Shown here: positions 1-64,000 of the stretch, piece after piece
Position numbering within the stretch: position 1 is the stretch's first letter
How the letters are laid out: each line of letters begins with the position of its first letter
Virus record (IMG/VR): IMGVR_UViG_3300024255_001771
Span: 1-64,000 of that record
Strand: one strand, 5' to 3'
Source of the DNA: a virus
DNA: 64,000 bases
Notes under the pieces: model-generated
The model's input: only the letters and a program-made list of their open reading frames with translations
The model's database searches: none
What the model was told of the DNA's origin: nothing
Made by a program: the position numbers and the translations under genes

Positions 1-329
1 AATCTCAAAATGCGCTTCATGTGAGTCTGCACCAGCCGAGACTTGGAAGTAGGTAATTGTTTATACACAAAGTACAATGGGCTCTGACCTTTCCCAACCT
101 ACGTCGACATTATGTTGCTTATAATATACAATGTACATTATATGTAACACTATTCCCTCGCTTCGTTCCTAGTGCTAAAGGGTTTTTATGTACTGTGTTG
201 TGTTTTTCAATTGCTAACATTCAATCTACGTCAATCCAACGCCTTATTACCAGACGCGACTCAACGTGTTACGTGTGCTTCTATACGAGAGCTTTTTCCA
301 CAGCGGTAAATTAATCTGGCCCGCCAACC
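1..329. other. No confident gene; window-edge non-coding stretch
   Basis: I see no supportable gene here. A plus-strand open frame at 57-314 lacks an ATG start and a ribosome binding site, and its translation is rich in Cys and aromatic residues, unlike its neighbours. On the minus strand a very short frame (61-150, GTG start after a GAGGGA sequence) ends in ERSEPIVLCV. The open frame just upstream contains a second ERSEGIVL written with different codons. This is too short to call a gene. I found no tRNA T-loop or hairpin terminator that I could defend. Confidence 0.5.
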
Positions 330-779
330 TTATGTGTTAGATTGTTTTGCCTTGATGTTTTGTTCTAGCAATGCCTGTTTGAGTTTGTCTGAACCGCCTA
401 CTCTAACATTGATGATACCGTTATAGTAATCGTCAGTTTCAAGTACTCGCCTATCAAACTGTTCTCTTGCCTCTATGTAGGACATTTCGCCCCTACCTTT
501 ACATAGGTATAATATTTCTCTTGTAAACTTATCTGAGCCTATTGATGCTACGTCTGCGTTTAGTCTGTCTGAACTACCGTAGTATGTTCTCCAGTCGCTT
601 TCTTTATAGCCTCGTCGTTTATTTTTTCTGCCTTTAAGCGGTGGCTTAGTAGTTTTAAATTTTGCTAGTTTCTTGCCTATGTATTTTTGTCCTGTAGTGA
701 TATTTGTAATAAGATAAACAAAGCCTTCGTACTCTTCTGGTATTTCGTCTATTATTTTACCTTCAAATGTCCACTGCAT
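330..779 (-). CDS. GIY-YIG (SegE-like) homing-type endonuclease
   Basis: This 149-residue protein has a GIY-YIG nuclease signature near its N-terminus. GFVYLI at residues 19-24 stands for the GIY strand and KYIGKK at about 32-37 for the YIG strand. A basic stretch (GRKNKRRGYKESDWRTYYGSS) and a later region with REQFDRR and an NVRVGG ending follow. This layout matches the SegE-like nucleases of T4-type phages, free-standing enzymes that cut DNA and spread their own gene. It is the last gene of the minus-strand gp47-gp46 run, 17 nt after its neighbour. A nuclease with a DNA-processing role instead of homing is possible. The family call is fairly firm; the homing role is inferred from the family. 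Confidence 0.75.
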   Translation of the reverse strand: MQWTFEGKIIDEIPEEYEGFVYLITNITTGQKYIGKKLAKFKTTKPPLKGRKNKRRGYKESDWRTYYGSSDRLNADVASIGSDKFTREILYLCKGRGEMSYIEAREQFDRRVLETDDYYNGIINVRVGGSDKLKQALLEQNIKAKQSNT

Positions 780-796
780 CCAGTATATATGTGTGC

Positions 797-1516
797 CTAA
801 GTCTTTTTGCCTTCTCGTTTGGACAAAATGTTTTTTCTCTTATAATACATGCCTTTTTGTGTAAAGATATAATCTAATTCGTCTCCGTAAAATACATCAT
901 CACCAACTTCTTGCATATGAATTACAATTTCTTTATCCTCTAATGGAATTATTTGTACTAGCGGATTTCCTGCTTCGAGTAAAAATTTTCCGCTACCTCC
1001 AAATTTATTTTTCGGTATCCAAATATTAATATTAGTTGTAGTTTGATATTTGAAATCTAAAATACCATTTGGAACAAAATAATTAGTTTGAGGATCATTC
1101 CAAAAAGAATTAGTCATCATAAATTTTGCACCTGTTTTTTCTCTAAATCGCCAAGGTGATGAAATCTTTAAATGATGATAACCTTTAAACAATGAATGAT
1201 TCCCCCATTGCCAACTTGGATGTCCGTCTGCCATTTCTTCTGGCTCAGTTTTAACAACTCCGTTTGCATGATCTACAAACATATCACACCAAACAGGAAT
1301 AACAATACCGGCCTTTAATGTATCAGTTATTCCAGGACATAATTTTACAGTTCCTACATTACCACCAGTATCAGTTTGTGCTGTTGTAGGCAACTTTTTA
1401 AACCATTCAGGCATGAAAGCAGAACTAGATTCTATTGGAAAAAGTTTAGTAATACCACCAAAATTAGTAAAGCAATCTATATGTAATTTTTCTTTCTTTT
1501 TCCAAATATTAAACAT
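797..1516 (-). CDS. Conserved-looking phage protein, function unknown
   Basis: A 239-residue soluble protein that I do not recognise. It has no signal peptide or membrane segment. It is rich in Trp, Phe and Pro, with motifs such as MPEWFKKLP (about 35-43), IPVWCDMFV (about 73-81), HPSWQWGNH (about 99-107) and PWRFREKTG (about 121-129), and ends with a lysine-rich tail. The pattern suggests a compact beta-rich domain. It overlaps the start of the downstream-reading chain by 8 nt with the 63-residue gene, so it is probably expressed with gp46/gp47. That context suggests a DNA-metabolism or early role, but nothing in the sequence shows an activity. Confidence 0.7.
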   Translation of the reverse strand: MFNIWKKKEKLHIDCFTNFGGITKLFPIESSSAFMPEWFKKLPTTAQTDTGGNVGTVKLCPGITDTLKAGIVIPVWCDMFVDHANGVVKTEPEEMADGHPSWQWGNHSLFKGYHHLKISSPWRFREKTGAKFMMTNSFWNDPQTNYFVPNGILDFKYQTTTNINIWIPKNKFGGSGKFLLEAGNPLVQIIPLEDKEIVIHMQEVGDDVFYGDELDYIFTQKGMYYKRKNILSKREGKKT

Positions 1517-1700
1517 TATTTTTCTTATCCAAATACTTTACGTGTATTTCTTCCATTCTGTCTTTTGCAAGTGATCTAATATCTCTTAAACATTTTCTTA
1601 CATACCTGTGTGTACGTACACTATTCCGTGTTTCAAACAGCTCGTTTGCTCGAAAGTATTCTAAATATGCTTGAGCTAATTTATCTTGTGTATCATCCAT
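1509..1700 (-). CDS. Small basic helical protein, function unknown
   Basis: A 63-residue protein predicted to be helical, with many charged residues; RTHRYVRKCLRDIRSLAK (residues about 29-46) is strongly basic. Its ATG overlaps the gp46 stop codon (TAATG) and its end overlaps the next gene, so it is translationally coupled in the gp47-gp46 operon. A nucleic-acid or protein-binding accessory of the recombination complex would fit the charge and position. That is inference, and I do not recognise the family by name. Confidence 0.7.
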   Translation of the reverse strand: MDDTQDKLAQAYLEYFRANELFETRNSVRTHRYVRKCLRDIRSLAKDRMEEIHVKYLDKKNNV

Positions 1701-3472
1701 TATTCTACAACTTCAATATCATTTTCATAATTTGTAAATCCATTTTCTTTGATAACTTTTAGAACATGATTAACACGACCAATTAGTTCGTCTTTGTGCG
1801 AAATAAGATAAATGTTCTTTTCACGTTCTCTACCCATTTTCTTTAAGATGCTTAATGAATTTTCAACACCGGCAGCATCCATACCACTGTCAATAAGTTC
1901 GTCAATAAACAACAAGTTTACGCCTTGATATAAACTCTCCCAAACATCTCTAAATGCAAACGACAAGCCGAGTATAAGTCTATTACGCTCTCCTCTTGAT
2001 AAATTATCAAAGTCTAAATCTTGTCCTAATTGTGTAATTTCAACATTTAAATCATTTAAAAACACAACCTGATGAGGCAATCCTAGTTTGTCTAAATAAT
2101 AAGACAACCGATTATTTAAGTATGCTAAATTTTGATCAATAATTTTCTTACGAATAAAGCTATCTTTGTTTGTTAGTAACTTTAACAAAAATTCTTGATG
2201 TTCTTTATAATCTGTTAATACGTTAATTTCGTCCCAATTGATTTCTTGTATAGCACTGTTGTTTAATTCGTCAATCTGCGTTTGATAAGGATCAGTTTCA
2301 TTTTGTTTTGAAACAAGTGCAGTCCTTAAACTATCAACATTTTGTCTATGCTCATATGCTTCTTTAGCAGTTTCATAGAATGTAGTAGGCTTACCATTAA
2401 TGTCACCTATTTTATCCAAAGCAAGCATAACGTCTTTTACTTTAGTAGTAATTTCTAGTGCATATGCTTTTGCATCATCTAATTCTTTTTCTTTACGTTC
2501 TGCAATTTCTGCTTTTTTGTCTGCATGTAGCTCTTGTCCACATGTATAACACGTAGCATCTTCTAAATCTGCGACATCTTTAACAAGTTTTGTTACACTC
2601 TTATCAGCACGTTGTAGTGCCGGTTCCAAAGTACTAAGTTCTTTTTTAAGAGCCAAAATAGCATTGTTATGATCAGTCCAATTTGATAGTTTTTCATGCG
2701 ATTCTAGTTCAATGTCAATGTTTACATGTTCTAATTCGTCAATTCCTAAGGTTAGTTTTTCAACGTCTTGTGATTTCTTAGAAAGCCACGCCCGCTGTGT
2801 TCTTTGTAAACTAGAAATTGTCCCTTCAATCTTACTGTTAGCTGTTTGTATAGCTTCTATCTTTAAAGTTTCAGTTGTAATACTATCTTTAGTTTGTTTA
2901 ACACTTTCTTTAAGTCTATCTGCTTTTTCAGTTAGTATAGTAATACCAAGTAACTGTTCGATGATTGCACGTTGGTCATTAGCTCTCATAGATAAGAACG
3001 GCTCAGAGTATGTGTTTAGTGCAACAATGTGCTTAAACATATCATGACTCATACCTAGCAATTCGTGGATTGACTCTTGTGTTTTTCGGCTATCACCTTG
3101 CGACTCGTCAATCATTTCTTGTTCTTGTTCGTTAATGTAGAACTTTAGAATGTTAGGTGATCTACCTCGTTCAATTCTATAATCAACACCATTCTTTTCA
3201 AAATGAAGTGTAACTAACATACCTTTAGAATTAGTCTTGTTTATAAGATTATTTCGTTTAATATTAGTTAAGGCAGTACCATATAATGCATAACTTAGTG
3301 CATTAATTATTGTAGTTTTGCCTGTACCGTTTCTTGATCCAGTATCATCACCACCTTGGTCTAAATTTTCACCAAGTACTAGTGTTAATTGTTCTCGATT
3401 AAAATCTACAGCCTGGGTTTGATTGCCCACACTCATGAAGTTTTTAACTGTTAAATCTTTAATTCGTATCAT
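1700..3472 (-). CDS. 46: Recombination endonuclease subunit gp46 (Rad50-like ATPase)
   Basis: This is the SMC/Rad50-type ATPase partner of the gp47 nuclease. In T4-like phages the pair resects DNA ends for recombination-dependent replication and helps degrade host DNA. The 590 residues show a P-loop ending NGTGKTT (48-54), a coiled-coil middle interrupted by a zinc hook C308-Y-T-C311, an ABC signature LSRGERNR at 491-498, a Walker B LLFIDE at 520-525 and an H-loop His in ISHKDE at about 567-572. Length is close to T4 gp46 (about 560). One oddity is the P-loop, which is preceded by an insertion, GENLDQGGDDTGSR, instead of the compact G-x-NG seen in T4. Its start overlaps gp47 by 4 nt (ATGA), indicating coupled translation. 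Confidence 0.95.
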   Translation of the reverse strand: MIRIKDLTVKNFMSVGNQTQAVDFNREQLTLVLGENLDQGGDDTGSRNGTGKTTIINALSYALYGTALTNIKRNNLINKTNSKGMLVTLHFEKNGVDYRIERGRSPNILKFYINEQEQEMIDESQGDSRKTQESIHELLGMSHDMFKHIVALNTYSEPFLSMRANDQRAIIEQLLGITILTEKADRLKESVKQTKDSITTETLKIEAIQTANSKIEGTISSLQRTQRAWLSKKSQDVEKLTLGIDELEHVNIDIELESHEKLSNWTDHNNAILALKKELSTLEPALQRADKSVTKLVKDVADLEDATCYTCGQELHADKKAEIAERKEKELDDAKAYALEITTKVKDVMLALDKIGDINGKPTTFYETAKEAYEHRQNVDSLRTALVSKQNETDPYQTQIDELNNSAIQEINWDEINVLTDYKEHQEFLLKLLTNKDSFIRKKIIDQNLAYLNNRLSYYLDKLGLPHQVVFLNDLNVEITQLGQDLDFDNLSRGERNRLILGLSFAFRDVWESLYQGVNLLFIDELIDSGMDAAGVENSLSILKKMGREREKNIYLISHKDELIGRVNHVLKVIKENGFTNYENDIEVVE

Positions 3473-4476
3473 TCTAAACCATTATATATTTGTAAGAGAG
3501 TGTTCTTATTGTAGTTGGCAGTATCTAGTTCTGCTATTTCACTTGCTACAATTTGATCAACACTTTCAAATTGTGCAATATCTAAATCTGTACTAATTTC
3601 TTCCATCTGCTTTTGCGGTATAAGTGTTAGTTCACGAACACCGTAATTGCTAATATAAGTTTCTTTAATAAAGTTAGCTTCTTCATAACTAATTGGTAAG
3701 TCTAGTGTAACACGCAAATACATCTTATCTTTAATAAGTTTGTCAGTGTCATCAATTAGTTTAGAAAGTTTTATTGTTCTGTATTTTGGACAGGCTTCCC
3801 AGTTAATGTACTCGGGTTCGCCCCCGTGTTCTAGTACCATCATTCCGCGATCATCGTCCCATGCATCTGCATAGTTGTGCGGAAATGCATTACCTAAGTA
3901 ATGTACTTTACCCTGCTTTTGACGTTTGTGAAAGTGTCCTGAAAACACATATTCTTGATTAACAAAATGTTCAGCCTTTAAGTCTCCGTGATCAGGCATC
4001 TGCACCATGGCATTCATATAGAAGCTAGGTAGTTCAAAATGACCAAACAAATACTTGGCTTTAATTTTTCCTACTTTTTTCCATTCATCACCAACTAACC
4101 ATGGAACAAGAGCAACGTCATCTTCGACTAGTATCTTGTCAACTACTGTAATACCAGGTATATGCCTAGCAAACTCAGTAGAACTTACATCACGTTTGTC
4201 TTTGTAATATAAATCATGATTTCCTACAAACATCAAAACTTTATCAAATGCTTTGCCTAACTTTTCCATACTACGAATTGTTGCATCCATAGTAGTAAGA
4301 TTAAGTGAATTTCTGTTGTGATGCCAATCGCCGCAAAAAATGCAGGTTTCGCAACCTTTTTCTTTTGCATTAACAATAAACCAATCAATGAATTCTTCAC
4401 AGTCTGAGTTATGCGTTCGGCTATTACTTTTAAGGCCAAAGTGTATGTCAGTAAAAACTGCTGCTTTCTTAAACAA
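3469..4476 (-). CDS. 47: Recombination endonuclease subunit gp47 (Mre11-like nuclease)
   Basis: This is a calcineurin-type metallophosphoesterase of 335 residues, nuclease partner of gp46. Metal-binding motifs are in order: D10-x-H12 (FTDIHFG), GDWHHN at 49-54, GNHD at 85-88, H146 in FGHFE, and GHFH at 180-183. These match the Mre11/SbcD/gp47 family, and the length equals T4 gp47 (about 340). The start is a TTG at 4476, preceded by GGAG with 8 nt spacing; no in-frame ATG lies nearby. A near-consensus host promoter (4507-4535) sits just upstream. The gene overlaps gp46 by 4 nt. Confidence 0.95.
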   Translation of the reverse strand: MFKKAAVFTDIHFGLKSNSRTHNSDCEEFIDWFIVNAKEKGCETCIFCGDWHHNRNSLNLTTMDATIRSMEKLGKAFDKVLMFVGNHDLYYKDKRDVSSTEFARHIPGITVVDKILVEDDVALVPWLVGDEWKKVGKIKAKYLFGHFELPSFYMNAMVQMPDHGDLKAEHFVNQEYVFSGHFHKRQKQGKVHYLGNAFPHNYADAWDDDRGMMVLEHGGEPEYINWEACPKYRTIKLSKLIDDTDKLIKDKMYLRVTLDLPISYEEANFIKETYISNYGVRELTLIPQKQMEEISTDLDIAQFESVDQIVASEIAELDTANYNKNTLLQIYNGLE

Positions 4477-4506
4477 AATATAGTCTCCGGGTTATCTACT
4501 TGTTAT

Positions 4507-4535
4507 ATTATATAACAAAAATGTACACTTGTCAA
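4507..4535 (-). promoter_or_regulatory. Host-type sigma-70 promoter for gp47-gp46 operon
   Basis: On the minus strand, TTGACA (4535-4530) and TATAAT (4512-4507) are separated by exactly 17 nt, a perfect match to the bacterial housekeeping consensus. Transcription would start around 4500, about 24 nt before the TTG start of gp47. The -35 box directly abuts the gp55 stop codon. Confidence 0.85.
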
Positions 4536-5363
4536 CTACTTTTTTGAAAGTTCTTTTTGTCTTTTTAGGGAAGCTTCCCATTCGCCTGCATGTTGTCTTG
4601 TATAACTTGGATTCAAGTCATTCATTTCAAGAATATCGTCTCTAATATTTTGATTGCGTTTTTCAATATTAATAACACGTACAAAACTATTAGTTACAGC
4701 CGCAGTATAGTAAGCAAACGGATTTTGTGATTTTGACTCGTCAAACTGTAAGCCAATCTGTGCTAACTGCAAGATTGCTTGACCACGCATTTCGTCATTG
4801 TAAGTGTAACCACGTACATTGCCTCTTGTTGCGTATCTATCACAAAGTTTCATCCACATCATAGCTAGATTGTTTGTTGCCTTACCATGTGATTTACTAA
4901 AGCAACCGTTTTCCATTCCACCTTCCCAATGACTTTTTCCTACACATACTAATTCGCCGTCATCTGTAAACTTATAATGTTTAAATGGAGGAAAGTTTAA
5001 TTTAGTTTTTGTGTCTGCTATAGTCTTCGGATTCTTTTTTCTTCCGGGTTCTTCTGGAATATGATCAAATGTCATGACACGAAAAATTAGTTCTTCTTTT
5101 GTAATTTTTCTATAATCAACTTCGCACTCTGCTTGTTTAACTTTTTGTCCGGCCATCTTACGTGCTTCGTAGTCAGCTGTGCTTAGACGTTTTGCTTTGT
5201 TGCGTTTTGCTTCTGCAATAGTTCTAATATTAACTTTGTCAACATCTAATAAAATAATATCAAACTGTCCGTAATCTTCTTCTACGTAACTGTTATATGT
5301 ATTCTTAGATTTGTGTATTTCTTTTAAAATGTCCTTATTATTAAGGTAGTTCTTTTTTCTCAT
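4536..5363 (-). CDS. 55: Late transcription sigma factor gp55-like
   Basis: This resembles T4 gp55, the small sigma factor that lets host RNA polymerase recognise late promoters. Support comes from a sigma-region-2-like segment: NLAMMWMKLCDRYATRG (about 165-181), GYTYNDEMRGQAILQL (185-200) and a conserved stretch F-DESKSQNPFAYYT (207-220) followed by NSFVRVINIEKR. It is 275 residues, clearly longer than T4 gp55 (185). The extra length is an N-terminal region plus a segment at about 105-160 ending ENGCFSKSHGK. The ATG is preceded by GGAG with good spacing. A consensus host promoter at 5393-5421 drives it, so it can be made before the late genes it controls. Confidence 0.88.
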   Translation of the reverse strand: MRKKNYLNNKDILKEIHKSKNTYNSYVEEDYGQFDIILLDVDKVNIRTIAEAKRNKAKRLSTADYEARKMAGQKVKQAECEVDYRKITKEELIFRVMTFDHIPEEPGRKKNPKTIADTKTKLNFPPFKHYKFTDDGELVCVGKSHWEGGMENGCFSKSHGKATNNLAMMWMKLCDRYATRGNVRGYTYNDEMRGQAILQLAQIGLQFDESKSQNPFAYYTAAVTNSFVRVINIEKRNQNIRDDILEMNDLNPSYTRQHAGEWEASLKRQKELSKK

Positions 5364-5392
5364 TTTTGCTCCAGGCTTATAGTATATATACT

Positions 5393-5421
5393 ATTATAAT
5401 ATACGTAGTTAAATTTGTCAA
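5393..5421 (-). promoter_or_regulatory. Host-type sigma-70 promoter for gp55
   Basis: The minus strand reads TTGACA (5421-5416), a 17-nt spacer, then TATAAT (5398-5393), a perfect consensus. It points into the gp55 gene, whose ATG is at 5363. The -35 box touches the plus-strand late motif CTAAATA at 5422-5428 with no base between them. Confidence 0.88.
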
Positions 5422-5428
5422 CTAAATA
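5422..5428 (+). promoter_or_regulatory. Late promoter motif CTAAATA
   Basis: CTAAATA matches the late-promoter core of T4-like phages (T4 TATAAATA; marine relatives often CTAAATA). It lies 21 nt before the first structural ATG at 5450, with AGGAGAT between acting as ribosome binding site. It opens the plus-strand baseplate module. Confidence 0.7.
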
Positions 5429-5449
5429 CTATGTAGGAGATAAAGAAAT

Positions 5450-6433
5450 ATGGGACTTTTTAGCGGATTTAATCAATTATCATCAATGGCAAGCTCTGTA
5501 AAGAACGCTCAGAGTACATTTAATAATCTAAAATCAAATGCTACCGCAGCTTTTGGCGGAGTTAGTGGCTTACAAGGTGCTATCGGAAACTTTGCTAGTA
5601 AACCGTCAATTGGTGGCTTAAAAGGCTTAGTATCTCAAGGATCAGATTTACTTAATCTTGCCAAAGGTGCAACAGCTGACTTTAACGCTCTCAAAGGTAC
5701 CTTTACACGGGGTTTTGGAACTAGAAGCAGAATGGGAGCAGCAGGCGGTCCTCCACCTGGCGCTAACCCAATTTCTGCTAATTCGGCACAGGCTCAACTA
5801 ATAAGTCAAAGTGTGTCAGCTGGCGGAATTGATCCTGAATCAAATGATTGGAGAGTTAGTTTATCTATACCTCAAGCTATTACTGACAGTGCTTTATTTA
5901 ACCCATTTAAAAACAGTGGCGGCAAACTAGTTTTTCCGTTTACACCTACAATATTATTTGGTAATACAGCAAGTTATAGTCAAATACATCCAACTCATGT
6001 AAACTATCCTTATAATGCATATGAAAACAGTCAAGTAGATGCAATAACAATTACAGGTGAATTTTATAGCGAATCGTCAGCTGATGCCGTATACTGGATT
6101 GCTGTGTTACATTATCTTAGAACAATGACTAAAATGTTCTATGGCGACGGAGCATACAGTGGTAATCCACCTTTGGTTGCTAGACTAAACGGATATGGCA
6201 GACATGTTCTTAATAACATACCTGTAGTTGTAAGTAACTTTACAACCGATTTACCTGCAGAAGTAGATTATATAAAAGTTAATTTAGAAAACCAAGATAA
6301 CTATGTTCCTGTACAATCTACAATTACAGTAACACTATTACCACAGTACAGTAGAACAACACAATCTACATTTAATCTACAGAAGTTTGCGAACGGCGAT
6401 TATGCGGCCAGTGGCACAGAAGGATTTATCTAA
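5450..6433 (+). CDS. Baseplate/tail-tube-cap protein (gp48/gp54-like)
   Basis: A 327-residue structural protein. The N-terminal ~115 residues are low-complexity and rich in Gly, Ser, Asn and Ala (GLFSGFNQLSSMASS). The rest is a compact domain with LVFPFTPTILF, HVNYPYNAYENSQVDAI, ITGEFYSES and ADAVYWIAVLHYLRTMTK. It is the first gene behind a late promoter and its stop overlaps the start of gp53 (TAATG). Position and the beta-rich C-terminal domain fit the tail-tube cap/baseplate-tube proteins gp48 or gp54, which join tube and baseplate. The choice between gp48 and gp54 rests on position and general resemblance, not on clear motifs. Confidence 0.62.
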   Translation: MGLFSGFNQLSSMASSVKNAQSTFNNLKSNATAAFGGVSGLQGAIGNFASKPSIGGLKGLVSQGSDLLNLAKGATADFNALKGTFTRGFGTRSRMGAAGGPPPGANPISANSAQAQLISQSVSAGGIDPESNDWRVSLSIPQAITDSALFNPFKNSGGKLVFPFTPTILFGNTASYSQIHPTHVNYPYNAYENSQVDAITITGEFYSESSADAVYWIAVLHYLRTMTKMFYGDGAYSGNPPLVARLNGYGRHVLNNIPVVVSNFTTDLPAEVDYIKVNLENQDNYVPVQSTITVTLLPQYSRTTQSTFNLQKFANGDYAASGTEGFI

Positions 6434-6723
6434 TGAGTATGAACCCCTATGCAAAAACAGGTATAACAAGATCAGGTTACTTAGATATATTAAAGATTAT
6501 ACCAATCCCAGCTGAAGATGATGACGTAATATTTGAAATTACACCTAATTATCATAATCGGCCAGATCTATTAGCATATGATTTATACGGTACAAAGGAT
6601 CTATGGTGGATATTTGCACAGCGTAATATGGACATAATAAAAGATCCAATATACGATTTTTCTGCAGGAACACAAATACGGTTGCCTAAAGAAACTAATA
6701 TGAAAACATTGATAGGAGCTTAA
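6433..6723 (+). CDS. 53: Baseplate wedge subunit gp53
   Basis: A 96-residue protein matching the compact core of the gp53 baseplate wedge family: ITPNYHNRPDLLAYDLYG (about 35-52), then LWWIFAQRN (about 56-64) and DPIYDFSAGTQIRLP (about 70-84), a LysM-like ending typical of small wedge proteins. In T4, gp53 bridges neighbouring wedges when six of them join around the hub. It overlaps its upstream gene by 1 nt and is followed 1 nt later by the hub gene. Confidence 0.82.
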   Translation: MSMNPYAKTGITRSGYLDILKIIPIPAEDDDVIFEITPNYHNRPDLLAYDLYGTKDLWWIFAQRNMDIIKDPIYDFSAGTQIRLPKETNMKTLIGA

Positions 6724-6724
6724 T

Positions 6725-9700
6725 ATGGGTTTTGGCAGTTTCATATCTTCAAATATTTCAGGAGCAGCCGGCTCCCTTGGAAACTTTAATAAAAATTTAA
6801 CGGCGGCACAAAATCAACTATCTAAAGTCAATTTTGGCGGATTTAACAAAGATTTACGCGGCGCAATATCTGGTATATCAGGACTACCAGGAAACGTACA
6901 AGGCATAACAGATAATTTTACTAGAAAGTTAGAAAGTATTCAGCGAGCCGGTATGCAAGATTTTGAAATGGGCCTTCTTGGAAAGATACCTCTAGTCAAA
7001 GATTTTGAATCAATGAGTAATGCTATCAAAGTATTGCCTGGCGGATTAGCTGGCGGCATTGGTGAAAATGTTATTAACAGTGCTATAGCAAAAGTAGCAG
7101 GCGGATCAATAGGTGGCCTCTTAAATTCAGCAACAAGTCTATTCAGCGGCGACTTAGGAGGAGCGTTTTTTGGACTAGCATCAATAGGCTCAGGTGGTAG
7201 AACTGATAGATCTAACACAGCTATAGCAACTGATGCTAATGGTAGATTAAAAAATCCTTTAAGATCATACGCTGCATATAATTACAGAATTACATTAGCT
7301 TGTATAACCAGTGCTGAAGTAAACACACCCGAAAGTGGATTTAGGTCTCGTGGGTTATCTAATGTAATTTGCCAAACCGGCGGCGGCGCACTTACGGAAA
7401 GAGTTACTACATTTGGCGAAGTAAACTACAATACTACCGGAGAGTATTATTTAGAAGACTTAGAAATGGATGCACTTATTGCTCCAAATTCTAAAACTGG
7501 TGTTGCAATGGGTACAAATATTGCATTTACAGTACTAGAACCATATAGTATGGGACAGTTTTTAGAAGCTATGCAGGTAGCAGCAGTACAAGCAAATCAT
7601 GCAAATTATATCGAAGCACCGTATATATTGAGAATACAGTTTTTGGGGTTTGATGAAAATAGTGCTCCAATGCCAAATAAACAAGAACAAAACGTTACAA
7701 CAAAATACGTTCCGATAAAACTAACTAATGTTGAATTTCAAGTTGACGGACAAGGTAGTAGATATTCAGTTGAAGCAATTCCTTACAATGAACAAGCACT
7801 TGTTGATGAAATTGCACAAGTACCAACAGATGTATCAATTAGTGGTAATGCTGTTGATGAATATTTACAAAGAGGCGAACGCAGTTTAACAAATGTACTA
7901 AACGCTAGAAATGAAACACGTGAAGATGCTAATGTTTCTCCTCAAGAAGATAGATATATTATTATGTTTCCTGATGACAAGCAAGGTGCTACAAGTGCAG
8001 TAGAAGCCGCGGGTGGGGCTAATGTTTATGAAACATTAAAGAATTTTTCAGAAACTCACGTAAATGAAATTGGTAGGGCTATTCTAACTAATGATACAAA
8101 TGAAGGTGGCACTAGACCAATGGGAAGTCATGTTGATGCAATGTATGATGACGGGCCAATAAGATATATGAATCGACAAGCAGTAGCACAACAAGATCTT
8201 GAAAGAACAGGGCAGTATGTACAAGGTACAAATATTGTTGGTATTATAGAAGATGTTATTATTAGTAGTGAATACGGAAAATCACTTGCAGAAACTCCTG
8301 CTGAAAATGGGTTTAAAACATGGTTCAAAGTTGAAACAATGGTTTTTGATACTGAAAATATAGCAAGCGAATTAACAAACGGTACTAAAGCAAAAGTGTA
8401 TGTATATAGTGTTGTTCCTTTTTTAGCAGACGAGGCTAAATTTATGGGACCTGGTAGAACACCTTCTAGTACAGAAGAATTAAAGGCAAACGCAGTAAAA
8501 GAATACAACTATTTCTACACAGGAAAAAATGAAGATGTATTAGATTTTGCAATTGAATTTAAAGGAGCGTTCTATCAAAACTTGTATGCAGATTTAGGAC
8601 AGTTTAATTTACCAATTAGATCAGGCGCCGGAAGTGAAGTTGTTGCAAATACACCACCTCCTGGAACGGTTGTAGCACCTCCTGGCATTGGTCCAGCCGG
8701 CGGTGGCGGCTTAGCAGAACCAAAAGCTCCTGTTAGAAACAGCGATGGCAAATCACCTGTACCAAACGGAATAGCTACAACTGCATCATCGGGTACAAAA
8801 CGTGCAATTGCTGAAGCATTTCATAACACATTAATTAATGGTGATACTGATATGGTACAAGCTGAAATGGAAATTTGGGGAGATCCTTTCTATATTCCAA
8901 CAAGCGGAATGGGAAATTACAATGCACCAGCAAGTGGAGTAAAGCGTAATACAAATGCTGATGGCGGCATGGACTACCAAAACGAAGAAGTATTAATTGT
9001 TGTAAACTTTAGAACTCCTACAGATTATGCCGAAGGCGGACTGATGCAATTTAGCACTATAGTAAAGCCGTTTAGTGGACTATTCCAAGTAAATGAAGTT
9101 ACAAATACATTCAGTAAAGGTCAATTCAAGACTAATTTAAAAATGATTAGACGTCGCGGCCAAAATGATGAAGCAACAGGTCAGTCTGAAGCAATAACAG
9201 AAGGTGCTACAAATAATATGGATCCTCGTGCAGCTGATAGAATGGCAGCGGGACAATACGCAGGACCAGGCGGCCCAGTAGGCAACCAACAAAACCGTAC
9301 ACTAACAAATGCAAATTCTCCAACAACAAGCGGCGGAACTGGGCCAGGTGCGACAAACAGTACAGCACCAGCCGGTAGTCCAGCTGGAAGCGGGGGACAA
9401 CTTGCAACTATTACAACTAGTAAGAAAGGCAAATCAACACAAGTAGCAGCATCACTAGCACCGCAGTTTCAAGCAATGATTGACGAATTAGAAAATGTCT
9501 ACGGGTATGAAATATACAGCATTGGCGGCTATAATTATAGATATATTGGCGACACGTCAACACTGAGTTGGCACTCCGGCGGCATTGCTATTGATATTAA
9601 CCCTCGTGAAAACCCATTTGGTCCAAACTATATAACAGACATGCCAGCAGGCGGCACAGGTAGTGAAATGGTTGCATTAGCAAACAAATACGGAATGGGT

Positions 9701-9868
9701 TGGGGCGGAGCCTGGACAGGAAAAAGCAAAGATGCTATGCATTTCTCAGCTGCATCAAACGAAGGTGGATCACTTCAAGGTCTACGCAGAGGAGTAATTC
9801 CTTCTGGTGGTGCAACGTCTCTACCTGCTACCGAAACACCTCAAGCTAGAACAGGCGGAGCGCAATAA
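6725..9868 (+). CDS. Baseplate hub structural protein with C-terminal M15 peptidase domain
   Basis: A 1,047-residue protein. Residues 1-170 are Gly/Ser-rich, with a tube- or hub-like beta-rich body from about 175 to 720. Then comes a low-complexity Gly/Pro/Ala/Thr linker (about 815-900). The last ~145 residues look like an M15/VanY-type zinc peptidase: SWHSGGIAIDIN (H950, D957) and DAMHF (H1006), plus the typical GMGWGGAW before the last His. M15 enzymes cut peptide cross-links in peptidoglycan. Carried on the tail tip, this would help open the cell wall during DNA injection. The gene lies between gp53 and gp5, where the hub proteins belong. The peptidase domain is well supported; the exact T4 equivalent of the body is not. 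Confidence 0.75.
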   Translation: MGFGSFISSNISGAAGSLGNFNKNLTAAQNQLSKVNFGGFNKDLRGAISGISGLPGNVQGITDNFTRKLESIQRAGMQDFEMGLLGKIPLVKDFESMSNAIKVLPGGLAGGIGENVINSAIAKVAGGSIGGLLNSATSLFSGDLGGAFFGLASIGSGGRTDRSNTAIATDANGRLKNPLRSYAAYNYRITLACITSAEVNTPESGFRSRGLSNVICQTGGGALTERVTTFGEVNYNTTGEYYLEDLEMDALIAPNSKTGVAMGTNIAFTVLEPYSMGQFLEAMQVAAVQANHANYIEAPYILRIQFLGFDENSAPMPNKQEQNVTTKYVPIKLTNVEFQVDGQGSRYSVEAIPYNEQALVDEIAQVPTDVSISGNAVDEYLQRGERSLTNVLNARNETREDANVSPQEDRYIIMFPDDKQGATSAVEAAGGANVYETLKNFSETHVNEIGRAILTNDTNEGGTRPMGSHVDAMYDDGPIRYMNRQAVAQQDLERTGQYVQGTNIVGIIEDVIISSEYGKSLAETPAENGFKTWFKVETMVFDTENIASELTNGTKAKVYVYSVVPFLADEAKFMGPGRTPSSTEELKANAVKEYNYFYTGKNEDVLDFAIEFKGAFYQNLYADLGQFNLPIRSGAGSEVVANTPPPGTVVAPPGIGPAGGGGLAEPKAPVRNSDGKSPVPNGIATTASSGTKRAIAEAFHNTLINGDTDMVQAEMEIWGDPFYIPTSGMGNYNAPASGVKRNTNADGGMDYQNEEVLIVVNFRTPTDYAEGGLMQFSTIVKPFSGLFQVNEVTNTFSKGQFKTNLKMIRRRGQNDEATGQSEAITEGATNNMDPRAADRMAAGQYAGPGGPVGNQQNRTLTNANSPTTSGGTGPGATNSTAPAGSPAGSGGQLATITTSKKGKSTQVAASLAPQFQAMIDELENVYGYEIYSIGGYNYRYIGDTSTLSWHSGGIAIDINPRENPFGPNYITDMPAGGTGSEMVALANKYGMGWGGAWTGKSKDAMHFSAASNEGGSLQGLRRGVIPSGGATSLPATETPQARTGGAQ

Positions 9869-10578
9869 TGGCAATTAACAATTTCTTAAAAAAAGGAGAT
9901 TATATAGCCGCAGGTCCTGTTGGCACTATTATCGAAACTCAAAAAGCAAGATTAGAAGCAACAACACGAAAAATTGCTGCTAAGGCAACTGAAATAGCAA
10001 ATTTAACACCAGACTCATTTGACCCAAGAGGAAAACTTCAAATACCAGATGTTCCAGGGTTGCCTGATGTTACTAATATAGCTGCTCAATTAGATCCTTT
10101 TGGAGGCGCAGGTCCTGATGTAACATCATTATCTACAGTTTCGCCTGCAACTGCTGCTGCATCACAATTACCTAGCAATTTAACTGCACGAGGATCTAGT
10201 GGCGGAATACAAACAGTGCCTAATAGACCATACTTACCAACAGATCCTTTAGATAATAGATATGATTATCGTACTGGACAAAAAGTATTTACATTATCCA
10301 ATGCTGCTGCACAACTAGGATCACAACGTGGACTAGGGAGTACTGGTGCAGGAGTAAATACTCCACAAGGAAATCTTGCTGCGTGTAAAGAATGCGGATC
10401 TAATACACATAGTACTGCGGAGCATCAAAATGCTCCGGCGTTTGAAGCTGTAGATCCAAGACCGACTGATCCGCAGGAAAGAGAACAGAGAGCTGAATGG
10501 GACAGACAATACAAATTGACACATCAGCAAAATGGTGAACCTTTTGAACAGTACAGTGGTTCTTCAGGACCGTCTTAA
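9868..10578 (+). CDS. Baseplate-associated protein with short Cys/His motif, function unknown
   Basis: A 236-residue protein whose ATG overlaps the hub stop codon (TAATG). Most of it is Pro/Gly/Ala-rich and probably flexible (PDVPGLPDVTNIAAQLDP, QLPSNLTARG). Near residues 171-185 it has CKECGSNTHSTAEH, with two Cys and two His spaced like a small zinc-binding knuckle. The C-terminus is charged (DPQEREQRAEWDRQYK). It sits between two hub genes, so a structural or assembly role is likely. I do not recognise the family. Confidence 0.65.
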   Translation: MAINNFLKKGDYIAAGPVGTIIETQKARLEATTRKIAAKATEIANLTPDSFDPRGKLQIPDVPGLPDVTNIAAQLDPFGGAGPDVTSLSTVSPATAAASQLPSNLTARGSSGGIQTVPNRPYLPTDPLDNRYDYRTGQKVFTLSNAAAQLGSQRGLGSTGAGVNTPQGNLAACKECGSNTHSTAEHQNAPAFEAVDPRPTDPQEREQRAEWDRQYKLTHQQNGEPFEQYSGSSGPS

Positions 10579-10602
10579 GGAACAATTTAATGGAGTACAT
10601 TA

Positions 10603-13053
10603 ATGTCTAGGCCAAATACGTTATCAAGAACAGTCAATAGTGCTGGTCCGCCAAAAGCAGGTGGCCCATATGAAGCAATTATTGTTAATCATCTTGATCC
10701 TTATAATATGGGAACATTAGAAGTTGAACTTCTTAAGAATGGTTCTGGTAACAATCCTGAACGAACTGGCCAACTTGTAACATGTAAATATCTAAGTCCA
10801 TTTTATGGGGTTACTCCGTCAATGGGTACAACAGCAAACGACGGCTATGAATATACACAAAAAAGCTATGGCTTTTGGGCTGTTCCGCCAGATGTTGGAA
10901 CAAAAGTTCTAGTTATGTTTGTAGAAGATAATACAAACTATGCTTATTGGATAGGGTGTATTCAAGACGAAAATATGAACTTTATGGTTCCTGACGGAAG
11001 AGCAAGTACTGACTTAACTACTCCTAATACTCCTCAAGATTTACAAGGTATTAAATTACCAGTAGGCGAATATAACAAGAAAACTGAAACAGGTACTGGT
11101 AAAGATCCAACTAGATTTGTAAAACCTTACAACAAAGACTTTAGTCAAATTTTACAAATTCAAGGATTAATATCAGACGAAACACGAGGTACTACAACTA
11201 CAAGTGCTAGAAGAGAAGTTCCTAGCGGAGTTTTTGGTATGTCAACACCAGGCCCAACAGATAAACGTCCTGGAGCACCTACACTTGACACAGGTTCAGA
11301 ACAAAATAAAACAAATTACTATGCAAGCCGCTTAGGCGGTTCTAGTATTGTTATGGATGACGGTGACGATAAGTTACTTAGGAAAGGACATGCAGAAGAA
11401 GCACCGCCTTTCTATGCTAGTTTAGAAGCAGGTGAAGCAGGCGGCGACGAAACTATACCACACAACGAATTATTAAGATTTAGGACACGTACTGGTCATC
11501 AAATTTTACTACACAATTCAGAAGATTTAATTTATATTGCTAACTCACGTGGAACTGCATGGATAGAAATTACTAGTGATGGTAAAATAGATATTCATAG
11601 TCAAGATAGTATTAGTGTTAACAGTGAAAATGATTTAAACTTTACTGCATTTAGAGACTTTAATGTAGAAGCGGGTAGAAACATCAATATGAAAGCAAGT
11701 GCTAGATATGCAAACTTTGCAAATAAAGATGGACGTGGAAATGAAGCTGGCAGAGTACAAATTGAATCTAAGCATGCCTTTAATTTAGACGTAGGTACAG
11801 AATCTAAAATAACTGTTGGTGCTAGTCATCAATTGCTTGTTGGTTCAGCAATCAAAGCAGAAGCAGGTGCTGCTGTTAATATTAAATCAGCAGGTGCAAC
11901 TAATATAGATTCTGATGCTGCTGTAAATGTTATTTCAACAGCAGCTATGAATCTACAAGCAGGAGCAAATGTTAATATTACTTCAGCATCAAGTACGTTA
12001 GTATCATCAGGATCTAATATTAGTTTAGCAGCTCCGGGTATACTTTCAGGGGATGCAGGAGAAGTACATTGGAATAGTGGATTGTCCGGTAGCGCAAGCG
12101 CAGCAGGTCCAGCAGAAACTCCTGAACCAGTTGTAAGACTGCCTTTAATTTCATTACCTCAAATTACTCCGGGTGTTAGTGTTCCAGGAACGTACCAAAG
12201 TATTCTAGCAAGATCTCCGCAGCACGAACCTTGGCCGCATCATGAAAATCAAAATCCGCAATCATTTAAATTAGAAGAAACTGATAGAGAGCAAGTTGGA
12301 CAACTAATAGACGGCAGACCGGCTCAGACACCTGATACATTTAGAAAAAATACAAACCAGCAAGTTTCATCTCTTAACCCTGCGATATCAAGTTTCTCAA
12401 ACAGTAGTGCAGGAGGATTTAGTTTATCAGCAGGAGGCGATCCGTTAGATCCAACAGTTGACAGAACACTTGATTCTGCTCTTCAACAGCCAGGAACATT
12501 AGCTGCTCCTGTTTTATCTGCTTCTGAAGTTCCTGGAACAATTACAGGATTTAGTAGAAGTGAAACTGCAAATTATATGAGTGCAATTGGACAGCGTGAA
12601 AGCGGCAACAAATATGATGTTGTTAATACTATTGGCTACTCAGGTAAGTATCAATTTGGATCATTAGCGTGTCAAGAAGCAGGATATATTATTTTAGGTT
12701 CTAGTGGTAATAACAGAACACTTAATAATCCAGCTGCTTGGACAGGCAAAGATGGCGTTAACAACAAACAAGATTGGTTAACAAATGTTGGTAATTGCCA
12801 AGAAAAAGCAATGATAGCATATACAAATAAAAACTACATATATCTAACAAACAACGGCGGCATACGTTCCGGCGATGCAAACGATAAAAAGGCAGGCATG
12901 TTAGCAGGCGCACATTTATTAGGTGCTGCTGCAATGAAGAACTGGAGAAATGGACAGCGTGGACAAGCTGACGCATATGGTACAAAGCCAGATGAGTACT
13001 ATGTACTTGGTGCAAGGTCAGTCGGTGGATCAGGAAACACAGCAACAGTTTAA
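10603..13053 (+). CDS. 5: Baseplate hub spike gp5-like with C-terminal lysozyme-like domain
   Basis: This 816-residue protein is the central spike of the cell-puncturing device. An OB-fold of the gp5/VgrG type occupies about 20-130 (GGPYEAIIVNHLDPYNMG, KSYGFWAVPPDVGTKVLVMF, YWIGCIQDE). From about 320 to 480 a spike-type beta-helix is visible as short repeats (FNVEAGRNINMKA, AGAAVNIKSAGATNI). Residues 653-816 form a lysozyme/transglycosylase-like domain: IGQRESGNKY with candidate catalytic E666, then GYSGKYQFG. In T4 the lysozyme lies between OB-fold and helix; here the catalytic domain is at the C-terminus and is of a different type. A TGGAG ribosome site precedes the ATG. Confidence 0.85.
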   Translation: MSRPNTLSRTVNSAGPPKAGGPYEAIIVNHLDPYNMGTLEVELLKNGSGNNPERTGQLVTCKYLSPFYGVTPSMGTTANDGYEYTQKSYGFWAVPPDVGTKVLVMFVEDNTNYAYWIGCIQDENMNFMVPDGRASTDLTTPNTPQDLQGIKLPVGEYNKKTETGTGKDPTRFVKPYNKDFSQILQIQGLISDETRGTTTTSARREVPSGVFGMSTPGPTDKRPGAPTLDTGSEQNKTNYYASRLGGSSIVMDDGDDKLLRKGHAEEAPPFYASLEAGEAGGDETIPHNELLRFRTRTGHQILLHNSEDLIYIANSRGTAWIEITSDGKIDIHSQDSISVNSENDLNFTAFRDFNVEAGRNINMKASARYANFANKDGRGNEAGRVQIESKHAFNLDVGTESKITVGASHQLLVGSAIKAEAGAAVNIKSAGATNIDSDAAVNVISTAAMNLQAGANVNITSASSTLVSSGSNISLAAPGILSGDAGEVHWNSGLSGSASAAGPAETPEPVVRLPLISLPQITPGVSVPGTYQSILARSPQHEPWPHHENQNPQSFKLEETDREQVGQLIDGRPAQTPDTFRKNTNQQVSSLNPAISSFSNSSAGGFSLSAGGDPLDPTVDRTLDSALQQPGTLAAPVLSASEVPGTITGFSRSETANYMSAIGQRESGNKYDVVNTIGYSGKYQFGSLACQEAGYIILGSSGNNRTLNNPAAWTGKDGVNNKQDWLTNVGNCQEKAMIAYTNKNYIYLTNNGGIRSGDANDKKAGMLAGAHLLGAAAMKNWRNGQRGQADAYGTKPDEYYVLGARSVGGSGNTATV

Positions 13054-13065
13054 GGTAAATACGTT

Positions 13066-13509
13066 ATGAGTACTATTGAAAAGAATTTATACAAAAGAGT
13101 TACAGTAAAAAATGCTGCACGAGCCACGGATACTAAGCAAGGAAGGTCTTATAGAGGATTTTCAACAGTTGATATTAGTAAAGATTCTTATGCATTATAC
13201 GATTTAGATATTATTAAACAAGATATTATAAATCACTTTCATATTAGACAAGGCGAAAAATTATCAGATCCTGAATTTGGTACAATTATTTGGGACATAT
13301 TATTTGAACCGTTTACTGACGATGTTAAAGAAGCAGTAATTCAAAACGTTACAGAAATTATAAACTATGATCCTAGAGTAGGAGTTAACACTATCACTGT
13401 TACTCCGTATGAGTTTGGTCTTCAAATTGAAGCAGATTTAACATATATAGCTTTCGATATATCCGAAACATTGCGATTTAAGTTTGATCAGGCTGCCGGC
13501 CTGATATAA
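13066..13509 (+). CDS. 25: Baseplate wedge subunit gp25
   Basis: A 147-residue gp25/GPW-family wedge protein: YALYDLDIIKQDIINHFH (about 42-59), then RQGEKLSDPEFGTIIWDILFE and the EALRF-like ending ISETLRFKF. The family forms the core bundle of the wedge with gp6 and gp7 and nucleates sheath assembly. Length matches T4 gp25 (132) with a short N-terminal extension. gp6 follows, as in many contractile systems. Confidence 0.92.
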   Translation: MSTIEKNLYKRVTVKNAARATDTKQGRSYRGFSTVDISKDSYALYDLDIIKQDIINHFHIRQGEKLSDPEFGTIIWDILFEPFTDDVKEAVIQNVTEIINYDPRVGVNTITVTPYEFGLQIEADLTYIAFDISETLRFKFDQAAGLI

Positions 13510-13531
13510 TAGTAGTAGTTAATCTCTAACG

Positions 13532-13538
13532 CTAAATA
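13532..13538 (+). promoter_or_regulatory. Late promoter motif CTAAATA before gp6
   Basis: CTAAATA lies in the 52-nt gap between gp25 and gp6, 23 nt before the preferred gp6 ATG (13562). It has the same sequence and spacing as the motif that opens the module at 5422. Confidence 0.68.
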
Positions 13539-13561
13539 CTACAACAAATGAGGAATTGCCA

Positions 13562-16500
13562 ATGTCATCAACAGATAGACAAAATCGACTGTTAGTAACA
13601 GAAGACTGGAAACGCATATACCAATCATACAGGAATGCTGATTTTCAAAGTTATGATTTTGATAGCCTACGCAGAACTTTAATTAATTATCTGCGCCAAA
13701 ATTATCCAGAAGACTTTAACGATTATATTGAATCTAGTGAATTCTTAGCACTAATTGACATGATAGCTTTCCTCGGCCAAAATCTGTCATTTAGAACAGA
13801 TTTAAATGCTAGAGAAAACTTTCTTGAAACAGCAGAACGTAGAGAAAGCATATTACGTTTAGCAAGACTAATTTCTTATAATCCTAAAAGAAATCAAGCA
13901 GCATCAGGGCTATTAAAGTTTGATAGCATAAAAACTACTGAAACACTTATTGATAGTTCAGGAACAAATTTAGCTGGTATTACAGTCAATTGGAACGATG
14001 CTAGTAGCAGCTCTTGGTTTGAGCAATTTACAAAAATACTTAATGCAGCATTGCCTGCAAATAACGGCGTAGGTACACCTCTAAAGAATGAACAAGTATC
14101 AGGCATATCTACAGAGCAGTACAGATTAAATTCTTTAAACACAGATATTCCAAGATTTAAGTTTACAAAAACTGTTGAAGGAACTACTGTAGCATTTGAA
14201 GCAGTAAGTACAGATATTCAAGACGGAGAAATATTAGAAGAACCACCGTTACCAGGAAATAATCCTGCGTTTCTATTTAGAGATGACGGCAGAGGCGCTG
14301 GCAGTTCTAATACAGGTTTCTTTATGCACTTTAGACAAGGAACACTAAAGTCTGGAGAATTTTTTGTTGAAAATCCAACGCCTAATCAAAATATTGCTAT
14401 TGATGTAACAAACATAAACAACAGTGATGTCTGGTTATACAGCATTGATTCAAATGGATTTGAAAACGAACTTTGGTCAAAACTAGCTGCTGTTGAAGGT
14501 AACAATATTATCTATAATAGTTTGTCTAAAAATATTAGAAACGTATTTACAGTTGCTACAAGAGTTAGTGATAGAATTAATCTAGTGTTTAGTGACGGTG
14601 TATTTGGCAATCTTCCAGCTGGCAACTTTAGAACATATTATAGAACAAGTGCTAACAGAAATCTTTCTGTTAATCCTGCAGGTATGTCAAATATTACTAT
14701 TTCTATACCTTACATTAGTAGAAAAAATACTAACGAAAAACTTACTATAACAATGAGTCTTAAGTATGCTGTTAATAATGCTACACAAAGTGAGTCAAAT
14801 GAAAGCATAAAATCAAATGCTCCTGCAACGTATTATACTCAAAATCGAATGATTACAGGCGAAGACTATAATGTTGCACCATTGGGTGTAAGCCAAGATA
14901 TTATTAAGACAAGATCAGTTAATAGAGTTAGCAGCGGAATAAGCAGATATTTAGATTTAAAGGATACTACAGGAAAATACAGTAATACAAATTTATTTGG
15001 AACAGATGGTATTTTGTACCAGCAAAAATTTGACGAAAAGAATAACTTTAGTTTTGTAACACAAAGTGATGTTGAAGGTGTAATTTATAATACTATACAA
15101 GGATTGTTAACTAGCACTAATATGAAAAACTTTTATTGGGCAAAATATCCAAAAATTATTGTTACTGATTTAAATGCACGATGGTCGTCAACATCTACGT
15201 CAACTAATGCTGACACAGGTAACTTTATTGACCAAGATGCAGTATCATATAAAGTTGGAGCATTTACAAGTAATAGTTTAAGATTAATTGAAGCAGGATC
15301 GATGTTAAGATTTGCTGCACCAGAAGGTTATCACTTTATGGACGATGCAGAAAATATTATAATGCCTGGACCAGCTGATCATCCAAACGCATCTTTATAT
15401 AGATGGGTAAAGGTTGTAAGTGTTACAGGTGACGGTACTGGTACAACAAACAACATAGGAAATATTATTCTAAATGAAATATTACCTGTTTCAAACGGCG
15501 ATGCAAATATCAAACCAATATTGACACAAATTAAACCTAAATTGTCTTCGGTATTATTAGATGACCTTAAGACACAGATTATTGACCAAACATTTGCTTA
15601 CAACGATTATGCTATTAGATATGACGATATTGCAAGACGTTGGAAATTAATTACAGCTGATAACATTAATACAACAGCTGACTTTAGTACAGGTAAAACA
15701 GGCGATGTTAGTGGACAGCAACTAGATTCTAGTTGGTTGCTTTACTTCAAAACAAATGGTGAAACATATACAATAACTTACAGAAATTTAAGATATGTTT
15801 TTGAAAGTGCTGACGAACTAAAGTTTTATTTTGATCAAGCAAATAAAGTCTTTAATCCGAGGACAGGTAAAGTTCTTAAAGACAAAATAGATGTTTTGTC
15901 TATTAATTCAAAACCTGATGGTTCTGGAGTTCCGTTTAATAAAGATTATACATGGAGTGCAGCTAAAGAATTTAGAGATCCAGCAGGATACAGAGATACT
16001 AGAAAATTAGAAGTAACATTTTATGATTCAAACAATGATGGCATATTTGATGACCCTGAAATATTTGAAGAAATAGTTAATGCTAATGAGTACATATACC
16101 AAAAATTATATACTACGTCTGATGGTGTTGAAGACTTTAAATATTTTGATAATACTAATGCAGATATTATACAAGTAACAAACGAAGCAGCAGTAGAGCG
16201 TATTAGTAATAACAACGGAAAGATATTTTATCTAGTTGAAGAAGCTGTATTTAAACAGTATAATTCAACTGCAAATAGTTTAACTACAATTTCAAATTAT
16301 AGAGCATATATTGGTAGAAACTCGTTGAAGTTTAACTACCTACATGTAGCTGATTCTGAAAATAGAATAGATCCAAGTTTAAGTAATATTATTGATACTC
16401 ATGTATTAAGTAGAAATTATGATACACAGTTTAGACTTTATCTTTCAGGCGAAATGCCAATGAAACCAAAGCCACCTAGCAGTGATGAATTATTTAGACT

Positions 16501-17101
16501 TTATGGAAAAGAGTTAAATGCAATTAAATCAATAAGTGATGAAATAATATATCACCCTGTTAAGTACAAAGTATTATTTGGATCAAAAGCAATGCCTGAC
16601 TTGCAAGTTAAATTTAAAGTTGTAAAGAATCCTGATCTTGTACTAAATGACAATGATATTAAATCACGTATAGTTGCTTTAATTAATAGATTCTTTAGCA
16701 CAGAAAATTGGGACTTTGGAGACACATTTTATTTTCAAGAACTTAGTTCTTATGTAATGAATTTTATGAGTCCTGATTTAGTAAGTTTTCTTATTGTTCC
16801 AGAACAAGCAGATCAATCATTTGGAAGCCTATTCCAAATTAATTCAGAAAACGATGAAATATTTATAAATGGCGCAACAGTAAAAGATATTGATGTAATT
16901 GACGAAATTACTTCTTCTAAATTACAGTCGTCTGGAAAAATTGTTACGTCTACACCAGCAGAAGTAGTAGGGGTACAAAGTGCTCCTGTATTAAGCACAA
17001 GAAGTAGTAGTAATGTAGCAAATGTTAGCAGTTCAAGTTCTTCTTCAAGTAGCTCTAGTAGTTCTTCGGGAAGTTCTTCAAGCGGAGGTTATAGTTACTA
17101 A
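13562..17101 (+). CDS. 6: Baseplate wedge subunit gp6
   Basis: A 1,179-residue gp6-type wedge protein. The N-terminal region carries the family pattern LRQNYPEDFNDYIESSEF, LIDMIAFLGQNLSFRTDLNA and RRESILRLARLISYNPKRN. gp6 dimers make the inner ring that holds the baseplate together. I chose ATG 13562, not the TTG at 13556, because GAGG at 13550-13553 is 8 nt from the ATG and only 2 nt from the TTG. It is much longer than T4 gp6 (660). The C-terminus ends in an almost pure serine tail (about 1145-1179) closing GGYSY. Its stop overlaps the next ATG (TAATG). Confidence 0.92.
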   Translation: MSSTDRQNRLLVTEDWKRIYQSYRNADFQSYDFDSLRRTLINYLRQNYPEDFNDYIESSEFLALIDMIAFLGQNLSFRTDLNARENFLETAERRESILRLARLISYNPKRNQAASGLLKFDSIKTTETLIDSSGTNLAGITVNWNDASSSSWFEQFTKILNAALPANNGVGTPLKNEQVSGISTEQYRLNSLNTDIPRFKFTKTVEGTTVAFEAVSTDIQDGEILEEPPLPGNNPAFLFRDDGRGAGSSNTGFFMHFRQGTLKSGEFFVENPTPNQNIAIDVTNINNSDVWLYSIDSNGFENELWSKLAAVEGNNIIYNSLSKNIRNVFTVATRVSDRINLVFSDGVFGNLPAGNFRTYYRTSANRNLSVNPAGMSNITISIPYISRKNTNEKLTITMSLKYAVNNATQSESNESIKSNAPATYYTQNRMITGEDYNVAPLGVSQDIIKTRSVNRVSSGISRYLDLKDTTGKYSNTNLFGTDGILYQQKFDEKNNFSFVTQSDVEGVIYNTIQGLLTSTNMKNFYWAKYPKIIVTDLNARWSSTSTSTNADTGNFIDQDAVSYKVGAFTSNSLRLIEAGSMLRFAAPEGYHFMDDAENIIMPGPADHPNASLYRWVKVVSVTGDGTGTTNNIGNIILNEILPVSNGDANIKPILTQIKPKLSSVLLDDLKTQIIDQTFAYNDYAIRYDDIARRWKLITADNINTTADFSTGKTGDVSGQQLDSSWLLYFKTNGETYTITYRNLRYVFESADELKFYFDQANKVFNPRTGKVLKDKIDVLSINSKPDGSGVPFNKDYTWSAAKEFRDPAGYRDTRKLEVTFYDSNNDGIFDDPEIFEEIVNANEYIYQKLYTTSDGVEDFKYFDNTNADIIQVTNEAAVERISNNNGKIFYLVEEAVFKQYNSTANSLTTISNYRAYIGRNSLKFNYLHVADSENRIDPSLSNIIDTHVLSRNYDTQFRLYLSGEMPMKPKPPSSDELFRLYGKELNAIKSISDEIIYHPVKYKVLFGSKAMPDLQVKFKVVKNPDLVLNDNDIKSRIVALINRFFSTENWDFGDTFYFQELSSYVMNFMSPDLVSFLIVPEQADQSFGSLFQINSENDEIFINGATVKDIDVIDEITSSKLQSSGKIVTSTPAEVVGVQSAPVLSTRSSSNVANVSSSSSSSSSSSSSSGSSSSGGYSY

Positions 17102-20100
17102 TGGCTATAGATAATCAAAACGATAAACCACTACCGGGCGAAGGCGGTGAAAAAAGACGTAGCTCAGATTTATTACCTCGTTACTTTAGAACAACAGCAA
17201 ACGTAAACTTTTTACAAGCAACTTTAGATCAGTTAATACAACCTGGCGTAGCTGAAAAACTTACATCTTATTATGGAAGAACAACAGCAAAAGCATTTGT
17301 ACCGGGAGATAATTATGTTCCTGACGTATCTAAGCAAAGAACAGACTATCAATTTGAACCAGCTATAGTTCAAAAGGACGAATTAGGTACTGTTAATTTT
17401 TACAAAGATTATAATGATATTACAAACCAAATAGGTGTATTTGGCGGCAACACTACTAATCATTCAGAAACTTATGCCCAAGATTATCATCCGTGGAACC
17501 CACATATTGATTGGGATAAATTTGTAAACTTTAGAGAATACTATTGGTTACCAACTGGTCCACAAACAGTTGAAGTGTTAGGACAATCTCAATCAGTCAC
17601 AAGTACATACTCAGTAGGCTTAACTACTGCCGGAGAAGATACTGCATTTTTGTTTACTCCAGACGGACTAACTGCTAACCCAAATCTTGTATTATATAGA
17701 GGTCAAACATATAGGTTTGAAATTGATACACCAGGCCACCCAATGGCATTTGCAGTATCAAGATCATTTACACCTGGCAATTCTGTAATAACAGCAACAA
17801 GAGAAGGTGTTAGAGGAGAAGGATTATTTGATGCTACATTATTTGGCGAGTCATATGATCTTGGAGAATTTATTGTACAGCCACGTGAAGGCGGTATTGA
17901 AATCGGAGATGACGAAAACATTAGTGAATTATATCCTAATGGAATATCTAGATTTGATGAAGAAGGTACAGAAATTGCAAATGTATATATTGAAAGCGGA
18001 GTAATAGAATTTACTATTCCGTTAAATGCTCCTGACTTCTTATTCTATATTAGTAAGAATGATTTGAATACTAGCGGCCAAGTAAGAATTTTTGATATTG
18101 AAGAAAATACAGCAATTAATATAGATGCAGAAATTATTGGCAAAAAAGAATACACAAGTTCTAATGGTGTTAAATTTACAAATGGTCTTAAAGTTGAATT
18201 CTTAGGAAAAGTTACTCCAAATACATATAGTGAAGGAACATATTATGTTGAAGGAGTCGGAAGCCAAATAACATTAGTTAGAGATAAAGACTTAATTATT
18301 CCTGCTGCTTATGCTTCCGAAAAAGCTGTCTTGTTTGATAGCGAAGGATTTGATAGATTACCTTTTGCAAACCAAAGCAGTTATGCAGGTACTAAAGATT
18401 ACATTATTATAAACAGAGCTGCTCCTGATAAAAATCCTTGGGCAAGATACAATAGATGGTTCCACAAAGATGTTATTGATTATGCAGCATTAAGAAATAA
18501 TCAACCAAGTAATATAGATCAAAGTGCTAGAGCAAAAAGACCTATTATTGAATTTGAACCAGGATTAAAGTTACACAATAGCGGAGTATTTGCTAAAAAA
18601 GATATTGACTTAATTGACAACTATACAACAGATGTATTTTCAATAATTGAAGGATCATTAGGTTATAGTGTTGATGGTGTTGCATTAGCAGAAGGCATGC
18701 GTGTACTATTTGCAGCCGATACTGATATACTTGTTAACGGAAAAATTTATGAAGTAAAGTTTATAACAACTAATAATAGACGCCAAATAACTTTAATCGA
18801 AACAGCTGACGCTATACCTCAAGATTTACAGACAGTGCTTATTACACAAGGTGTTGAATTTGCAGGTAGTTTATTTTACTATGACAATTTGCAATGGAAA
18901 GCATCACAAGCAAAAGCCGGAGTAAACATAAATCCAACGTTTGATTTGTTTGATGCAAACGAAGTAAGTTATTCAGATACTACAACATATGAAGCAAGTA
19001 ATTTTGCAGGTACTAAATTATTCAGTTATGCACAAGGTGAAGGAACAGCAGATAGTGAGCTAGGATTTCCATTAGAATATCAATCAATTGAAAATTCAGG
19101 AGATATATTATTTAACTTTAATCTTCTTACTGATACATTTGTTTATCAAGATGCTGCTGGCTTTTATACTGTAAAGACTGATACAGCATTCCTCAAAAAA
19201 TATAATAATAATAAAGAATATAGTTACCAAAATAGTTGGGAATCAACTCCTACTAAAATGGTACAGAAAATTATTAGACAATATGTATCTACAATAGATC
19301 AACAGAATAACTTTGAAGTAGACGTTGTAGATAATGCAGTAAATGTTACTGACTTGCGTGTTGCAGTTTATGTTAACAAACAATTAAAGAGTAATTTTTT
19401 AGATTATGAATTAGACAGAATTAATGGCCGAGTATTTGTACGTTTTCTAACAGACTTACTAGAAAACGATGTGTTAGAATTAAGGGTAAAAACAACAGCT
19501 GATAAAAATGAAAACGGACATTACGATTTTCCGATTAATTTAGAAAGAAACCCAAGCAACGATGATATAACTCAGTTTACATTAGGCGAAGTTATTGATC
19601 ATGTAGATTCTATGGTAGAAGATATAAATGCGTTTTCAGGCATATATCCAGGTCCGAGCAATTTACGTGATATAAAAAATGTTAATAGATACGGTAAAAG
19701 ATTTGTAAAGCATACTGCTCCTATGAATCTAGCAGGATATCATATAACTAATAAAAACTTTAACATTGTAAAATCTTTAAAGCAATCAAAAAATGATTAT
19801 GCAAAATTCAAAAGAGTATTTCTACAAACAGCAGAAACATTAGGTTACGATGGTCCAATAAGGACACATGTTGACTTAATATTAAAAGAATTAAACAAAG
19901 ATAAAACTCCTAATATGCCGTATTACTTTAGTGATATGGTTCCTACTGGAGCAAACAATGTTATTAGAAACTCTGTACTTGATTCAAGAAATCCTTTTTA
20001 TCAATTAACATCAGCATTTGATGCTTCAGCTTTGTCTAGTAAATCTGTACAAGTATACTTAAATGGTTCATTACTAACTAATGGCATTGACTATAGCTTT

Positions 20101-23100
20101 AGTACTGAAGGGTTTGTACTAATCATAGCAGAACAAAATGTTGGCGATGAGATTGAAATAGTTGAATGGGAATCAACTGACGGATCCTTTATTCCAGCAA
20201 CACCTACTAAGTTAGGATTATATCCAAAATATGAACCAGCTATTTTTGTAGACGACACTTATCAAGAAGAAACTAAAGTTATACAAGGACATGACGGATC
20301 TATAGTTATTGCATTTGATGATTATAGAGATAACTTGTTATTAGAACTTGAAAAAAGAATCTTTAATAATATTAAGTTTGAGTACAATCAAGAAATATTT
20401 AATATACACGACTATATTCCTGGATATTATAGAAGCACTGGTATTAAGTATGATGACTTTAATGGTTCATTACTAAGCAGTTTTGTTGAATGGCAACAGT
20501 TAGTCGATGCAGATTATACAGATAACTCTTTCTACGATAGAGGTAATCAATTAACGTTTAATTACTCTTATATGAATGCTCCTAATGGTGAAGAACTTCC
20601 AGGTTTTTGGCGCGGCGTATATAGAAAAGCATACGACACTGATCGTCCGCATACACATCCTTGGGAAATGCTTGGTATTACAGTGAAACCTACTTGGTGG
20701 GAAGATACATATGGCAAGGCTCCGTATACAGGAGATAACTTAATTCTTTGGGAAGACATTTCAGAAGGACTAATTAAAGACCCTGCTAATACTAGGCGCG
20801 ATGTAAGATATGCTCGTCCTAATTTATTAAAGCATATCCCAGTTGGTTCTGATGGTAAAATAGTTTCACCCTTGAAAGCAAACTTTGCAAAAAATTATGT
20901 TTCAAGAAATACAAGAAACAAGTTTAAATTTGGTGATGTATCGCCTGTTGAAAATGCTTGGAGACGTAGTAGTGAATATCCGTTTGCTATTATATCTGGA
21001 TTAGTTCTAAATAAACCTAACGAGCTGTTTGGTAGATGTTTTGATCTTTCTAGAATTACTCCAAACCTTGCAGGACAACATGTTTATTCTACTACAGGTA
21101 AATTTATTACATTAGCAGACATACAATTTCCTAACTCTTATAATGGTACTGAAAGAGTTATAACAAGCGGATTAATTAATTATCTATACAGTTATATAAG
21201 TGCTAACGTAAGTTCAATATACCAAGAATATAAAGATGAATTAACAACACTAACAAATCAACTTGGATTTAAGATCGGCGGATTTACTGATAAGTCTAAA
21301 TTTAAGTTAATATTAGATTCACGAACACCATATAATCAAGGTAATGTTTTTGTTCCAGAAGAAAATTACCAAATAATATTTAATACAAGTTCACCTTTAG
21401 AAAACCAAATATATAGTGGTGTAACAATTGAAAAACAATCCGGCGGATTTATTGTAAGAGGATATGCATTTGATACTCCTTACTTTTCATATTACCCTTA
21501 TATTGAGTCTACAGTAGATAGAACAATTATTATCGGCGGCATTAGTGAAACTTTTGAATCTTGGACACCTAATAGAAGATTTACAGAAGGTGCTGTTATA
21601 GAAAATGCAGGCCGTTATTATAGAGTAACAACAGGATTTGAAAGTACAACAGTATTTACAACTGATAATTTAGTTTCAATACCGGAAGTTCCAGTTGAAG
21701 GCGGCAAACGTGCAATTATTAGAAAAACATTTAGTAAAAAAATAAAAAAATTAAATTACGGAACACAACTTAGAACAAGTCAAGATGTTGTAGATTTTCT
21801 TCTAGGATACGGAAAATACTTACAAGATCAAGGTTTTGTTTTTGATACCTTTAATGCTAATACAGACGATGTTGATGACTGGACATACTCATGTAAAGAA
21901 TTTTTATTCTGGACAACACAAAACTGGGCAGCAGGCACAGCAATCAGTTTAAGTCCAGCAGCAAATGTATTACAGTTTAAGAAAGATTATGCAGTAGTTG
22001 ATAATATATTTGATAACTTTTATCCTTATAGTATATTAGATGCAGATGCTCGCCAAATTAATAAAGATTTTGACCATACTATTAGACAACAAAATAGTTT
22101 TGGAATGGTTCTTAAGAATACCGAACAAGGCATATATCAAGCACAACTACCGTTAGTACAAAAAGAGCATGTATGTTTGCTAGATAATACAACACAGTTT
22201 GGAGATACAATCTTCCATCCAGCAACTGGTTATAGGCAAGAACGTATTAAAGTTATAGGATACAGAAGTGACGAATGGGCTGGCGGAATGGATGTTCCAG
22301 GGTTTATTTACGATGACACAAATATCACTGTATGGGATAGTTACAAAGATTACGTAATTGGCGATGTTGTAAAGTATAAAGAGTTTTATTATGTAGCATT
22401 AGTAAACATTCCAGGAAGTGAGTTGTTCCAAACATCTAGTTGGCAAAAACTTGCAGAAAAGCCTGAGTCCCAATTAATGGTAAACTTTGATTATAAAATT
22501 AATCAATTTGCAGACTTTTATGATCTCGATAGTGATAACTTTGATATTGAGCAACAAAAACTTGCACAACATCTTATAGGTTATCAACCAAGAAATTATC
22601 TTGCTAATATTATAAATGATGACGTAAGTCAATATAAATTTTATCAAGGTATGATACAGGACAAAGGTACTGTTAATGCACTTAGCAAATTATTTGATGC
22701 TTTAAATTATGCTGAAAAAGATAGTTTAGAGTTCTTTGAAGAATGGGCTGTACAATTAGGACAATACGGTGCTACTTCTAAGTATAAAGATGTAGACTTT
22801 ATTTTAGACGAATCTAAATTTAGAATTACTCCTCAGCCAATTGAACTAGTAGATATTAAGAATCCTACAAGAAGCGATACAGCAATTGAAATACAGCCAT
22901 ACGAAGTATATTCAAGAGATTCTGAATATCAATCAAAAGTATTTCCTAAAATTGATGATGTAAAAGAATATATTCAGTCAGCTGGTTATGTTAGAACTGA
23001 AGATATAAAGTTTAGAGTTAGAATTAAAGATGATCTACTTAAAATTCAAACTCCGCAAATTACTGTTGGCGATTATGTTTGGGTAACTGATGATAATATT

Positions 23101-26100
23101 AGTTTTGATTATGATTGGAATGTGTACCAGTTAGTTGATACACCTTACAACATTACTAGCATAACACCAGAAGACGAAGGTGCTGACGAAATTACTGGAT
23201 CTACAACTCCTTTTGTTAGAGTTAATACTACAAAATTTGTAGGCGGCGATATAAAGAAAGGTGATGTAGTTGGTATATATGGCGCAGCATCATCAAATCT
23301 TCTAAACTTTTTGTATGTTTCAGAAGTAAGTGTAGACACAATGGTGCTACAATTACCAGACGGAGTTGTAGTATCAGCAATAGAAAATGTAAACTATCTG
23401 GTTGCTAGATTTAGAAGTGTACGAGTAAAAGATATAAATGAGTTGAATACTCTTATCGAAAGTTATAAAGATGAAAACCAAAAAGTTTGGATTGACAAAT
23501 TAGATAAGAGTTGGAGTGTAATTCAAAATACTGAGAATTATGTAGAACAACAGGTTATTTTTAATCCTGCAACTTCTACAGATAACTTTCAAAAATACGG
23601 TGTAGCTCTTTCAGTTAGTGACGACAATAGAAACTTAATGGTATCTGCATCTGATGACAACGATGGCAAAGTTCATTACTATAGAAGATCAGTAGAAACT
23701 AATAACTTAGTATTAACACAGACTATTTTACCACCAGATAATATTAGAGTTAACGATGCAGTGCTTACATTATCACAGTCAGTAAATGTAGTTGCAGGAC
23801 ACAAATTTAAACAAGGAAATTGCACAGCTACTATATCACAAACAACATCTGGTAACACAGTTTATTTAGAAAATGTCCGAGGACAGCTAAATGTAGAAGG
23901 TGCTAACTTGATTTCAGTCAACGGAACAATTGAAACATCATTAGGTAATAATGGTATTTTTGATAGTTTTGTTATAACACAGCGTGATATTAACTTTGGT
24001 AGTGATATAGCAATTTCACCAGACGGCAATTTCTTAGCAGTAGGTACTCCAGACGCAGCAGAAATAAGAACAAGATTTCAAGGTGATTTTGTACCGACAC
24101 AAGAATATAATAAAAATGATGTAATTTCGTTTAGAGAAGGCTTATACAAAGCTAATAGAACTATTATACCTCAGCAACCTAGTGTTGAATTTAATACATT
24201 TAACAGTTATACAGATATTGCAAGTCAAGATGATGCTGATAGTAGTTTAATCAGTTTACTACTTACTGGTAATCCTGGTCTTATTGATAAACCAACTGAT
24301 CACTTCTTAATTAGAGCTCCGAAGACAGCATATCTTGCAACAGAGCCGGGCGACAGTGTAAGCCTTACTTGGAACAGATTTTCTAGAAGTAACCCTACTT
24401 TAGATTTAACATTACCTTGGGACGGCGATAGCGGAACACTTACATATGAAGATATTAGTGATACTCATACTATTGTACAAAAAGTTGACTTAGTAATATA
24501 TGTTGATACGTTTACAATATTACCACAGATAGGAAATTCAGTTACTACTCCAACAGGTAGCGGCGAAGTTTATTACATCGAAACACAAGACGATAGTGTT
24601 GTAATGTACCTAACTAATGTCAACGGTGTGTTTGATGCATTTGGTGATTTATATGTAAATGATGCTGACATAATGGGAACATATAATATACTTGCAGATA
24701 ATGTAATTGACGGACTATCTGGCTTTTGGTTAGTTAATGTTTATTCGGATGCTGAAAAAACAGTAAGTAAAGTTTATGAAAATGGTTCTACATGGATTGA
24801 AATTGGTACAGGTTTAATATATAATGATGTTAAGCGACAAAGTGATAATAGAAATATTTTTGAATACTTTAACTTACAAAATTTAATTAGTAGTATAGGA
24901 AGTTATACAGGTCAACAGCAGCAAGCTGGACAAATTATTAACCTTACATATTTAGGTGACAATGGAAACTTAGCTACTCCTACTACATTTGCTACAGATA
25001 AATTTGTAGTAAGAATGAGTAGCGAGTATCAAAATAAAATTACTGATATAAATGGAAATATATTAATAGATCCTGATACAGGAAACAATGTTAAAGTTAG
25101 ATTACAATTATATGACCTTGACAACTATGTTATTGATGTTGCTTCTGCAGGCTTTACTTTTGAACAATTAAATAAAAAACATACAATAACAGATATTTGG
25201 GATGGATTTATTGATTTTGAATTTACAGAATTCCAAAATGATTTACCATATGAACCGTTAGTTGGCTCGATTGTTACAGATGTACAAACACCGTTTGATG
25301 GTTTTGGCGGACTAAGTTTAAGTACTAGAACTACAAGCCGAGCTGAAGTTGTATTTTATCAAAGAGACTTTAACAAAGTAAGAGTTTATCTTAAAAATAT
25401 ATCAGGCGACTGGTCACAGTTAAACAATATTGGTAGATATGAAATTCGTAGAGAACCTGATGCTACGTTATTCCCAGGACAGCCTGGAAGAGTAATGGGC
25501 AAAATTGATAGTGTGCTTCAAGATGTTGCTATGGGTGGTAATGAAATTGGCGGATTAATGGTCTTTGAAAATACTGACGGTAATTTACCATTAGTATCAT
25601 TACCACCAGTTGCTGAAGATCCAAGTTGGCAGTACAGCAAAATTGTAGACGAAGAATATTGGTTCTATGATGCAGTAGCTCAACAAGGAGCACAAGTTCC
25701 TGCAAACTACCCAGATGCATTTAATAGAGATTATACACAAGTTTATAGTATACCAGTTGACGAATTTGGTCAAGTACAGAATGTTAATGAAGGTACAATA
25801 AGTATCTTTAAATTTAATGGCACTTCAGGATTTAGATACGTAGATAGTTTTGTTAGTGAAAGAGCTAGTGATAATAGAGGGTACGGTACAAAACTTAAAC
25901 TAGTACAATCAGGCTTAGATTATACATTGCTTGTTTCTAGTACATCAGGAACCGGACAACTTGAAATTATTAAACACGGAGTACCTGTTGACAAAGCCGA
26001 TAACTATTTTGGCGAATGGGGACCCCTTAATACATTTGAACAAGGTGTAATAGTTGAGTATCAAGGAGAGTTTTATGAAGCAAAAAGAGATGTACCTCAA

Positions 26101-29100
26101 CTTGAACCTGTAATTGACATAGGAAATACTACTTACTGGAATAGAATAAGTTGGAGATACGGCAAGGACGATGATTATAGAGGATTATTCCAAAACGATC
26201 CTGTACTAGATTATGCACCAGGAGAACTTGTAAAATATGCTGATCCAGATGACGATAGTACACTAAAACTTTATAAAGCAAAAACTAAAGTAGATGGCAC
26301 ACAGCCATTTAGCACTAACGATTGGGAAATAGTTACAGGTGGCGAAGATTATTTAGGTTACTTACCAACAGAAACTAATAACACATTATACGAATCACAA
26401 ATGTTATTTGAATCTAAATGGCCGTTGACACAATTTGCAAAGAGTTTTGATCTAAGCAAAGACGGAAAACTATTAGTAGTATTAAATGAACATTCAGTTG
26501 AAGCTAAAGTAGAGTCAATTGATACTGATGCTGATACTATTACAATTGATTCAACAGCATGGCTTTATATTGGTATGCCAGTTAGAGTTAGAATACCAAA
26601 TGAACTTGATTCATCCAATGCTGCTGCCCAGTCCCCACTAGCTGAAAACCAAACATATTATGTTCATAGTATTCTAAGCGACACAACATTTAGAATCAGT
26701 TCAACATTGTTTGATGATGAAACTGTGCGTGATGCAACTCTAGCAGCTGATACAGCTGATAGTACTTGGGAATACTTAGCACTTGACGAGTATGCTGAAG
26801 GAATCTATATTACTAACTTTACAGTTGATGATACTATTGCTACAATTGGCATTTATAAATTAGACGGTACAAAATATATGTTTAAGCAAATGCTTGAAGA
26901 TACATTAACCAAAGACGGTATATATCATGATATTGCAGTTAGTGATGACGGTAAATTCTTTGCAGTAAGCGAACCGTATAATGATAGTATTAATATTGAT
27001 CAAGGTCGAGTACTAGTATACAAAGAAAATGCAGCAGGTGTGTTTGAACTTTCTCAAACACTGATAAGTCCAAATAACGAACAGTCAGAATTATTTGGAT
27101 TTAACATTGACTTTTCTAAAAATGAAATTGTAATTACAAGCAAAAATGGTGACATTACATCGCCAACTACATTTGATGGAACGATAGTAGGTAATACTGA
27201 ACCAACAACTACATATGATTCAGGATTTACAACGTTTAATAACGTATTGGTTAATAGCGGAGTTGTATATGTATTTGAAAACTTAAATGATAGTTTTGTA
27301 TTTGCAGAAAGATTCAACTACACAGGCGAAACACAAACATTTGGCGAAGTACTTGTTATAAATGACAATCATACATATGTTGGTATGCCAAGAATAGAGA
27401 AAGATACTTACCAAGGCGAAATAATTGACTATAGAAAACCATTTAACAAGTCGGCTTGGAACATAATACGTAGTCCAGTAGATACAGTTGATATCAAATT
27501 AATAGAAGGAATGTTCCTATACAACAAACGTACTAATCAAAAGGTACTAGATTTAGATTATGTTGACATTATACAGGGCAAACTGCCCGGTCCTGCCGAA
27601 CAAGAAATTGATTACAAAGTACCTTATGATCCGGCACGTTATAATGTTACTCCACTTGAAGGAATGTTTGATGAAGGTGATCCATGGGGCGCAAACTATG
27701 TTGGTAGTGTATGGTATGATATTAGTTTAAGTAAATTTATAAATGCTTACCAAGGTGATATAACATTCCAAAAAAACAACTTCAATAAATTGATGCCAGA
27801 CTACGTAGTTTCAGTACACGAATGGGTAGAAAGTGATTATTCACCAGCTAAGTGGGACGAATTAAGTGAAACTGAGATTGGATATCAAGCAGGCATAACA
27901 GGCCAAACAGTTTATTCAGATGCACAGTATACACAAGTTGTTAATTATGATTCGGCAACACAGACTTTTGGTAGTAAGTTCTACTTTTGGGTAACACGTA
28001 AAACAGATGTTCCGAAAAATTCAACGAATAGAAAGCTATCAGTCCTAGATATAGGAAATTTAATACAAAATCCTGCAGGAAATGGTTATAAGCATGTAGC
28101 ACTATTAGCACAAGACAGATTTATTGTTCATAACTGTGACAGTTTATTAAATGATAAAGATATTGTACTAAATGTTAGATGGCTTGCTAATAATGATAGA
28201 GAGCAAAACGTTCATACACAGTATCAAATTATGAGTGACGGTTTAGAAACAAGCAAACTAAATCCAGAAATTGAACAAAAGTGGTTTGATAGCTTAGTTG
28301 GTTATGATGCTCAAATGCGTCAAGTACCTGATCCTAATTTACCAGTTAAATTAAAGTATGGTAACAGATTTAGTCCCCGTCAAGGTATGTTTGTAAACAA
28401 AACTGAAGCACTAAAGCAAGTTATTGAAAGAGTAAACTTAGTATTAGCAGAAAAACTAATTGTTGATGATTTTGATTTATCGCCATTAACATCTTCACAG
28501 TCAATACCAAGCAAATTTACAAATTTATATGACTTTGAAATTGACACAGTTGAAGAATTGCGGTTTATAGGTACAAGTAAAATTGTACAAGCACAGCTTA
28601 CACCAGTTATTTCAAACGGTGCAATTAGATCAGTTGAAATTACAGAGCCAGGAAGAGGATATAAAGATATTAACTTTAATCCTGAGACTGATACTATTAG
28701 AAAAGGTCCTACAGTAGAGATAGTAGGACAAGGTACTGGTGCAGAAATACAAACGTTTATCAATAATTTAGGTCAAGTTACTAGTGTAGAAGTTATTAAT
28801 CAAGGTGAAAATTACACTAATGCAACACGATTACTTGTTAGAAAATTATCAGTACTTGTAATTACAGATTCGACTGTATATGGTAAGTGGTCAATATATG
28901 ATTGGGATAATTCTTCTAAAGAATGGTTTAGAAAACGTGTACAAGAATTTGATACGTCTTTATTTTGGTCATACGCAGATTGGTATGCTAACGGATATAA
29001 TGAATTTACTGATATTGATTATAGTCTACAAGGAACATATGAACTTTACGGCTTGGAAAACAAAATTGGCGATATTGTTAAGATTAGTTCTGTAGGAACA

Positions 29101-32100
29101 GGCGGTTGGCTGTTACTTAGAAAAGTTGCAAACGAAGATACAGAAGACTTTACAATAAATTATGAAACAATTGGTAGACAAAGCGGTACTATTATCTTTG
29201 ATAATTCACTTTATGATTTATTAAACAATAGTTTAGGTTATGATGTAAGAAGTTTTGACAGTTATTTCTATGATAATCAGCCTGTACAAGAATTAAGAAT
29301 TATTCTAAACACTATTAGAGATAATATATTTGTTGATGAATTAGAAATTGAATACAACAACTTATGGTTTGCAAGTTTACGTTATGTATTTTCTGAGCAA
29401 CTATATGTTGACTGGGCATTTAAGACAAGTTTTGTAAAGGCAAAACATAACTTAGGAGTTCTACAGCAGGATATTACATTTAATAACGATACATTACCTA
29501 GTTATGAAGCATATATCAAAGAAGCAAAACCATTTAAAACATCTATACGAGAATTCGTAAGTAACTATGAAGCAATTGACGAGTCAAATAGTAAAATTAG
29601 TGATTTTGATGTTCCTGCATATTATGATACTGTTTCTAAAAAGATAACAGTTCCAATTATAAAGGTAGTTGATGATGTTGTAGTTTCTAATAATACTAAA
29701 CTTAATGAATTTCCTCGCAAGGACTTTACTGATAATGTTGGATATGAAATTACATCAATTGAAATTGCTAATCCAGGAAGTAAGTATACATTTACACCTA
29801 AAATAATAATTGAAGGTGGTGGCGGTTCTGGTGCAACAGCACAAGCATACCTTGGACGTGGCGCAATTACTAAAATTGAAGTTACTAATCCAGGAAGTGG
29901 CTATATATCTGCTCCAACTATTACAATACAAGGTTCGCAAGCATCAGGCGGTATTGAAGCTAGTGCAAGTGTAATAATTGGTAATAGTTTAATTAGAACT
30001 GCATTAATGAAAGTTAAGTTTGACAGAACGTCAGGCAGTATGTATATAATGGATCTTGATACTGCAGAAACATTTGCTGGAACAGGATTCAAGACATCAT
30101 ATAACTTAGAATGGCCAATTGCAAATAATTCTACAAAAGTTAAAATTAGCGTAGATGGTGAAGAAGCATTAAGAAGTGAATATACATATTACAATAAAGA
30201 AAATAATGATAAGTCGTATACAAGATTACAAGGCGTAATTGACTTCACTACACCACCTAGTAACTTAGCAGTAATAACTGTCGAATACGAAAAAAGTGTT
30301 GACATGTTACATGCACAAGATAGAGTAAACTTTTTCTATAATCCTACTTCAGGAATGTTAGGTAAAGAACTTAACCAATTAATGGACGGCATTGATTATG
30401 GTGGTGTTCAGGTACGTAGTTTTGAATTTACTGGTCCAAGTGGATGGGATAGTGATTCTTGGTACTCAACAACTTGGGACTCATATATTAATACATTTGA
30501 AGATGAAGTGTTTATATTTGATGGATCTACTATTAGTATAAAGCTAGGACAGCCATTAGAAGCAGCAACTAACTACAATGTTTATGTAAGACTTCTTGGC
30601 GAAACAGAATATACAAGAATAGATGGTGCTAGTCCTGATAGTTCAGATACAACATACGACGGACCATGGATAGAAACACTTATCGGCGATGGTACTACTG
30701 ATATAATTGAGTTAGATGAACTAGGTATTACTGTAAAAGATGGTGATAGTATCATTATAAGAAAAGAAACTAGTGACGGAAGTTTTGAACCAGATGATCT
30801 TAGCTTTGACACTGCATTAAGCGGCGGCGACTTAGCATATTCAACTGCAAAAGGTATTGCAGCAGAAGAAATTATTATAGACGGTGATGGATTTGTTACC
30901 CCAACAACATCAAAAGGTACAGAAGAGTTAGTTCCAGGACAGTTAATTGATAGTTTAGACATACAAGTATACGAAAGAGAAACTGGCGGTCAAGGCATGA
31001 TATATGCACAAACATTTGTGTTGGGTGCTAACGATACTGAGTTTGATCTTAAGATTATTCCAGCAAGTGTTGATTCTATTCTTGTAAAACTTGATAATAC
31101 ATTGTTAAGCCCAAGTGAATATACTATTGATTGGACAAATAATAAATTAGTACTTGATAGTGCAAACTTAGCAGTTAATCAAGTATTAAGTGTTGTTGCA
31201 GTAGGAACTGGACAACAAAATGTACTCGATACAGGACGTTTTGTTGCAACAGGCGACACAGCTGATTATTTAACTGCTGTTAAGCACCAAGAAAGTATGT
31301 CAGCATATGTTACAATAAATGGCATAAAGCAAGATATAATTCTAATAGAAGCTGATGACAGTTTTCCAAACTTTGGCGGCAATACTGTAATACGTTTTGA
31401 ATCTGAACCTAGCACAGGTGCATTAATTGATTATGTAATATTTGCAGATGACACTATTATTAATGTAAGTCAAATGGCAAGATCAAGTCTAATAGGTGAT
31501 GGCAGCACAGTATCGTTTACATTACCTTCTACACCATTATATCAAACACCATTAGAATACAAGATGCTTGTAAAAGTAGGCAATAAAGTATTGAATCCGG
31601 GTTATAATGCAGAATTTACAATTCCACAAGATAGACAACGTCAATATCAATTAGAATTATTCCAAAAACCAGGCGGTAGTATTTCGAATGTTGAAAACAA
31701 TGTTAAACCATTTATTAACGGCAAAGCAATTACTTTCCCTAATCAATGGGTATTTGATAGTAGTAACAGTATTATTGAATTACAACCTGGAGTTGGAAAA
31801 CCAGGTGATATACTAGAAGTTTATATTGTAGGTGACGGTGAGTACACAATAACAAACAATGTTATTACATTTGTAGATACACCAGGATATGATGTTAGTA
31901 TAGAATTAATTACATTTACTAACCATGATATACTAAATTCTGAGCGTATAAATTATGAAGTTGCTGCTAGAAGTTTACTTACAGCAGGATCTAAAGAGTA
32001 TTCTACATATCATAGACTAACAACAGGTGAAATTCTATTACGCAAACCTGTAATAGATGCACAATATGTTTGGATAAGTGTAAACGGAGAATTGCTAATA

Positions 32101-32985
32101 CCTAGTTTAGATTATCATGTTACTGATGACAGAACAAAAGTTAGAATAGAGCAAAAACTAAATCCAGATGATGTTATTGATGTATTAAGTTTCTCTGCTC
32201 CAATTGCTACAGAGCGATTTGCATATAGGCAGTTTAAGGACATGCTAAACAGAACACACTTTAAGCGTATCGATCAAGCAACTACAACACTTACACAAAA
32301 CTTAAATTATTATGATTTAAGGATTGAAGTAGCTGACGGTAGTACATTACCCGAACCAAACAAAGGCAAAAATATACCTGGCATAATTTGGATTAATAAA
32401 GAACGTATAGAATATCTTGTTAAAGAAGATAACACTTTACGTCAATTGCGCAGAGGAACACTGGGTACAAGTGTAAATGAATCAATTACAAGCGGTACTT
32501 CAGTATATGACCAAGGTCCAAACAAGTCAATACCATACAAAGATGAAACTATTACAAGAATACATACAACCGACGGGTCAACTAAAGTTATTGATTTAGA
32601 CTTTGATCCAGACAACAATGCACAAGTGTATAATGCAGCACATGACTTAGAAGTTAGTGCAGTAGAATTTTTTGAAGTATTTTATCAAGGACGTAGATTG
32701 AGAAAAACATCTCAATTATCTTTCAATCCGGCTACTGCATTAGATAGTAACGAAGGCGACATTATATTACCGCCAGAATTTAGCGTAGTTGGGAACATAC
32801 TAACATTAAATATAGCTGATCCTGACACAGGAATTTACGGAAATTATATTCCACCTGCTAACGTACAGGTACATATAATAAGAAAACAGGGCAAAGTTTG
32901 GAATGATCCGGACACATCACTAGCTAATAGTGATAATAATATTGCTAATTTCTTGCGTAGTGGCAGCATAAACTTTATTGAATAA
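17101..32985 (+). CDS. Giant baseplate wedge/tail structural protein in the gp7 position
   Basis: One uninterrupted 5,294-residue frame, about a quarter of the window. It starts on the gp6 stop codon (TAATG), where gp7 sits in T4-like phages; T4 gp7 is about 1,030 residues. Several repeat types are visible. Beta-propeller/FG-GAP-like strands occur near residues 2166-2310 and 3110-3340 (ISPDGNFLAVG, VSDDGKFFAVSE, FDLSKDGKLLVV). GSGY-type strands occur near 3838-3916 and 4218-4297 (TNPGSGYISAPTITI, GGGGSGATAQAY). From about 4300 on, recurring domains of the form V-x-V-N-G-x2-L...Y-x-V...G-D-x-I-x-V appear. The end has INKERIEYLVKE and LRQLRRGTLGTS. It is probably a virion component linking wedge to fibres. 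The exact T4 equivalence is inferred from position. Confidence 0.8.
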   Translation: MAIDNQNDKPLPGEGGEKRRSSDLLPRYFRTTANVNFLQATLDQLIQPGVAEKLTSYYGRTTAKAFVPGDNYVPDVSKQRTDYQFEPAIVQKDELGTVNFYKDYNDITNQIGVFGGNTTNHSETYAQDYHPWNPHIDWDKFVNFREYYWLPTGPQTVEVLGQSQSVTSTYSVGLTTAGEDTAFLFTPDGLTANPNLVLYRGQTYRFEIDTPGHPMAFAVSRSFTPGNSVITATREGVRGEGLFDATLFGESYDLGEFIVQPREGGIEIGDDENISELYPNGISRFDEEGTEIANVYIESGVIEFTIPLNAPDFLFYISKNDLNTSGQVRIFDIEENTAINIDAEIIGKKEYTSSNGVKFTNGLKVEFLGKVTPNTYSEGTYYVEGVGSQITLVRDKDLIIPAAYASEKAVLFDSEGFDRLPFANQSSYAGTKDYIIINRAAPDKNPWARYNRWFHKDVIDYAALRNNQPSNIDQSARAKRPIIEFEPGLKLHNSGVFAKKDIDLIDNYTTDVFSIIEGSLGYSVDGVALAEGMRVLFAADTDILVNGKIYEVKFITTNNRRQITLIETADAIPQDLQTVLITQGVEFAGSLFYYDNLQWKASQAKAGVNINPTFDLFDANEVSYSDTTTYEASNFAGTKLFSYAQGEGTADSELGFPLEYQSIENSGDILFNFNLLTDTFVYQDAAGFYTVKTDTAFLKKYNNNKEYSYQNSWESTPTKMVQKIIRQYVSTIDQQNNFEVDVVDNAVNVTDLRVAVYVNKQLKSNFLDYELDRINGRVFVRFLTDLLENDVLELRVKTTADKNENGHYDFPINLERNPSNDDITQFTLGEVIDHVDSMVEDINAFSGIYPGPSNLRDIKNVNRYGKRFVKHTAPMNLAGYHITNKNFNIVKSLKQSKNDYAKFKRVFLQTAETLGYDGPIRTHVDLILKELNKDKTPNMPYYFSDMVPTGANNVIRNSVLDSRNPFYQLTSAFDASALSSKSVQVYLNGSLLTNGIDYSFSTEGFVLIIAEQNVGDEIEIVEWESTDGSFIPATPTKLGLYPKYEPAIFVDDTYQEETKVIQGHDGSIVIAFDDYRDNLLLELEKRIFNNIKFEYNQEIFNIHDYIPGYYRSTGIKYDDFNGSLLSSFVEWQQLVDADYTDNSFYDRGNQLTFNYSYMNAPNGEELPGFWRGVYRKAYDTDRPHTHPWEMLGITVKPTWWEDTYGKAPYTGDNLILWEDISEGLIKDPANTRRDVRYARPNLLKHIPVGSDGKIVSPLKANFAKNYVSRNTRNKFKFGDVSPVENAWRRSSEYPFAIISGLVLNKPNELFGRCFDLSRITPNLAGQHVYSTTGKFITLADIQFPNSYNGTERVITSGLINYLYSYISANVSSIYQEYKDELTTLTNQLGFKIGGFTDKSKFKLILDSRTPYNQGNVFVPEENYQIIFNTSSPLENQIYSGVTIEKQSGGFIVRGYAFDTPYFSYYPYIESTVDRTIIIGGISETFESWTPNRRFTEGAVIENAGRYYRVTTGFESTTVFTTDNLVSIPEVPVEGGKRAIIRKTFSKKIKKLNYGTQLRTSQDVVDFLLGYGKYLQDQGFVFDTFNANTDDVDDWTYSCKEFLFWTTQNWAAGTAISLSPAANVLQFKKDYAVVDNIFDNFYPYSILDADARQINKDFDHTIRQQNSFGMVLKNTEQGIYQAQLPLVQKEHVCLLDNTTQFGDTIFHPATGYRQERIKVIGYRSDEWAGGMDVPGFIYDDTNITVWDSYKDYVIGDVVKYKEFYYVALVNIPGSELFQTSSWQKLAEKPESQLMVNFDYKINQFADFYDLDSDNFDIEQQKLAQHLIGYQPRNYLANIINDDVSQYKFYQGMIQDKGTVNALSKLFDALNYAEKDSLEFFEEWAVQLGQYGATSKYKDVDFILDESKFRITPQPIELVDIKNPTRSDTAIEIQPYEVYSRDSEYQSKVFPKIDDVKEYIQSAGYVRTEDIKFRVRIKDDLLKIQTPQITVGDYVWVTDDNISFDYDWNVYQLVDTPYNITSITPEDEGADEITGSTTPFVRVNTTKFVGGDIKKGDVVGIYGAASSNLLNFLYVSEVSVDTMVLQLPDGVVVSAIENVNYLVARFRSVRVKDINELNTLIESYKDENQKVWIDKLDKSWSVIQNTENYVEQQVIFNPATSTDNFQKYGVALSVSDDNRNLMVSASDDNDGKVHYYRRSVETNNLVLTQTILPPDNIRVNDAVLTLSQSVNVVAGHKFKQGNCTATISQTTSGNTVYLENVRGQLNVEGANLISVNGTIETSLGNNGIFDSFVITQRDINFGSDIAISPDGNFLAVGTPDAAEIRTRFQGDFVPTQEYNKNDVISFREGLYKANRTIIPQQPSVEFNTFNSYTDIASQDDADSSLISLLLTGNPGLIDKPTDHFLIRAPKTAYLATEPGDSVSLTWNRFSRSNPTLDLTLPWDGDSGTLTYEDISDTHTIVQKVDLVIYVDTFTILPQIGNSVTTPTGSGEVYYIETQDDSVVMYLTNVNGVFDAFGDLYVNDADIMGTYNILADNVIDGLSGFWLVNVYSDAEKTVSKVYENGSTWIEIGTGLIYNDVKRQSDNRNIFEYFNLQNLISSIGSYTGQQQQAGQIINLTYLGDNGNLATPTTFATDKFVVRMSSEYQNKITDINGNILIDPDTGNNVKVRLQLYDLDNYVIDVASAGFTFEQLNKKHTITDIWDGFIDFEFTEFQNDLPYEPLVGSIVTDVQTPFDGFGGLSLSTRTTSRAEVVFYQRDFNKVRVYLKNISGDWSQLNNIGRYEIRREPDATLFPGQPGRVMGKIDSVLQDVAMGGNEIGGLMVFENTDGNLPLVSLPPVAEDPSWQYSKIVDEEYWFYDAVAQQGAQVPANYPDAFNRDYTQVYSIPVDEFGQVQNVNEGTISIFKFNGTSGFRYVDSFVSERASDNRGYGTKLKLVQSGLDYTLLVSSTSGTGQLEIIKHGVPVDKADNYFGEWGPLNTFEQGVIVEYQGEFYEAKRDVPQLEPVIDIGNTTYWNRISWRYGKDDDYRGLFQNDPVLDYAPGELVKYADPDDDSTLKLYKAKTKVDGTQPFSTNDWEIVTGGEDYLGYLPTETNNTLYESQMLFESKWPLTQFAKSFDLSKDGKLLVVLNEHSVEAKVESIDTDADTITIDSTAWLYIGMPVRVRIPNELDSSNAAAQSPLAENQTYYVHSILSDTTFRISSTLFDDETVRDATLAADTADSTWEYLALDEYAEGIYITNFTVDDTIATIGIYKLDGTKYMFKQMLEDTLTKDGIYHDIAVSDDGKFFAVSEPYNDSINIDQGRVLVYKENAAGVFELSQTLISPNNEQSELFGFNIDFSKNEIVITSKNGDITSPTTFDGTIVGNTEPTTTYDSGFTTFNNVLVNSGVVYVFENLNDSFVFAERFNYTGETQTFGEVLVINDNHTYVGMPRIEKDTYQGEIIDYRKPFNKSAWNIIRSPVDTVDIKLIEGMFLYNKRTNQKVLDLDYVDIIQGKLPGPAEQEIDYKVPYDPARYNVTPLEGMFDEGDPWGANYVGSVWYDISLSKFINAYQGDITFQKNNFNKLMPDYVVSVHEWVESDYSPAKWDELSETEIGYQAGITGQTVYSDAQYTQVVNYDSATQTFGSKFYFWVTRKTDVPKNSTNRKLSVLDIGNLIQNPAGNGYKHVALLAQDRFIVHNCDSLLNDKDIVLNVRWLANNDREQNVHTQYQIMSDGLETSKLNPEIEQKWFDSLVGYDAQMRQVPDPNLPVKLKYGNRFSPRQGMFVNKTEALKQVIERVNLVLAEKLIVDDFDLSPLTSSQSIPSKFTNLYDFEIDTVEELRFIGTSKIVQAQLTPVISNGAIRSVEITEPGRGYKDINFNPETDTIRKGPTVEIVGQGTGAEIQTFINNLGQVTSVEVINQGENYTNATRLLVRKLSVLVITDSTVYGKWSIYDWDNSSKEWFRKRVQEFDTSLFWSYADWYANGYNEFTDIDYSLQGTYELYGLENKIGDIVKISSVGTGGWLLLRKVANEDTEDFTINYETIGRQSGTIIFDNSLYDLLNNSLGYDVRSFDSYFYDNQPVQELRIILNTIRDNIFVDELEIEYNNLWFASLRYVFSEQLYVDWAFKTSFVKAKHNLGVLQQDITFNNDTLPSYEAYIKEAKPFKTSIREFVSNYEAIDESNSKISDFDVPAYYDTVSKKITVPIIKVVDDVVVSNNTKLNEFPRKDFTDNVGYEITSIEIANPGSKYTFTPKIIIEGGGGSGATAQAYLGRGAITKIEVTNPGSGYISAPTITIQGSQASGGIEASASVIIGNSLIRTALMKVKFDRTSGSMYIMDLDTAETFAGTGFKTSYNLEWPIANNSTKVKISVDGEEALRSEYTYYNKENNDKSYTRLQGVIDFTTPPSNLAVITVEYEKSVDMLHAQDRVNFFYNPTSGMLGKELNQLMDGIDYGGVQVRSFEFTGPSGWDSDSWYSTTWDSYINTFEDEVFIFDGSTISIKLGQPLEAATNYNVYVRLLGETEYTRIDGASPDSSDTTYDGPWIETLIGDGTTDIIELDELGITVKDGDSIIIRKETSDGSFEPDDLSFDTALSGGDLAYSTAKGIAAEEIIIDGDGFVTPTTSKGTEELVPGQLIDSLDIQVYERETGGQGMIYAQTFVLGANDTEFDLKIIPASVDSILVKLDNTLLSPSEYTIDWTNNKLVLDSANLAVNQVLSVVAVGTGQQNVLDTGRFVATGDTADYLTAVKHQESMSAYVTINGIKQDIILIEADDSFPNFGGNTVIRFESEPSTGALIDYVIFADDTIINVSQMARSSLIGDGSTVSFTLPSTPLYQTPLEYKMLVKVGNKVLNPGYNAEFTIPQDRQRQYQLELFQKPGGSISNVENNVKPFINGKAITFPNQWVFDSSNSIIELQPGVGKPGDILEVYIVGDGEYTITNNVITFVDTPGYDVSIELITFTNHDILNSERINYEVAARSLLTAGSKEYSTYHRLTTGEILLRKPVIDAQYVWISVNGELLIPSLDYHVTDDRTKVRIEQKLNPDDVIDVLSFSAPIATERFAYRQFKDMLNRTHFKRIDQATTTLTQNLNYYDLRIEVADGSTLPEPNKGKNIPGIIWINKERIEYLVKEDNTLRQLRRGTLGTSVNESITSGTSVYDQGPNKSIPYKDETITRIHTTDGSTKVIDLDFDPDNNAQVYNAAHDLEVSAVEFFEVFYQGRRLRKTSQLSFNPATALDSNEGDIILPPEFSVVGNILTLNIADPDTGIYGNYIPPANVQVHIIRKQGKVWNDPDTSLANSDNNIANFLRSGSINFIE

Positions 32986-32988
32986 ATA
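32982..32988 (+). promoter_or_regulatory. Late promoter motif ATAAATA overlapping the giant gene's stop
   Basis: ATAAATA includes the TAA stop codon of the giant structural gene (32983-32985) and lies 19 nt before the preferred ATG (33008) of the next gene. Position and sequence match the other late motifs of the module. Confidence 0.6.
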
Positions 32989-33007
32989 CATTGTAGGAAA
33001 CAAAAAA

Positions 33008-33613
33008 ATGACTGATAATATAAACGAACAAAACGGTGTACTATTACAGGGACACATTAAAATATCTGATCCAGAATCAGGCAAAGTTATTGTGGACAAG
33101 CGTAATGCTATTCATTACGAAAATATGAGTATAGCACTTGCTGAAAGTATTACTAATGCAGGTGAAGGTTTTGTGTATGAAATGAGTTTTGGTAACGGTG
33201 GTACTAGTGTAGATCCTACAGGCATTATTACTTATTTGACTCCAAATAGTACAGGCACAAATGCAAGTCTATATAACCAAACATACACAAAGGTAGTAGA
33301 CGATAGGTCAGTTAACAATACAGACCCTGCTAGAAATAAATTAGAAACAAGACATGTTAGCGGAACAAATTATACAGATGTAATTGTAAGTTGTTTACTT
33401 GATTATGGTGAGCCTAATGGACAAGATGCATTTGATACAGCTAATGACTTAACTAACAATTATATATTTGACGAACTAGGATTACGTAGTTATGACACTA
33501 GTGGCTCGGGTAGACTTTTGACACACGTTATTTTCCACCCAGTACAAAAATCTTTAAACAGATTAATTCAAATTGATTATACAGTTAGAATTCAGAGCTT
33601 GTCAGGTGTATAA
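33008..33613 (+). CDS. Tail/baseplate-associated structural protein, function unknown
   Basis: A 201-residue protein, beta-rich by composition, between the giant protein and the tail fibres. I chose ATG 33008 over the upstream TTG (32978) because AGGAAAC lies 8-10 nt before the ATG and the TTG sits inside the preceding gene. Visible stretches are LLQGHIKISDPESGKVIVD (about 12-30), GFVYEMSFGNGGT (about 51-63) and LLTHVIFHPVQKSLNRLIQ near the end. It is presumably a virion protein of the fibre-attachment region. I do not recognise a specific T4 counterpart. Confidence 0.68.
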   Translation: MTDNINEQNGVLLQGHIKISDPESGKVIVDKRNAIHYENMSIALAESITNAGEGFVYEMSFGNGGTSVDPTGIITYLTPNSTGTNASLYNQTYTKVVDDRSVNNTDPARNKLETRHVSGTNYTDVIVSCLLDYGEPNGQDAFDTANDLTNNYIFDELGLRSYDTSGSGRLLTHVIFHPVQKSLNRLIQIDYTVRIQSLSGV

Positions 33614-33623
33614 GGAGCATTAA

Positions 33624-35699
33624 ATGGCATATACGGTAAGATACACAGACGAAGCAAACAAAGGTGTTATATCGGTTGAAGACAACACGATTAACCAAGA
33701 TACTTCTTTACAACTGCCAGGAAGATTTACAACAAACTACGGCGCAGCAATTGCTGAAGACTTGTTAAGATTACTAGAAAATTTTGCAAATAACACAGCA
33801 CCTGATAGACCAGTAGAAGGACAGCTTTGGTATGATACAACAGAAGGTGTTGATCAGCTAAAAATTTATGACGGAACATTATGGATTTCAGCTTCTGGCT
33901 TAAAGAAAAGTACAGCTGAACCTGCTGCTAGTAATTCAAATGCAGGTGACCTTTGGGTTGATATTGATAACCAACAACTATACTTGTATACAGGTTCTAA
34001 CTGGATATTAGTTGGTCCAAGTTACTCTGATGGTCTTGTAACAGGAGCAACACCTGTAACACTAGTAGGTCAGGATAATATAGACTACACAGTCTTAAAA
34101 ATTGATATTAGAGATACAACAGTTGCTATTATAAGCGACTCTGCATTTAGTTTAAAAACACAGATATTTGGTTTTGATAGTGTATCAAAGGGTATTAACT
34201 TAGCAAACCCAAATCAAACAGATGACTATCAATTTATAGGACTGTCGTCAAAAGCAGCAGCTCTTAAAGTAACAAACAGTCCTTTGGTAGCAAACGGTAT
34301 TGAAACAGTTAGTGCAAACAACTTCTTAAGAGGTGATGCTCCAAGTACAACAGATAGCCAAATGAGAATTAAAAGTAACCAAGGTATACAAATTGGTGAA
34401 GGCGGACAGTTAAGTTTACAAGTTGAAGGCGAAGCTGGAATTATTCAGCACAATACTTCAGGATCAAACATTGATATTAGAGTGCGTTCTGGCGCAGAAA
34501 CAAATACTGTAGTGCGTATTGACAGCGACGGTTTTGTAGGCATTAATAATACTGCTCCGGACGAAGCATTAGATGTTAGAGGAAACATACAAATTGCAAG
34601 TACTCCTGGCGATATAGAAAATACAGGTAAGTTAAAAGTTGAAAGTACAACTAATTCTTCAAGTATTGGTACAGGTAGTATTATTACAAAAGGCGGATTG
34701 GGAGTTGCGTTAAATGCATATGTAGGCGCAAACCTTGATATTGGCGGAATTTTGTCTACAGGAAACATTATACCTGACGGTAACGGAACACGCATTGTAG
34801 GTAATAACCTAAATAGATATGATCAAATATATTCAAACAATTTCTTTGGTAATTTACAAGGTAATGTTTCAGGTACAGTATCAGGTAAAGCAGGATCAGC
34901 AGATAGACTTTCAAGTGCTACACAATTTGCAATGTCTGGAGATGTAAGTGCTACAAGTTTTGCATTTGATGGCAAAACTGGCGAAGGCACAAAAACGTTT
35001 GTAACTTCAATTAGTAATTCGTTTATTAGTAATAAAGAAAGTTTAGCAAACGGAAGCCCCGGCGATGAAATTCTTATTAACAAAACATCAGGTGATGCAC
35101 AAGGCTTATATAGAATTAGTAAGCAAAATTTCTTAAAAACTATTCCACTTATTCCAGCAGGTACAATTGTACCGTTTGGTGGATCAGCACTTCCGACAGG
35201 ATGGTTATTTTGTAATGGTCAAGAAATTAGAAAATCAGAATTTAGTGAATTATTCCTGTCAATAGGATTTAACTTTAAAGATCCTGATCAATTATCAGAT
35301 AGCGGTGTTAATCTTTTTGCATTGCCAGACTTTAGAGGTAGATTCCCACTAGGACTTGATAATATGGGAGACGTTCCGTCAGCAGGTAGAGTTACTGGTA
35401 CAGGTGCGCAAGCAATTGGTAACTCAGCAGGTAGTGAAACTATTACAGTAGGTATTGACAACTTACCAGAACACGAACATGATATGCGCGGCGCAGACAA
35501 TGCGCAGTATTATGCGGTACGTGATAATGCAGGTGTACCAGACGATGACCAGGCTATTCAATATGATGCTCCTACAGGTACACTAGCAGGACAAGCATTA
35601 CCGTCAAGTGGCGGCGTTAAAACAACAGGTACATTAGGTACACCAATTGATACAATGAATCCATATTTGGCAATCAATTACATTATATATACTGGATAA
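33624..35699 (+). CDS. Tail fibre protein with collar domain (paralogue 1 of 3)
   Basis: A 691-residue fibre. The N-terminus shows the attachment unit shared with the next two genes: AEDLLRLLENFAN, GQLWYDTT-x4-QLKIYDGTLW (about 68-90), then AGDLWVDIDNQQLYLY and LVGPSYS. A beta-rich shaft follows, with a repeat-like stretch DEALDVRGNIQIAS. The C-terminus has a phage tail-collar domain: IPAGTIVPFGG, LPTGWLFCNG, FALPDFRGRFPLG and NLPEHEHDMRG. Collar domains occur in short tail fibres such as gp12 and in many adhesins. A GGAG ribosome site precedes the ATG. It is likely a receptor-contacting fibre. Confidence 0.83.
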   Translation: MAYTVRYTDEANKGVISVEDNTINQDTSLQLPGRFTTNYGAAIAEDLLRLLENFANNTAPDRPVEGQLWYDTTEGVDQLKIYDGTLWISASGLKKSTAEPAASNSNAGDLWVDIDNQQLYLYTGSNWILVGPSYSDGLVTGATPVTLVGQDNIDYTVLKIDIRDTTVAIISDSAFSLKTQIFGFDSVSKGINLANPNQTDDYQFIGLSSKAAALKVTNSPLVANGIETVSANNFLRGDAPSTTDSQMRIKSNQGIQIGEGGQLSLQVEGEAGIIQHNTSGSNIDIRVRSGAETNTVVRIDSDGFVGINNTAPDEALDVRGNIQIASTPGDIENTGKLKVESTTNSSSIGTGSIITKGGLGVALNAYVGANLDIGGILSTGNIIPDGNGTRIVGNNLNRYDQIYSNNFFGNLQGNVSGTVSGKAGSADRLSSATQFAMSGDVSATSFAFDGKTGEGTKTFVTSISNSFISNKESLANGSPGDEILINKTSGDAQGLYRISKQNFLKTIPLIPAGTIVPFGGSALPTGWLFCNGQEIRKSEFSELFLSIGFNFKDPDQLSDSGVNLFALPDFRGRFPLGLDNMGDVPSAGRVTGTGAQAIGNSAGSETITVGIDNLPEHEHDMRGADNAQYYAVRDNAGVPDDDQAIQYDAPTGTLAGQALPSSGGVKTTGTLGTPIDTMNPYLAINYIIYTG

Positions 35700-35704
35700 T
35701 AAAG

Positions 35705-37771
35705 ATGAGTTATAAATTAAATAAAACCGACGGCACATTACTAGTAGACTTAATTGACGGACAGATTGATAATCAGTCCACAAATTTAATACTGGTCGGA
35801 AGAAACTACGAAGGTTTTGGTGAATTTATTAACGAAAACTTTATTAAGATGTTAGAAAATTTTGCTAATACAGCAGCACCTACAAATCCATTAGACGGAC
35901 AACTTTGGTGGGATACAGCTGAGCAAAGATTAAAAGTTTATGACGGTACAGTTTGGAAAGCATCAGGTGGTCCGTTTGTACAAGCTACAGCACCTACAAT
36001 GGTTGCTGGCGACTTATGGATTGATAACCTAAATAACCAATTATATTTCTATGACGGCACAGACTTAACACTAGCTGGTCCACAATATAGTTCACTACAA
36101 GGTGAAAGTGGATTTAGAATTGATACAATTATTGATGAACAGTCTCGTTCACGTCCTGTAGCAAAATTATTTGTTGCAAGTGAATTAGTTGGAGTGTTTA
36201 GTAATCTTGAATTTACTCCACAGTATTCACAACGTATTGCTCAGTTAGTAACAGTAGATAATCCAAATGGTATTATCAAAGAAGGCTTTAATGTTGTTGA
36301 CCAAACAAACTTTAAATTCCACGGAACAGCTACTTCGTCAAACGCTTTGCTTACAGCTGATGGTGATGTACGTACAGTTGAACAGTTCCTTCCTTCAGAT
36401 GTTGATGCTGTTGCTCAAGGTACAATTACAATTAACAATCAAGGTGGTTTAATCTTAGGTACTGCTCCGAACGTAGCGCACAAAATATTAGGCGGAAACT
36501 ACTTTATTGAAAACCAAGTTACAGATAGTGATTTAACATTAAGAACAAAAAGTAGTTCGTTAGACTTAACAGTTGATTCAATATATATTGACTCTAGAAA
36601 TAATAGAGTTGGTATATTTAATAGTAACCCAGAAGCAATGTTACATATTGGCGGAAGTGATGCAATATATGCAAATACTCCTAAGGATGTTATTATTGAA
36701 GGCAGTCTTACAGTAAGAGGTGATTCGACTATTGTTGATGTGAGTACACTGCGTGTAGAAGACAAAAATATTGAACTAGGTAGAGGCGAAGATAGTGCGC
36801 CGCTTCCAGATGCACAGATGGACGATGGCGGCCTAATATTACTTGCTGAAACATCAAATAAATCACTTACTTGGAAGTCAGCAACTGATGCATGGACAAG
36901 CACAGAACACTTTGATTTAGTTACTGGTAAGTCATATAAAATTAACGGTGCAGACAAACTTAGTGCAGACAGATTAGAAAATGATATTAGATTTGCTGAA
37001 GGGCTAATTAGAATTGGTACACTACAATACCTAAATGTTGATAATTTAAATTTAAATGGTAATACAATTACATCAAACGGACAAAGTCTAAGAGTTGATA
37101 GTTACGGTACTATGTTATTAAGCAATCCAGGATTTGTTGTTTCAGGACCTGGTACAAATGAACCTAACTACAATTTCTTTAGTAGTCCGGAATCATTTAA
37201 ATATCCAACTTCAATGGGTGTTGATATACCAAATCCTAATCCAGCAACAGATCCAGGTAGAATTAATCAAGCATCAAAGGCAAAGATTACAGGAGTAGCA
37301 ACTCCGATATCTAAAAACAGAGCAATTGCACAAAATGACGAATCGATAGAAGATACAGATGACACAGTTGCAACTAAAGGTTATGTAGACTATGAAATAG
37401 AAACACAGCCAATTGTGTTTAGTTTAGATATTACTGGATTAGATGATAGTGATATATGCAATCATTTAGAAGCAATGTTTCCATCAGCTAAAAAGATTGC
37501 TGGATCATTTGCATTTATTTCAACAACTACAGCGGCAGCATCTACTGCTGAAAACATTGATGTTGATGCAGTTAAAAACATATCATTTGTTGCTGTTGAC
37601 AGCAACGGAACACAAAACGAATCAGTAATGCAAGACGTTGCATTTTTCCCTGCTAGTGGTACAGTTAGTATTACAATTAGCCGAGGGTTAAAACGCTACA
37701 CTTGTGTTGAAGCTGGCGGGGTAAACACTTGGGATCCACTCACAGTTGTAAACCTTGATCCAGGAATATAA
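35705..37771 (+). CDS. Tail fibre protein (paralogue 2 of 3)
   Basis: A 688-residue fibre whose first ~150 residues repeat the plan of its neighbours: NENFIKMLENFANTAAP, GQLWWDTAEQRLKVYDG (about 62-78), GDLWIDNLNNQLYFYDG and AGPQYSS. The middle includes NRVGIFNSNPEAMLHIGG and SLTVRGDSTIVDVSTLRVE, typical of trimeric fibre shafts. The C-terminal ~125 residues (after TVATKGYVDYE) differ from both neighbours and end VNLDPGI. It starts 5 nt after the previous stop. It is probably part of the same adhesion apparatus as its paralogues. Confidence 0.78.
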   Translation: MSYKLNKTDGTLLVDLIDGQIDNQSTNLILVGRNYEGFGEFINENFIKMLENFANTAAPTNPLDGQLWWDTAEQRLKVYDGTVWKASGGPFVQATAPTMVAGDLWIDNLNNQLYFYDGTDLTLAGPQYSSLQGESGFRIDTIIDEQSRSRPVAKLFVASELVGVFSNLEFTPQYSQRIAQLVTVDNPNGIIKEGFNVVDQTNFKFHGTATSSNALLTADGDVRTVEQFLPSDVDAVAQGTITINNQGGLILGTAPNVAHKILGGNYFIENQVTDSDLTLRTKSSSLDLTVDSIYIDSRNNRVGIFNSNPEAMLHIGGSDAIYANTPKDVIIEGSLTVRGDSTIVDVSTLRVEDKNIELGRGEDSAPLPDAQMDDGGLILLAETSNKSLTWKSATDAWTSTEHFDLVTGKSYKINGADKLSADRLENDIRFAEGLIRIGTLQYLNVDNLNLNGNTITSNGQSLRVDSYGTMLLSNPGFVVSGPGTNEPNYNFFSSPESFKYPTSMGVDIPNPNPATDPGRINQASKAKITGVATPISKNRAIAQNDESIEDTDDTVATKGYVDYEIETQPIVFSLDITGLDDSDICNHLEAMFPSAKKIAGSFAFISTTTAAASTAENIDVDAVKNISFVAVDSNGTQNESVMQDVAFFPASGTVSITISRGLKRYTCVEAGGVNTWDPLTVVNLDPGI

Positions 37772-37779
37772 AAATTACG

Positions 37780-37786
37780 ATAAATA
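37780..37786 (+). promoter_or_regulatory. Late promoter motif ATAAATA before third fibre gene
   Basis: ATAAATA (in GATAAATAATA) lies in the 39-nt gap before the third fibre gene, 24 nt from its ATG at 37811; AGGGG follows as ribosome binding site. Confidence 0.62.
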
Positions 37787-37810
37787 ATATTAAAGCATTA
37801 GGGGTAACAA

Positions 37811-39310
37811 ATGGCTTATCAAATAGATAGATATAATAACACTATCCTAACAATAGTTGAAGATGGTACAGTTGATACAACAACTGATCTAAAATTCATC
37901 GGCAAAAACTATGCAGGATATGGTGAAATTCAAAACGAAAACATGTTGTTTTTGTTAGAAAACTTTAGTGGAGCTAATCCTCCACCACGTGCAATTAGCG
38001 GGCAGCTTTGGTACGATAGTACTATTAACAAATTAAAGTTTTACGATGGAAATAAATGGCGTACAACAGGTGGCTCAGAAGTTGAAGCAGCACAACCAAC
38101 AGGACTAACACAAGGTGACTTTTGGTGGGACGTATCAAACAAACAACTATATGTGTTTGATGGCACAAACTTTGTATTAATTGGACCACAGAATGCAGGC
38201 GAAGGTGTTACCCAAATGCGTAGTCGTCAAATTCTTGATACTGTTGGTGGGCCACATACAATTATTGAAGGTATTATTTCCGACGAAGTAATTACAATAC
38301 ATAGTGCTACAGCATTTCAACTTTCAGATTCAAATCCAATTTCAGGATTTTCCAAAATCAAAAAAGGCATCACGCTTGTCAATACCCCTGACACTGGCAT
38401 AACAACAGGTGATCACAGATTTTGGGGAACATCTACAAACGCATTGAAATTAGGCGGTGTTGACGCAAGTCAATATGTTATTGCAGCACCAGGCTCGGCT
38501 ACAGTATTTACTGAAGAAGTTAATTTCCAAAAAGACAACGGAATTGCAGTAGGCGACAGTTTAGATCTAAAAATTCGTGTTGAAACAGCGGCAGGTTCGT
38601 TGCAAGGCTCAGGTATTATAGAACATACTGTTGGCGCAAATAGTAAAATTGCTTTCAAAGTAAATGATGGTACAAGTACAACACAGCATGTTCTTTCAAT
38701 AGTATCAGATGGAATGGTTCCAGCTGTAGATAATACAAAGAACCTTGGTAGTGAATCACTACGATGGGCAAATGTTTATGCAACAAGTTTTGTAGGAGTA
38801 GCAACAAAAGCTGATACACTTAGAGGCGAAGGTGGAAATTATATTTCTGCAAGTTCAGCACAAAGTCCGGCAGCGGCGCCAAACGGTACAATAGCTATAA
38901 GAACATCAGACAACAAACTTAGAGCAGTAACATTTGAAGGTAGAGCAACTGAAGCACAATATGCTGACCTTGCAGAAAAGTATACAACTGACGAAGAATA
39001 TCCAGTAGGTACAGCAATGGCAGTAGGCGGAGAAGCCGAAACAAAAGCAGCAAGTGCAAGTAATATGTGTATAGGTGTTATTTCAGAAAAACCAGCATAC
39101 TTAATGAACAGTGAAGCAGACGGTCAAGCAATTGGTCTTAAAGGGCGTGTTCCAGTAAGAGTATCTGGACCAGTTTCAAAAGGACAACCTGTGTATGCTT
39201 GGGAAGATGGTGTTTGTTCAACTATTGCAGCAACAGCGTTAGTTGGTATTGCATTAGAAAGCAATAGTGACGAAGGTGAAAAACTAGTAGAATGCGTACT
39301 TAAAGTATAA
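37811..39310 (+). CDS. Tail fibre protein (paralogue 3 of 3)
   Basis: A 499-residue fibre with the same N-terminal unit: NENMLFLLENFSGANPP, GQLWYDSTINKLKFYDG (about 63-79), GDFWWDVSNKQLYVFDG and LIGPQNAGEG. The C-terminal domain is of a different type, with ATEAQYADLAEKYTTD, YPVGTAMAVGG, PAYLMNSEADG and LKGRVPVRVSGPV, a module seen at the ends of many phage fibres. The shaft is shorter than in the other two. It probably contributes a third binding tip or a fibre connector. Confidence 0.78.
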   Translation: MAYQIDRYNNTILTIVEDGTVDTTTDLKFIGKNYAGYGEIQNENMLFLLENFSGANPPPRAISGQLWYDSTINKLKFYDGNKWRTTGGSEVEAAQPTGLTQGDFWWDVSNKQLYVFDGTNFVLIGPQNAGEGVTQMRSRQILDTVGGPHTIIEGIISDEVITIHSATAFQLSDSNPISGFSKIKKGITLVNTPDTGITTGDHRFWGTSTNALKLGGVDASQYVIAAPGSATVFTEEVNFQKDNGIAVGDSLDLKIRVETAAGSLQGSGIIEHTVGANSKIAFKVNDGTSTTQHVLSIVSDGMVPAVDNTKNLGSESLRWANVYATSFVGVATKADTLRGEGGNYISASSAQSPAAAPNGTIAIRTSDNKLRAVTFEGRATEAQYADLAEKYTTDEEYPVGTAMAVGGEAETKAASASNMCIGVISEKPAYLMNSEADGQAIGLKGRVPVRVSGPVSKGQPVYAWEDGVCSTIAATALVGIALESNSDEGEKLVECVLKV

Positions 39311-39319
39311 GGAAAAGTT

Positions 39320-40249
39320 ATGGCAGTCGGTGATCTAATTACAGCAGCAAGGTTCAACAACTTACAATCTCGTATTGCAGCAATACAAGGTAATGGTAGT
39401 AGTTCCGACGGTTACGGCCAAACACTAGCAAGTGATCAAGCACTTGCAAGTGCAACAGTTACAGCAGCCGATATGCAAGGGTTGTACTTAGATATGAGTA
39501 GAGCAAGAACCCATCAGACAGGTATAGTTCCTACTCAAATACAATCAATAAATGTTGCAGATTTAATTATTGACGATGATACTTCGCCTTATGTAGATAA
39601 AGCAGTAAGTGCTTTTGAAAGTTTAATGCTAAACATTGAAGCTGACAGATTTCAGATCAATGATTCACAAGCAAGTTTAACAGCAGGTGTAACTAGCACA
39701 AGAGAAACAGGTTGGAGTGGCAATTTACAACACGAAGTTGAAGTAACATTTGAAAATGCAGATGGAGCAAGGCACTTCTTTAATAGTGGCGGACAATTAC
39801 GTTTCTACAGTACATTATCAGGTGGCTCAGAATTAAAGACAGATGACTGGCGTGTAATTCTTAACAATGCAGGCACAGTACAGTTTAAATATAATACTAC
39901 AGCATCTTCAGGATCTGGACAAGCATATGGTGTTGGATTTTATGATTTAACTACAACATACCAACTAATTTACCAAAAAGTAGGTAGTGACGTAAATGCA
40001 GCATATGCTGAAAACAGATATACTATTGCTGCTAAAAAGCAAAATAGCAGTGTAATTAAGTTTTTAATATCATATAGAGACGAAGACACTGGTGATAGTC
40101 CTATATTACCAGTACCTCCAGGCGGTATTGTTGGCGGCGTTGATGAAAGTGTTGACGGAATATTAAAAAGTATTATACAAGTATACCGAGCAACAGGCCC
40201 AAGCGTTGAAGTAGAAGCACCGAATCTCTTTAATTCTATCATACTTTAA
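39320..40249 (+). CDS. Tail-associated structural protein (tandem pair, copy 1)
   Basis: A 309-residue protein paralogous to the next gene. Shared motifs are ARFNNLQSRIAAI at the N-terminus, LYLDMSRARTHQTG (about 54-67), HEVEVTFENADGARHFFN (about 135-152) and SGGQLRFYSTLSGGSELKTDDW. I know the HFFNSGG-x-IRF-type domain from phage virion proteins of the tail-fibre region, but I cannot name a function. AGGA lies before the ATG, and the gene follows the third fibre by 9 nt. Confidence 0.72.
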   Translation: MAVGDLITAARFNNLQSRIAAIQGNGSSSDGYGQTLASDQALASATVTAADMQGLYLDMSRARTHQTGIVPTQIQSINVADLIIDDDTSPYVDKAVSAFESLMLNIEADRFQINDSQASLTAGVTSTRETGWSGNLQHEVEVTFENADGARHFFNSGGQLRFYSTLSGGSELKTDDWRVILNNAGTVQFKYNTTASSGSGQAYGVGFYDLTTTYQLIYQKVGSDVNAAYAENRYTIAAKKQNSSVIKFLISYRDEDTGDSPILPVPPGGIVGGVDESVDGILKSIIQVYRATGPSVEVEAPNLFNSIIL

Positions 40250-40255
40250 CTACGC

Positions 40256-40262
40256 ATAAATA
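40256..40262 (+). promoter_or_regulatory. Late promoter motif ATAAATA before copy 2
   Basis: ATAAATA (in CGCATAAATAG) lies in the 40-nt gap between the two paralogues, 27 nt before the ATG at 40290; a CGGAG sequence precedes that ATG. Confidence 0.62.
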
Positions 40263-40289
40263 GTTATGTGATACAGTTACGGAGCTCTC

Positions 40290-41501
40290 ATGCCTACATC
40301 AGTACTAGCAACAAGATTTAATAATTTGCAAGATAGAATTGCCGCAGTTTATGGCAATCCACTATTGTCATCTAGTACAACAGGATATGCACAACCTGTT
40401 AGAAGCGGAAATGCAACTGCTCTCAATTACAGAAATGTAAACTGGGCTGTAGCAAGTTCTATAAGTAATTCTAGTGTTATAACAATAAATGGTCACGGAT
40501 TTGTAGACGGAGATTTAGTGTTATATGATAATCAAGGCAATCAAGATATATACAGCCTTAATAACGAAGACTACTATTATGTAAATCGAGTAAGTGCAAA
40601 TACATTTACATTACATACTACGGCTGCAATTAATAACAGCTCTAAACTTCTTGTTGCTGTAAGCGGAACAGTAGGTACTCATAGATTACGTGAAGTACAA
40701 GGTGATAGAATAACAGCGACACAATGGTTTAATCTTTACCTTGATATTATGGCAGCTAGAGTACATCAAACAGGTACTAATCCTCTTTCAGACTTTACTC
40801 CGACAGCACAAGTTGATATAGTTGACGACACTATACTTGGACAATTAGAATCTTTAATGACACAAATTGAAGCAAACTTATTTGCCCAAGGAACTGGACA
40901 GTACGATTTAGATGATCTACGTGACGGTACAGGTTCTACAATATCAAGACAAAGATTTACAAATTGGAACGGCACACTTACACACGAGTTTAGTGTAAAC
41001 TGGCAAAACGCAAACGAACGTCAAGGATTTTTTAATGCTGGCGGCGAGATTAGAATATTTTCTAGTATAACTGGTGGTTCAGGACTAAAGACAAATGACT
41101 GGCGCTCGTTATTATCCACAGCTGGGATAGTTACTTTTGGCAGATCAGCAACAACAACATCAGGTTCTGCAACAATACAAGCTAATAAAGGCAATTATAT
41201 AGGTCTTAGTGCAGGGTACACTTTACTTGCTAATTATTCAGGTAGTGATTATGTAGATAATGACTGGGATATCTATGTAAGAGAAATAAGCAACACTGAA
41301 ATAAGATTTAGAGTACGTTTCCAAGATCTTGATAGCCCTCCATCACAAGCACCATTCTTTGATATTGACGAAGATGTTACTGGAACATTAAATTCTAGTG
41401 TTCAACTATTCCGTCCATCTGGTACATTTACAATAGATGAAGTAGATTATACTACTGTTGATATTTCACCTGTAACAGGTACAATTTTACAAACTATCTA
41501 G
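40290..41501 (+). CDS. Tail-associated structural protein (tandem pair, copy 2)
   Basis: A 403-residue paralogue of the preceding gene: ATRFNNLQDRIAAVYGN at the start, LYLDIMAARVHQTG (about 150-163), FSVNWQNANERQGFFN and AGGEIRIFSSITGGSGLKTNDW. It is about 95 residues longer because of an insertion at about 40-135 containing NGHGFVDGDLVLYDNQG, a short beta-rich unit. It is the last gene of the late structural run; the next gene starts behind a host-type promoter. Confidence 0.72.
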   Translation: MPTSVLATRFNNLQDRIAAVYGNPLLSSSTTGYAQPVRSGNATALNYRNVNWAVASSISNSSVITINGHGFVDGDLVLYDNQGNQDIYSLNNEDYYYVNRVSANTFTLHTTAAINNSSKLLVAVSGTVGTHRLREVQGDRITATQWFNLYLDIMAARVHQTGTNPLSDFTPTAQVDIVDDTILGQLESLMTQIEANLFAQGTGQYDLDDLRDGTGSTISRQRFTNWNGTLTHEFSVNWQNANERQGFFNAGGEIRIFSSITGGSGLKTNDWRSLLSTAGIVTFGRSATTTSGSATIQANKGNYIGLSAGYTLLANYSGSDYVDNDWDIYVREISNTEIRFRVRFQDLDSPPSQAPFFDIDEDVTGTLNSSVQLFRPSGTFTIDEVDYTTVDISPVTGTILQTI

Positions 41502-41512
41502 TCAGGTTCTTC

Positions 41513-41541
41513 TTGACAAAATCCAAAAAGTATTATATACT
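41513..41541 (+). promoter_or_regulatory. Strong host-type sigma-70 promoter of the accessory operon
   Basis: TTGACA (41513-41518), a 17-nt spacer, then TATACT (41536-41541); a TATAAT overlaps further on at 41544-41549. This is near-perfect housekeeping consensus and lies 23 nt before the first ATG (41565). No late motif is seen here, in contrast to the structural genes upstream. All 21 genes to 61836 could be read from it because no gap exceeds 18 nt. Confidence 0.87.
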
Positions 41542-41564
41542 ATTATAATAACTTGGAGAGCCTT

Positions 41565-41915
41565 ATGGATGAACGTCTAGAAAAAGCATTGGACTTTAGT
41601 AACTTCATGGTTACTATGAATAACCAAAAAAGATTACTTAAAGAAAAATATTTTGAAGATTTATTGTACTATACAAACGGATGTCAATTTTCTGTTACTA
41701 AAGAACTGATTACATTTGTAGGTCTATTAGTTGAAAAGGGTCTTGAAGAAGCAGTGCTTACAGATGACAACGATATACCTACAAACATTCTAAGTTTAGA
41801 ATCATTCTATGACGACATTTTAGATGTTTACTTTACTGCTTCAAATAATTATTTTGCAGAATATGAAAAAATAAAGTCAAATAGGTCAGTGGAAAATTTA
41901 GTAGACTATGAGTAG
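41565..41915 (+). CDS. Small conserved-looking phage protein, function unknown
   Basis: A 116-residue acidic protein. I chose the ATG at 41565, not the TTG at 41553, because GGAG (41555-41558) sits 6 nt before the ATG. Visible features are ALDFSNFMVTMNNQKRLLKE (about 7-26), then FSVTKELITFVGLLVEKG and an acidic stretch LTDDNDIP, ending NRSVENLVDYE. It is predicted mostly helical and soluble. I believe similar small proteins exist in marine T4-like phages, but I know of no function. As first gene behind the strong promoter it should be abundantly expressed. Confidence 0.75.
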   Translation: MDERLEKALDFSNFMVTMNNQKRLLKEKYFEDLLYYTNGCQFSVTKELITFVGLLVEKGLEEAVLTDDNDIPTNILSLESFYDDILDVYFTASNNYFAEYEKIKSNRSVENLVDYE

Positions 41916-42765
41916 CAAAGGCGTACTATTATTTGCTAGAAATAATGATCAAATTGATTATATCAAACAAGCATATTTCTTAGCTAAACGTGTAAAGCAA
42001 TACTTAGGCGTGCCAACGACTCTAGTAACAGATTCTATCCATTATTTAGAACGTGAATTTGATACAGCAGTATTTGATCAGGTTATTCCAATTGAACCTT
42101 GGATTAAAGACAACGGCAGAACATTCAACGATGGCGCAATGAGTAGCCAACGTGCGCATTTCAAAAATTTAGATAGATTTAATGCATACAGATTCTCTCC
42201 GTATGATGAAACAATACTTATGGACACTGATTATGTAGTGTCTAACTCTTTACTTAAAAATGTATTTGGTAGTGTAAATGACTTTTCAATATATCGAGAT
42301 AGCATAGACATATCTAACATTAGAAATCCAAGAGAATTTAAGTATGTAAGTGATAGTAGTGTAGATTTTTATTGGGCTACTGTTGTATACTTCAAAAAAA
42401 CAAGTATTAACGAAAGATTTTTTGATTTAGTTGCACATATACAAGACGAATATGATCACTACAGAAGAGTTTATCAAATACCTAGCAAAATGTTTAGAAA
42501 TGACTTTGCATTTAGTATAGCAATACACATGATGAATGGATTTCAGCAAGGTGGCTTTGTAACACCTTTGCCTGGAAAACTATTGTACACTTTAGATAAA
42601 GATATATTGTGGGATTTAGATAATGACAACATGCTTTTCTTAGTTGAAAAAGAAAAACATATAGGAGAATACACAGCACTTCGAACTAGAGGACAAAGTA
42701 TTCACGTAATGAATAAATTTAGTCTTGTAAGACAAATTGACAAGGAGACATCCAATGGAAGATAA
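41908..42765 (+). CDS. Glycosyltransferase-like protein (GT-A type, DTD motif)
   Basis: A 285-residue protein with a GT-A-like plan similar to family GT8. An N-terminal strand KGVLLFARNNDQIDYIKQA comes first, then LGVPTTLVTDS and the central motif DETILMDTDYVV (about 105-116), whose DTD would bind a metal and a nucleotide sugar. The C-terminus ends RGQSIHVMNKFSLVRQID. The same layout recurs in the next gene (ALVLDTDMLV-type motif), so the two are probably distant paralogues. It overlaps its upstream neighbour by 8 nt. Donor and acceptor cannot be told. Confidence 0.66.
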   Translation: MSSKGVLLFARNNDQIDYIKQAYFLAKRVKQYLGVPTTLVTDSIHYLEREFDTAVFDQVIPIEPWIKDNGRTFNDGAMSSQRAHFKNLDRFNAYRFSPYDETILMDTDYVVSNSLLKNVFGSVNDFSIYRDSIDISNIRNPREFKYVSDSSVDFYWATVVYFKKTSINERFFDLVAHIQDEYDHYRRVYQIPSKMFRNDFAFSIAIHMMNGFQQGGFVTPLPGKLLYTLDKDILWDLDNDNMLFLVEKEKHIGEYTALRTRGQSIHVMNKFSLVRQIDKETSNGR

Positions 42766-43600
42766 TTTTGGTATTGTAATGCTTGCGCAAAATAATGATG
42801 TTGACGACTATGTTCAGCAAGCATGTGTTACAGCAATGAGTATTGCAAAAACTAATCCTGGTATTCCTGTTAGTCTTATCACTAATGACGAAGTACCTGC
42901 ACAGTATCAAAGATTTTTTGATAACATTATTGAAATACCATGGACTGACAGTGCAGAAAAAGAAAATTGGAAAATATCAAATCGCTGGAAAATATATCAT
43001 GTATCTCCTTATACAAGAACGTTGGTGTTAGATACAGATATGTTAGTGTTGCAAGATATTGACTCATGGGTAAAGTTTTTAGAAAACTATGAAATGTACT
43101 TTGTAAGTAATGTTTACACGTATAGAGGTGATTTAGTTACTAGTGATTATTATCGCAAAGCATTTACTGCAAATGAATTGCCTAACTTGTACTCAGGATT
43201 GCATTACTTTAAGAAATGTGAGTTTTCTCATAAGTTTTATACTTGGTTAGAACTTGTAGTTAATAATTGGGAATTATTCTACGGGCAATATGTTAAAGAA
43301 CATTATCCTAAGCGTTGTAGTATTGATGTAAGTGCAGCTATTGTATCTAAGATTTTAGATTGTGACTCTGAAATTACGAATACAAGAGTAAAGTTTCCAA
43401 GTTTTACACATATGAAGCCAAGAATACAAGATTGGCACGAAGCAATAAACAAATGGCAAAACAGAATCAGTGTTTATATGGATAAAGATTGTAATTTAAA
43501 GTTAGGTAATCACATACAAACAGGTATTTTACATTACACAGAAAAAGACTTTATAGAAGGCGCTGTTATAAAGAGATACGAGGAGTTATTAGATGTCTGA
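42755..43600 (+). CDS. Glycosyltransferase-like protein (GT-A/GT8-like)
   Basis: A 281-residue protein with FGIVMLAQNNDVDDYVQQA at the start, GIPVSLITNDEVP, and YTRTLVLDTDMLVLQDID with a DTD motif at about 93-95, as in GT8-type transferases. The later LYSGLHYFKKCEF and IDVSAAIVSKI stretches also fit that family. I moved the start from the TTG at 42737 to the ATG at 42755 because AGGAG (42743-42747) lies 7 nt before the ATG. It overlaps the previous gene by 11 nt and the next by 8 nt. It probably transfers a sugar onto an unknown acceptor. Confidence 0.7.
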   Translation: MEDNFGIVMLAQNNDVDDYVQQACVTAMSIAKTNPGIPVSLITNDEVPAQYQRFFDNIIEIPWTDSAEKENWKISNRWKIYHVSPYTRTLVLDTDMLVLQDIDSWVKFLENYEMYFVSNVYTYRGDLVTSDYYRKAFTANELPNLYSGLHYFKKCEFSHKFYTWLELVVNNWELFYGQYVKEHYPKRCSIDVSAAIVSKILDCDSEITNTRVKFPSFTHMKPRIQDWHEAINKWQNRISVYMDKDCNLKLGNHIQTGILHYTEKDFIEGAVIKRYEELLDV

Positions 43601-44210
43601 AACAAATACATTCTTAGATATGATTCAAGGGCTACAAGTACCAACAAAAACTTTTGTAGAATTTGACACAGATACTGGAGAGCTTATTAGAGTAGGCAAA
43701 AAAGGTAACGATGACAATTCTTATATTGAAGTAGATGCAAATAGTATAACAGAGATCATGTCTGGCACAAAGACAATGAATGAATACAAAGTTGTTTTTG
43801 ACATTGGCCTTAAAGAATACACACTTAGAGAAAGAGGCGACCTAGAAACTGAAAATGATCACGTATATAATACACTTTATGAAGTGCCTATGTTTGTTGA
43901 CGGTGATTGTGATTTAATTATTTTCCAAGATAATATTAAACAAAGTTGGACAATTAAAGTAAGTAAGTCTTTGCGTGAATTTTTGAATTCAGAAGCAGTA
44001 AATATTAATAGTAATATATTCTTTAGTATTACAGCAAAGTACGATCCTAATATTCTATTAAGGTCATTACGTCTTTCAGTAAATGATTTAATTAAAACAG
44101 ATGAATTTAATTTTCCATTTGAATCAAAGTTTGAATTTAAAAATAATGTTGTAAGCGTTTATACTGCAAAGTATTTTGAAACATATAAGCATGAGGTAAT
44201 TAATGAGTAA
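43593..44210 (+). CDS. Hypothetical protein in the accessory operon
   Basis: A 205-residue soluble protein that I do not recognise. The N-terminus has VPTKTFVEFDTDTGELIRVG (about 16-35), suggesting a beta-rich fold; the middle is acidic, with KEYTLRERGDLETENDHVYN. There are no Cys clusters and no membrane segments. It is coupled on both sides (8-nt overlaps) between a GT8-like gene and another glycosyltransferase-like gene, so a structural or accessory role in glycan work is possible but unproven. Confidence 0.65.
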   Translation: MSETNTFLDMIQGLQVPTKTFVEFDTDTGELIRVGKKGNDDNSYIEVDANSITEIMSGTKTMNEYKVVFDIGLKEYTLRERGDLETENDHVYNTLYEVPMFVDGDCDLIIFQDNIKQSWTIKVSKSLREFLNSEAVNINSNIFFSITAKYDPNILLRSLRLSVNDLIKTDEFNFPFESKFEFKNNVVSVYTAKYFETYKHEVINE

Positions 44211-45129
44211 TAAATTTAAAGTTATTGATTATGATATAATCTATTTGTCTTATGACGAGCCTAACGCTGAAAAGAACTATGCGGACTTGTGTAGTAAGAT
44301 TCCTTGGGCTAAACGTGTACATGGAGTAAAAGGTAGTGACGCTGCACACAAAGCATGTGCAAAATTAAGTGAAACTGACAGATTTATTACAGTTGATGGT
44401 GACAATCAAATTAACCCAGAGTTCCTTGTACAAGAAATTGACTTTGACGCCCACGCCGATTTGGAACATAGTGTAATTAGTTGGTGCGGCAAAAATGTTA
44501 TTAATGGACTTATGTATGGTAATGGCGGACTAAAGTGTTGGCCAAAGCAGTATGTATTAGATATGAAAACACACGAAAATGCAGATCCAGATAATCCACA
44601 TGCACAAGTAGACTTTTGTTGGGACTTAAAGTATATACAACAAAATAGTTGTTACAGTTATGTATATAATAACGAAACACCACAACAAGCATGGCGTGCA
44701 GGATTTAGAGAAGGTGTTAAGATGGCACTAGATCAAGGTGTAAAGCCTACACAAGAACAATTTCTAAAAGGTCATTGGAAGAATTTGCATAGATTATGGA
44801 TTTGGTTAATGCTAGGTTCTGATGTACGAAACGGTGCTTGGGCTATATACGGTGCTAGAGAAGGGCTGTACCAAACAATGTGTACTGACTGGGATTATGT
44901 ACAAGTGCGTGACTTTGAATATCTAAACGCTATGTGGGAAGAAAAAGGTAAATTAGTACAAGAAGACATTGAGTATTATTCTACAGAACTCGGAACTAAA
45001 TTAATAAAAGAATTAAATATTCCTATTGCTGTTGAGCCCTTAGACGCTCAACAGAGCAAGTTCTTTAAGACGGTATACCAAAACCCAAGTAGAAACCCAA
45101 AGCAACAGTTTGTGATTGATCCTGAATGA
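44203..45129 (+). CDS. Glycosyltransferase-like protein (EPNA...VDGD family)
   Basis: A 308-residue protein with DYDIIYLSYDEPNAEKNY (about 9-26), RVHGVKGSDAAHKACAKL (about 38-55) and FITVDGDNQI (about 61-70), where DGD would act like the DxD of GT-A glycosyltransferases. The same order appears in the last third of the gene at 58027 (IVFISYNEPNADENW, RIHGVKGIHQAH, FFVVDGDATI), so these are paralogous domains within one operon. A second shared block is GAWAIYGAREGLY versus GEWAIKGARQGSAY. Soluble. Its substrate is unknown. Confidence 0.66.
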   Translation: MSNKFKVIDYDIIYLSYDEPNAEKNYADLCSKIPWAKRVHGVKGSDAAHKACAKLSETDRFITVDGDNQINPEFLVQEIDFDAHADLEHSVISWCGKNVINGLMYGNGGLKCWPKQYVLDMKTHENADPDNPHAQVDFCWDLKYIQQNSCYSYVYNNETPQQAWRAGFREGVKMALDQGVKPTQEQFLKGHWKNLHRLWIWLMLGSDVRNGAWAIYGAREGLYQTMCTDWDYVQVRDFEYLNAMWEEKGKLVQEDIEYYSTELGTKLIKELNIPIAVEPLDAQQSKFFKTVYQNPSRNPKQQFVIDPE

Positions 45130-46499
45130 GTAATGAAAAGCGCATCGAATTACTTGAGCAGAAACGGAAACAGATAAATTCTGTAAGTTGTAGTTTCTGT
45201 ACAGCTAAGTGGTTACAAACTACATTATACTTGCAAAACGGATATAATCATAGTTGTCACCATCCTGCTCCTCATAAGATACCTATTAGTGAAATAATGG
45301 GTAATCCACATGCACTGCACAATAGTAAACACAAAAAGAAACAGCGTGAAATGATGCTGAACGGAGAACGTCCAAAAGAGTGTGATTACTGTTGGAACAT
45401 AGAAGACTTAGATAAAAATTACTTTAGTGACAGACACTATAAGACAGCCGACTATTGGGCATGGGATAGATTTGATGAAATTGCAAAATCAAATCCTAAT
45501 GAAAATACATATCCAAGTTACTTAGAAGTAAGTTTTTCTAATGCATGTAACTTTGCATGTTCATACTGTTCACCTGAAATTAGCAGTAAGTGGATGGAAG
45601 ATATACAGCAAAATGGATCTTATCCTACAAAGCACGGATCACATGATCTAAGTTATCTCAAAAAGACACAAAAGTTTCCTTACCTTAACAGTGAAGTAAA
45701 TCCTTACGTTAAGGCTTTTTGGAAATGGTTTCCTGATGCGTTACCTCATTTAAAGGTGTTGCGTATTACTGGCGGCGAACCTACAATGAGTAAAGAAACA
45801 TGGAAACTTCTAGACATGCTAGTAGAAAATCCACAGCCTAATTTAGAAATAGCAATAAACACAAACTTGTGTGTTCCTGATAAACTAATAACAAAGTTGA
45901 TAGAGTCAATTAACAAACTAAAAGGTAAAGTCAAAAAAATAGATGTGTACACAAGTTTAGAAAGTATTGGTGAGCAAGCAGAATACTCGCGTGATGGGTT
46001 AGACTATGCACAATGGATAACAAACGTAGAACAAGTATTAGACCAAACTGACAGTTCAGTAGCAATGATGACAACTATAAACATATTAGCATTGCCAACA
46101 TTTGAGAAATTTATTAACGTGGTAATGGACTTTAGAAAAAAGTATAACAAAGCGTTTGAATATAATAGGATACCTCTAAGCATAAACATTATGCGGTGGC
46201 CACCGCATTTACAATGCACACTCTTAGATACTGAGGATAGAGAACTATATGCAAGTGCAATTGAATCTACCTGTGAAAGTTGGTTAAAGTATCATAGCCC
46301 AGATAAGTTTGCTAGACTTTATTTAGAAGAGTGGGATCAAATAAAAAGGTTCTGTGATTATTTACGTAATTCTGAGCCAGCTATTGAACATAGACAGGAT
46401 TTTGTAAGATACATACAAGCATACGATAAACGTAGAAGAAAAAACTTTAGGAAAGTGTTTCCTGAATATAGAGAAATATTAGAGGACTGGAATGCCTAA
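45126..46499 (+). CDS. Radical SAM protein with N-terminal twitch-type domain (copy A)
   Basis: A 457-residue radical SAM enzyme. The [4Fe-4S]-binding motif is C141-N-F-A-C145-S-Y-C148, followed by the SAM-contact strand RITGGEPTMS. The first ~95 residues hold further Cys: C22, C25, C44 and C86-x2-C89 in ECDYCW. That layout resembles the N-terminal 'twitch' domains that bind an extra iron-sulphur cluster. The family modifies substrates through a 5'-deoxyadenosyl radical; the substrate here is unknown. It is closely related to the next gene over most of its length (SCHHP, HNSKHKKKQRE, EYSRDGLDY), a tandem duplication. It overlaps both neighbours. Confidence 0.88.
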   Translation: MSNEKRIELLEQKRKQINSVSCSFCTAKWLQTTLYLQNGYNHSCHHPAPHKIPISEIMGNPHALHNSKHKKKQREMMLNGERPKECDYCWNIEDLDKNYFSDRHYKTADYWAWDRFDEIAKSNPNENTYPSYLEVSFSNACNFACSYCSPEISSKWMEDIQQNGSYPTKHGSHDLSYLKKTQKFPYLNSEVNPYVKAFWKWFPDALPHLKVLRITGGEPTMSKETWKLLDMLVENPQPNLEIAINTNLCVPDKLITKLIESINKLKGKVKKIDVYTSLESIGEQAEYSRDGLDYAQWITNVEQVLDQTDSSVAMMTTINILALPTFEKFINVVMDFRKKYNKAFEYNRIPLSINIMRWPPHLQCTLLDTEDRELYASAIESTCESWLKYHSPDKFARLYLEEWDQIKRFCDYLRNSEPAIEHRQDFVRYIQAYDKRRRKNFRKVFPEYREILEDWNA

Positions 46500-47937
46500 G
46501 AAACCCGACGAAAGTTTAACAGAGTATAGAGACAGAGTTATTAACGCTAAAAGTCCTAGCTTCTGTGGTGCTAAATGGTATAATGCAACTACATGGTTAG
46601 GTAGCGGCACTACTACAAGTTGTCATCACCCGCCAGCACACAAAATACCGCTTGAAGAAGTTGAAGCAGACTTTACTGCTATACACAACACAAAGCACAA
46701 AAAGGAAATGCGTAAGCAGATGCAAGTTGGACAACGACCTGCTGAATGTGAGTATTGTTGGAAAATGGAAGATATGAAAAAAGATGCTGTTAGTGACAGA
46801 GTCTTTAAAACTATTATCTATGATGACGACGAATTACAACGTGCATATGATATGAACTACACAGAAAATGTTCACCTCAAAACTTTTGAAATTGCGTTTG
46901 ACAGAACGTGTAACTTAGCATGTAGTTATTGTAATGCAAGTTTCTCAACCACATGGGCTAAAGATATTAAAAAGAATGGCGAGTACACAAACTTAGTAAG
47001 TGATGGTGCTGGTGCATTTAGACAAGACGGCAGTTGGACACAACCTTACAAAGATGATGACGATAATCCTTACATTCAAGCATTTTGGAAATGGTGGGAA
47101 AACGGACTTAGCAGTAGTTTAGAAGAACTACGCATTACAGGCGGCGAGCCTTTAATGAGCCATAACACTTGGAAATTGTTTGATTGGTTTGAAGCACAAA
47201 ATAGCAAGATGCGTTTTGCAATTAATAGTAATCTAATTGCTAAGAATGATATAATAGATAAACTTATACAAAAGTCGCATGGTATTAAGAACTTTGAAAT
47301 TTATACAAGTTGTGAAGCTGTAGGTGCTCAAGCAGAATATATACGTGACGGGCTAGTTTATGAACAATGGTTAAACAATGTAAAGCGTATATTGTCAGAA
47401 GCAAATGCAAATCTACATGTAATGATGACTATTAATAGTTTATGCTTGTTTAGTATTACAGATTTCTTAGATCAAATATATGAATTGAAAGAAACAACAG
47501 GAAGTAAATGGCCAAGTGTAAGTGTTAACCTTTTGAGATTTCCTAGCTTTCAGTCACCACTTGCTTTACCTAACCATATTAAAGATGAACTCCACAAAAA
47601 TTTATCTACTTGGTATGCAGCAAACAAAGACAAAGAATTATGGCACGAGTTTGAAAAGGCAAGTATTGAACGTTTGATAGATTACTTAGTTACAGTAGAT
47701 GCTCCGCATAGACGTACAAGTAACCCTGCTACGTTGTGGCGTGACTTTAAAACTTTCTATCAGCAATATGATGTACGTAGGAACAAAAGCCTAAGTGTAT
47801 TTCCTAAAATACTAACAGACTGGGTTGAAAGTATTCCAGACACTGATGCAAGTATTATGGAACTTGCAGAAAAAGAAGGTTGGATACTAAAACCAGATCC
47901 AAAAAATATTGATGAGCCTCTAGCAACATATGACTGA
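46492..47937 (+). CDS. Radical SAM protein with N-terminal twitch-type domain (copy B)
   Basis: A 481-residue paralogue of the preceding gene. Extra Cys are C25, C44 and C86-x2-C89 (ECEYCWKMED); the radical SAM motif is C140-N-L-A-C144-S-Y-C147, and ELRITGGEPLMS follows. Shared marks with copy A include SFC-x-AKW, SCHHPP, HNTKHKKEMRK, EYIRDGL and an ending with YDVRRNKSLSVFPK. Keeping both copies side by side suggests they act on different positions or form a heteromer. No membrane segment. Substrate unknown. Confidence 0.87.
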   Translation: MPKKPDESLTEYRDRVINAKSPSFCGAKWYNATTWLGSGTTTSCHHPPAHKIPLEEVEADFTAIHNTKHKKEMRKQMQVGQRPAECEYCWKMEDMKKDAVSDRVFKTIIYDDDELQRAYDMNYTENVHLKTFEIAFDRTCNLACSYCNASFSTTWAKDIKKNGEYTNLVSDGAGAFRQDGSWTQPYKDDDDNPYIQAFWKWWENGLSSSLEELRITGGEPLMSHNTWKLFDWFEAQNSKMRFAINSNLIAKNDIIDKLIQKSHGIKNFEIYTSCEAVGAQAEYIRDGLVYEQWLNNVKRILSEANANLHVMMTINSLCLFSITDFLDQIYELKETTGSKWPSVSVNLLRFPSFQSPLALPNHIKDELHKNLSTWYAANKDKELWHEFEKASIERLIDYLVTVDAPHRRTSNPATLWRDFKTFYQQYDVRRNKSLSVFPKILTDWVESIPDTDASIMELAEKEGWILKPDPKNIDEPLATYD

Positions 47938-49120
47938 CAACAAATGCATATCACCGTGGATACATTTACATACATGGCCTAACAACGATGTATATCCTTG
48001 TTGCTTAACAGCTATGGAAGATTCAGTTGGTAATTTAAATCAAAATACTCTTGCTGAAATTTGGAATGGCAATGATATGAAAAAGTTGCGTACACAGTTT
48101 CTTAACAATGAACAACCAGCAAGTTGTAAACGCTGCTTTATTAATGAGTCAAATGGCGGAACAAGTTTGCGTACACATATGAATGAAACTTTTTCGCATC
48201 ATATGGATTTATTACAAACAACAAATGCTGACGGAAGTTTAGATGATTTAAGTATACACTACTGGGACTTTAGATTTTCTAATATATGTAATATGCGTTG
48301 CAGAAGTTGCGGTCCACAGTTAAGTACAGGTTGGTACGAAGATCAAAAAAAGATGTGGGGTCAATTACCTAATGACTTACCTGACCCAGGTAAAAATATT
48401 AACATGTGGAATCAAATAGAACCGTTATTTGATAAAGTAGAAGATATTTATTTTGCTGGCGGCGAGCCATTACTAATGGAAGAACATTACCGTATCTTAA
48501 ATAAACTAGATGAAATGCAAAAGTACGATACTATCATTCGTTATAATACTAATCTTAGCCAGTTAAGATACAAAAAACTTGATGTTCTTGACATTTGGCC
48601 TAGATTTGATAACGTACATGTAGGAGCAAGTATAGATGGCTACGGCGCAAGAGCAGAATATATACGTAAAGGTACTGACTGGAATAAGATTGTTGCTAAT
48701 AGAAAAGCAATAATACAAAAAGCACCTGATATAAACTTTTTTGTTAACTTTACAGTTAGTGTACAAAATGCATTTCATATGACAGATTTCTACGAATGGG
48801 CATTAGAAGATAACTTTATAGGACACCCAAGAGACTTTCATATTAACATTGTCCATCATCCTGAGCATCTAAGTTTACAAATACTACCTGCAAGCATGAA
48901 AAAAGAATTAACTAAAAAATATATAGATATGGCAGAAAAGTGTAAGAGATGGGGCGAAGAAAGAGTTGAGCGTGGATTCTTATCAGTTGCAAAATTTATG
49001 AATGATGCAGATACATCTCATCTAATACCAGAGTTTAAGAAAAACATAGAAATGGTAGACATAATTAGGAATGAAAATTTTGCAGAAACATTTCCTGAAT
49101 TACAGGACTTGGTAAAATGA
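47930..49120 (+). CDS. Radical SAM protein with N-terminal twitch-type domain
   Basis: A 396-residue radical SAM enzyme of the twitch-first layout. N-terminal Cys are C6, C24-C25 (VYPCCLT) and C66-x2-C69 (ASCKRCF); the cluster motif is C120-N-M-R-C124-R-S-C127, then IYFAGGEPLLM. The N-terminal pattern P-W-x-H...P-C-C...G-N-L...I-W-N, with a last Cys pair, is the same logic as SPASM/twitch tails but placed before the core. It is closer to the gene at 49811 than to the two preceding genes. It overlaps an SGNH-like gene by 4 nt. Confidence 0.87.
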   Translation: MTDNKCISPWIHLHTWPNNDVYPCCLTAMEDSVGNLNQNTLAEIWNGNDMKKLRTQFLNNEQPASCKRCFINESNGGTSLRTHMNETFSHHMDLLQTTNADGSLDDLSIHYWDFRFSNICNMRCRSCGPQLSTGWYEDQKKMWGQLPNDLPDPGKNINMWNQIEPLFDKVEDIYFAGGEPLLMEEHYRILNKLDEMQKYDTIIRYNTNLSQLRYKKLDVLDIWPRFDNVHVGASIDGYGARAEYIRKGTDWNKIVANRKAIIQKAPDINFFVNFTVSVQNAFHMTDFYEWALEDNFIGHPRDFHINIVHHPEHLSLQILPASMKKELTKKYIDMAEKCKRWGEERVERGFLSVAKFMNDADTSHLIPEFKKNIEMVDIIRNENFAETFPELQDLVK

Positions 49121-49818
49121 TACTTACTATTGGATGCAGCTGGACGTTTGGTACTGGTGTAGAATCAAATGAAACTTTTTCGGCTTATCTACAAGACAAG
49201 TGCGGAACAACAGTTATAAATGGCGGACATGCCGGCATAGACAATGCGTATGCAGTATACTCAGCATATAGACTTTACCAAAAGTATAAACCAAAAGTTG
49301 TTTTGTTTCAGTTAACTACATTTGATAGAATGCAAATATCTATTAGTGGTAAGAAAAATTTTCTAGACAACCGATTTCATGACAATCTAGAACAACCAGT
49401 ATGGACACGAGAAGGCAAGCATACACGCCTTTGGGGAATAACAGAAGAAAAGACACACAAGATTACTGTAGGTGAATACTCTAATAGTTTAAGTAAGAAA
49501 AGTGATATTGACACTACTACAAAATTCTTATACGAAAATCATACATTTAGTACATTGGCTACCGAACAATTAATGTGTCAACTAGATATGCTTAAATCTT
49601 ATATAGAAAACTTTGGTGACAAGATTATATTCTTTCCGTGGGTACCAACGCCTATAGATGTAGAAAAAGTACTACCAGTACCGGTACATCAAGATAGTGT
49701 ACACAACTTTTTAGATAATAATCATTACATTGACAATGGTTATCATATATCACCTCAAGGACACAAACTTGTAGCAGACGAATATATATACCCTATGGTT
49801 AGGAGCGCAATTGAGTGA
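49117..49818 (+). CDS. SGNH/GDSL-type hydrolase-like protein
   Basis: A 233-residue protein with the SGNH plan: LTIGCSWTFG with candidate nucleophile S8, a second block INGGHAGIDN (about 34-43), and a C-terminal block DNGYHISPQGHKLVAD (D206, H210). Such enzymes are esterases, acetyl- or acyl-hydrolases, often acting on glycans or lipids. It sits between two radical SAM genes and overlaps both, which ties it to the same pathway. A second SGNH-like gene lies at 53768. No signal peptide is seen, so it probably works in the cytoplasm. An acetyltransferase-like reaction is also possible. Confidence 0.73.
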   Translation: MILTIGCSWTFGTGVESNETFSAYLQDKCGTTVINGGHAGIDNAYAVYSAYRLYQKYKPKVVLFQLTTFDRMQISISGKKNFLDNRFHDNLEQPVWTREGKHTRLWGITEEKTHKITVGEYSNSLSKKSDIDTTTKFLYENHTFSTLATEQLMCQLDMLKSYIENFGDKIIFFPWVPTPIDVEKVLPVPVHQDSVHNFLDNNHYIDNGYHISPQGHKLVADEYIYPMVRSAIE

Positions 49819-50926
49819 TATTTGTATAAATCCTTGGATACATATTGAAGCTGATGCAGTAGGCAATGCAAAGCCTTGTTGCTTATATGAAGGACCAGCT
49901 GTAGGACACTTTGGCACAGACGGTCTAAGCAAAATCTGGTCTAGTGAAGAAATGAAAACATTGCGCAAAGATTTCTTAGCAGGAAAGAAACCTGCTGGTT
50001 GTAACCAATGTTGGAAAAACGAATCGCAGGGTATACGTAGTAAACGTCAAGCAGATAATGAACGCTTTGAACATATGTTTCATAGGATTGGAAAACTAGG
50101 TCCGCCTATCTATTATGATCTAAAGCTAGGAACAGTGTGTAATTTAAAGTGCAGAATATGTAGCAGCTTTAGCAGTTTCAAATGGGCCGAAGATGAAAAA
50201 TTATTATACGGAGAAGTTCTTAATCCTAACCTTAAAAGTTACTGGATAGAAGATAATAGTCCTATTTGGCGTGACCTTGAAAGAGTAATTGAGTATATTG
50301 AATGGCTAGATTTCACAGGCGGTGAACCTTTATTAATTAAGAAACATTTTGAATTATTAGAAAAGTGTGTAGAAAGAGGTCATGCACATAAAATTAGTTT
50401 ACACTATAATACTAATACTACAATAAAGCCCACACAAAAAATGTTAGATCTTTGGAAAGAATTTAAATGGGTTGAACTTATGTTTAGTATTGACGGCACA
50501 GGCAAACAGTTTGAATACCAACGTCATCCAGCAGTTTGGAAAGAAGCTGAAAGTAATCTGCGTTTTGCAAATGAACAACCGTTCTTGCACACAAGTATTT
50601 GCCACACTGTAAATATTTTTAATATATTATATTTGCCAGAATTTCAACAATGGTTTAACACACTTGGTCTTCCTGAAGACCGGTTGTTCTTAAACGCACT
50701 ACATGGGCCTAAGCACTATAATGTGCAAGCAATACCTCAACATGCACATCAAGTAATTAAAGATAAACTTGGCAATGATAAATTCAAACCATTTGCAGAT
50801 CAAATGTCTAATTGCAACGGAGCAATTGATAGTTTCTTTAAATATACGCATATATTAGATAAACACAGGGAAGAAAATTTTGCACAAGTATTTCCTGAAC
50901 TAAACACACTATTATTAGGAGAGTAA
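49811..50926 (+). CDS. Radical SAM protein with N-terminal twitch-type domain
   Basis: A 371-residue enzyme starting at a TTG (49811) with AGGAG 5 nt upstream; no suitable ATG lies nearby. N-terminal Cys are C5, C23-C24 (AKPCCLY) and C64-x2-C67 (GCNQCW); the radical SAM motif is C110-N-L-K-C114-R-I-C117, followed by LDFTGGEPLLI. Near the end ENFAQVFPELN matches ENFAETFPELQ of the gene at 47930, so these two are paralogues with an SGNH-like gene between them. Substrate unknown. Confidence 0.86.
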   Translation: MSDICINPWIHIEADAVGNAKPCCLYEGPAVGHFGTDGLSKIWSSEEMKTLRKDFLAGKKPAGCNQCWKNESQGIRSKRQADNERFEHMFHRIGKLGPPIYYDLKLGTVCNLKCRICSSFSSFKWAEDEKLLYGEVLNPNLKSYWIEDNSPIWRDLERVIEYIEWLDFTGGEPLLIKKHFELLEKCVERGHAHKISLHYNTNTTIKPTQKMLDLWKEFKWVELMFSIDGTGKQFEYQRHPAVWKEAESNLRFANEQPFLHTSICHTVNIFNILYLPEFQQWFNTLGLPEDRLFLNALHGPKHYNVQAIPQHAHQVIKDKLGNDKFKPFADQMSNCNGAIDSFFKYTHILDKHREENFAQVFPELNTLLLGE

Positions 50927-50927
50927 T

Positions 50928-51974
50928 ATGTCTACTCAAGGTAAAGATTTCTTTGATAAAGATTGGTTTGATGACCACGTTGTAATATTATTTGAAGCAC
51001 CAATGGAGACATTACGTTGGTGGCTAAAGTTTGACGAAGATAGATTACATGATTGGCTGTTAGAAAATCCGCATGGTGATAAGAGTATTGCAAAAAGTGT
51101 AGTTGAAGATTTTTCAGTTAAAGCATTAATTACACCAATGGGCGGTGAAAACATAGTTGTACATCATTTTGAAAAAATACTTTGGTTAGTACAAAGCTAT
51201 TGTCAGACCGGATGGAAGAATAGTGTCAAGGCAGTAAATCATATGGACGATGGAACATATATGGTTCATCCCGGAACCAATAGGTGTGTAGCAGCAAAGT
51301 TTCTTAATTGTAAGACAATGCCTTTAATGCTTACTGTACATAAAGAACAAAATGCATTTAAAGAACTACGTGATAAAGGTGTTGTAATAACTGATGAAGA
51401 AACATTGCGCAAAAGTTTACTGAGTAGCGATACAATATTGTTTAGAACAGAAGTTGAGGAACGTTTATTTGTTAACAGTGTAGATACTGGTAAAACAACC
51501 AAAGACTTTACATACGAATTTTTAGGTTCTGACGCTTGGCCCGAAAAACTTATGCCAACAAACTTTGAAGGCTTTACACAAATTAAATTAGATCAATGGA
51601 GTGATTTAGTGTTTAGAAGTTTGCCTATGGTAGTAAACAATCCAACTGACTGCAAAGTGCATACGGACATGTTAAACTTTAAATTCTTTGATCGTACTAA
51701 AGGGCTATTTAATAAATTTGATTTACTACAATGCAACTTACCAATGGAAGAATTGCCAAGCAAGTGTGCGTATAGTGGTATTAGTATACATATAGAAAAA
51801 GAATTCTTAGGTGATATATTTGAACTATTATTATTTGTTGACCCGCAAAAGTGTGTAACACATACAAAAGACAAAAGTATTGTGATTATAAACAACGAGC
51901 ATCCTGCAAATCGAAAAGGAATTGATTGGAGTAATAAACTTATTATTCCTGATAGTTATGTCTCAAAATTTTAA
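50928..51974 (+). CDS. Unrecognised protein with a ParB-like HPGTNR motif
   Basis: A 348-residue soluble protein. Residues about 109-123 read TYMVHPGTNRCVAAK, which resembles the GxHR/GTNR turn of ParB/sulfiredoxin-type domains, where a phosphate or nucleotide is bound. The remaining parts (FEAPMETLRWWLKFDED near the start; CVTHTKDKSIVIINNEHPAN near the end) are unfamiliar. It sits inside the radical SAM cluster, 1 nt after one radical SAM gene and overlapping the next by 17 nt. The resemblance is short and could be chance; a nucleotide- or kinase-like activity is only a possibility. Confidence 0.6.
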   Translation: MSTQGKDFFDKDWFDDHVVILFEAPMETLRWWLKFDEDRLHDWLLENPHGDKSIAKSVVEDFSVKALITPMGGENIVVHHFEKILWLVQSYCQTGWKNSVKAVNHMDDGTYMVHPGTNRCVAAKFLNCKTMPLMLTVHKEQNAFKELRDKGVVITDEETLRKSLLSSDTILFRTEVEERLFVNSVDTGKTTKDFTYEFLGSDAWPEKLMPTNFEGFTQIKLDQWSDLVFRSLPMVVNNPTDCKVHTDMLNFKFFDRTKGLFNKFDLLQCNLPMEELPSKCAYSGISIHIEKEFLGDIFELLLFVDPQKCVTHTKDKSIVIINNEHPANRKGIDWSNKLIIPDSYVSKF

Positions 51975-52815
51975 TGTCCAAGACCATATTAGTTATAGGA
52001 ACAACAGATATCTAAAAGCTAACATTGGTAATCCTTTACTACTAGGCTTAGGAGTTGTTGAAGTTAATCCTACTGAGTTATGTAATAGAACGTGCAGTTT
52101 TTGTCCACGTAGTAATCCTGCAGTATATCCTAATCAAAATTTACAAATGACATTAGACACAGCAAACAATCTTGTCAAAGGATTGCAAGCAGCAAATTAT
52201 ACTGGCGACATACATATAACAGGATTTGGCGAACCTACTCTCAATCCACAGATACTTGAACTTATAAAGATATTTTCTGTATACTACACAGAAATTATTA
52301 CTAACGGCGATAGACTCTTGTCAGGCCAATTAACTCACACACAATTATCTGATGCAGGACTTAGTATGCTTATTGTTGATTGTTATGATGGCAATGAACA
52401 GTACAACAAAGTGCAAGATCTATTGCAAGATTGTAACATAAGTTATCGTATACGAAATCATCACGATACTGGTAGCCCGGATTTGATTGAACAATACAAT
52501 TACAATAACCGAGGAGGACTAGTATCAAAGGAAGAAACTGTATTTAGGCCTTGTTGGTTACCATTTTATAAAGCATTTATAGACTGGGACGGACAAGTTC
52601 GACTATGCTGTAACGATTGGAGTAGGAAACAACAGCCATTTGGAAATATTAATAATATAGCATTTAGTGAATTATGGAATAGTGAACAATTTGTCGAAGT
52701 TAGAAAAAAATTAGACAAAGGTAACCGAAGTAGTTTAGCGGCGTGTAAAGGATGCAATACTAGCGGCACACAAAACGGATTTGAAAGTGTAAGTTTATGG
52801 CAAAAATTACTTTAG
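51958..52815 (+). CDS. Radical SAM/SPASM-type protein
   Basis: A 285-residue enzyme with the core motif C42-N-R-T-C46-S-F-C49 and the GGEP-equivalent ITGFGEPTLNP. A C-terminal SPASM-type tail follows: FRPCWLPFYKAFIDWDGQV, RLCCNDWS, FGNI, LWNSEQF and CKGCNT, whose Cys would hold auxiliary iron-sulphur clusters. SPASM enzymes act on peptides, sugars or tRNA. I placed the start at ATG 51958 because the protein reads naturally from there; the upstream TTG (51922) lies inside the previous gene. No clear ribosome site is visible, so translation may be coupled. Confidence 0.83.
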   Translation: MSQNFNVQDHISYRNNRYLKANIGNPLLLGLGVVEVNPTELCNRTCSFCPRSNPAVYPNQNLQMTLDTANNLVKGLQAANYTGDIHITGFGEPTLNPQILELIKIFSVYYTEIITNGDRLLSGQLTHTQLSDAGLSMLIVDCYDGNEQYNKVQDLLQDCNISYRIRNHHDTGSPDLIEQYNYNNRGGLVSKEETVFRPCWLPFYKAFIDWDGQVRLCCNDWSRKQQPFGNINNIAFSELWNSEQFVEVRKKLDKGNRSSLAACKGCNTSGTQNGFESVSLWQKLL

Positions 52816-53777
52816 CAAAAGGTACATTTGAGTGTCTTAATACTAATAGACTAGGTTCTGTTATTGAAAAATATTCAGACTTTAAAGGCAATCTGCAGAT
52901 ATGCGAGCATATAGAAGGCAAAGGTAATATAGAATATGACAAAGACACTCCGCTAGTAATATTTCATACTGAAGGAGATCCTGCATATATAGATATTGAT
53001 TACTTCAATAACTTTGGTAAAGTAATTCACTGTAACGCAAATATGTCTAAAGGCATATTCTTTAATTACTGGGCATACGACTATCTTACACATATAAAGG
53101 AATTAGGAGTACAAACAAATAATCAAAATACATTTGCTAAAAAGTTTTTGTGTTTGAATGGAAGGCCTGACTGGCATCGTTACTATACCCTACAAATGTT
53201 ATACGACACAGGGTTGTATGATACTGGATTAGTGAGTTTCCTAAATAGATATAACCAGCTTAATAATAATTATCACTACGATACATTTAAAGAAATGTAC
53301 AAAAAAGATACACCAGAAATTGACCACATGCGTGATAGACATAGTCATCTAGTTGTTGATAGATCAAATAGCGAGATACACAAAAATGACAGATTGCATA
53401 ATAAATGGATATACGAAGAAACAAGCATTAGTTTAGTAACTGAAACATATCCTGAAGCTAGTCGAGGATTATTTATAACAGAAAAAACTTGGAAGCCTAT
53501 TGCAAACTGCCATTTAGCTTTGTATATAGGACAGCCTAATTTATTAGAATTCTTAAGACAACAAGGATATGATACATTTGACGACATACTAGACAACACA
53601 TACGATACAATTCACGAAGATATATCAAGATTCAACAGTGCGATACACAGTCTAAGTAAATATCTTAATAGCATAGATTCGATAGATAAAAATGATATAC
53701 AACAAAGACTAAAGTATAATCAGCAACGATTTTTACAAATGAAGATATCAAATGAGGAAATACAAACATGGCTGTAA
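52797..53777 (+). CDS. Fucosyltransferase/exostosin-like glycosyltransferase (paralogue 1)
   Basis: A 326-residue protein. The middle has FLCLNGRPDWHRYYTLQML (about 117-135); the C-terminal block SLVTETYPEASRGLFITEKT (about 212-231), then WKPIANCHLALYIG and LLEFLRQQGYDTFDDI, follows the plan of GT10-like transferases, in which the T-E-K-x-x-x-P-I stretch binds the nucleotide sugar. The same block occurs at 54577 (FITEKIYQPIVNFHPFLV) and 55886 (FVSEKVFKPIIGMRPFVV). It overlaps the upstream radical SAM gene by 19 nt. The family is plausible; donor and acceptor are unknown. Confidence 0.68.
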   Translation: MAKITLAKGTFECLNTNRLGSVIEKYSDFKGNLQICEHIEGKGNIEYDKDTPLVIFHTEGDPAYIDIDYFNNFGKVIHCNANMSKGIFFNYWAYDYLTHIKELGVQTNNQNTFAKKFLCLNGRPDWHRYYTLQMLYDTGLYDTGLVSFLNRYNQLNNNYHYDTFKEMYKKDTPEIDHMRDRHSHLVVDRSNSEIHKNDRLHNKWIYEETSISLVTETYPEASRGLFITEKTWKPIANCHLALYIGQPNLLEFLRQQGYDTFDDILDNTYDTIHEDISRFNSAIHSLSKYLNSIDSIDKNDIQQRLKYNQQRFLQMKISNEEIQTWL

Positions 53778-54580
53778 AATTTCATATATTCGGAGGATGT
53801 AGCTTTACAGACATGCATAATAGCTGGGCAAGAGTTATCCAACGTGATTTACTTAACTATAACAATTCTCGGAATGTAAGTAAAAGCGGAGCCGGCAATA
53901 AATTTATTGCAAGTGCTGTAATTGACTGTGCATTGAAAGCAGAACGAGAAGGATTCACGCCTGACATAAGCATCATGTGGAGTTCTCCTACTAGAAGCGA
54001 ATTTCCACTACATGAAACAGAAACACCTTATGTAGATATGTTATTCCAAAACAATACTGAATCCGATAACGATATGAATCCTGGAGTATATGCACTAACA
54101 AGTGCAAACGGTGACATTCAAAAAATAACAGGAAATTATTGGTTATTGAATGGTGGTAACGTTAGTGAAAAAACAAGGTGGAGCAATAACTTTGATATTG
54201 ACATACAGTATGTAGATGCATTTAGATCTTACTCAAAGTTTATGTGGAATCAAAATGCTATGTGGCATCAAACACTTTCGAATATTTTGCTTGTTCAACA
54301 GATGTGCGAACTTAAAGGTTGGGAATATAGATTTACTACATTTAGAGCATTTGTAAAAGAATACAAAACATGGTGTGCTGATCAGTTTGTAACTTTACAA
54401 GATGAAATACATTGGAATAAGTTTTTGTTTACAGACAATGAAGACGGCGGACTTCGAGAGTATACACTCAATAATCTAAACACATGGGACGATGGATACG
54501 ATAATCATCCTAGTTACGAAGCACACGAAGATTTTGTACAAAACTTTTGGCTACCGCACTTTAAAGGAGCATACACATGA
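53768..54580 (+). CDS. SGNH/GDSL-type hydrolase-like protein (second)
   Basis: A 270-residue protein with IFGGCSFTD (candidate nucleophile S12), then SGAGNKFIAS (about 40-49) with the G-x-x-N block of SGNH enzymes, and a C-terminal YDNHPSYEAH (D245, H247) matching the D-x-H block. The overall plan is longer than the SGNH gene at 49117 and the two are only distantly alike. It lies between two fucosyltransferase-like genes and overlaps both. A sugar-acetyl or acyl hydrolase fits the setting, but this is inference. Confidence 0.68.
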   Translation: MAVKFHIFGGCSFTDMHNSWARVIQRDLLNYNNSRNVSKSGAGNKFIASAVIDCALKAEREGFTPDISIMWSSPTRSEFPLHETETPYVDMLFQNNTESDNDMNPGVYALTSANGDIQKITGNYWLLNGGNVSEKTRWSNNFDIDIQYVDAFRSYSKFMWNQNAMWHQTLSNILLVQQMCELKGWEYRFTTFRAFVKEYKTWCADQFVTLQDEIHWNKFLFTDNEDGGLREYTLNNLNTWDDGYDNHPSYEAHEDFVQNFWLPHFKGAYT

Positions 54581-55896
54581 TAACGCTGTATTACCAATCC
54601 GGAGTTGTTGGCGAGAAATGGATACCAAATGGTGTTCCTAAAGAGTTGCGTACTAGAGAAGCATATAAGTACAATCAATTTAAGAGTGTAAAGCCAAAGT
54701 TTATTACAGAAGTATGTGACTATCTAGATATACCTGTTCAGCGTACTACCCCTAAGGACTATGTAGGACAGCCAGCTTTCTATCATATTGAAATTGATTG
54801 GATTGACCATGCATTTGTATATCGTAATGTATTTGAACATATTGATGAAGAGCCATTGAATCTAATACGTGATTTAGATAGTAAACTAAAGTTACTATTA
54901 TGGTTTCCAAATGAAGGCTTTAGTTTAACTATGCCAAGGTTTATGGAAATTATTGATTTCTGTGTTAAAGACTTAGCAATACCTGCACATAAAGTTTTTC
55001 TTGTGTTTGGTGATATAAACATACAGAAAAATTTTGCAGCTTGGCGAAAGAGAAAAGGCTACAGTGAAATTAACGTATATGGCATGGACAGTTTTGAAGC
55101 AACGTATAATATGGAAATTACACAAATGGACGATAAGCCATTAGATGTAGACACGTTTCTAAACTACGATGCTCCAAAAAGCAAACGGTTTATATTTAAG
55201 AATGCCAATCCAAGACATCAACGTGTATTCTTTGCAGCGGAATTTTATAAACGTGATTTACTAAGACATAGTTATTACAGTTGGTTGAATAGATATTTTG
55301 AACCTCATGTAGATAGATTTCATACTGATGCAATGTATGAAAGTATTGACAAATATTGTTTAGATGAAGAACATCACAAAAGCCTTGAACAGCCATTAAA
55401 CATGTTCCTACAAGATGCTCCTTACATTATTGATTATGACGGAACTGAAATAGAACAAGGATACAATCAACGTGCATTAATTAATCATCATTATTTAGAT
55501 AGTGATTTTTCTTTTGTTACAGAAACAACATACGAACCTGTAAATGTAGAAGACGTACTTTTCATAACAGAAAAAATTTATCAGCCAATTGTTAATTTTC
55601 ATCCTTTCTTAGTTGCAAGCCAAGTAAACACACTACACTTTCTACGTCACTATGGATATGAAACATTTCCTGAATTATTTGATGAGGAGTATGACAAAAT
55701 TACTGACATAAGACAAAGGAGTGATTTGCTTTTGAGAAATGTACAAAATATTGTCGACGGCAATAAAGATCACATATTAGGAAGTCAATACATAAAAGAC
55801 AAATGTGTACACAACCGAAATGTTTTCTTTGAACATAAAGGAAAGCAAAAATGGGTAAATGTAATGACTTGGCTGGAGAATACTCATGCATTATGA
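54577..55896 (+). CDS. Fucosyltransferase/exostosin-like glycosyltransferase (paralogue 2)
   Basis: A 439-residue protein, the longest of the three paralogues. FKNANPRHQRVFFAAEFYKR (about 207-226) corresponds to the N-G-R-P-D-W-H-R block of paralogue 1, and SFVTETTYEPVNVEDVLFIT, EKIYQPIVNFHPFLVAS and LHFLRHYGYETFPELFDEEY form the C-terminal nucleotide-sugar block. The N-terminal ~190 residues are additional and include LRTREAYKYNQFKSVKPKF and a strand VFLVFGDINIQKNF. It overlaps its neighbours by 4 and 11 nt. Confidence 0.66.
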   Translation: MITLYYQSGVVGEKWIPNGVPKELRTREAYKYNQFKSVKPKFITEVCDYLDIPVQRTTPKDYVGQPAFYHIEIDWIDHAFVYRNVFEHIDEEPLNLIRDLDSKLKLLLWFPNEGFSLTMPRFMEIIDFCVKDLAIPAHKVFLVFGDINIQKNFAAWRKRKGYSEINVYGMDSFEATYNMEITQMDDKPLDVDTFLNYDAPKSKRFIFKNANPRHQRVFFAAEFYKRDLLRHSYYSWLNRYFEPHVDRFHTDAMYESIDKYCLDEEHHKSLEQPLNMFLQDAPYIIDYDGTEIEQGYNQRALINHHYLDSDFSFVTETTYEPVNVEDVLFITEKIYQPIVNFHPFLVASQVNTLHFLRHYGYETFPELFDEEYDKITDIRQRSDLLLRNVQNIVDGNKDHILGSQYIKDKCVHNRNVFFEHKGKQKWVNVMTWLENTHAL

Positions 55897-56875
55897 TAAA
55901 GGTTTTGACTCAACCACAATTATAGGTCAGCACGACAAAAAAATTAAGCAACAGCTATTATCAAAATGTGGACCAGGCGTTTCATTTATAAATTCTACTT
56001 GGATAGAAAAAGACAATGACCTTAAAGAATTACTTGCATCTAATCCTAAAAAAATAGTTTGTTATAGTGGTCCGGATTGGGAAAACAGAAAATGCAGAAC
56101 AAAAGCAAACGAAGCAATAGATAAGCATCCTAATGTTGTACGCTTTGGAAACTATGATGGAGATCATTATTGGAGTTTTTGGCTAGACTTTATACATGAC
56201 AACTGGTACAAGTATGAAACTGCTGATGTAATGGATATGGAAAATAATGATATTACTAAAGTTTATATGTGTCTAAATAGAAAGCCGCATGAGCATAGAA
56301 TATTTTTAGTAAAGCATTTAATAACAAGAGGTTTACAGGACTGTGGATATCTAAGTTTAGGAAAGTTTGAGAACCCATGGGACTATCATGGACTAGAAGT
56401 TCCGATAACACTTAAAAGTGATGTAGTCAATAAAGAAGGTGACGAAAGCGTAGCAGGTGATGCAGGCGGCATTACAAATGATATTACTAGTTTAGGATTA
56501 CGCAGCAATTGGAATTCTCACTTTCTCAACATTGTCAGCGAAACTACGATACATACTAATGTATTTGTTAGTGAAAAGGTGTTTAAGCCTATTATAGGTA
56601 TGCGTCCGTTTGTTGTGCTAGGTGATGATAACGTTTATAAGATACTTCATAGTTGGGGCATTGATACATTTGACGATTTGTTTGGCACTGGATATAAACA
56701 CCAATGGCATACTGATAGAATTAAATGGATTTGTAATGTAGTACAAAACTTAAAGCAACGCAAAGATTTGAAAGAACTATTAATTAGTTTAAAGCCACGC
56801 TTAGAACATAATGTAAAGATGTTGCAGAGAGCAGCAGTAAAGAATAGACAATTTATAGATAAGGTAAAATTTTAA
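55886..56875 (+). CDS. Fucosyltransferase/exostosin-like glycosyltransferase (paralogue 3)
   Basis: A 329-residue protein. KVYMCLNRKPHEHRIFLVKHL (about 129-149) and the C-terminal NIVSETTIHTNVFVSEKVFK, PIIGMRPFVVLG and HSWGIDTFDDLFG match the blocks of the two preceding paralogues. The stop overlaps the ATG of the sugar dehydrogenase by 1 nt, a direct link between a transferase and an enzyme making an activated uronic-acid-type sugar. Acceptor unknown. Confidence 0.66.
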   Translation: MHYDKGFDSTTIIGQHDKKIKQQLLSKCGPGVSFINSTWIEKDNDLKELLASNPKKIVCYSGPDWENRKCRTKANEAIDKHPNVVRFGNYDGDHYWSFWLDFIHDNWYKYETADVMDMENNDITKVYMCLNRKPHEHRIFLVKHLITRGLQDCGYLSLGKFENPWDYHGLEVPITLKSDVVNKEGDESVAGDAGGITNDITSLGLRSNWNSHFLNIVSETTIHTNVFVSEKVFKPIIGMRPFVVLGDDNVYKILHSWGIDTFDDLFGTGYKHQWHTDRIKWICNVVQNLKQRKDLKELLISLKPRLEHNVKMLQRAAVKNRQFIDKVKF

Positions 56876-58008
56876 TGAATATAGCATTTATTGGGTTAGG
56901 GAAACTTGGACTGCCTTGTGCAGAAGTTATTGCAGAAAAAGGACACAATGTAACTGGATATGATATTGCTAAACGGGGCAATAGTAATGTAGCACAGTTC
57001 CCTACAATCCAAAGTGCAATTAATGGTGCTGATATTGTATTTGTTGCTGTACCAACACCTCATGATCCAGATTACGATGGCAGAGCACCAACAGCACATC
57101 TAGAGCCAAAAGATTTTCAATACGACATTGTTAAAGAAGTAATTGCTGAAGCAAACAAGCATATGACAAAAGATCAATTACTTGTATTAATAAGCACAGT
57201 GTTACCTGGCACAGTGCGTAGAGAGTTTATACCGCTAGTAACTAACACACGCTTTGTATACAATCCTTATTTGATTGCTATGGGAACAGTTGCTTGGGAT
57301 ATGGTTAATCCTGAAATGGTAATGATAGGTACAGAAGATGGTACCGAAACAGGTGATGCAAAACAACTTGTTGATTTTTATAAATCTATAATGGAAAATG
57401 ATCCTCGCTACGTTATTGGTACTTGGGACGAATGTGAATGCATCAAAGTATTCTACAATACCTTTATTAGCACAAAAATTGGACTAGTAAATATGGTACA
57501 AGATGTTGCACAAAAGCAAGGCAACATTAATGTTGATGTTGTGACAGGAGCATTACGTGATAGTACACAGCGTATTATGGGGCCAAGCTATATGAAAGCA
57601 GGAATGGGCGATGGAGGCGCATGTCATCCAAGAGATAATATAGCTTTGCGCTACATGGCAGATAAACTAAATCTAGGCTACGACATATTCGATAGTGTAA
57701 TGAACGCTAGAGAAATACAAGCAAAAAATATGGCTATTGAAATATTAAAGTACGGAAACAAAATACAGTTTAGTAGCGATAGTTACAAACCTGATGTTGA
57801 ATATGTAGACGGTAGTTATAGTTTACTTGTACAACACTATGTAAGAAAACTAGGCGGTTGGGTAGTAAATGAAACTCCTAGTGTTGTTGTTAGAGTACAT
57901 GAAAATGATAAGTTACCAGAAGGTAACTATATTGTATTTGATCCGTGGCGCAGTTACGAAGGATCAAATCAACATGTTTCTTACGGAAATACTAGACATA
58001 TGAAATGA
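56875..58008 (+). CDS. UDP-glucose/GDP-mannose dehydrogenase family protein
   Basis: A 377-residue NAD-dependent nucleotide-sugar 6-dehydrogenase-like protein. It has a Rossmann motif GLGKLG at 7-12, ADIVFVAVPTPHDPD (about 52-66), LISTVLPGT (105-113), a middle helix CIKVFYNTFISTKIGLVN (with K191 and N195) and the catalytic Cys in GGAC250HPRD. This family oxidises UDP-glucose, GDP-mannose or relatives to the uronic acid. The Cys context is G-G-A-C-H-P-R-D instead of the common G-x-x-C-F-P-K-D, and the usual C-terminal domain is shortened. It lies just downstream of three transferase-like genes, so it may feed them with a donor. Which sugar cannot be read from the sequence. Confidence 0.84.
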   Translation: MNIAFIGLGKLGLPCAEVIAEKGHNVTGYDIAKRGNSNVAQFPTIQSAINGADIVFVAVPTPHDPDYDGRAPTAHLEPKDFQYDIVKEVIAEANKHMTKDQLLVLISTVLPGTVRREFIPLVTNTRFVYNPYLIAMGTVAWDMVNPEMVMIGTEDGTETGDAKQLVDFYKSIMENDPRYVIGTWDECECIKVFYNTFISTKIGLVNMVQDVAQKQGNINVDVVTGALRDSTQRIMGPSYMKAGMGDGGACHPRDNIALRYMADKLNLGYDIFDSVMNAREIQAKNMAIEILKYGNKIQFSSDSYKPDVEYVDGSYSLLVQHYVRKLGGWVVNETPSVVVRVHENDKLPEGNYIVFDPWRSYEGSNQHVSYGNTRHMK

Positions 58009-58021
58009 TCTGTGTTATAAT
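57993..58021 (+). promoter_or_regulatory. Internal host-type sigma-70 promoter
   Basis: TAGACA (57993-57998; one mismatch to TTGACA), a 17-nt spacer, then TATAAT (58016-58021). It lies at the end of the dehydrogenase gene in the only sizeable gap of the operon. The next ATG (58027) is just 5 nt after the -10 box, so its transcript would be nearly leaderless. Confidence 0.65.
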
Positions 58022-58026
58022 AAGAT

Positions 58027-59664
58027 ATGTATGATATATTCTATCAACTAAATGACAAAAATGCAGAACAGTATGAAACACTTAAATCTAAATTTCCTAC
58101 TGTAAAAAAGTGCGACGGCTTTAAACAAGCACAAAAAAGAGCCTTTACCAAATTCTTTTGGTACATACCTAGTGACGTAATAGTACTTGACGATTTTGAT
58201 TTTGACTATGTACCTGATGCATGGAGTAATGAATACGTTCATCTTTTTAAAAACGGCGAACATTACGATGGTATTAACTTATTTCCAAAGCGTTTAGAAA
58301 TAAGAGAAAAGGAACTACAGCATAGATTTTTTGTAAACAAAAAAGAAGTTGACATACAAATAAGTGTACCCAAGCAGTACGATTTTTTCTATGTAGACAC
58401 ATTTGAAGAATACGAACGTGCATTTGAACAAACTACTACAGAACTATTTTGGGTAGTAAGCAGAAACTTGACAATTGATCCTAACTTTGATCTTGGATTT
58501 TACTTTAGTCATCATAACAGTTATGATAGGCGAGAAAATCATGCGTTTGTGCATAGTGTTGAAGGCAAAGAATTATATAATGGAGTCTTCCTATGTTCAA
58601 TACATAAGCAGCTTAACAAAAAGCAAGTAGATTACAAGTTTATTGTAAACAGAAAAGAGTGGGAAATAACAGCAAGTGGACCTTGCGAATACGAAAAGTT
58701 TGAAGTTGTTACATATGTAGACTATCTCAAAGCACTAAAGATGAGCAAGACAGAAATGTTTTGGATGGTACCTGAAAGAGTACAAGTTGAAAAGGCATTC
58801 AAATTTGATATGTATTTTTCACATGATAACGAATACGACAGAACAATAAATCACGTGTTCTTAAATGGAGATCACTTTGATGGCATTGTGTTATGCAGTA
58901 AACATAATCCTATTACACAAAAAGAGTTTGACTATAGATTTGTGTCTCAGCGCAAAGAACATGCAACAGTAGCAAGTTATCCTAAAGTTAAAGATTATGA
59001 TATTGTGTTTATAAGTTATAATGAACCTAATGCTGATGAAAACTGGGAAAACTTGAAAGAACGTTTTCCAAGAGCGCAACGTATACACGGAGTCAAAGGC
59101 ATACATCAAGCACACATTGAAGCAGCTAAATTGTGTACTACTGACTTATTTTTTGTTGTAGATGGCGATGCTACGATAGTAGATAGTTTTGATTTCCGTT
59201 ATAAAGGACAAGAAGGCTTTGTACATGTATGGCGTAGTATAAATCCTATAAACGATCTAGTATACGGATACGGCGGCGTAAAGCTATTGCCAAGAGAGCT
59301 TACGCTTAACATGGATACTAGCAAGCCTGATATGACAACTAGTATATCAGAAAAGTTTAAAGCAATGCCAGATATTAGTTGTATAACTAATTTTAATACA
59401 GATCCGTTTAGCACTTGGAAAGGTGCATTTAGAGAATGTTGTAAACTTTCTAGTAAAGTAATTGATAGGCAAAAGAATGAAGAAACAGATGACCGTTTAC
59501 TTACCTGGACGACAGTAGGGAAAGAGCGCCCTTACGGCGAATGGGCTATCAAAGGTGCTAGACAAGGATCTGCTTACGGAACAGCAAGCCAAGGCGATAG
59601 TGAAGCACTTAAAAAAATAAATGACTTTGATTGGCTTCAGGAGAAGTTTAATGAAAACACATGA
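58027..59664 (+). CDS. Multidomain protein: three internal repeats plus glycosyltransferase-like domain
   Basis: A 545-residue protein. Three related units come first: residues about 43-108 (FFWYIPSDVIV...RFFVNKKEV), about 139-212 (LFWVVSRNLTI...YKFIVNRKEW) and about 243-311 (MFWMVPERVQV...YRFVSQRKEH). Each has F-W at its start, a HxF/NHxF middle and a [RK]F-V-x2-[RK]KE end. From about 319 a GT-A-like domain follows (IVFISYNEPNADENW, RIHGVKGIHQAH, FFVVDGDATI), paralogous to the gene at 44203. The repeats may bind a glycan or another protein; I do not know the family. No ribosome site is visible before the ATG. Confidence 0.68.
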   Translation: MYDIFYQLNDKNAEQYETLKSKFPTVKKCDGFKQAQKRAFTKFFWYIPSDVIVLDDFDFDYVPDAWSNEYVHLFKNGEHYDGINLFPKRLEIREKELQHRFFVNKKEVDIQISVPKQYDFFYVDTFEEYERAFEQTTTELFWVVSRNLTIDPNFDLGFYFSHHNSYDRRENHAFVHSVEGKELYNGVFLCSIHKQLNKKQVDYKFIVNRKEWEITASGPCEYEKFEVVTYVDYLKALKMSKTEMFWMVPERVQVEKAFKFDMYFSHDNEYDRTINHVFLNGDHFDGIVLCSKHNPITQKEFDYRFVSQRKEHATVASYPKVKDYDIVFISYNEPNADENWENLKERFPRAQRIHGVKGIHQAHIEAAKLCTTDLFFVVDGDATIVDSFDFRYKGQEGFVHVWRSINPINDLVYGYGGVKLLPRELTLNMDTSKPDMTTSISEKFKAMPDISCITNFNTDPFSTWKGAFRECCKLSSKVIDRQKNEETDDRLLTWTTVGKERPYGEWAIKGARQGSAYGTASQGDSEALKKINDFDWLQEKFNENT

Positions 59665-60565
59665 GTTATTAGATAGGTTTGAACTACTGTATCCTACTAA
59701 CAGCAAATTAGCAGATCTACGTAGAGCATATATTGACCAAGACATTAGCAGTATATTTAGACTAATGCCTAATCATGTATCTGGAGACATTGAAGAACTT
59801 CGTAAAGCAGTGCTAGAACAAAATTTGCATAGTATCTTTAGATTGTGTAACAACGATGATTTAAGGAAACTTGTACTAGAAGACAATACATGGAAACTTT
59901 GGCCCATACTAGATTGTTACGCTGACACTCAATTTATAGCAGCATTCAAAAGTTTTTTTGTTAATGAAACAAATATTTGGGACGATTGTTTTTCTAGAGG
60001 ACAACTAGAAAGTAAATTATGGTTAGTAAAAGAACTTAGAAAACTTAAGGTTGACTTAGGCACAGTATTCTTGTGTGCAGGTTGGTACGCTACACTAGCT
60101 ACAATGTTATTTGAGAGTAACATTAAAGTAGATAAAGTTAGATCTTTCGACATTGATCCTAGCTGTGTAGATATTGCTGAAGTATTTAACAAGCCTTGGT
60201 TTGTAGATCAATGGCGATTTAAAAGTATTACACAAGATATAATGGATATTGATTATAATGAGCATACATGGCAGTATTGGAGTAACGCAAACAATAGAAT
60301 GAGCTATCCAATTACAGATAGTCCTAATACTATTATAAACACAAGTTGCGAACACATAGAAAACTTTTCAGAATGGTATGATCTAATACCAAACGATAAA
60401 TTAGTAGTTCTACAAAGTAATAATTATTATGAAGTAGAAGAACATGTTAATTGTGTTAAAGACATCAAAGAGTTTGGCAACATGGCACGTATGACAGGTC
60501 CGTTATATGCAGGTGAACTAGAACTGCCCAAGTACAAGAGGTTTATGTTAATTGGATATAAATGA
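59651..60565 (+). CDS. Class I SAM-dependent methyltransferase-like protein
   Basis: A 304-residue protein. I chose ATG 59651, preceded by GGAG with 7-nt spacing, over a TTG 30 nt upstream. The N-terminal ~110 residues are helical, with repeat-like DISSIFRLMP and NLHSIFRLCN. A Rossmann-type methyltransferase core begins near 138: TVFLCAGWYATLA as motif I and RSFDIDPSCVDIAE with the acidic residue that binds the SAM ribose. NTIINTSCEHIENF and DKLVVLQSNNYYE are later strands. Target unknown; small molecule, sugar or protein are all possible. It overlaps both neighbours by 14 nt. Confidence 0.7.
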   Translation: MKTHELLDRFELLYPTNSKLADLRRAYIDQDISSIFRLMPNHVSGDIEELRKAVLEQNLHSIFRLCNNDDLRKLVLEDNTWKLWPILDCYADTQFIAAFKSFFVNETNIWDDCFSRGQLESKLWLVKELRKLKVDLGTVFLCAGWYATLATMLFESNIKVDKVRSFDIDPSCVDIAEVFNKPWFVDQWRFKSITQDIMDIDYNEHTWQYWSNANNRMSYPITDSPNTIINTSCEHIENFSEWYDLIPNDKLVVLQSNNYYEVEEHVNCVKDIKEFGNMARMTGPLYAGELELPKYKRFMLIGYK

Positions 60566-60776
60566 ACTAAGTGTAAGAGAACTGCAAACAGAGAGTGCTA
60601 GGGCATTGAGTACAATGCAAGCAACCAATAATAATATTTGGCAGTTCAATAAAGTAGCACATCATAACAGTCAAAACTGGTACAAGGCTGTAATCGAATG
60701 GTATGTTGAACAGTACGGCAACCTGCCTAGTAAAGTTGGTCCTGGTAAAGATGTAAAGTTGATAATGGATGTATAG
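60552..60776 (+). CDS. Small helical protein upstream of a radical SAM gene
   Basis: A 74-residue protein starting at a TTG (60552) with AGAGG about 9 nt upstream. It is predicted mainly helical: ELSVRELQTESARALSTMQA, then WQFNKVAHHNSQNWYKAVIE and a Gly/Lys-rich end GPGKDVKLIMDV. It overlaps the methyltransferase by 14 nt and the radical SAM gene by 8 nt. Its size and place invite a comparison with a RiPP precursor, but there is no leader/core split and no Cys or repeated core, so I do not call it one. Function unknown. Confidence 0.6.
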   Translation: MDINELSVRELQTESARALSTMQATNNNIWQFNKVAHHNSQNWYKAVIEWYVEQYGNLPSKVGPGKDVKLIMDV

Positions 60777-61836
60777 ATACGAAGATATAAAAACAATACA
60801 CCTTGAGGTTACACAAAACTGCCAAGCCAATTGTCCAATGTGTGACCGTAATATGAACGGCGAAGGATTAAATCCGCACATTAATTTAGATGAACTATCA
60901 TTAGACGATTGCAAAAATATTTTTACAAAAGAATTTATTGCACAATTAGATACAATGTATATGTGTGGCAACTTGGGAGATCCTATCGTTGCTAAAGACA
61001 CATTAGAAATATTTCAATATTTTAGATTACACAATCCTAATATGTGGCTAAGTATGAATACAAACGCAGGGGCAAAAAATGAAAAGTGGTGGAGACAGCT
61101 GGCTGAAGTTTTTGGAAGGATGGGCTCCGTCATATTTAGTGTGGACGGTTTGCGTGACACTAATCATTTATATCGCCAAGGAGTTGTATGGGATAACGTA
61201 GAACGCAACATGCGAGCATTTATTGACGCAGGCGGCAGGGCACGTTGGGACTTTCTAATTTTTGAACACAATCAGCATCAAGTAGATGAAGCGGAAGCAC
61301 TTGCTAACGAATGGGGCTGCGAAAAGTTTATGAAGAAAAAGACTGGACGCTTTATTACACAAGATTCAAAAAAGAAAGAATCTCATCAAGCAGTTGATAA
61401 AAAAGGTAATAAAACTTCTAAACTTAAAAAACCAGATGCAAAATATCAAAACAAAGCAATTAGCAAGCAAGAAGTAATTATTAACAAGTACGGCACTATG
61501 GACGCTTACTATGATGCAGCCCCTATCATTTGTAAAGTAAAGAAAGATAATAGCTTATTCATAACAGCAGAGGGCCTAGCGTTACCTTGTTGTTGGACTG
61601 CTGGCCGAATGTATAAATGGTGGCACAAAGATCCTAAAGTAGAACAAATATGGGACTTTATACCTGATATAAGCGCCTTACAAGCACGGAACGGTTTAGA
61701 AGCAGTGTTTGCTACGGGAATATTTGAACGCATACAAGACAGCTGGACAAAGTCTAGTTGCGGTGACGGCAAGTTAAAAGTGTGTGCAATGAAATGCGGC
61801 GCAGAGTTTGATCCGTTTGCAGAACAATTTAAATAA
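60769..61836 (+). CDS. Radical SAM protein, GDP-motif subfamily
   Basis: A 355-residue radical SAM enzyme with C18-Q-A-N-C22-P-M-C25 close to the N-terminus. The strand that usually reads GGEP is CGNLGDP here. A characteristic FSVDGLRDTNHLYRQGVVW (about 124-142) is shared with the genes at 62472 and 63518. The C-terminal third has further Cys: IICKV, ALPCCWTAGR, SSCGDGKLKVCAMKCG, consistent with a SPASM-like auxiliary cluster region. A Lys-rich loop (about 197-230) precedes it. It converges with the nitroreductase-like gene with an 8-nt overlap of the coding ends. Confidence 0.84.
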   Translation: MYRYEDIKTIHLEVTQNCQANCPMCDRNMNGEGLNPHINLDELSLDDCKNIFTKEFIAQLDTMYMCGNLGDPIVAKDTLEIFQYFRLHNPNMWLSMNTNAGAKNEKWWRQLAEVFGRMGSVIFSVDGLRDTNHLYRQGVVWDNVERNMRAFIDAGGRARWDFLIFEHNQHQVDEAEALANEWGCEKFMKKKTGRFITQDSKKKESHQAVDKKGNKTSKLKKPDAKYQNKAISKQEVIINKYGTMDAYYDAAPIICKVKKDNSLFITAEGLALPCCWTAGRMYKWWHKDPKVEQIWDFIPDISALQARNGLEAVFATGIFERIQDSWTKSSCGDGKLKVCAMKCGAEFDPFAEQFK

Positions 61837-62437
61837 TAATTTTAGTCTGAGGTTTCTTTTTAAATTGACCATGGTCAAACTTGTTATTGTCTATATTACT
61901 AAGTAATCCTTCAACAGGATATCCTACACCTAATGCTAATCCTATATCTTTGCCTTTGATTTTGTAATTCCTTAATGCTCTTGCTACCTTATTTTTCTTA
62001 TCTTTTCCACTTTCTAACGGATAAAAACATTTACAAAATCCGGTTCGTAGACCAATATTATTTGCAGCCAATGCCATAGCACCAGCAGCCAAACCAATTT
62101 CTGTCATAGTTGTGTTATTGCCTTGACGCTTTTCTTGACTACGTTTTTTTTCGTCTCTGTCTTGTTTTTCAAAAAATGTAAATACCACCGGAGCTAACAT
62201 TTGTGGATTCTTCACTTGTCTACCGTGCCATCCTTTATTAACAGCACTTGCTGTAAGATATTCAATCATTGTCCTATCAGTAAACGCTACTATTTGAAAG
62301 GATGATAAGTTTTGTTTAGTAGGCATTGTATAACCTACATCAAATAGCCAATCAATTATTTCTTGATCTACAGATTTATCAAGATCCCAATTTCTTTGGC
62401 AATGTTGTGTTTGTTCTATTAAGTCTAACCAATTCAT
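61829..62437 (-). CDS. Nitroreductase-family (FMN-dependent) protein
   Basis: A 202-residue protein in the nitroreductase fold. The N-terminal pattern QHCQRNWDLDKSVDQEIIDW, then YTMPTKQNLSSFQIVAF (about 39-55), corresponds to the R-x-x-R-x-F and P-S-x-x-N-x-Q-x-W FMN-binding blocks. MTEIGLAAGAMALAANNIG and FCKCFY follow, then IGLALGVGYP near the end. Members reduce nitro groups, quinones, enones or dehalogenate substrates using NAD(P)H. I chose the ATG at 62437; the longer frame to 62527 reads through the divergent gene's start. It is the only minus-strand gene among the radical SAM genes. A Lys/Arg-rich insertion (QDRDEKKRSQEKRQGNN) is unusual for the family. Confidence 0.76.
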   Translation of the reverse strand: MNWLDLIEQTQHCQRNWDLDKSVDQEIIDWLFDVGYTMPTKQNLSSFQIVAFTDRTMIEYLTASAVNKGWHGRQVKNPQMLAPVVFTFFEKQDRDEKKRSQEKRQGNNTTMTEIGLAAGAMALAANNIGLRTGFCKCFYPLESGKDKKNKVARALRNYKIKGKDIGLALGVGYPVEGLLSNIDNNKFDHGQFKKKPQTKIII

Positions 62438-62442
62438 ACAAA

Positions 62443-62449
62443 TATTTAT
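62443..62449 (-). promoter_or_regulatory. Possible late promoter motif ATAAATA before the nitroreductase-like gene
   Basis: On the minus strand GATAAATA ends 5 nt before the ATG at 62437. The sequence fits the late motif, but the closeness would place the transcription start at the ATG itself. In AT-rich DNA a chance match is quite possible. Confidence 0.4.
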
Positions 62450-62471
62450 CTTAGAACAAATAAGTACAGTT

Positions 62472-63521
62472 ATGCTTACAATTAATGATGTTAAAAAAAT
62501 TGAACTAGAAATTACCAGCGATTGCAATGCAGCCTGTCCAGGCTGTGCTAGAACAATTCATAATGATTTGCTGAGAATAAACAGTTTTTCACTGCAAGAT
62601 CTGCAGAGAATATTTCCTACTACTAATCATATAGCAGATAAAGAATTTAAATTTTGTGGTGTATTAGGCGATCCAGCAATACATCCTCAGCTTGCTGATA
62701 TGTTAGAATACGTATTACAACATGGCGGGAAAGCAAACATTAGTACAAACGGTGCTGTAGGTACAGCAGACATGTGGCGTAGAATAGGCAAACTAGCAAA
62801 CCAGTATCATCAAAAGTTTTTCATGCAATGGTGTATTGATGGTCATAAAGAAACAAATCATATTTATAGAGTAAACACTAAATGGAGTGTTCTTGAAAGA
62901 AATATAAATGCATTTTGTGAAACAGTTGGAGAATATACTCACAAAGCACAATGGGTCTTTATTGTTTTTGATCATAACGAATACGAACTTGATATAGCAA
63001 AACAACATGCTAAACGTTTAGGATTTAAATTTGCTACTCGCACAGGAATGCGTAACAGTTATCATCAATGGATATCTCATATTGGTAAGAAAAACAATAA
63101 AGAAACAAAAGTAATTACTACTACAGGCAAGAACGAACATAAACGTAAAGATGAAGTTTACAAGTTAGATAAACTAATTGCTAATAACGAAGTTGACAAT
63201 AGTATCATTAATACAATTTCATGTAAGTATGTACACGAAGGTGAAATGTTTATTAATGCACAACAACAAATGTGGCCGTGTTGTTTTTTATGGGATAGCG
63301 CATTTAAAGATATAGACAATATGTCAGAAAAACTTAGTGATTATCCTGACAGCTGGAATAGTTTAAAAACACAATCTATAGAAGAAGTTATGCAACAACC
63401 TTACTATATGAATGTACTTGAGGAAAGCTGGAACCCTAAACACAATAAACATATAGAGCGTTGTATAAGAACATGCGCATACAATAAAGCATATCAAAAC
63501 GAAATAGTAGAACAAAAATGA
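62472..63521 (+). CDS. Radical SAM protein, GDP-motif subfamily
   Basis: A 349-residue enzyme with C18-N-A-A-C22-P-G-C25 and CGVLGDP at the usual GGEP place. WCIDGHKETNHIYRVNTKW (about 117-135) is the shared subfamily block. Late Cys in ISCKYVHEG, MWPCCFLWD and CIRTCAYN suggest an auxiliary cluster. The start lacks a clear ribosome site. It is divergent to the nitroreductase-like gene with 34 nt between them and overlaps the next radical SAM gene by 4 nt (ATGA). It is paralogous to the gene at 60769. Confidence 0.84.
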   Translation: MLTINDVKKIELEITSDCNAACPGCARTIHNDLLRINSFSLQDLQRIFPTTNHIADKEFKFCGVLGDPAIHPQLADMLEYVLQHGGKANISTNGAVGTADMWRRIGKLANQYHQKFFMQWCIDGHKETNHIYRVNTKWSVLERNINAFCETVGEYTHKAQWVFIVFDHNEYELDIAKQHAKRLGFKFATRTGMRNSYHQWISHIGKKNNKETKVITTTGKNEHKRKDEVYKLDKLIANNEVDNSIINTISCKYVHEGEMFINAQQQMWPCCFLWDSAFKDIDNMSEKLSDYPDSWNSLKTQSIEEVMQQPYYMNVLEESWNPKHNKHIERCIRTCAYNKAYQNEIVEQK

Positions 63522-64000
63522 GTTGGAAAATTTTAGTTAAAGATCAAGTTAAGGTTCAAATTGAAATGTCTAACTATTGTAATGCTGCTTGTCCGGCTTG
63601 TGCAAGGTCAAAGGTTCGTAAGAATATCAAAGATGAGATGTATCCTATTACATTAAATGATACGTACATAAGTTTAGAACAATTTAAAAGTTGGTTTGAT
63701 AAAGATACTTGGTCAAGTTTAACACATATACATATGTGCGGTAACTACGACGAGGCAACAACTAATCCTGATCTAATTGAAATTGTAAAGTGGATTCTAT
63801 CTAGTGATGATCTATTTCCTATGAAACCTAAGATTTCTATTGCTACTAACGGCGGTACACGCACTAAAGAATTTTGGAAAGAGCTAGGACAAATGTCTGC
63901 CGAATCCGGCAATCGCCTTAATGTAACATGGGGCCTTGATGGGTTTGAAGACACTAATCATCTTTATAGGATAAATGTTGTTTGGAATAGAGTACAAGAA
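63518..64000 (+). CDS. Radical SAM protein, GDP-motif subfamily, cut by window edge
   Basis: The first 161 residues of a radical SAM protein; the gene runs past the end of the window. It has C21-N-A-A-C25-P-A-C28 and the subfamily block LDGFEDTNHLYRINVVW near the end. The GGEP-equivalent site reads MCGNYDEATTNPDL, more divergent than in the two preceding genes. The ATG overlaps the upstream stop (ATGA), showing translational coupling. Confidence 0.83.
   Translation, partial: MSWKILVKDQVKVQIEMSNYCNAACPACARSKVRKNIKDEMYPITLNDTYISLEQFKSWFDKDTWSSLTHIHMCGNYDEATTNPDLIEIVKWILSSDDLFPMKPKISIATNGGTRTKEFWKELGQMSAESGNRLNVTWGLDGFEDTNHLYRINVVWNRVQE

Follow-up and report, generated by a model that had tools for sequence, protein, structure and literature searches.

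A radical SAM-dominated gene island joined to the tail operon of a T4-like phage, a probable glycan-tailoring pathway

Introduction

Twelve radical SAM (rSAM) genes have been reported, under the heading of Fe-S metabolism, in the T4-like marine genome TARA_ERS488813_N000010 (Nishimura et al. 2017, PMC5332604), and rSAM cassettes also occur with glycosyltransferases in the hypervariable host-recognition cluster of pelagimyophages, where tail fibres lie near VrlC (Zaragoza-Solas et al. 2020, PMC7029224) and the glycosyltransferases are interpreted as O-chain modifiers (PMC7029224). Polymorphic, glycan-type polysaccharide-modification clusters containing epimerases, kinases and glycosyltransferases have been described in giant phages, both jumbo phages and cyanophages (Iyer et al. 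2021, PMC7824862).

The locus described here lies in positions 1 to 64,000 of the virus record IMGVR_UViG_3300024255_001771 (the window, 64,000 nucleotides). An earlier note on this DNA had named eight rSAM genes with Cx3Cx2C motifs; all eight are open frames without internal stops and all are PF04055 matches in a search of the whole record, yet the number is an undercount, since that search returns 15 matches at E<=0.001. Together these form an island of 15 rSAM genes in 31.7 kb (record 45126-76819), which extends beyond the window end.

Results

The phage was rightly recognised beforehand as T4-like: a longer, near-identical record (G001; 99-100% identity between its island proteins and the present ones) carries the T4-type major head protein phrog_138 (337 bits) and the portal phrog_213 (389 bits). 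It comes from a setting of seawater-type samples and is a relative of giant phages; the best capsid matches of the island phages are to giant T4-like phages, and the densest island records hold 15-19 rSAM matches each. Two tryptophan halogenases are also found in G001, outside the island.

The rSAM genes are as follows.

RS1, 45126..46499, + strand: N-terminal-twitch rSAM; PF04055; NF033640 330.9 bits
RS2, 46492..47937, + strand: N-terminal-twitch rSAM; below PF04055 cut-off; NF033640 304 bits
RS3, 47930..49120, + strand: N-terminal-twitch rSAM; below PF04055 cut-off; NF033640 409.8 bits
RS4, 49811..50926, + strand: N-terminal-twitch rSAM; PF04055; NF033640 351.5 bits
RS5, 51958..52815, + strand: rSAM with C-terminal SPASM; PF04055 (31.6 bits) and PF13186 (54.1 bits), both over cut-off
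RS6, 60769..61836, + strand: core rSAM with C-terminal twitch; PF04055
RS7, 62472..63521, + strand: rSAM with C-terminal twitch; below PF04055 cut-off; Cys pattern
RS8, 63518..64000 in the window, + strand: rSAM with C-terminal twitch; PF04055; runs past the window end and stops at record 64519
RS9-RS15, record 64509-76819: after RS8, beyond the window

The PF04055 cut-off is passed by 12 of the 15 (RS2, RS3 and RS7 fall below it) and the CX3CX2C motif is present in every one, so that all 15 are assigned to the rSAM superfamily, with SAM cleavage and 5'-dA radical activity predicted from sequence. Their Cys patterns and domain matches bear out the earlier division into at least three groups: a twitch-first group (RS1, RS2, RS3, RS4, RS9, RS11), a C-terminal twitch/SPASM group (RS5, RS6, RS7, RS8, RS12), within which RS6, RS7, RS8 and RS12 carry the 'GDP motif' CG..GDP or a variant and Pfam SPASM exceeds its cut-off only in RS5 and RS12, a pair with a differing C-terminal Cys set (RS10, RS13), and two B12-rSAM proteins (RS14, RS15), both with the B12-binding PF02310 over cut-off. 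Assignment of RS14 as a KedN5-type B12 rSAM methyltransferase (NF033712) was rejected at 187 bits against a curated cut-off of 700. The curated cut-off of NF033640, an N-terminal-twitch rSAM subfamily, is 170 bits and is passed by RS1 (331), RS2 (304), RS3 (410), RS4 (352) and RS9 (425 bits), RS11 being absent among the matches listed. The AlphaFold2 model of RS3 (pLDDT 95.8, pTM 0.92) has the radical SAM fold.

The cluster ligands are kept. Among N-twitch proteins picked by BLAST match and coverage, not by Cys motif, four auxiliary Cys residues precede the rSAM domain in 367 of 383 from phages and in all 25 from bacterial MAG loci, and an auxiliary Cys set follows the domain in every SPASM/twitch protein (207 of 207 phage, 19 of 19 from bacterial MAG loci). 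Furthermore, CX3CX2C is retained in 255 of 258 rSAM homologues from 24 phages, as against 87 of 12,680 residue shuffles of the homologues, and 37 of 40 comparisons give a dN/dS under 0.2; the island genes are under purifying selection. For RS6, identity is 76-86% in 14 other fetched phages and 45-48% to the bacterial orthologues.

The island begins directly downstream of the baseplate/tail operon, at a junction with several glycosyltransferase-like genes, and further such genes lie within it.

FLP-1, 39320..40249, + strand: fibre-like tail protein, 309 aa; end of the baseplate/tail operon; no Pfam match
FLP-2, 40290..41501, + strand: fibre-like tail protein, 403 aa; directly upstream of the island
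g4a, 41553..41915, + strand: conserved 120-aa protein; no Pfam match
g4b, 41908..42765, + strand: candidate GT8-like (glycogenin-like) glycosyltransferase; profile match; DxD
g4c, 42737..43600, + strand: candidate GT8-like glycosyltransferase; common profile with g4b
GT1, 44203..45129, + strand: GT-A-fold transferase; AlphaFold2 pLDDT 92.8
h3, 52797..53777, + strand: glycosyltransferase-like by eye only; no PDB-sequence match
h5, 54577..55896, + strand: aligns with h3 and h6 (alignment A6, 25-29% identity)
h6, 55886..56875, + strand: aligns with h3 and h5 (A6)
h8, 58027..59664, + strand: C-terminal GT1-like domain after N-terminal repeats (by eye); GT1-family homology; no PHROG match

An FLP-1 homologue in PA5oct (27% identity) lies within a gp10-like baseplate run and bears the record note 'ESI-MS/MS', while FLP-2 has weak PHROG matches to baseplate wedge and tail protein. 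Of the 24 relatives fetched, 16 have a match to g4a, and in 14 of these an FLP homologue is immediately 5' of that gene. Pfam gives no match for GT1, g4b, g4c, h3, h5, h6, h8 or MT1. The common profile of g4b and g4c (A11) matches glycogenin over profile positions 6-110 with a best E of 2e-4; residues 4-156 of the GT1 model match GT-A enzymes (best Z 10.1), and its DxD residues, D65 and D67, are invariant across 67 sequences. GT1 is thus modelled as a GT-A fold with putative sugar-nucleotide transfer, the fold being found also in nucleotidyltransferases such as MobA.

Other island genes within the window are listed below.

SGNH1, 49117..49818, + strand: SGNH-like (motif by eye); no Pfam or PHROG match
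348-aa protein, 50928..51974, + strand: ParB-like by eye only; no Pfam or PHROG match
SGNH2, 53768..54580, + strand: SGNH-like (motif by eye); no Pfam match
UGD, 56875..58008, + strand: UDP-glucose/GDP-mannose dehydrogenase; PF03721 (72.6 bits) and PF00984 (59.1 bits), over cut-off
MT1, 59621..60565, + strand: core gene and conserved anchor, methyltransferase-like by eye; no useful PDB-sequence match
h10, 60552..60776, + strand: conserved 74-aa protein; overlaps the RS6 start
Nitroreductase-family protein, 61829..62527, - strand: PF00881 over cut-off

The accompanying genes named in the earlier note fare unevenly: the sugar dehydrogenase stands on its Pfam matches and the transferase GT1 is GT-A by model only, while the SGNH-like hydrolases are motifs seen by eye with no Pfam match and the methyltransferase MT1 has no Pfam or PHROG family match. 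In a scan of its own, h10 was found at 80 loci, with an RS6 match in the fetched flank at 73 (63 at >=70% identity) and a junction offset of -5 at 46. The island also includes QueC-like PP-loop proteins, and the neighbours of the cassette B12-rSAM genes are oxygenase-like by eye. Across relatives, the slots between core genes hold UGD, CTP_transf_3, NAD epimerase, DegT aminotransferase, FkbM methyltransferase and 2OG oxygenase genes, the sugar-nucleotide families being matched by few of 59 slot representatives.

Of the 24 fetched phages, 19 are mappable (at least five of eight anchors) and five have too few anchors. The order tail gene, GT1, h8, MT1, h10, RS6, RS9, RS13, on a single strand, is kept in 16 of the 19, three deviating, and between these anchors stand other rSAM and tailoring genes that differ among phages. 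The core is fixed and most rSAM genes are exchangeable cassettes.

A counterpart of the core is found on chromosomes of Bdellovibrionia, predatory-type bacteria, in gene orders unlike that of the phages. Of 143 genomes of this class (that of genome G052), 13 carry RS6, RS9 and RS13 jointly and 16 carry at least one of the three; pairwise co-occurrence gives a Fisher p of ~1e-16, a statistic that ignores ancestry, and shared ancestry may account for part of it. Among the first 25 of 158 Pfam families in 109 bacterial neighbours, Glycos_transf_2 (7 members) is the commonest, and Polysacc_synt_2, Epimerase, Bac_transf and UDP-GlcNAc 2-epimerase are also present. N-twitch rSAM sets in 11 Bdellovibrionota genomes comprise 10-37 matches each. 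One contig with chromosome-type genes (G314) carries RS9, h8, RS13, FLP, g4a, g4b, g4c and GT1; it may contain an integrated fragment of a phage or, near the contig end, a chimeric join. In the nine other bacterial genomes that were sliced, no FLP was found next to the core, and a tail acceptor therefore cannot be the general rule.

Discussion

Conservation of both the gene co-occurrence and the cluster-binding residues, the two points on which the earlier note had staked its proposal of a dedicated biosynthetic pathway, supports that proposal. It is refined here in that the set is about twice as large, only the core is fixed and the product class is likely to be a glycan or glycoconjugate. 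With its gene content, its conserved order, the intact cluster ligands, the purifying selection and the co-occurrence in bacteria, the locus is probably best read as a glycan or glycoconjugate pathway; that such a pathway also acts on the virion tail is quite possible rather than probable. The island would then encode a cytosolic, rSAM-dominated glycan-tailoring pathway joined to the baseplate/tail-fibre operon, in which the GT8-like g4b and g4c and the GT-A-like GT1 and h8 would attach sugars to an acceptor, and the trio RS6, RS9 and RS13, with MT1 and h10, would introduce a conserved modification, either on the sugar units or on the side chain of the acceptor. The cassettes (other rSAM, B12-rSAM, sugar dehydrogenase, nitroreductase, PP-loop and SGNH-like genes) do vary between phages and might thereby vary the decoration. 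The likeliest acceptor would be the phage's own distal tail protein FLP, made just upstream, so that hosts or rivals would meet a virion bearing a variable glycan of unusual chemistry. In its fullest form the proposal is tentative and on balance doubtful: an rSAM pathway would write unusual, phage-specific glycans on tail proteins, a three-rSAM core with swappable cassettes would diversify the receptor-facing surface post-translationally, and the same core would serve a surface glycan in uncultivated Bdellovibrionota.

It is somewhat unlikely that the island instead remodels the surface glycan of the infected cell (LPS O-chain or capsule) for rival-phage exclusion or cell survival, a role already proposed for the sugar clusters of cyanophages and pelagimyophages. 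The island follows tail genes and a giant tail-region protein, a position resembling that of the host-recognition cluster as published (PMC7029224), and a precedent for such clusters exists (PMC7824862). Polymorphism among relatives, sugar-nucleotide enzymes in the slots and polysaccharide-type core neighbours in some Bdellovibrionota also favour this reading, as does the cultured pelagiphage Mosig, in which a nitroreductase, an L-Ara4N-type aminotransferase and two genes annotated as molybdenum-cofactor enzymes, one of them matching PF04055, lie close together. However, the Pfam tally of the 59 slot representatives contains no flippase, polymerase, ligase or initiating-transferase family, all of which the phage would need to take from its host. 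A simple hydropathy count over the interval from GT1 to RS13 predicts multiple membrane segments (at least two) in none of 345 genes of >=140 aa, compared with 29 of 314 in the bacterial slices.

SPASM/twitch enzymes of known substrate act mostly on peptides, which favours a reading in which virion proteins or peptides are themselves the targets of radical chemistry (crosslinks, epimers, C-methylation) and sugars are secondary, as do the adjoining tail genes and the B12-rSAM proteins. By sequence and by fold, the rSAM proteins have neighbours of both kinds, the peptide-modifying CteB, anSME, SuiB and SkfB and the sugar-type BlsE and DesII, with Z scores that fail to separate them; the GT8-like, GT-A and sugar-nucleotide genes and the polysaccharide-type bacterial neighbours leave this reading clearly unlikely. 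A soluble secondary metabolite, signal or toxin, is quite improbable: the tailoring-rich content (rSAM, B12-rSAM, nitroreductase, PP-loop), the halogenases elsewhere in G001 and the precedent of jumbo cyanophages with predicted halogenated metabolites (PMC7824862) are set against two GT-type pairs in a fixed frame, the attachment to the tail operon and family scans that recognised no scaffold-building enzyme. That h10 is a RiPP precursor matured by RS6 would suit its 74 aa, strong conservation and frequent overlap with RS6, but is very improbable, its conservation being spread evenly over the full length rather than as leader plus variable core (by eye), with no exporter-like membrane gene among the 345 by hydropathy and, in the Bdellovibrionota slices, no match to h10 next to the trio. 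Queuosine-like modification of phage DNA or host tRNA, to which the QueC-like proteins and weak QueE-like PHROG matches point, is extremely improbable, as no further deazaguanine gene was recognised among the scanned island genes and 15 of the 24 fetched islands lack a match to the PP-loop gene.

Comparison with known systems

Radical SAM enzymes depend on oxygen-sensitive iron-sulphur clusters and a reductase and are for this reason costly to a phage; to keep 15-19 of them intact, the lineage must gain much from the product. With RS6, RS9 and RS13 conserved and shared with Bdellovibrionota, what was a list of auxiliary genes becomes a single testable pathway. Were tail proteins its target, it would offer phages a new route to varied host recognition; were host glycans the target, a new chemistry for superinfection exclusion.

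No prior description of the core, the gene order, the bacterial counterpart or the glycan reading was found in the open-access literature searched. TARA_ERS488813_N000010 likewise combines many rSAM genes in one T4-like marine phage, but the section on Fe-S does not describe a core, a gene order, a link to the tail, a counterpart in bacteria or a class of product (PMC5332604). The pelagimyophages are SAR11 phages (PMC7029224), whereas the island phages have capsids nearest those of giant T4-like phages and 15-19 rSAM matches in the densest records. With the polysaccharide-modification clusters the island has sugar-nucleotide enzymes in common (UGD in the window; CTP_transf_3, Epimerase and DegT in relatives' slots), but it is rSAM-dominated, and the word 'radical' is absent from the main text of that report (Iyer et al. 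2021, PMC7824862). The cultured large phages KVP40, QD01 (KVP40-type Vibrio phages) and K566 have distant N-twitch homologues (~21-23% identity to RS3) and a few rSAM genes close together (4-6 matches per genome), with a QueC-like gene near them in KVP40 and QD01, and give no match to RS6, RS13, GT1 or g4b. NF033640, finally, is a subfamily name without a function, whose cut-off RS1, RS2, RS3, RS4 and RS9 pass; here it is multiplied within one genome, and many of its members gain a shared context.

Radical SAM genes of the island

All eight genes that the earlier note had assigned to the radical SAM (rSAM) family are confirmed by a search of the whole record (78,931 bases, the window covering positions 1-64,000) with the Pfam rSAM domain PF04055, and the count of eight proves too low, as the record contains 15 matches (RS1-RS15, in order) in genes spanning 45126-76819. 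Every one of these frames is open, without internal stops, and CX3CX2C is found in 15/15 of the proteins. RS1, RS2, RS3, RS4, RS9 and RS11 have an N-terminal twitch (N-twitch) architecture, with the auxiliary-cluster domain before the rSAM domain, whereas in the usual SPASM arrangement it follows the rSAM domain. A C-terminal twitch/SPASM architecture is found in RS5, RS6, RS7, RS8 and RS12, RS10 and RS13 have a different C-terminal Cys set, and RS14 and RS15 are B12-binding rSAM proteins. In G001, a longer relative (137,746 bases) with island proteins 99-100% identical to those of the record, a sixteenth rSAM gene is located ~4.6 kb beyond the island's fifteen. This gene adjoins one for a TctA-type tricarboxylate transporter permease (L170:157-1449), and two neighbouring tryptophan halogenases and a 2OG oxygenase are found away from the island (L222:7979-11180, G001 ~128-131 kb).

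The motif is retained in 255 of 258 rSAM homologues from 24 phage islands. Among phage proteins picked by BLAST hit and coverage, and preselected for neither twitch Cys nor CX3CX2C, the motif is present in 383/383 N-type proteins (with the four N-terminal Cys as well in 367/383), while 207/207 C-type proteins have both CX3CX2C and the auxiliary Cys; shuffled sequences gave CX3CX2C in 87 of 12,680 trials. The invariant Cys residues of a 98-row alignment (A7) derive partly from selection, its rows having been picked by a regular expression demanding the Cys pattern. Across five phage pairs, dN/dS stayed under 0.2 for 37 of the 40 comparisons; the other three gave 0.26, 0.35 and 0.41.

A fixed frame with exchangeable slots

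A comparison by tblastn of 38 island genes with 24 phages, together with gene maps, reveals a shared frame of g4a-g4b-g4c, GT1, usually an RS1-like gene, h8, MT1, h10, RS6, RS9 and RS13. The survey of related phages for co-occurrence that the earlier note had suggested scored eight of these genes as anchors (g4c, GT1, h8, MT1, h10, RS6, RS9 and RS13, with sub-threshold identity uncounted), and found the exact order, on a single strand, in 16 of the 19 phages with at least five anchors; the order deviates in G021, G027 and G028, and the remaining 5 of 24 phages have too few anchors for scoring. The slots between anchors hold, depending on the phage, anything from 0 to 18 genes with products of 140 aa or more, of which 0-9 are rSAM genes (13 phages). 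With order and Cys motif both kept, the unrelated insertions and lost cluster residues that had been weighed against a dedicated pathway are not what is observed, and random insertion or decay is ruled out by gene order, motif retention and dN/dS.

The small anchor h10 (window 60552-60776, 74 aa) is 68-86% identical in most relatives bearing it and often overlaps RS6. In a scan seeded with h10, 73 of the 80 loci have an RS6 match within the sequence fetched around them, 63 of these at ≥70% identity; any tblastn hit at E≤1e-4 was accepted, so paralogues may count. The overlapping h10-RS6 junction occurs at offset -5 in 46 loci. Of the seven loci without RS6, four end 1-1,423 bases past h10 and three show no RS6 match over 3,000 bases.

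Phage lineage and prevalence

Window genes include baseplate, tail, SbcC-like and endolysin-like ones, and a tRNA search of the window found none. The near-identical G001 encodes a major head protein and a portal, both of T4 type, which bears out the earlier description of this phage as T4-like. The head protein shares 71% identity with its counterpart in Vibrio phage 2.275.O (349 kb) and 67-69% with the counterparts in Phosso (469 kb), CBB, GAP32 and PA5oct. As judged by these best capsid matches, the phage is placed in the giant T4-like clade; the same matches rule out a Pelagibacter-phage identity. The head gene and rSAM genes occur together in two related records, which are 236 and 257 kb long.

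A capsid-based survey of 15 of 80 loci, comprising longer contigs with several records still short fragments, gave rSAM matches in 5/15 records (0-4 each), with zero in records of 98 and 133 kb. The dense rSAM island is therefore a trait of a sublineage. Of the named phages, 2.275.O and PA5oct have zero rSAM matches, Phosso has 4 and Mosig 2. A separate set of 30 records, from 160 loci and mainly longer contigs, bears rSAM matches in 30/30 (1-19 each), which is not a prevalence because the records were chosen for an RS6 or sugar-dehydrogenase relative; 24 of them were fetched, with G004-G007 and G014 omitted as near-copies by score and G022 for having one match.

Among 50,697 phage records there is no close relative of RS6, RS9 or RS13 (best 21-26% identity), and GT1 and g4b have no match at E≤1e-5. 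The sole cultured-phage match to RS6 is in the pelagiphage Mosig, at 21.5% identity across half of the protein, a second point against a Pelagibacter-phage identity.

Bacterial counterpart

With RS9 as query, the species-genome collection gave 17 loci. Twelve of them lie in MAGs whose titles name Bdellovibrionales, Bdellovibrionia or Bacteriovoracaceae (11 at 52-62% identity, one at 30%), the contigs reaching 936 kb in length. RS6, RS9 and RS13 (the trio) recur together in the bacterial loci, often with MT1 and GT1/h8, in orders and orientations that differ from those of the phages. Among 143 genomes of the class of the Bdellovibrionia MAG G052, RS9 occurs in 13, RS6 in 15 (one a partial copy in G056, 343 bits, scored as present) and RS13 in 15; all three occur in 13 and any of them in 16, with pairwise Fisher p ~1e-16, uncorrected for shared ancestry. 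RS13 was also found in 16 of 240 genomes sampled evenly from the phylum of G047, a set overlapping the 143.

Matches to the N-twitch rSAM subfamily NF033640 at E≤0.001 number 10-37 per genome in 11 genomes (G047-G054, G056, G058 and G059), with 4-19 per genome above the curated cut-off among the rows listed, and 5-17 per phage record (13 in the window's record, at least 5 of them above cut-off). Fourteen control genomes also have matches at E≤0.001, with 0/14 above cut-off. In these 11 genomes, which are uncultivated and of Bdellovibrionota type, some N-twitch rSAM genes stand in dense arrays of ~30 kb (G049:C1:745513-774880).

Certain bacterial bins require separate treatment. The MAG loci L382 and L391 carry h10, and T4-type major head matches are found in G055 (genome of L391; titled Gammaproteobacteria MED685, four rows) and G057 (genome of L394; titled Chloroflexi NAT137, one row), so L382, L391 and L394 were treated as phage contigs; the rSAM contigs of G055 and G057 resemble phage DNA that was binned wrongly. 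No T4-type head gene was found in 21 other bacterial genomes searched, including G046 (genome of L382), nor in the virus record G019. Contig G314:C21 (slices L429 and L430) holds chromosome-type genes (by eye pheT, trmD and rimM) together with RS9, h8 on the opposite strand, RS13, a fibre-like tail protein (FLP), g4a, g4b, g4c, GT1 and RS3-, RS4- and RS10-like genes, the island-type genes reaching near the contig end; they could be chromosomal, integrated or chimeric.

In trees of rows above identity and coverage thresholds (RS6, RS9 and RS13), the RS13 proteins of 15 main-lineage phages and phage-like L391 form one clade (support 100/100), and the RS9 proteins of 16 phages group with those of three phage-like contigs in a clade of 19 (support 100/98) that nests, under midpoint rooting, among bacterial rows. 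The simplest reading is one ancient phage-bacterium exchange, the direction of which hinges on the root. If the phage's host belonged to the Bdellovibrionota, that would account for the core they have in common.

Possible function and target of the island

Support for a sugar-related function comes from the neighbouring genes. The model of GT1 (pLDDT 92.8) matches GT-A enzymes over residues 4-156 (best Z 10.1, 141 aligned, rmsd 3.1), with D65 and D67 invariant in 67 sequences, a fold found also in nucleotidyltransferases such as MobA, and a g4b/g4c profile matches the GT8 enzyme glycogenin (E 2e-4). PDB sequence searches yielded no informative match for h3/h5/h6 or for MT1. Slot families in the phages comprise UDP-sugar dehydrogenase, CTP_transf_3 cytidylyltransferase, NAD epimerase, DegT/EryC1 aminotransferase, FkbM methyltransferase, 2OG oxygenase and GDSL, together with a nitroreductase-like family (slots of 10 phages) and an arginine-deiminase-like protein under the Pfam cut-off; each listed family, GDSL and DUF6071 excepted, matched 1 of 59 slot representatives. 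Among 109 bacterial trio neighbours in nine genomes (leaving out G314, proteins <140 aa, proteins broken across slices and proteins >10 kb distant), Glycos_transf_2 is the commonest of the Pfam families listed (7 members), and Polysacc_synt_2, Epimerase, RmlD, Bac_transf and UDP-GlcNAc 2-epimerase occur alongside many unrelated families; by eye, locus L389 resembles polysaccharide synthesis.

Also relevant is the position of the island. Of the 16 phages that have g4a, 14 carry FLP as the gene immediately 5' of it, the two misses being a slice end and a 239-aa gene. In the window, a 5,294-aa protein of the tail region (a single ORF, 17101-32985) is followed by tail genes, two FLPs and then directly by the island; in PA5oct a giant protein occupies the corresponding position, and the FLP homologue of PA5oct closes the baseplate run behind this and a gp10-like protein, bearing the record note 'ESI-MS/MS', read as detection of the protein by mass spectrometry.

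Taken together, a cytosolic, rSAM-dominated island that tailors a glycan or glycoconjugate is a fairly probable reading. A distal tail protein would be the most likely target, and the whole statement, target included, is advanced tentatively, at rather less than an even chance. The leading alternative is that the island modifies the surface glycan of the host, a role proposed in the literature for sugar clusters of pelagimyophages (PMC7029224) and jumbo cyanophages (PMC7824862). Bearing on this is the observation that 0 of 345 genes ≥140 aa between GT1 and RS13 have two or more predicted membrane segments, versus 29 of the 314 genes taken from the bacterial slices (p 2e-10), so that the pathway looks cytosolic, without membrane machinery for polysaccharide export. 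A RiPP system is considered less probable, as is modification of DNA or tRNA. The RS3 model (pLDDT 95.8, pTM 0.92) matches in its rSAM domain the cytosylglucuronate decarboxylase BlsE (Z 13.3), and the Z scores of BlsE, anSME, SuiB, viperin, CteB, MoaA, SkfB and DesII all fall within a span of ~1.2; sugar and peptide enzymes are thus not separated by fold.

Comparison with known systems

In the open-access literature searched (most subscription papers and bioRxiv lying outside this scope), we found no conserved phage rSAM core, and no description of such a core in fixed order behind a tail operon, of the RS6/RS9/RS13 trio shared with Bdellovibrionota, or of a glycan role for a phage rSAM core. 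Nishimura et al. (2017; PMC5332604) recorded 12 rSAM genes in a single T4-like marine genome, and rSAM genes are mentioned among viral auxiliary genes (PMC7150976; PMC9301287). The cultured Vibrio phages KVP40, QD01 and K566 encode distant N-twitch relatives, with 4-6 rSAM matches each. In KVP40 (L441) and QD01 (L444), an rSAM pair neighbours a QueC-like gene as well as genes resembling nicotinamide phosphoribosyltransferase, and QD01, the host of which is V. natriegens Vmax, is a usable model; its rSAM genes include QD01_266, QD01_267 and QD01_278. In Mosig, a short run at 60958-64509 (L447) combines a nitroreductase, two molybdenum-cofactor-annotated genes, the second of which is a PF04055 match, and an L-Ara4N-type aminotransferase, and is a small cultured analogue of the island.
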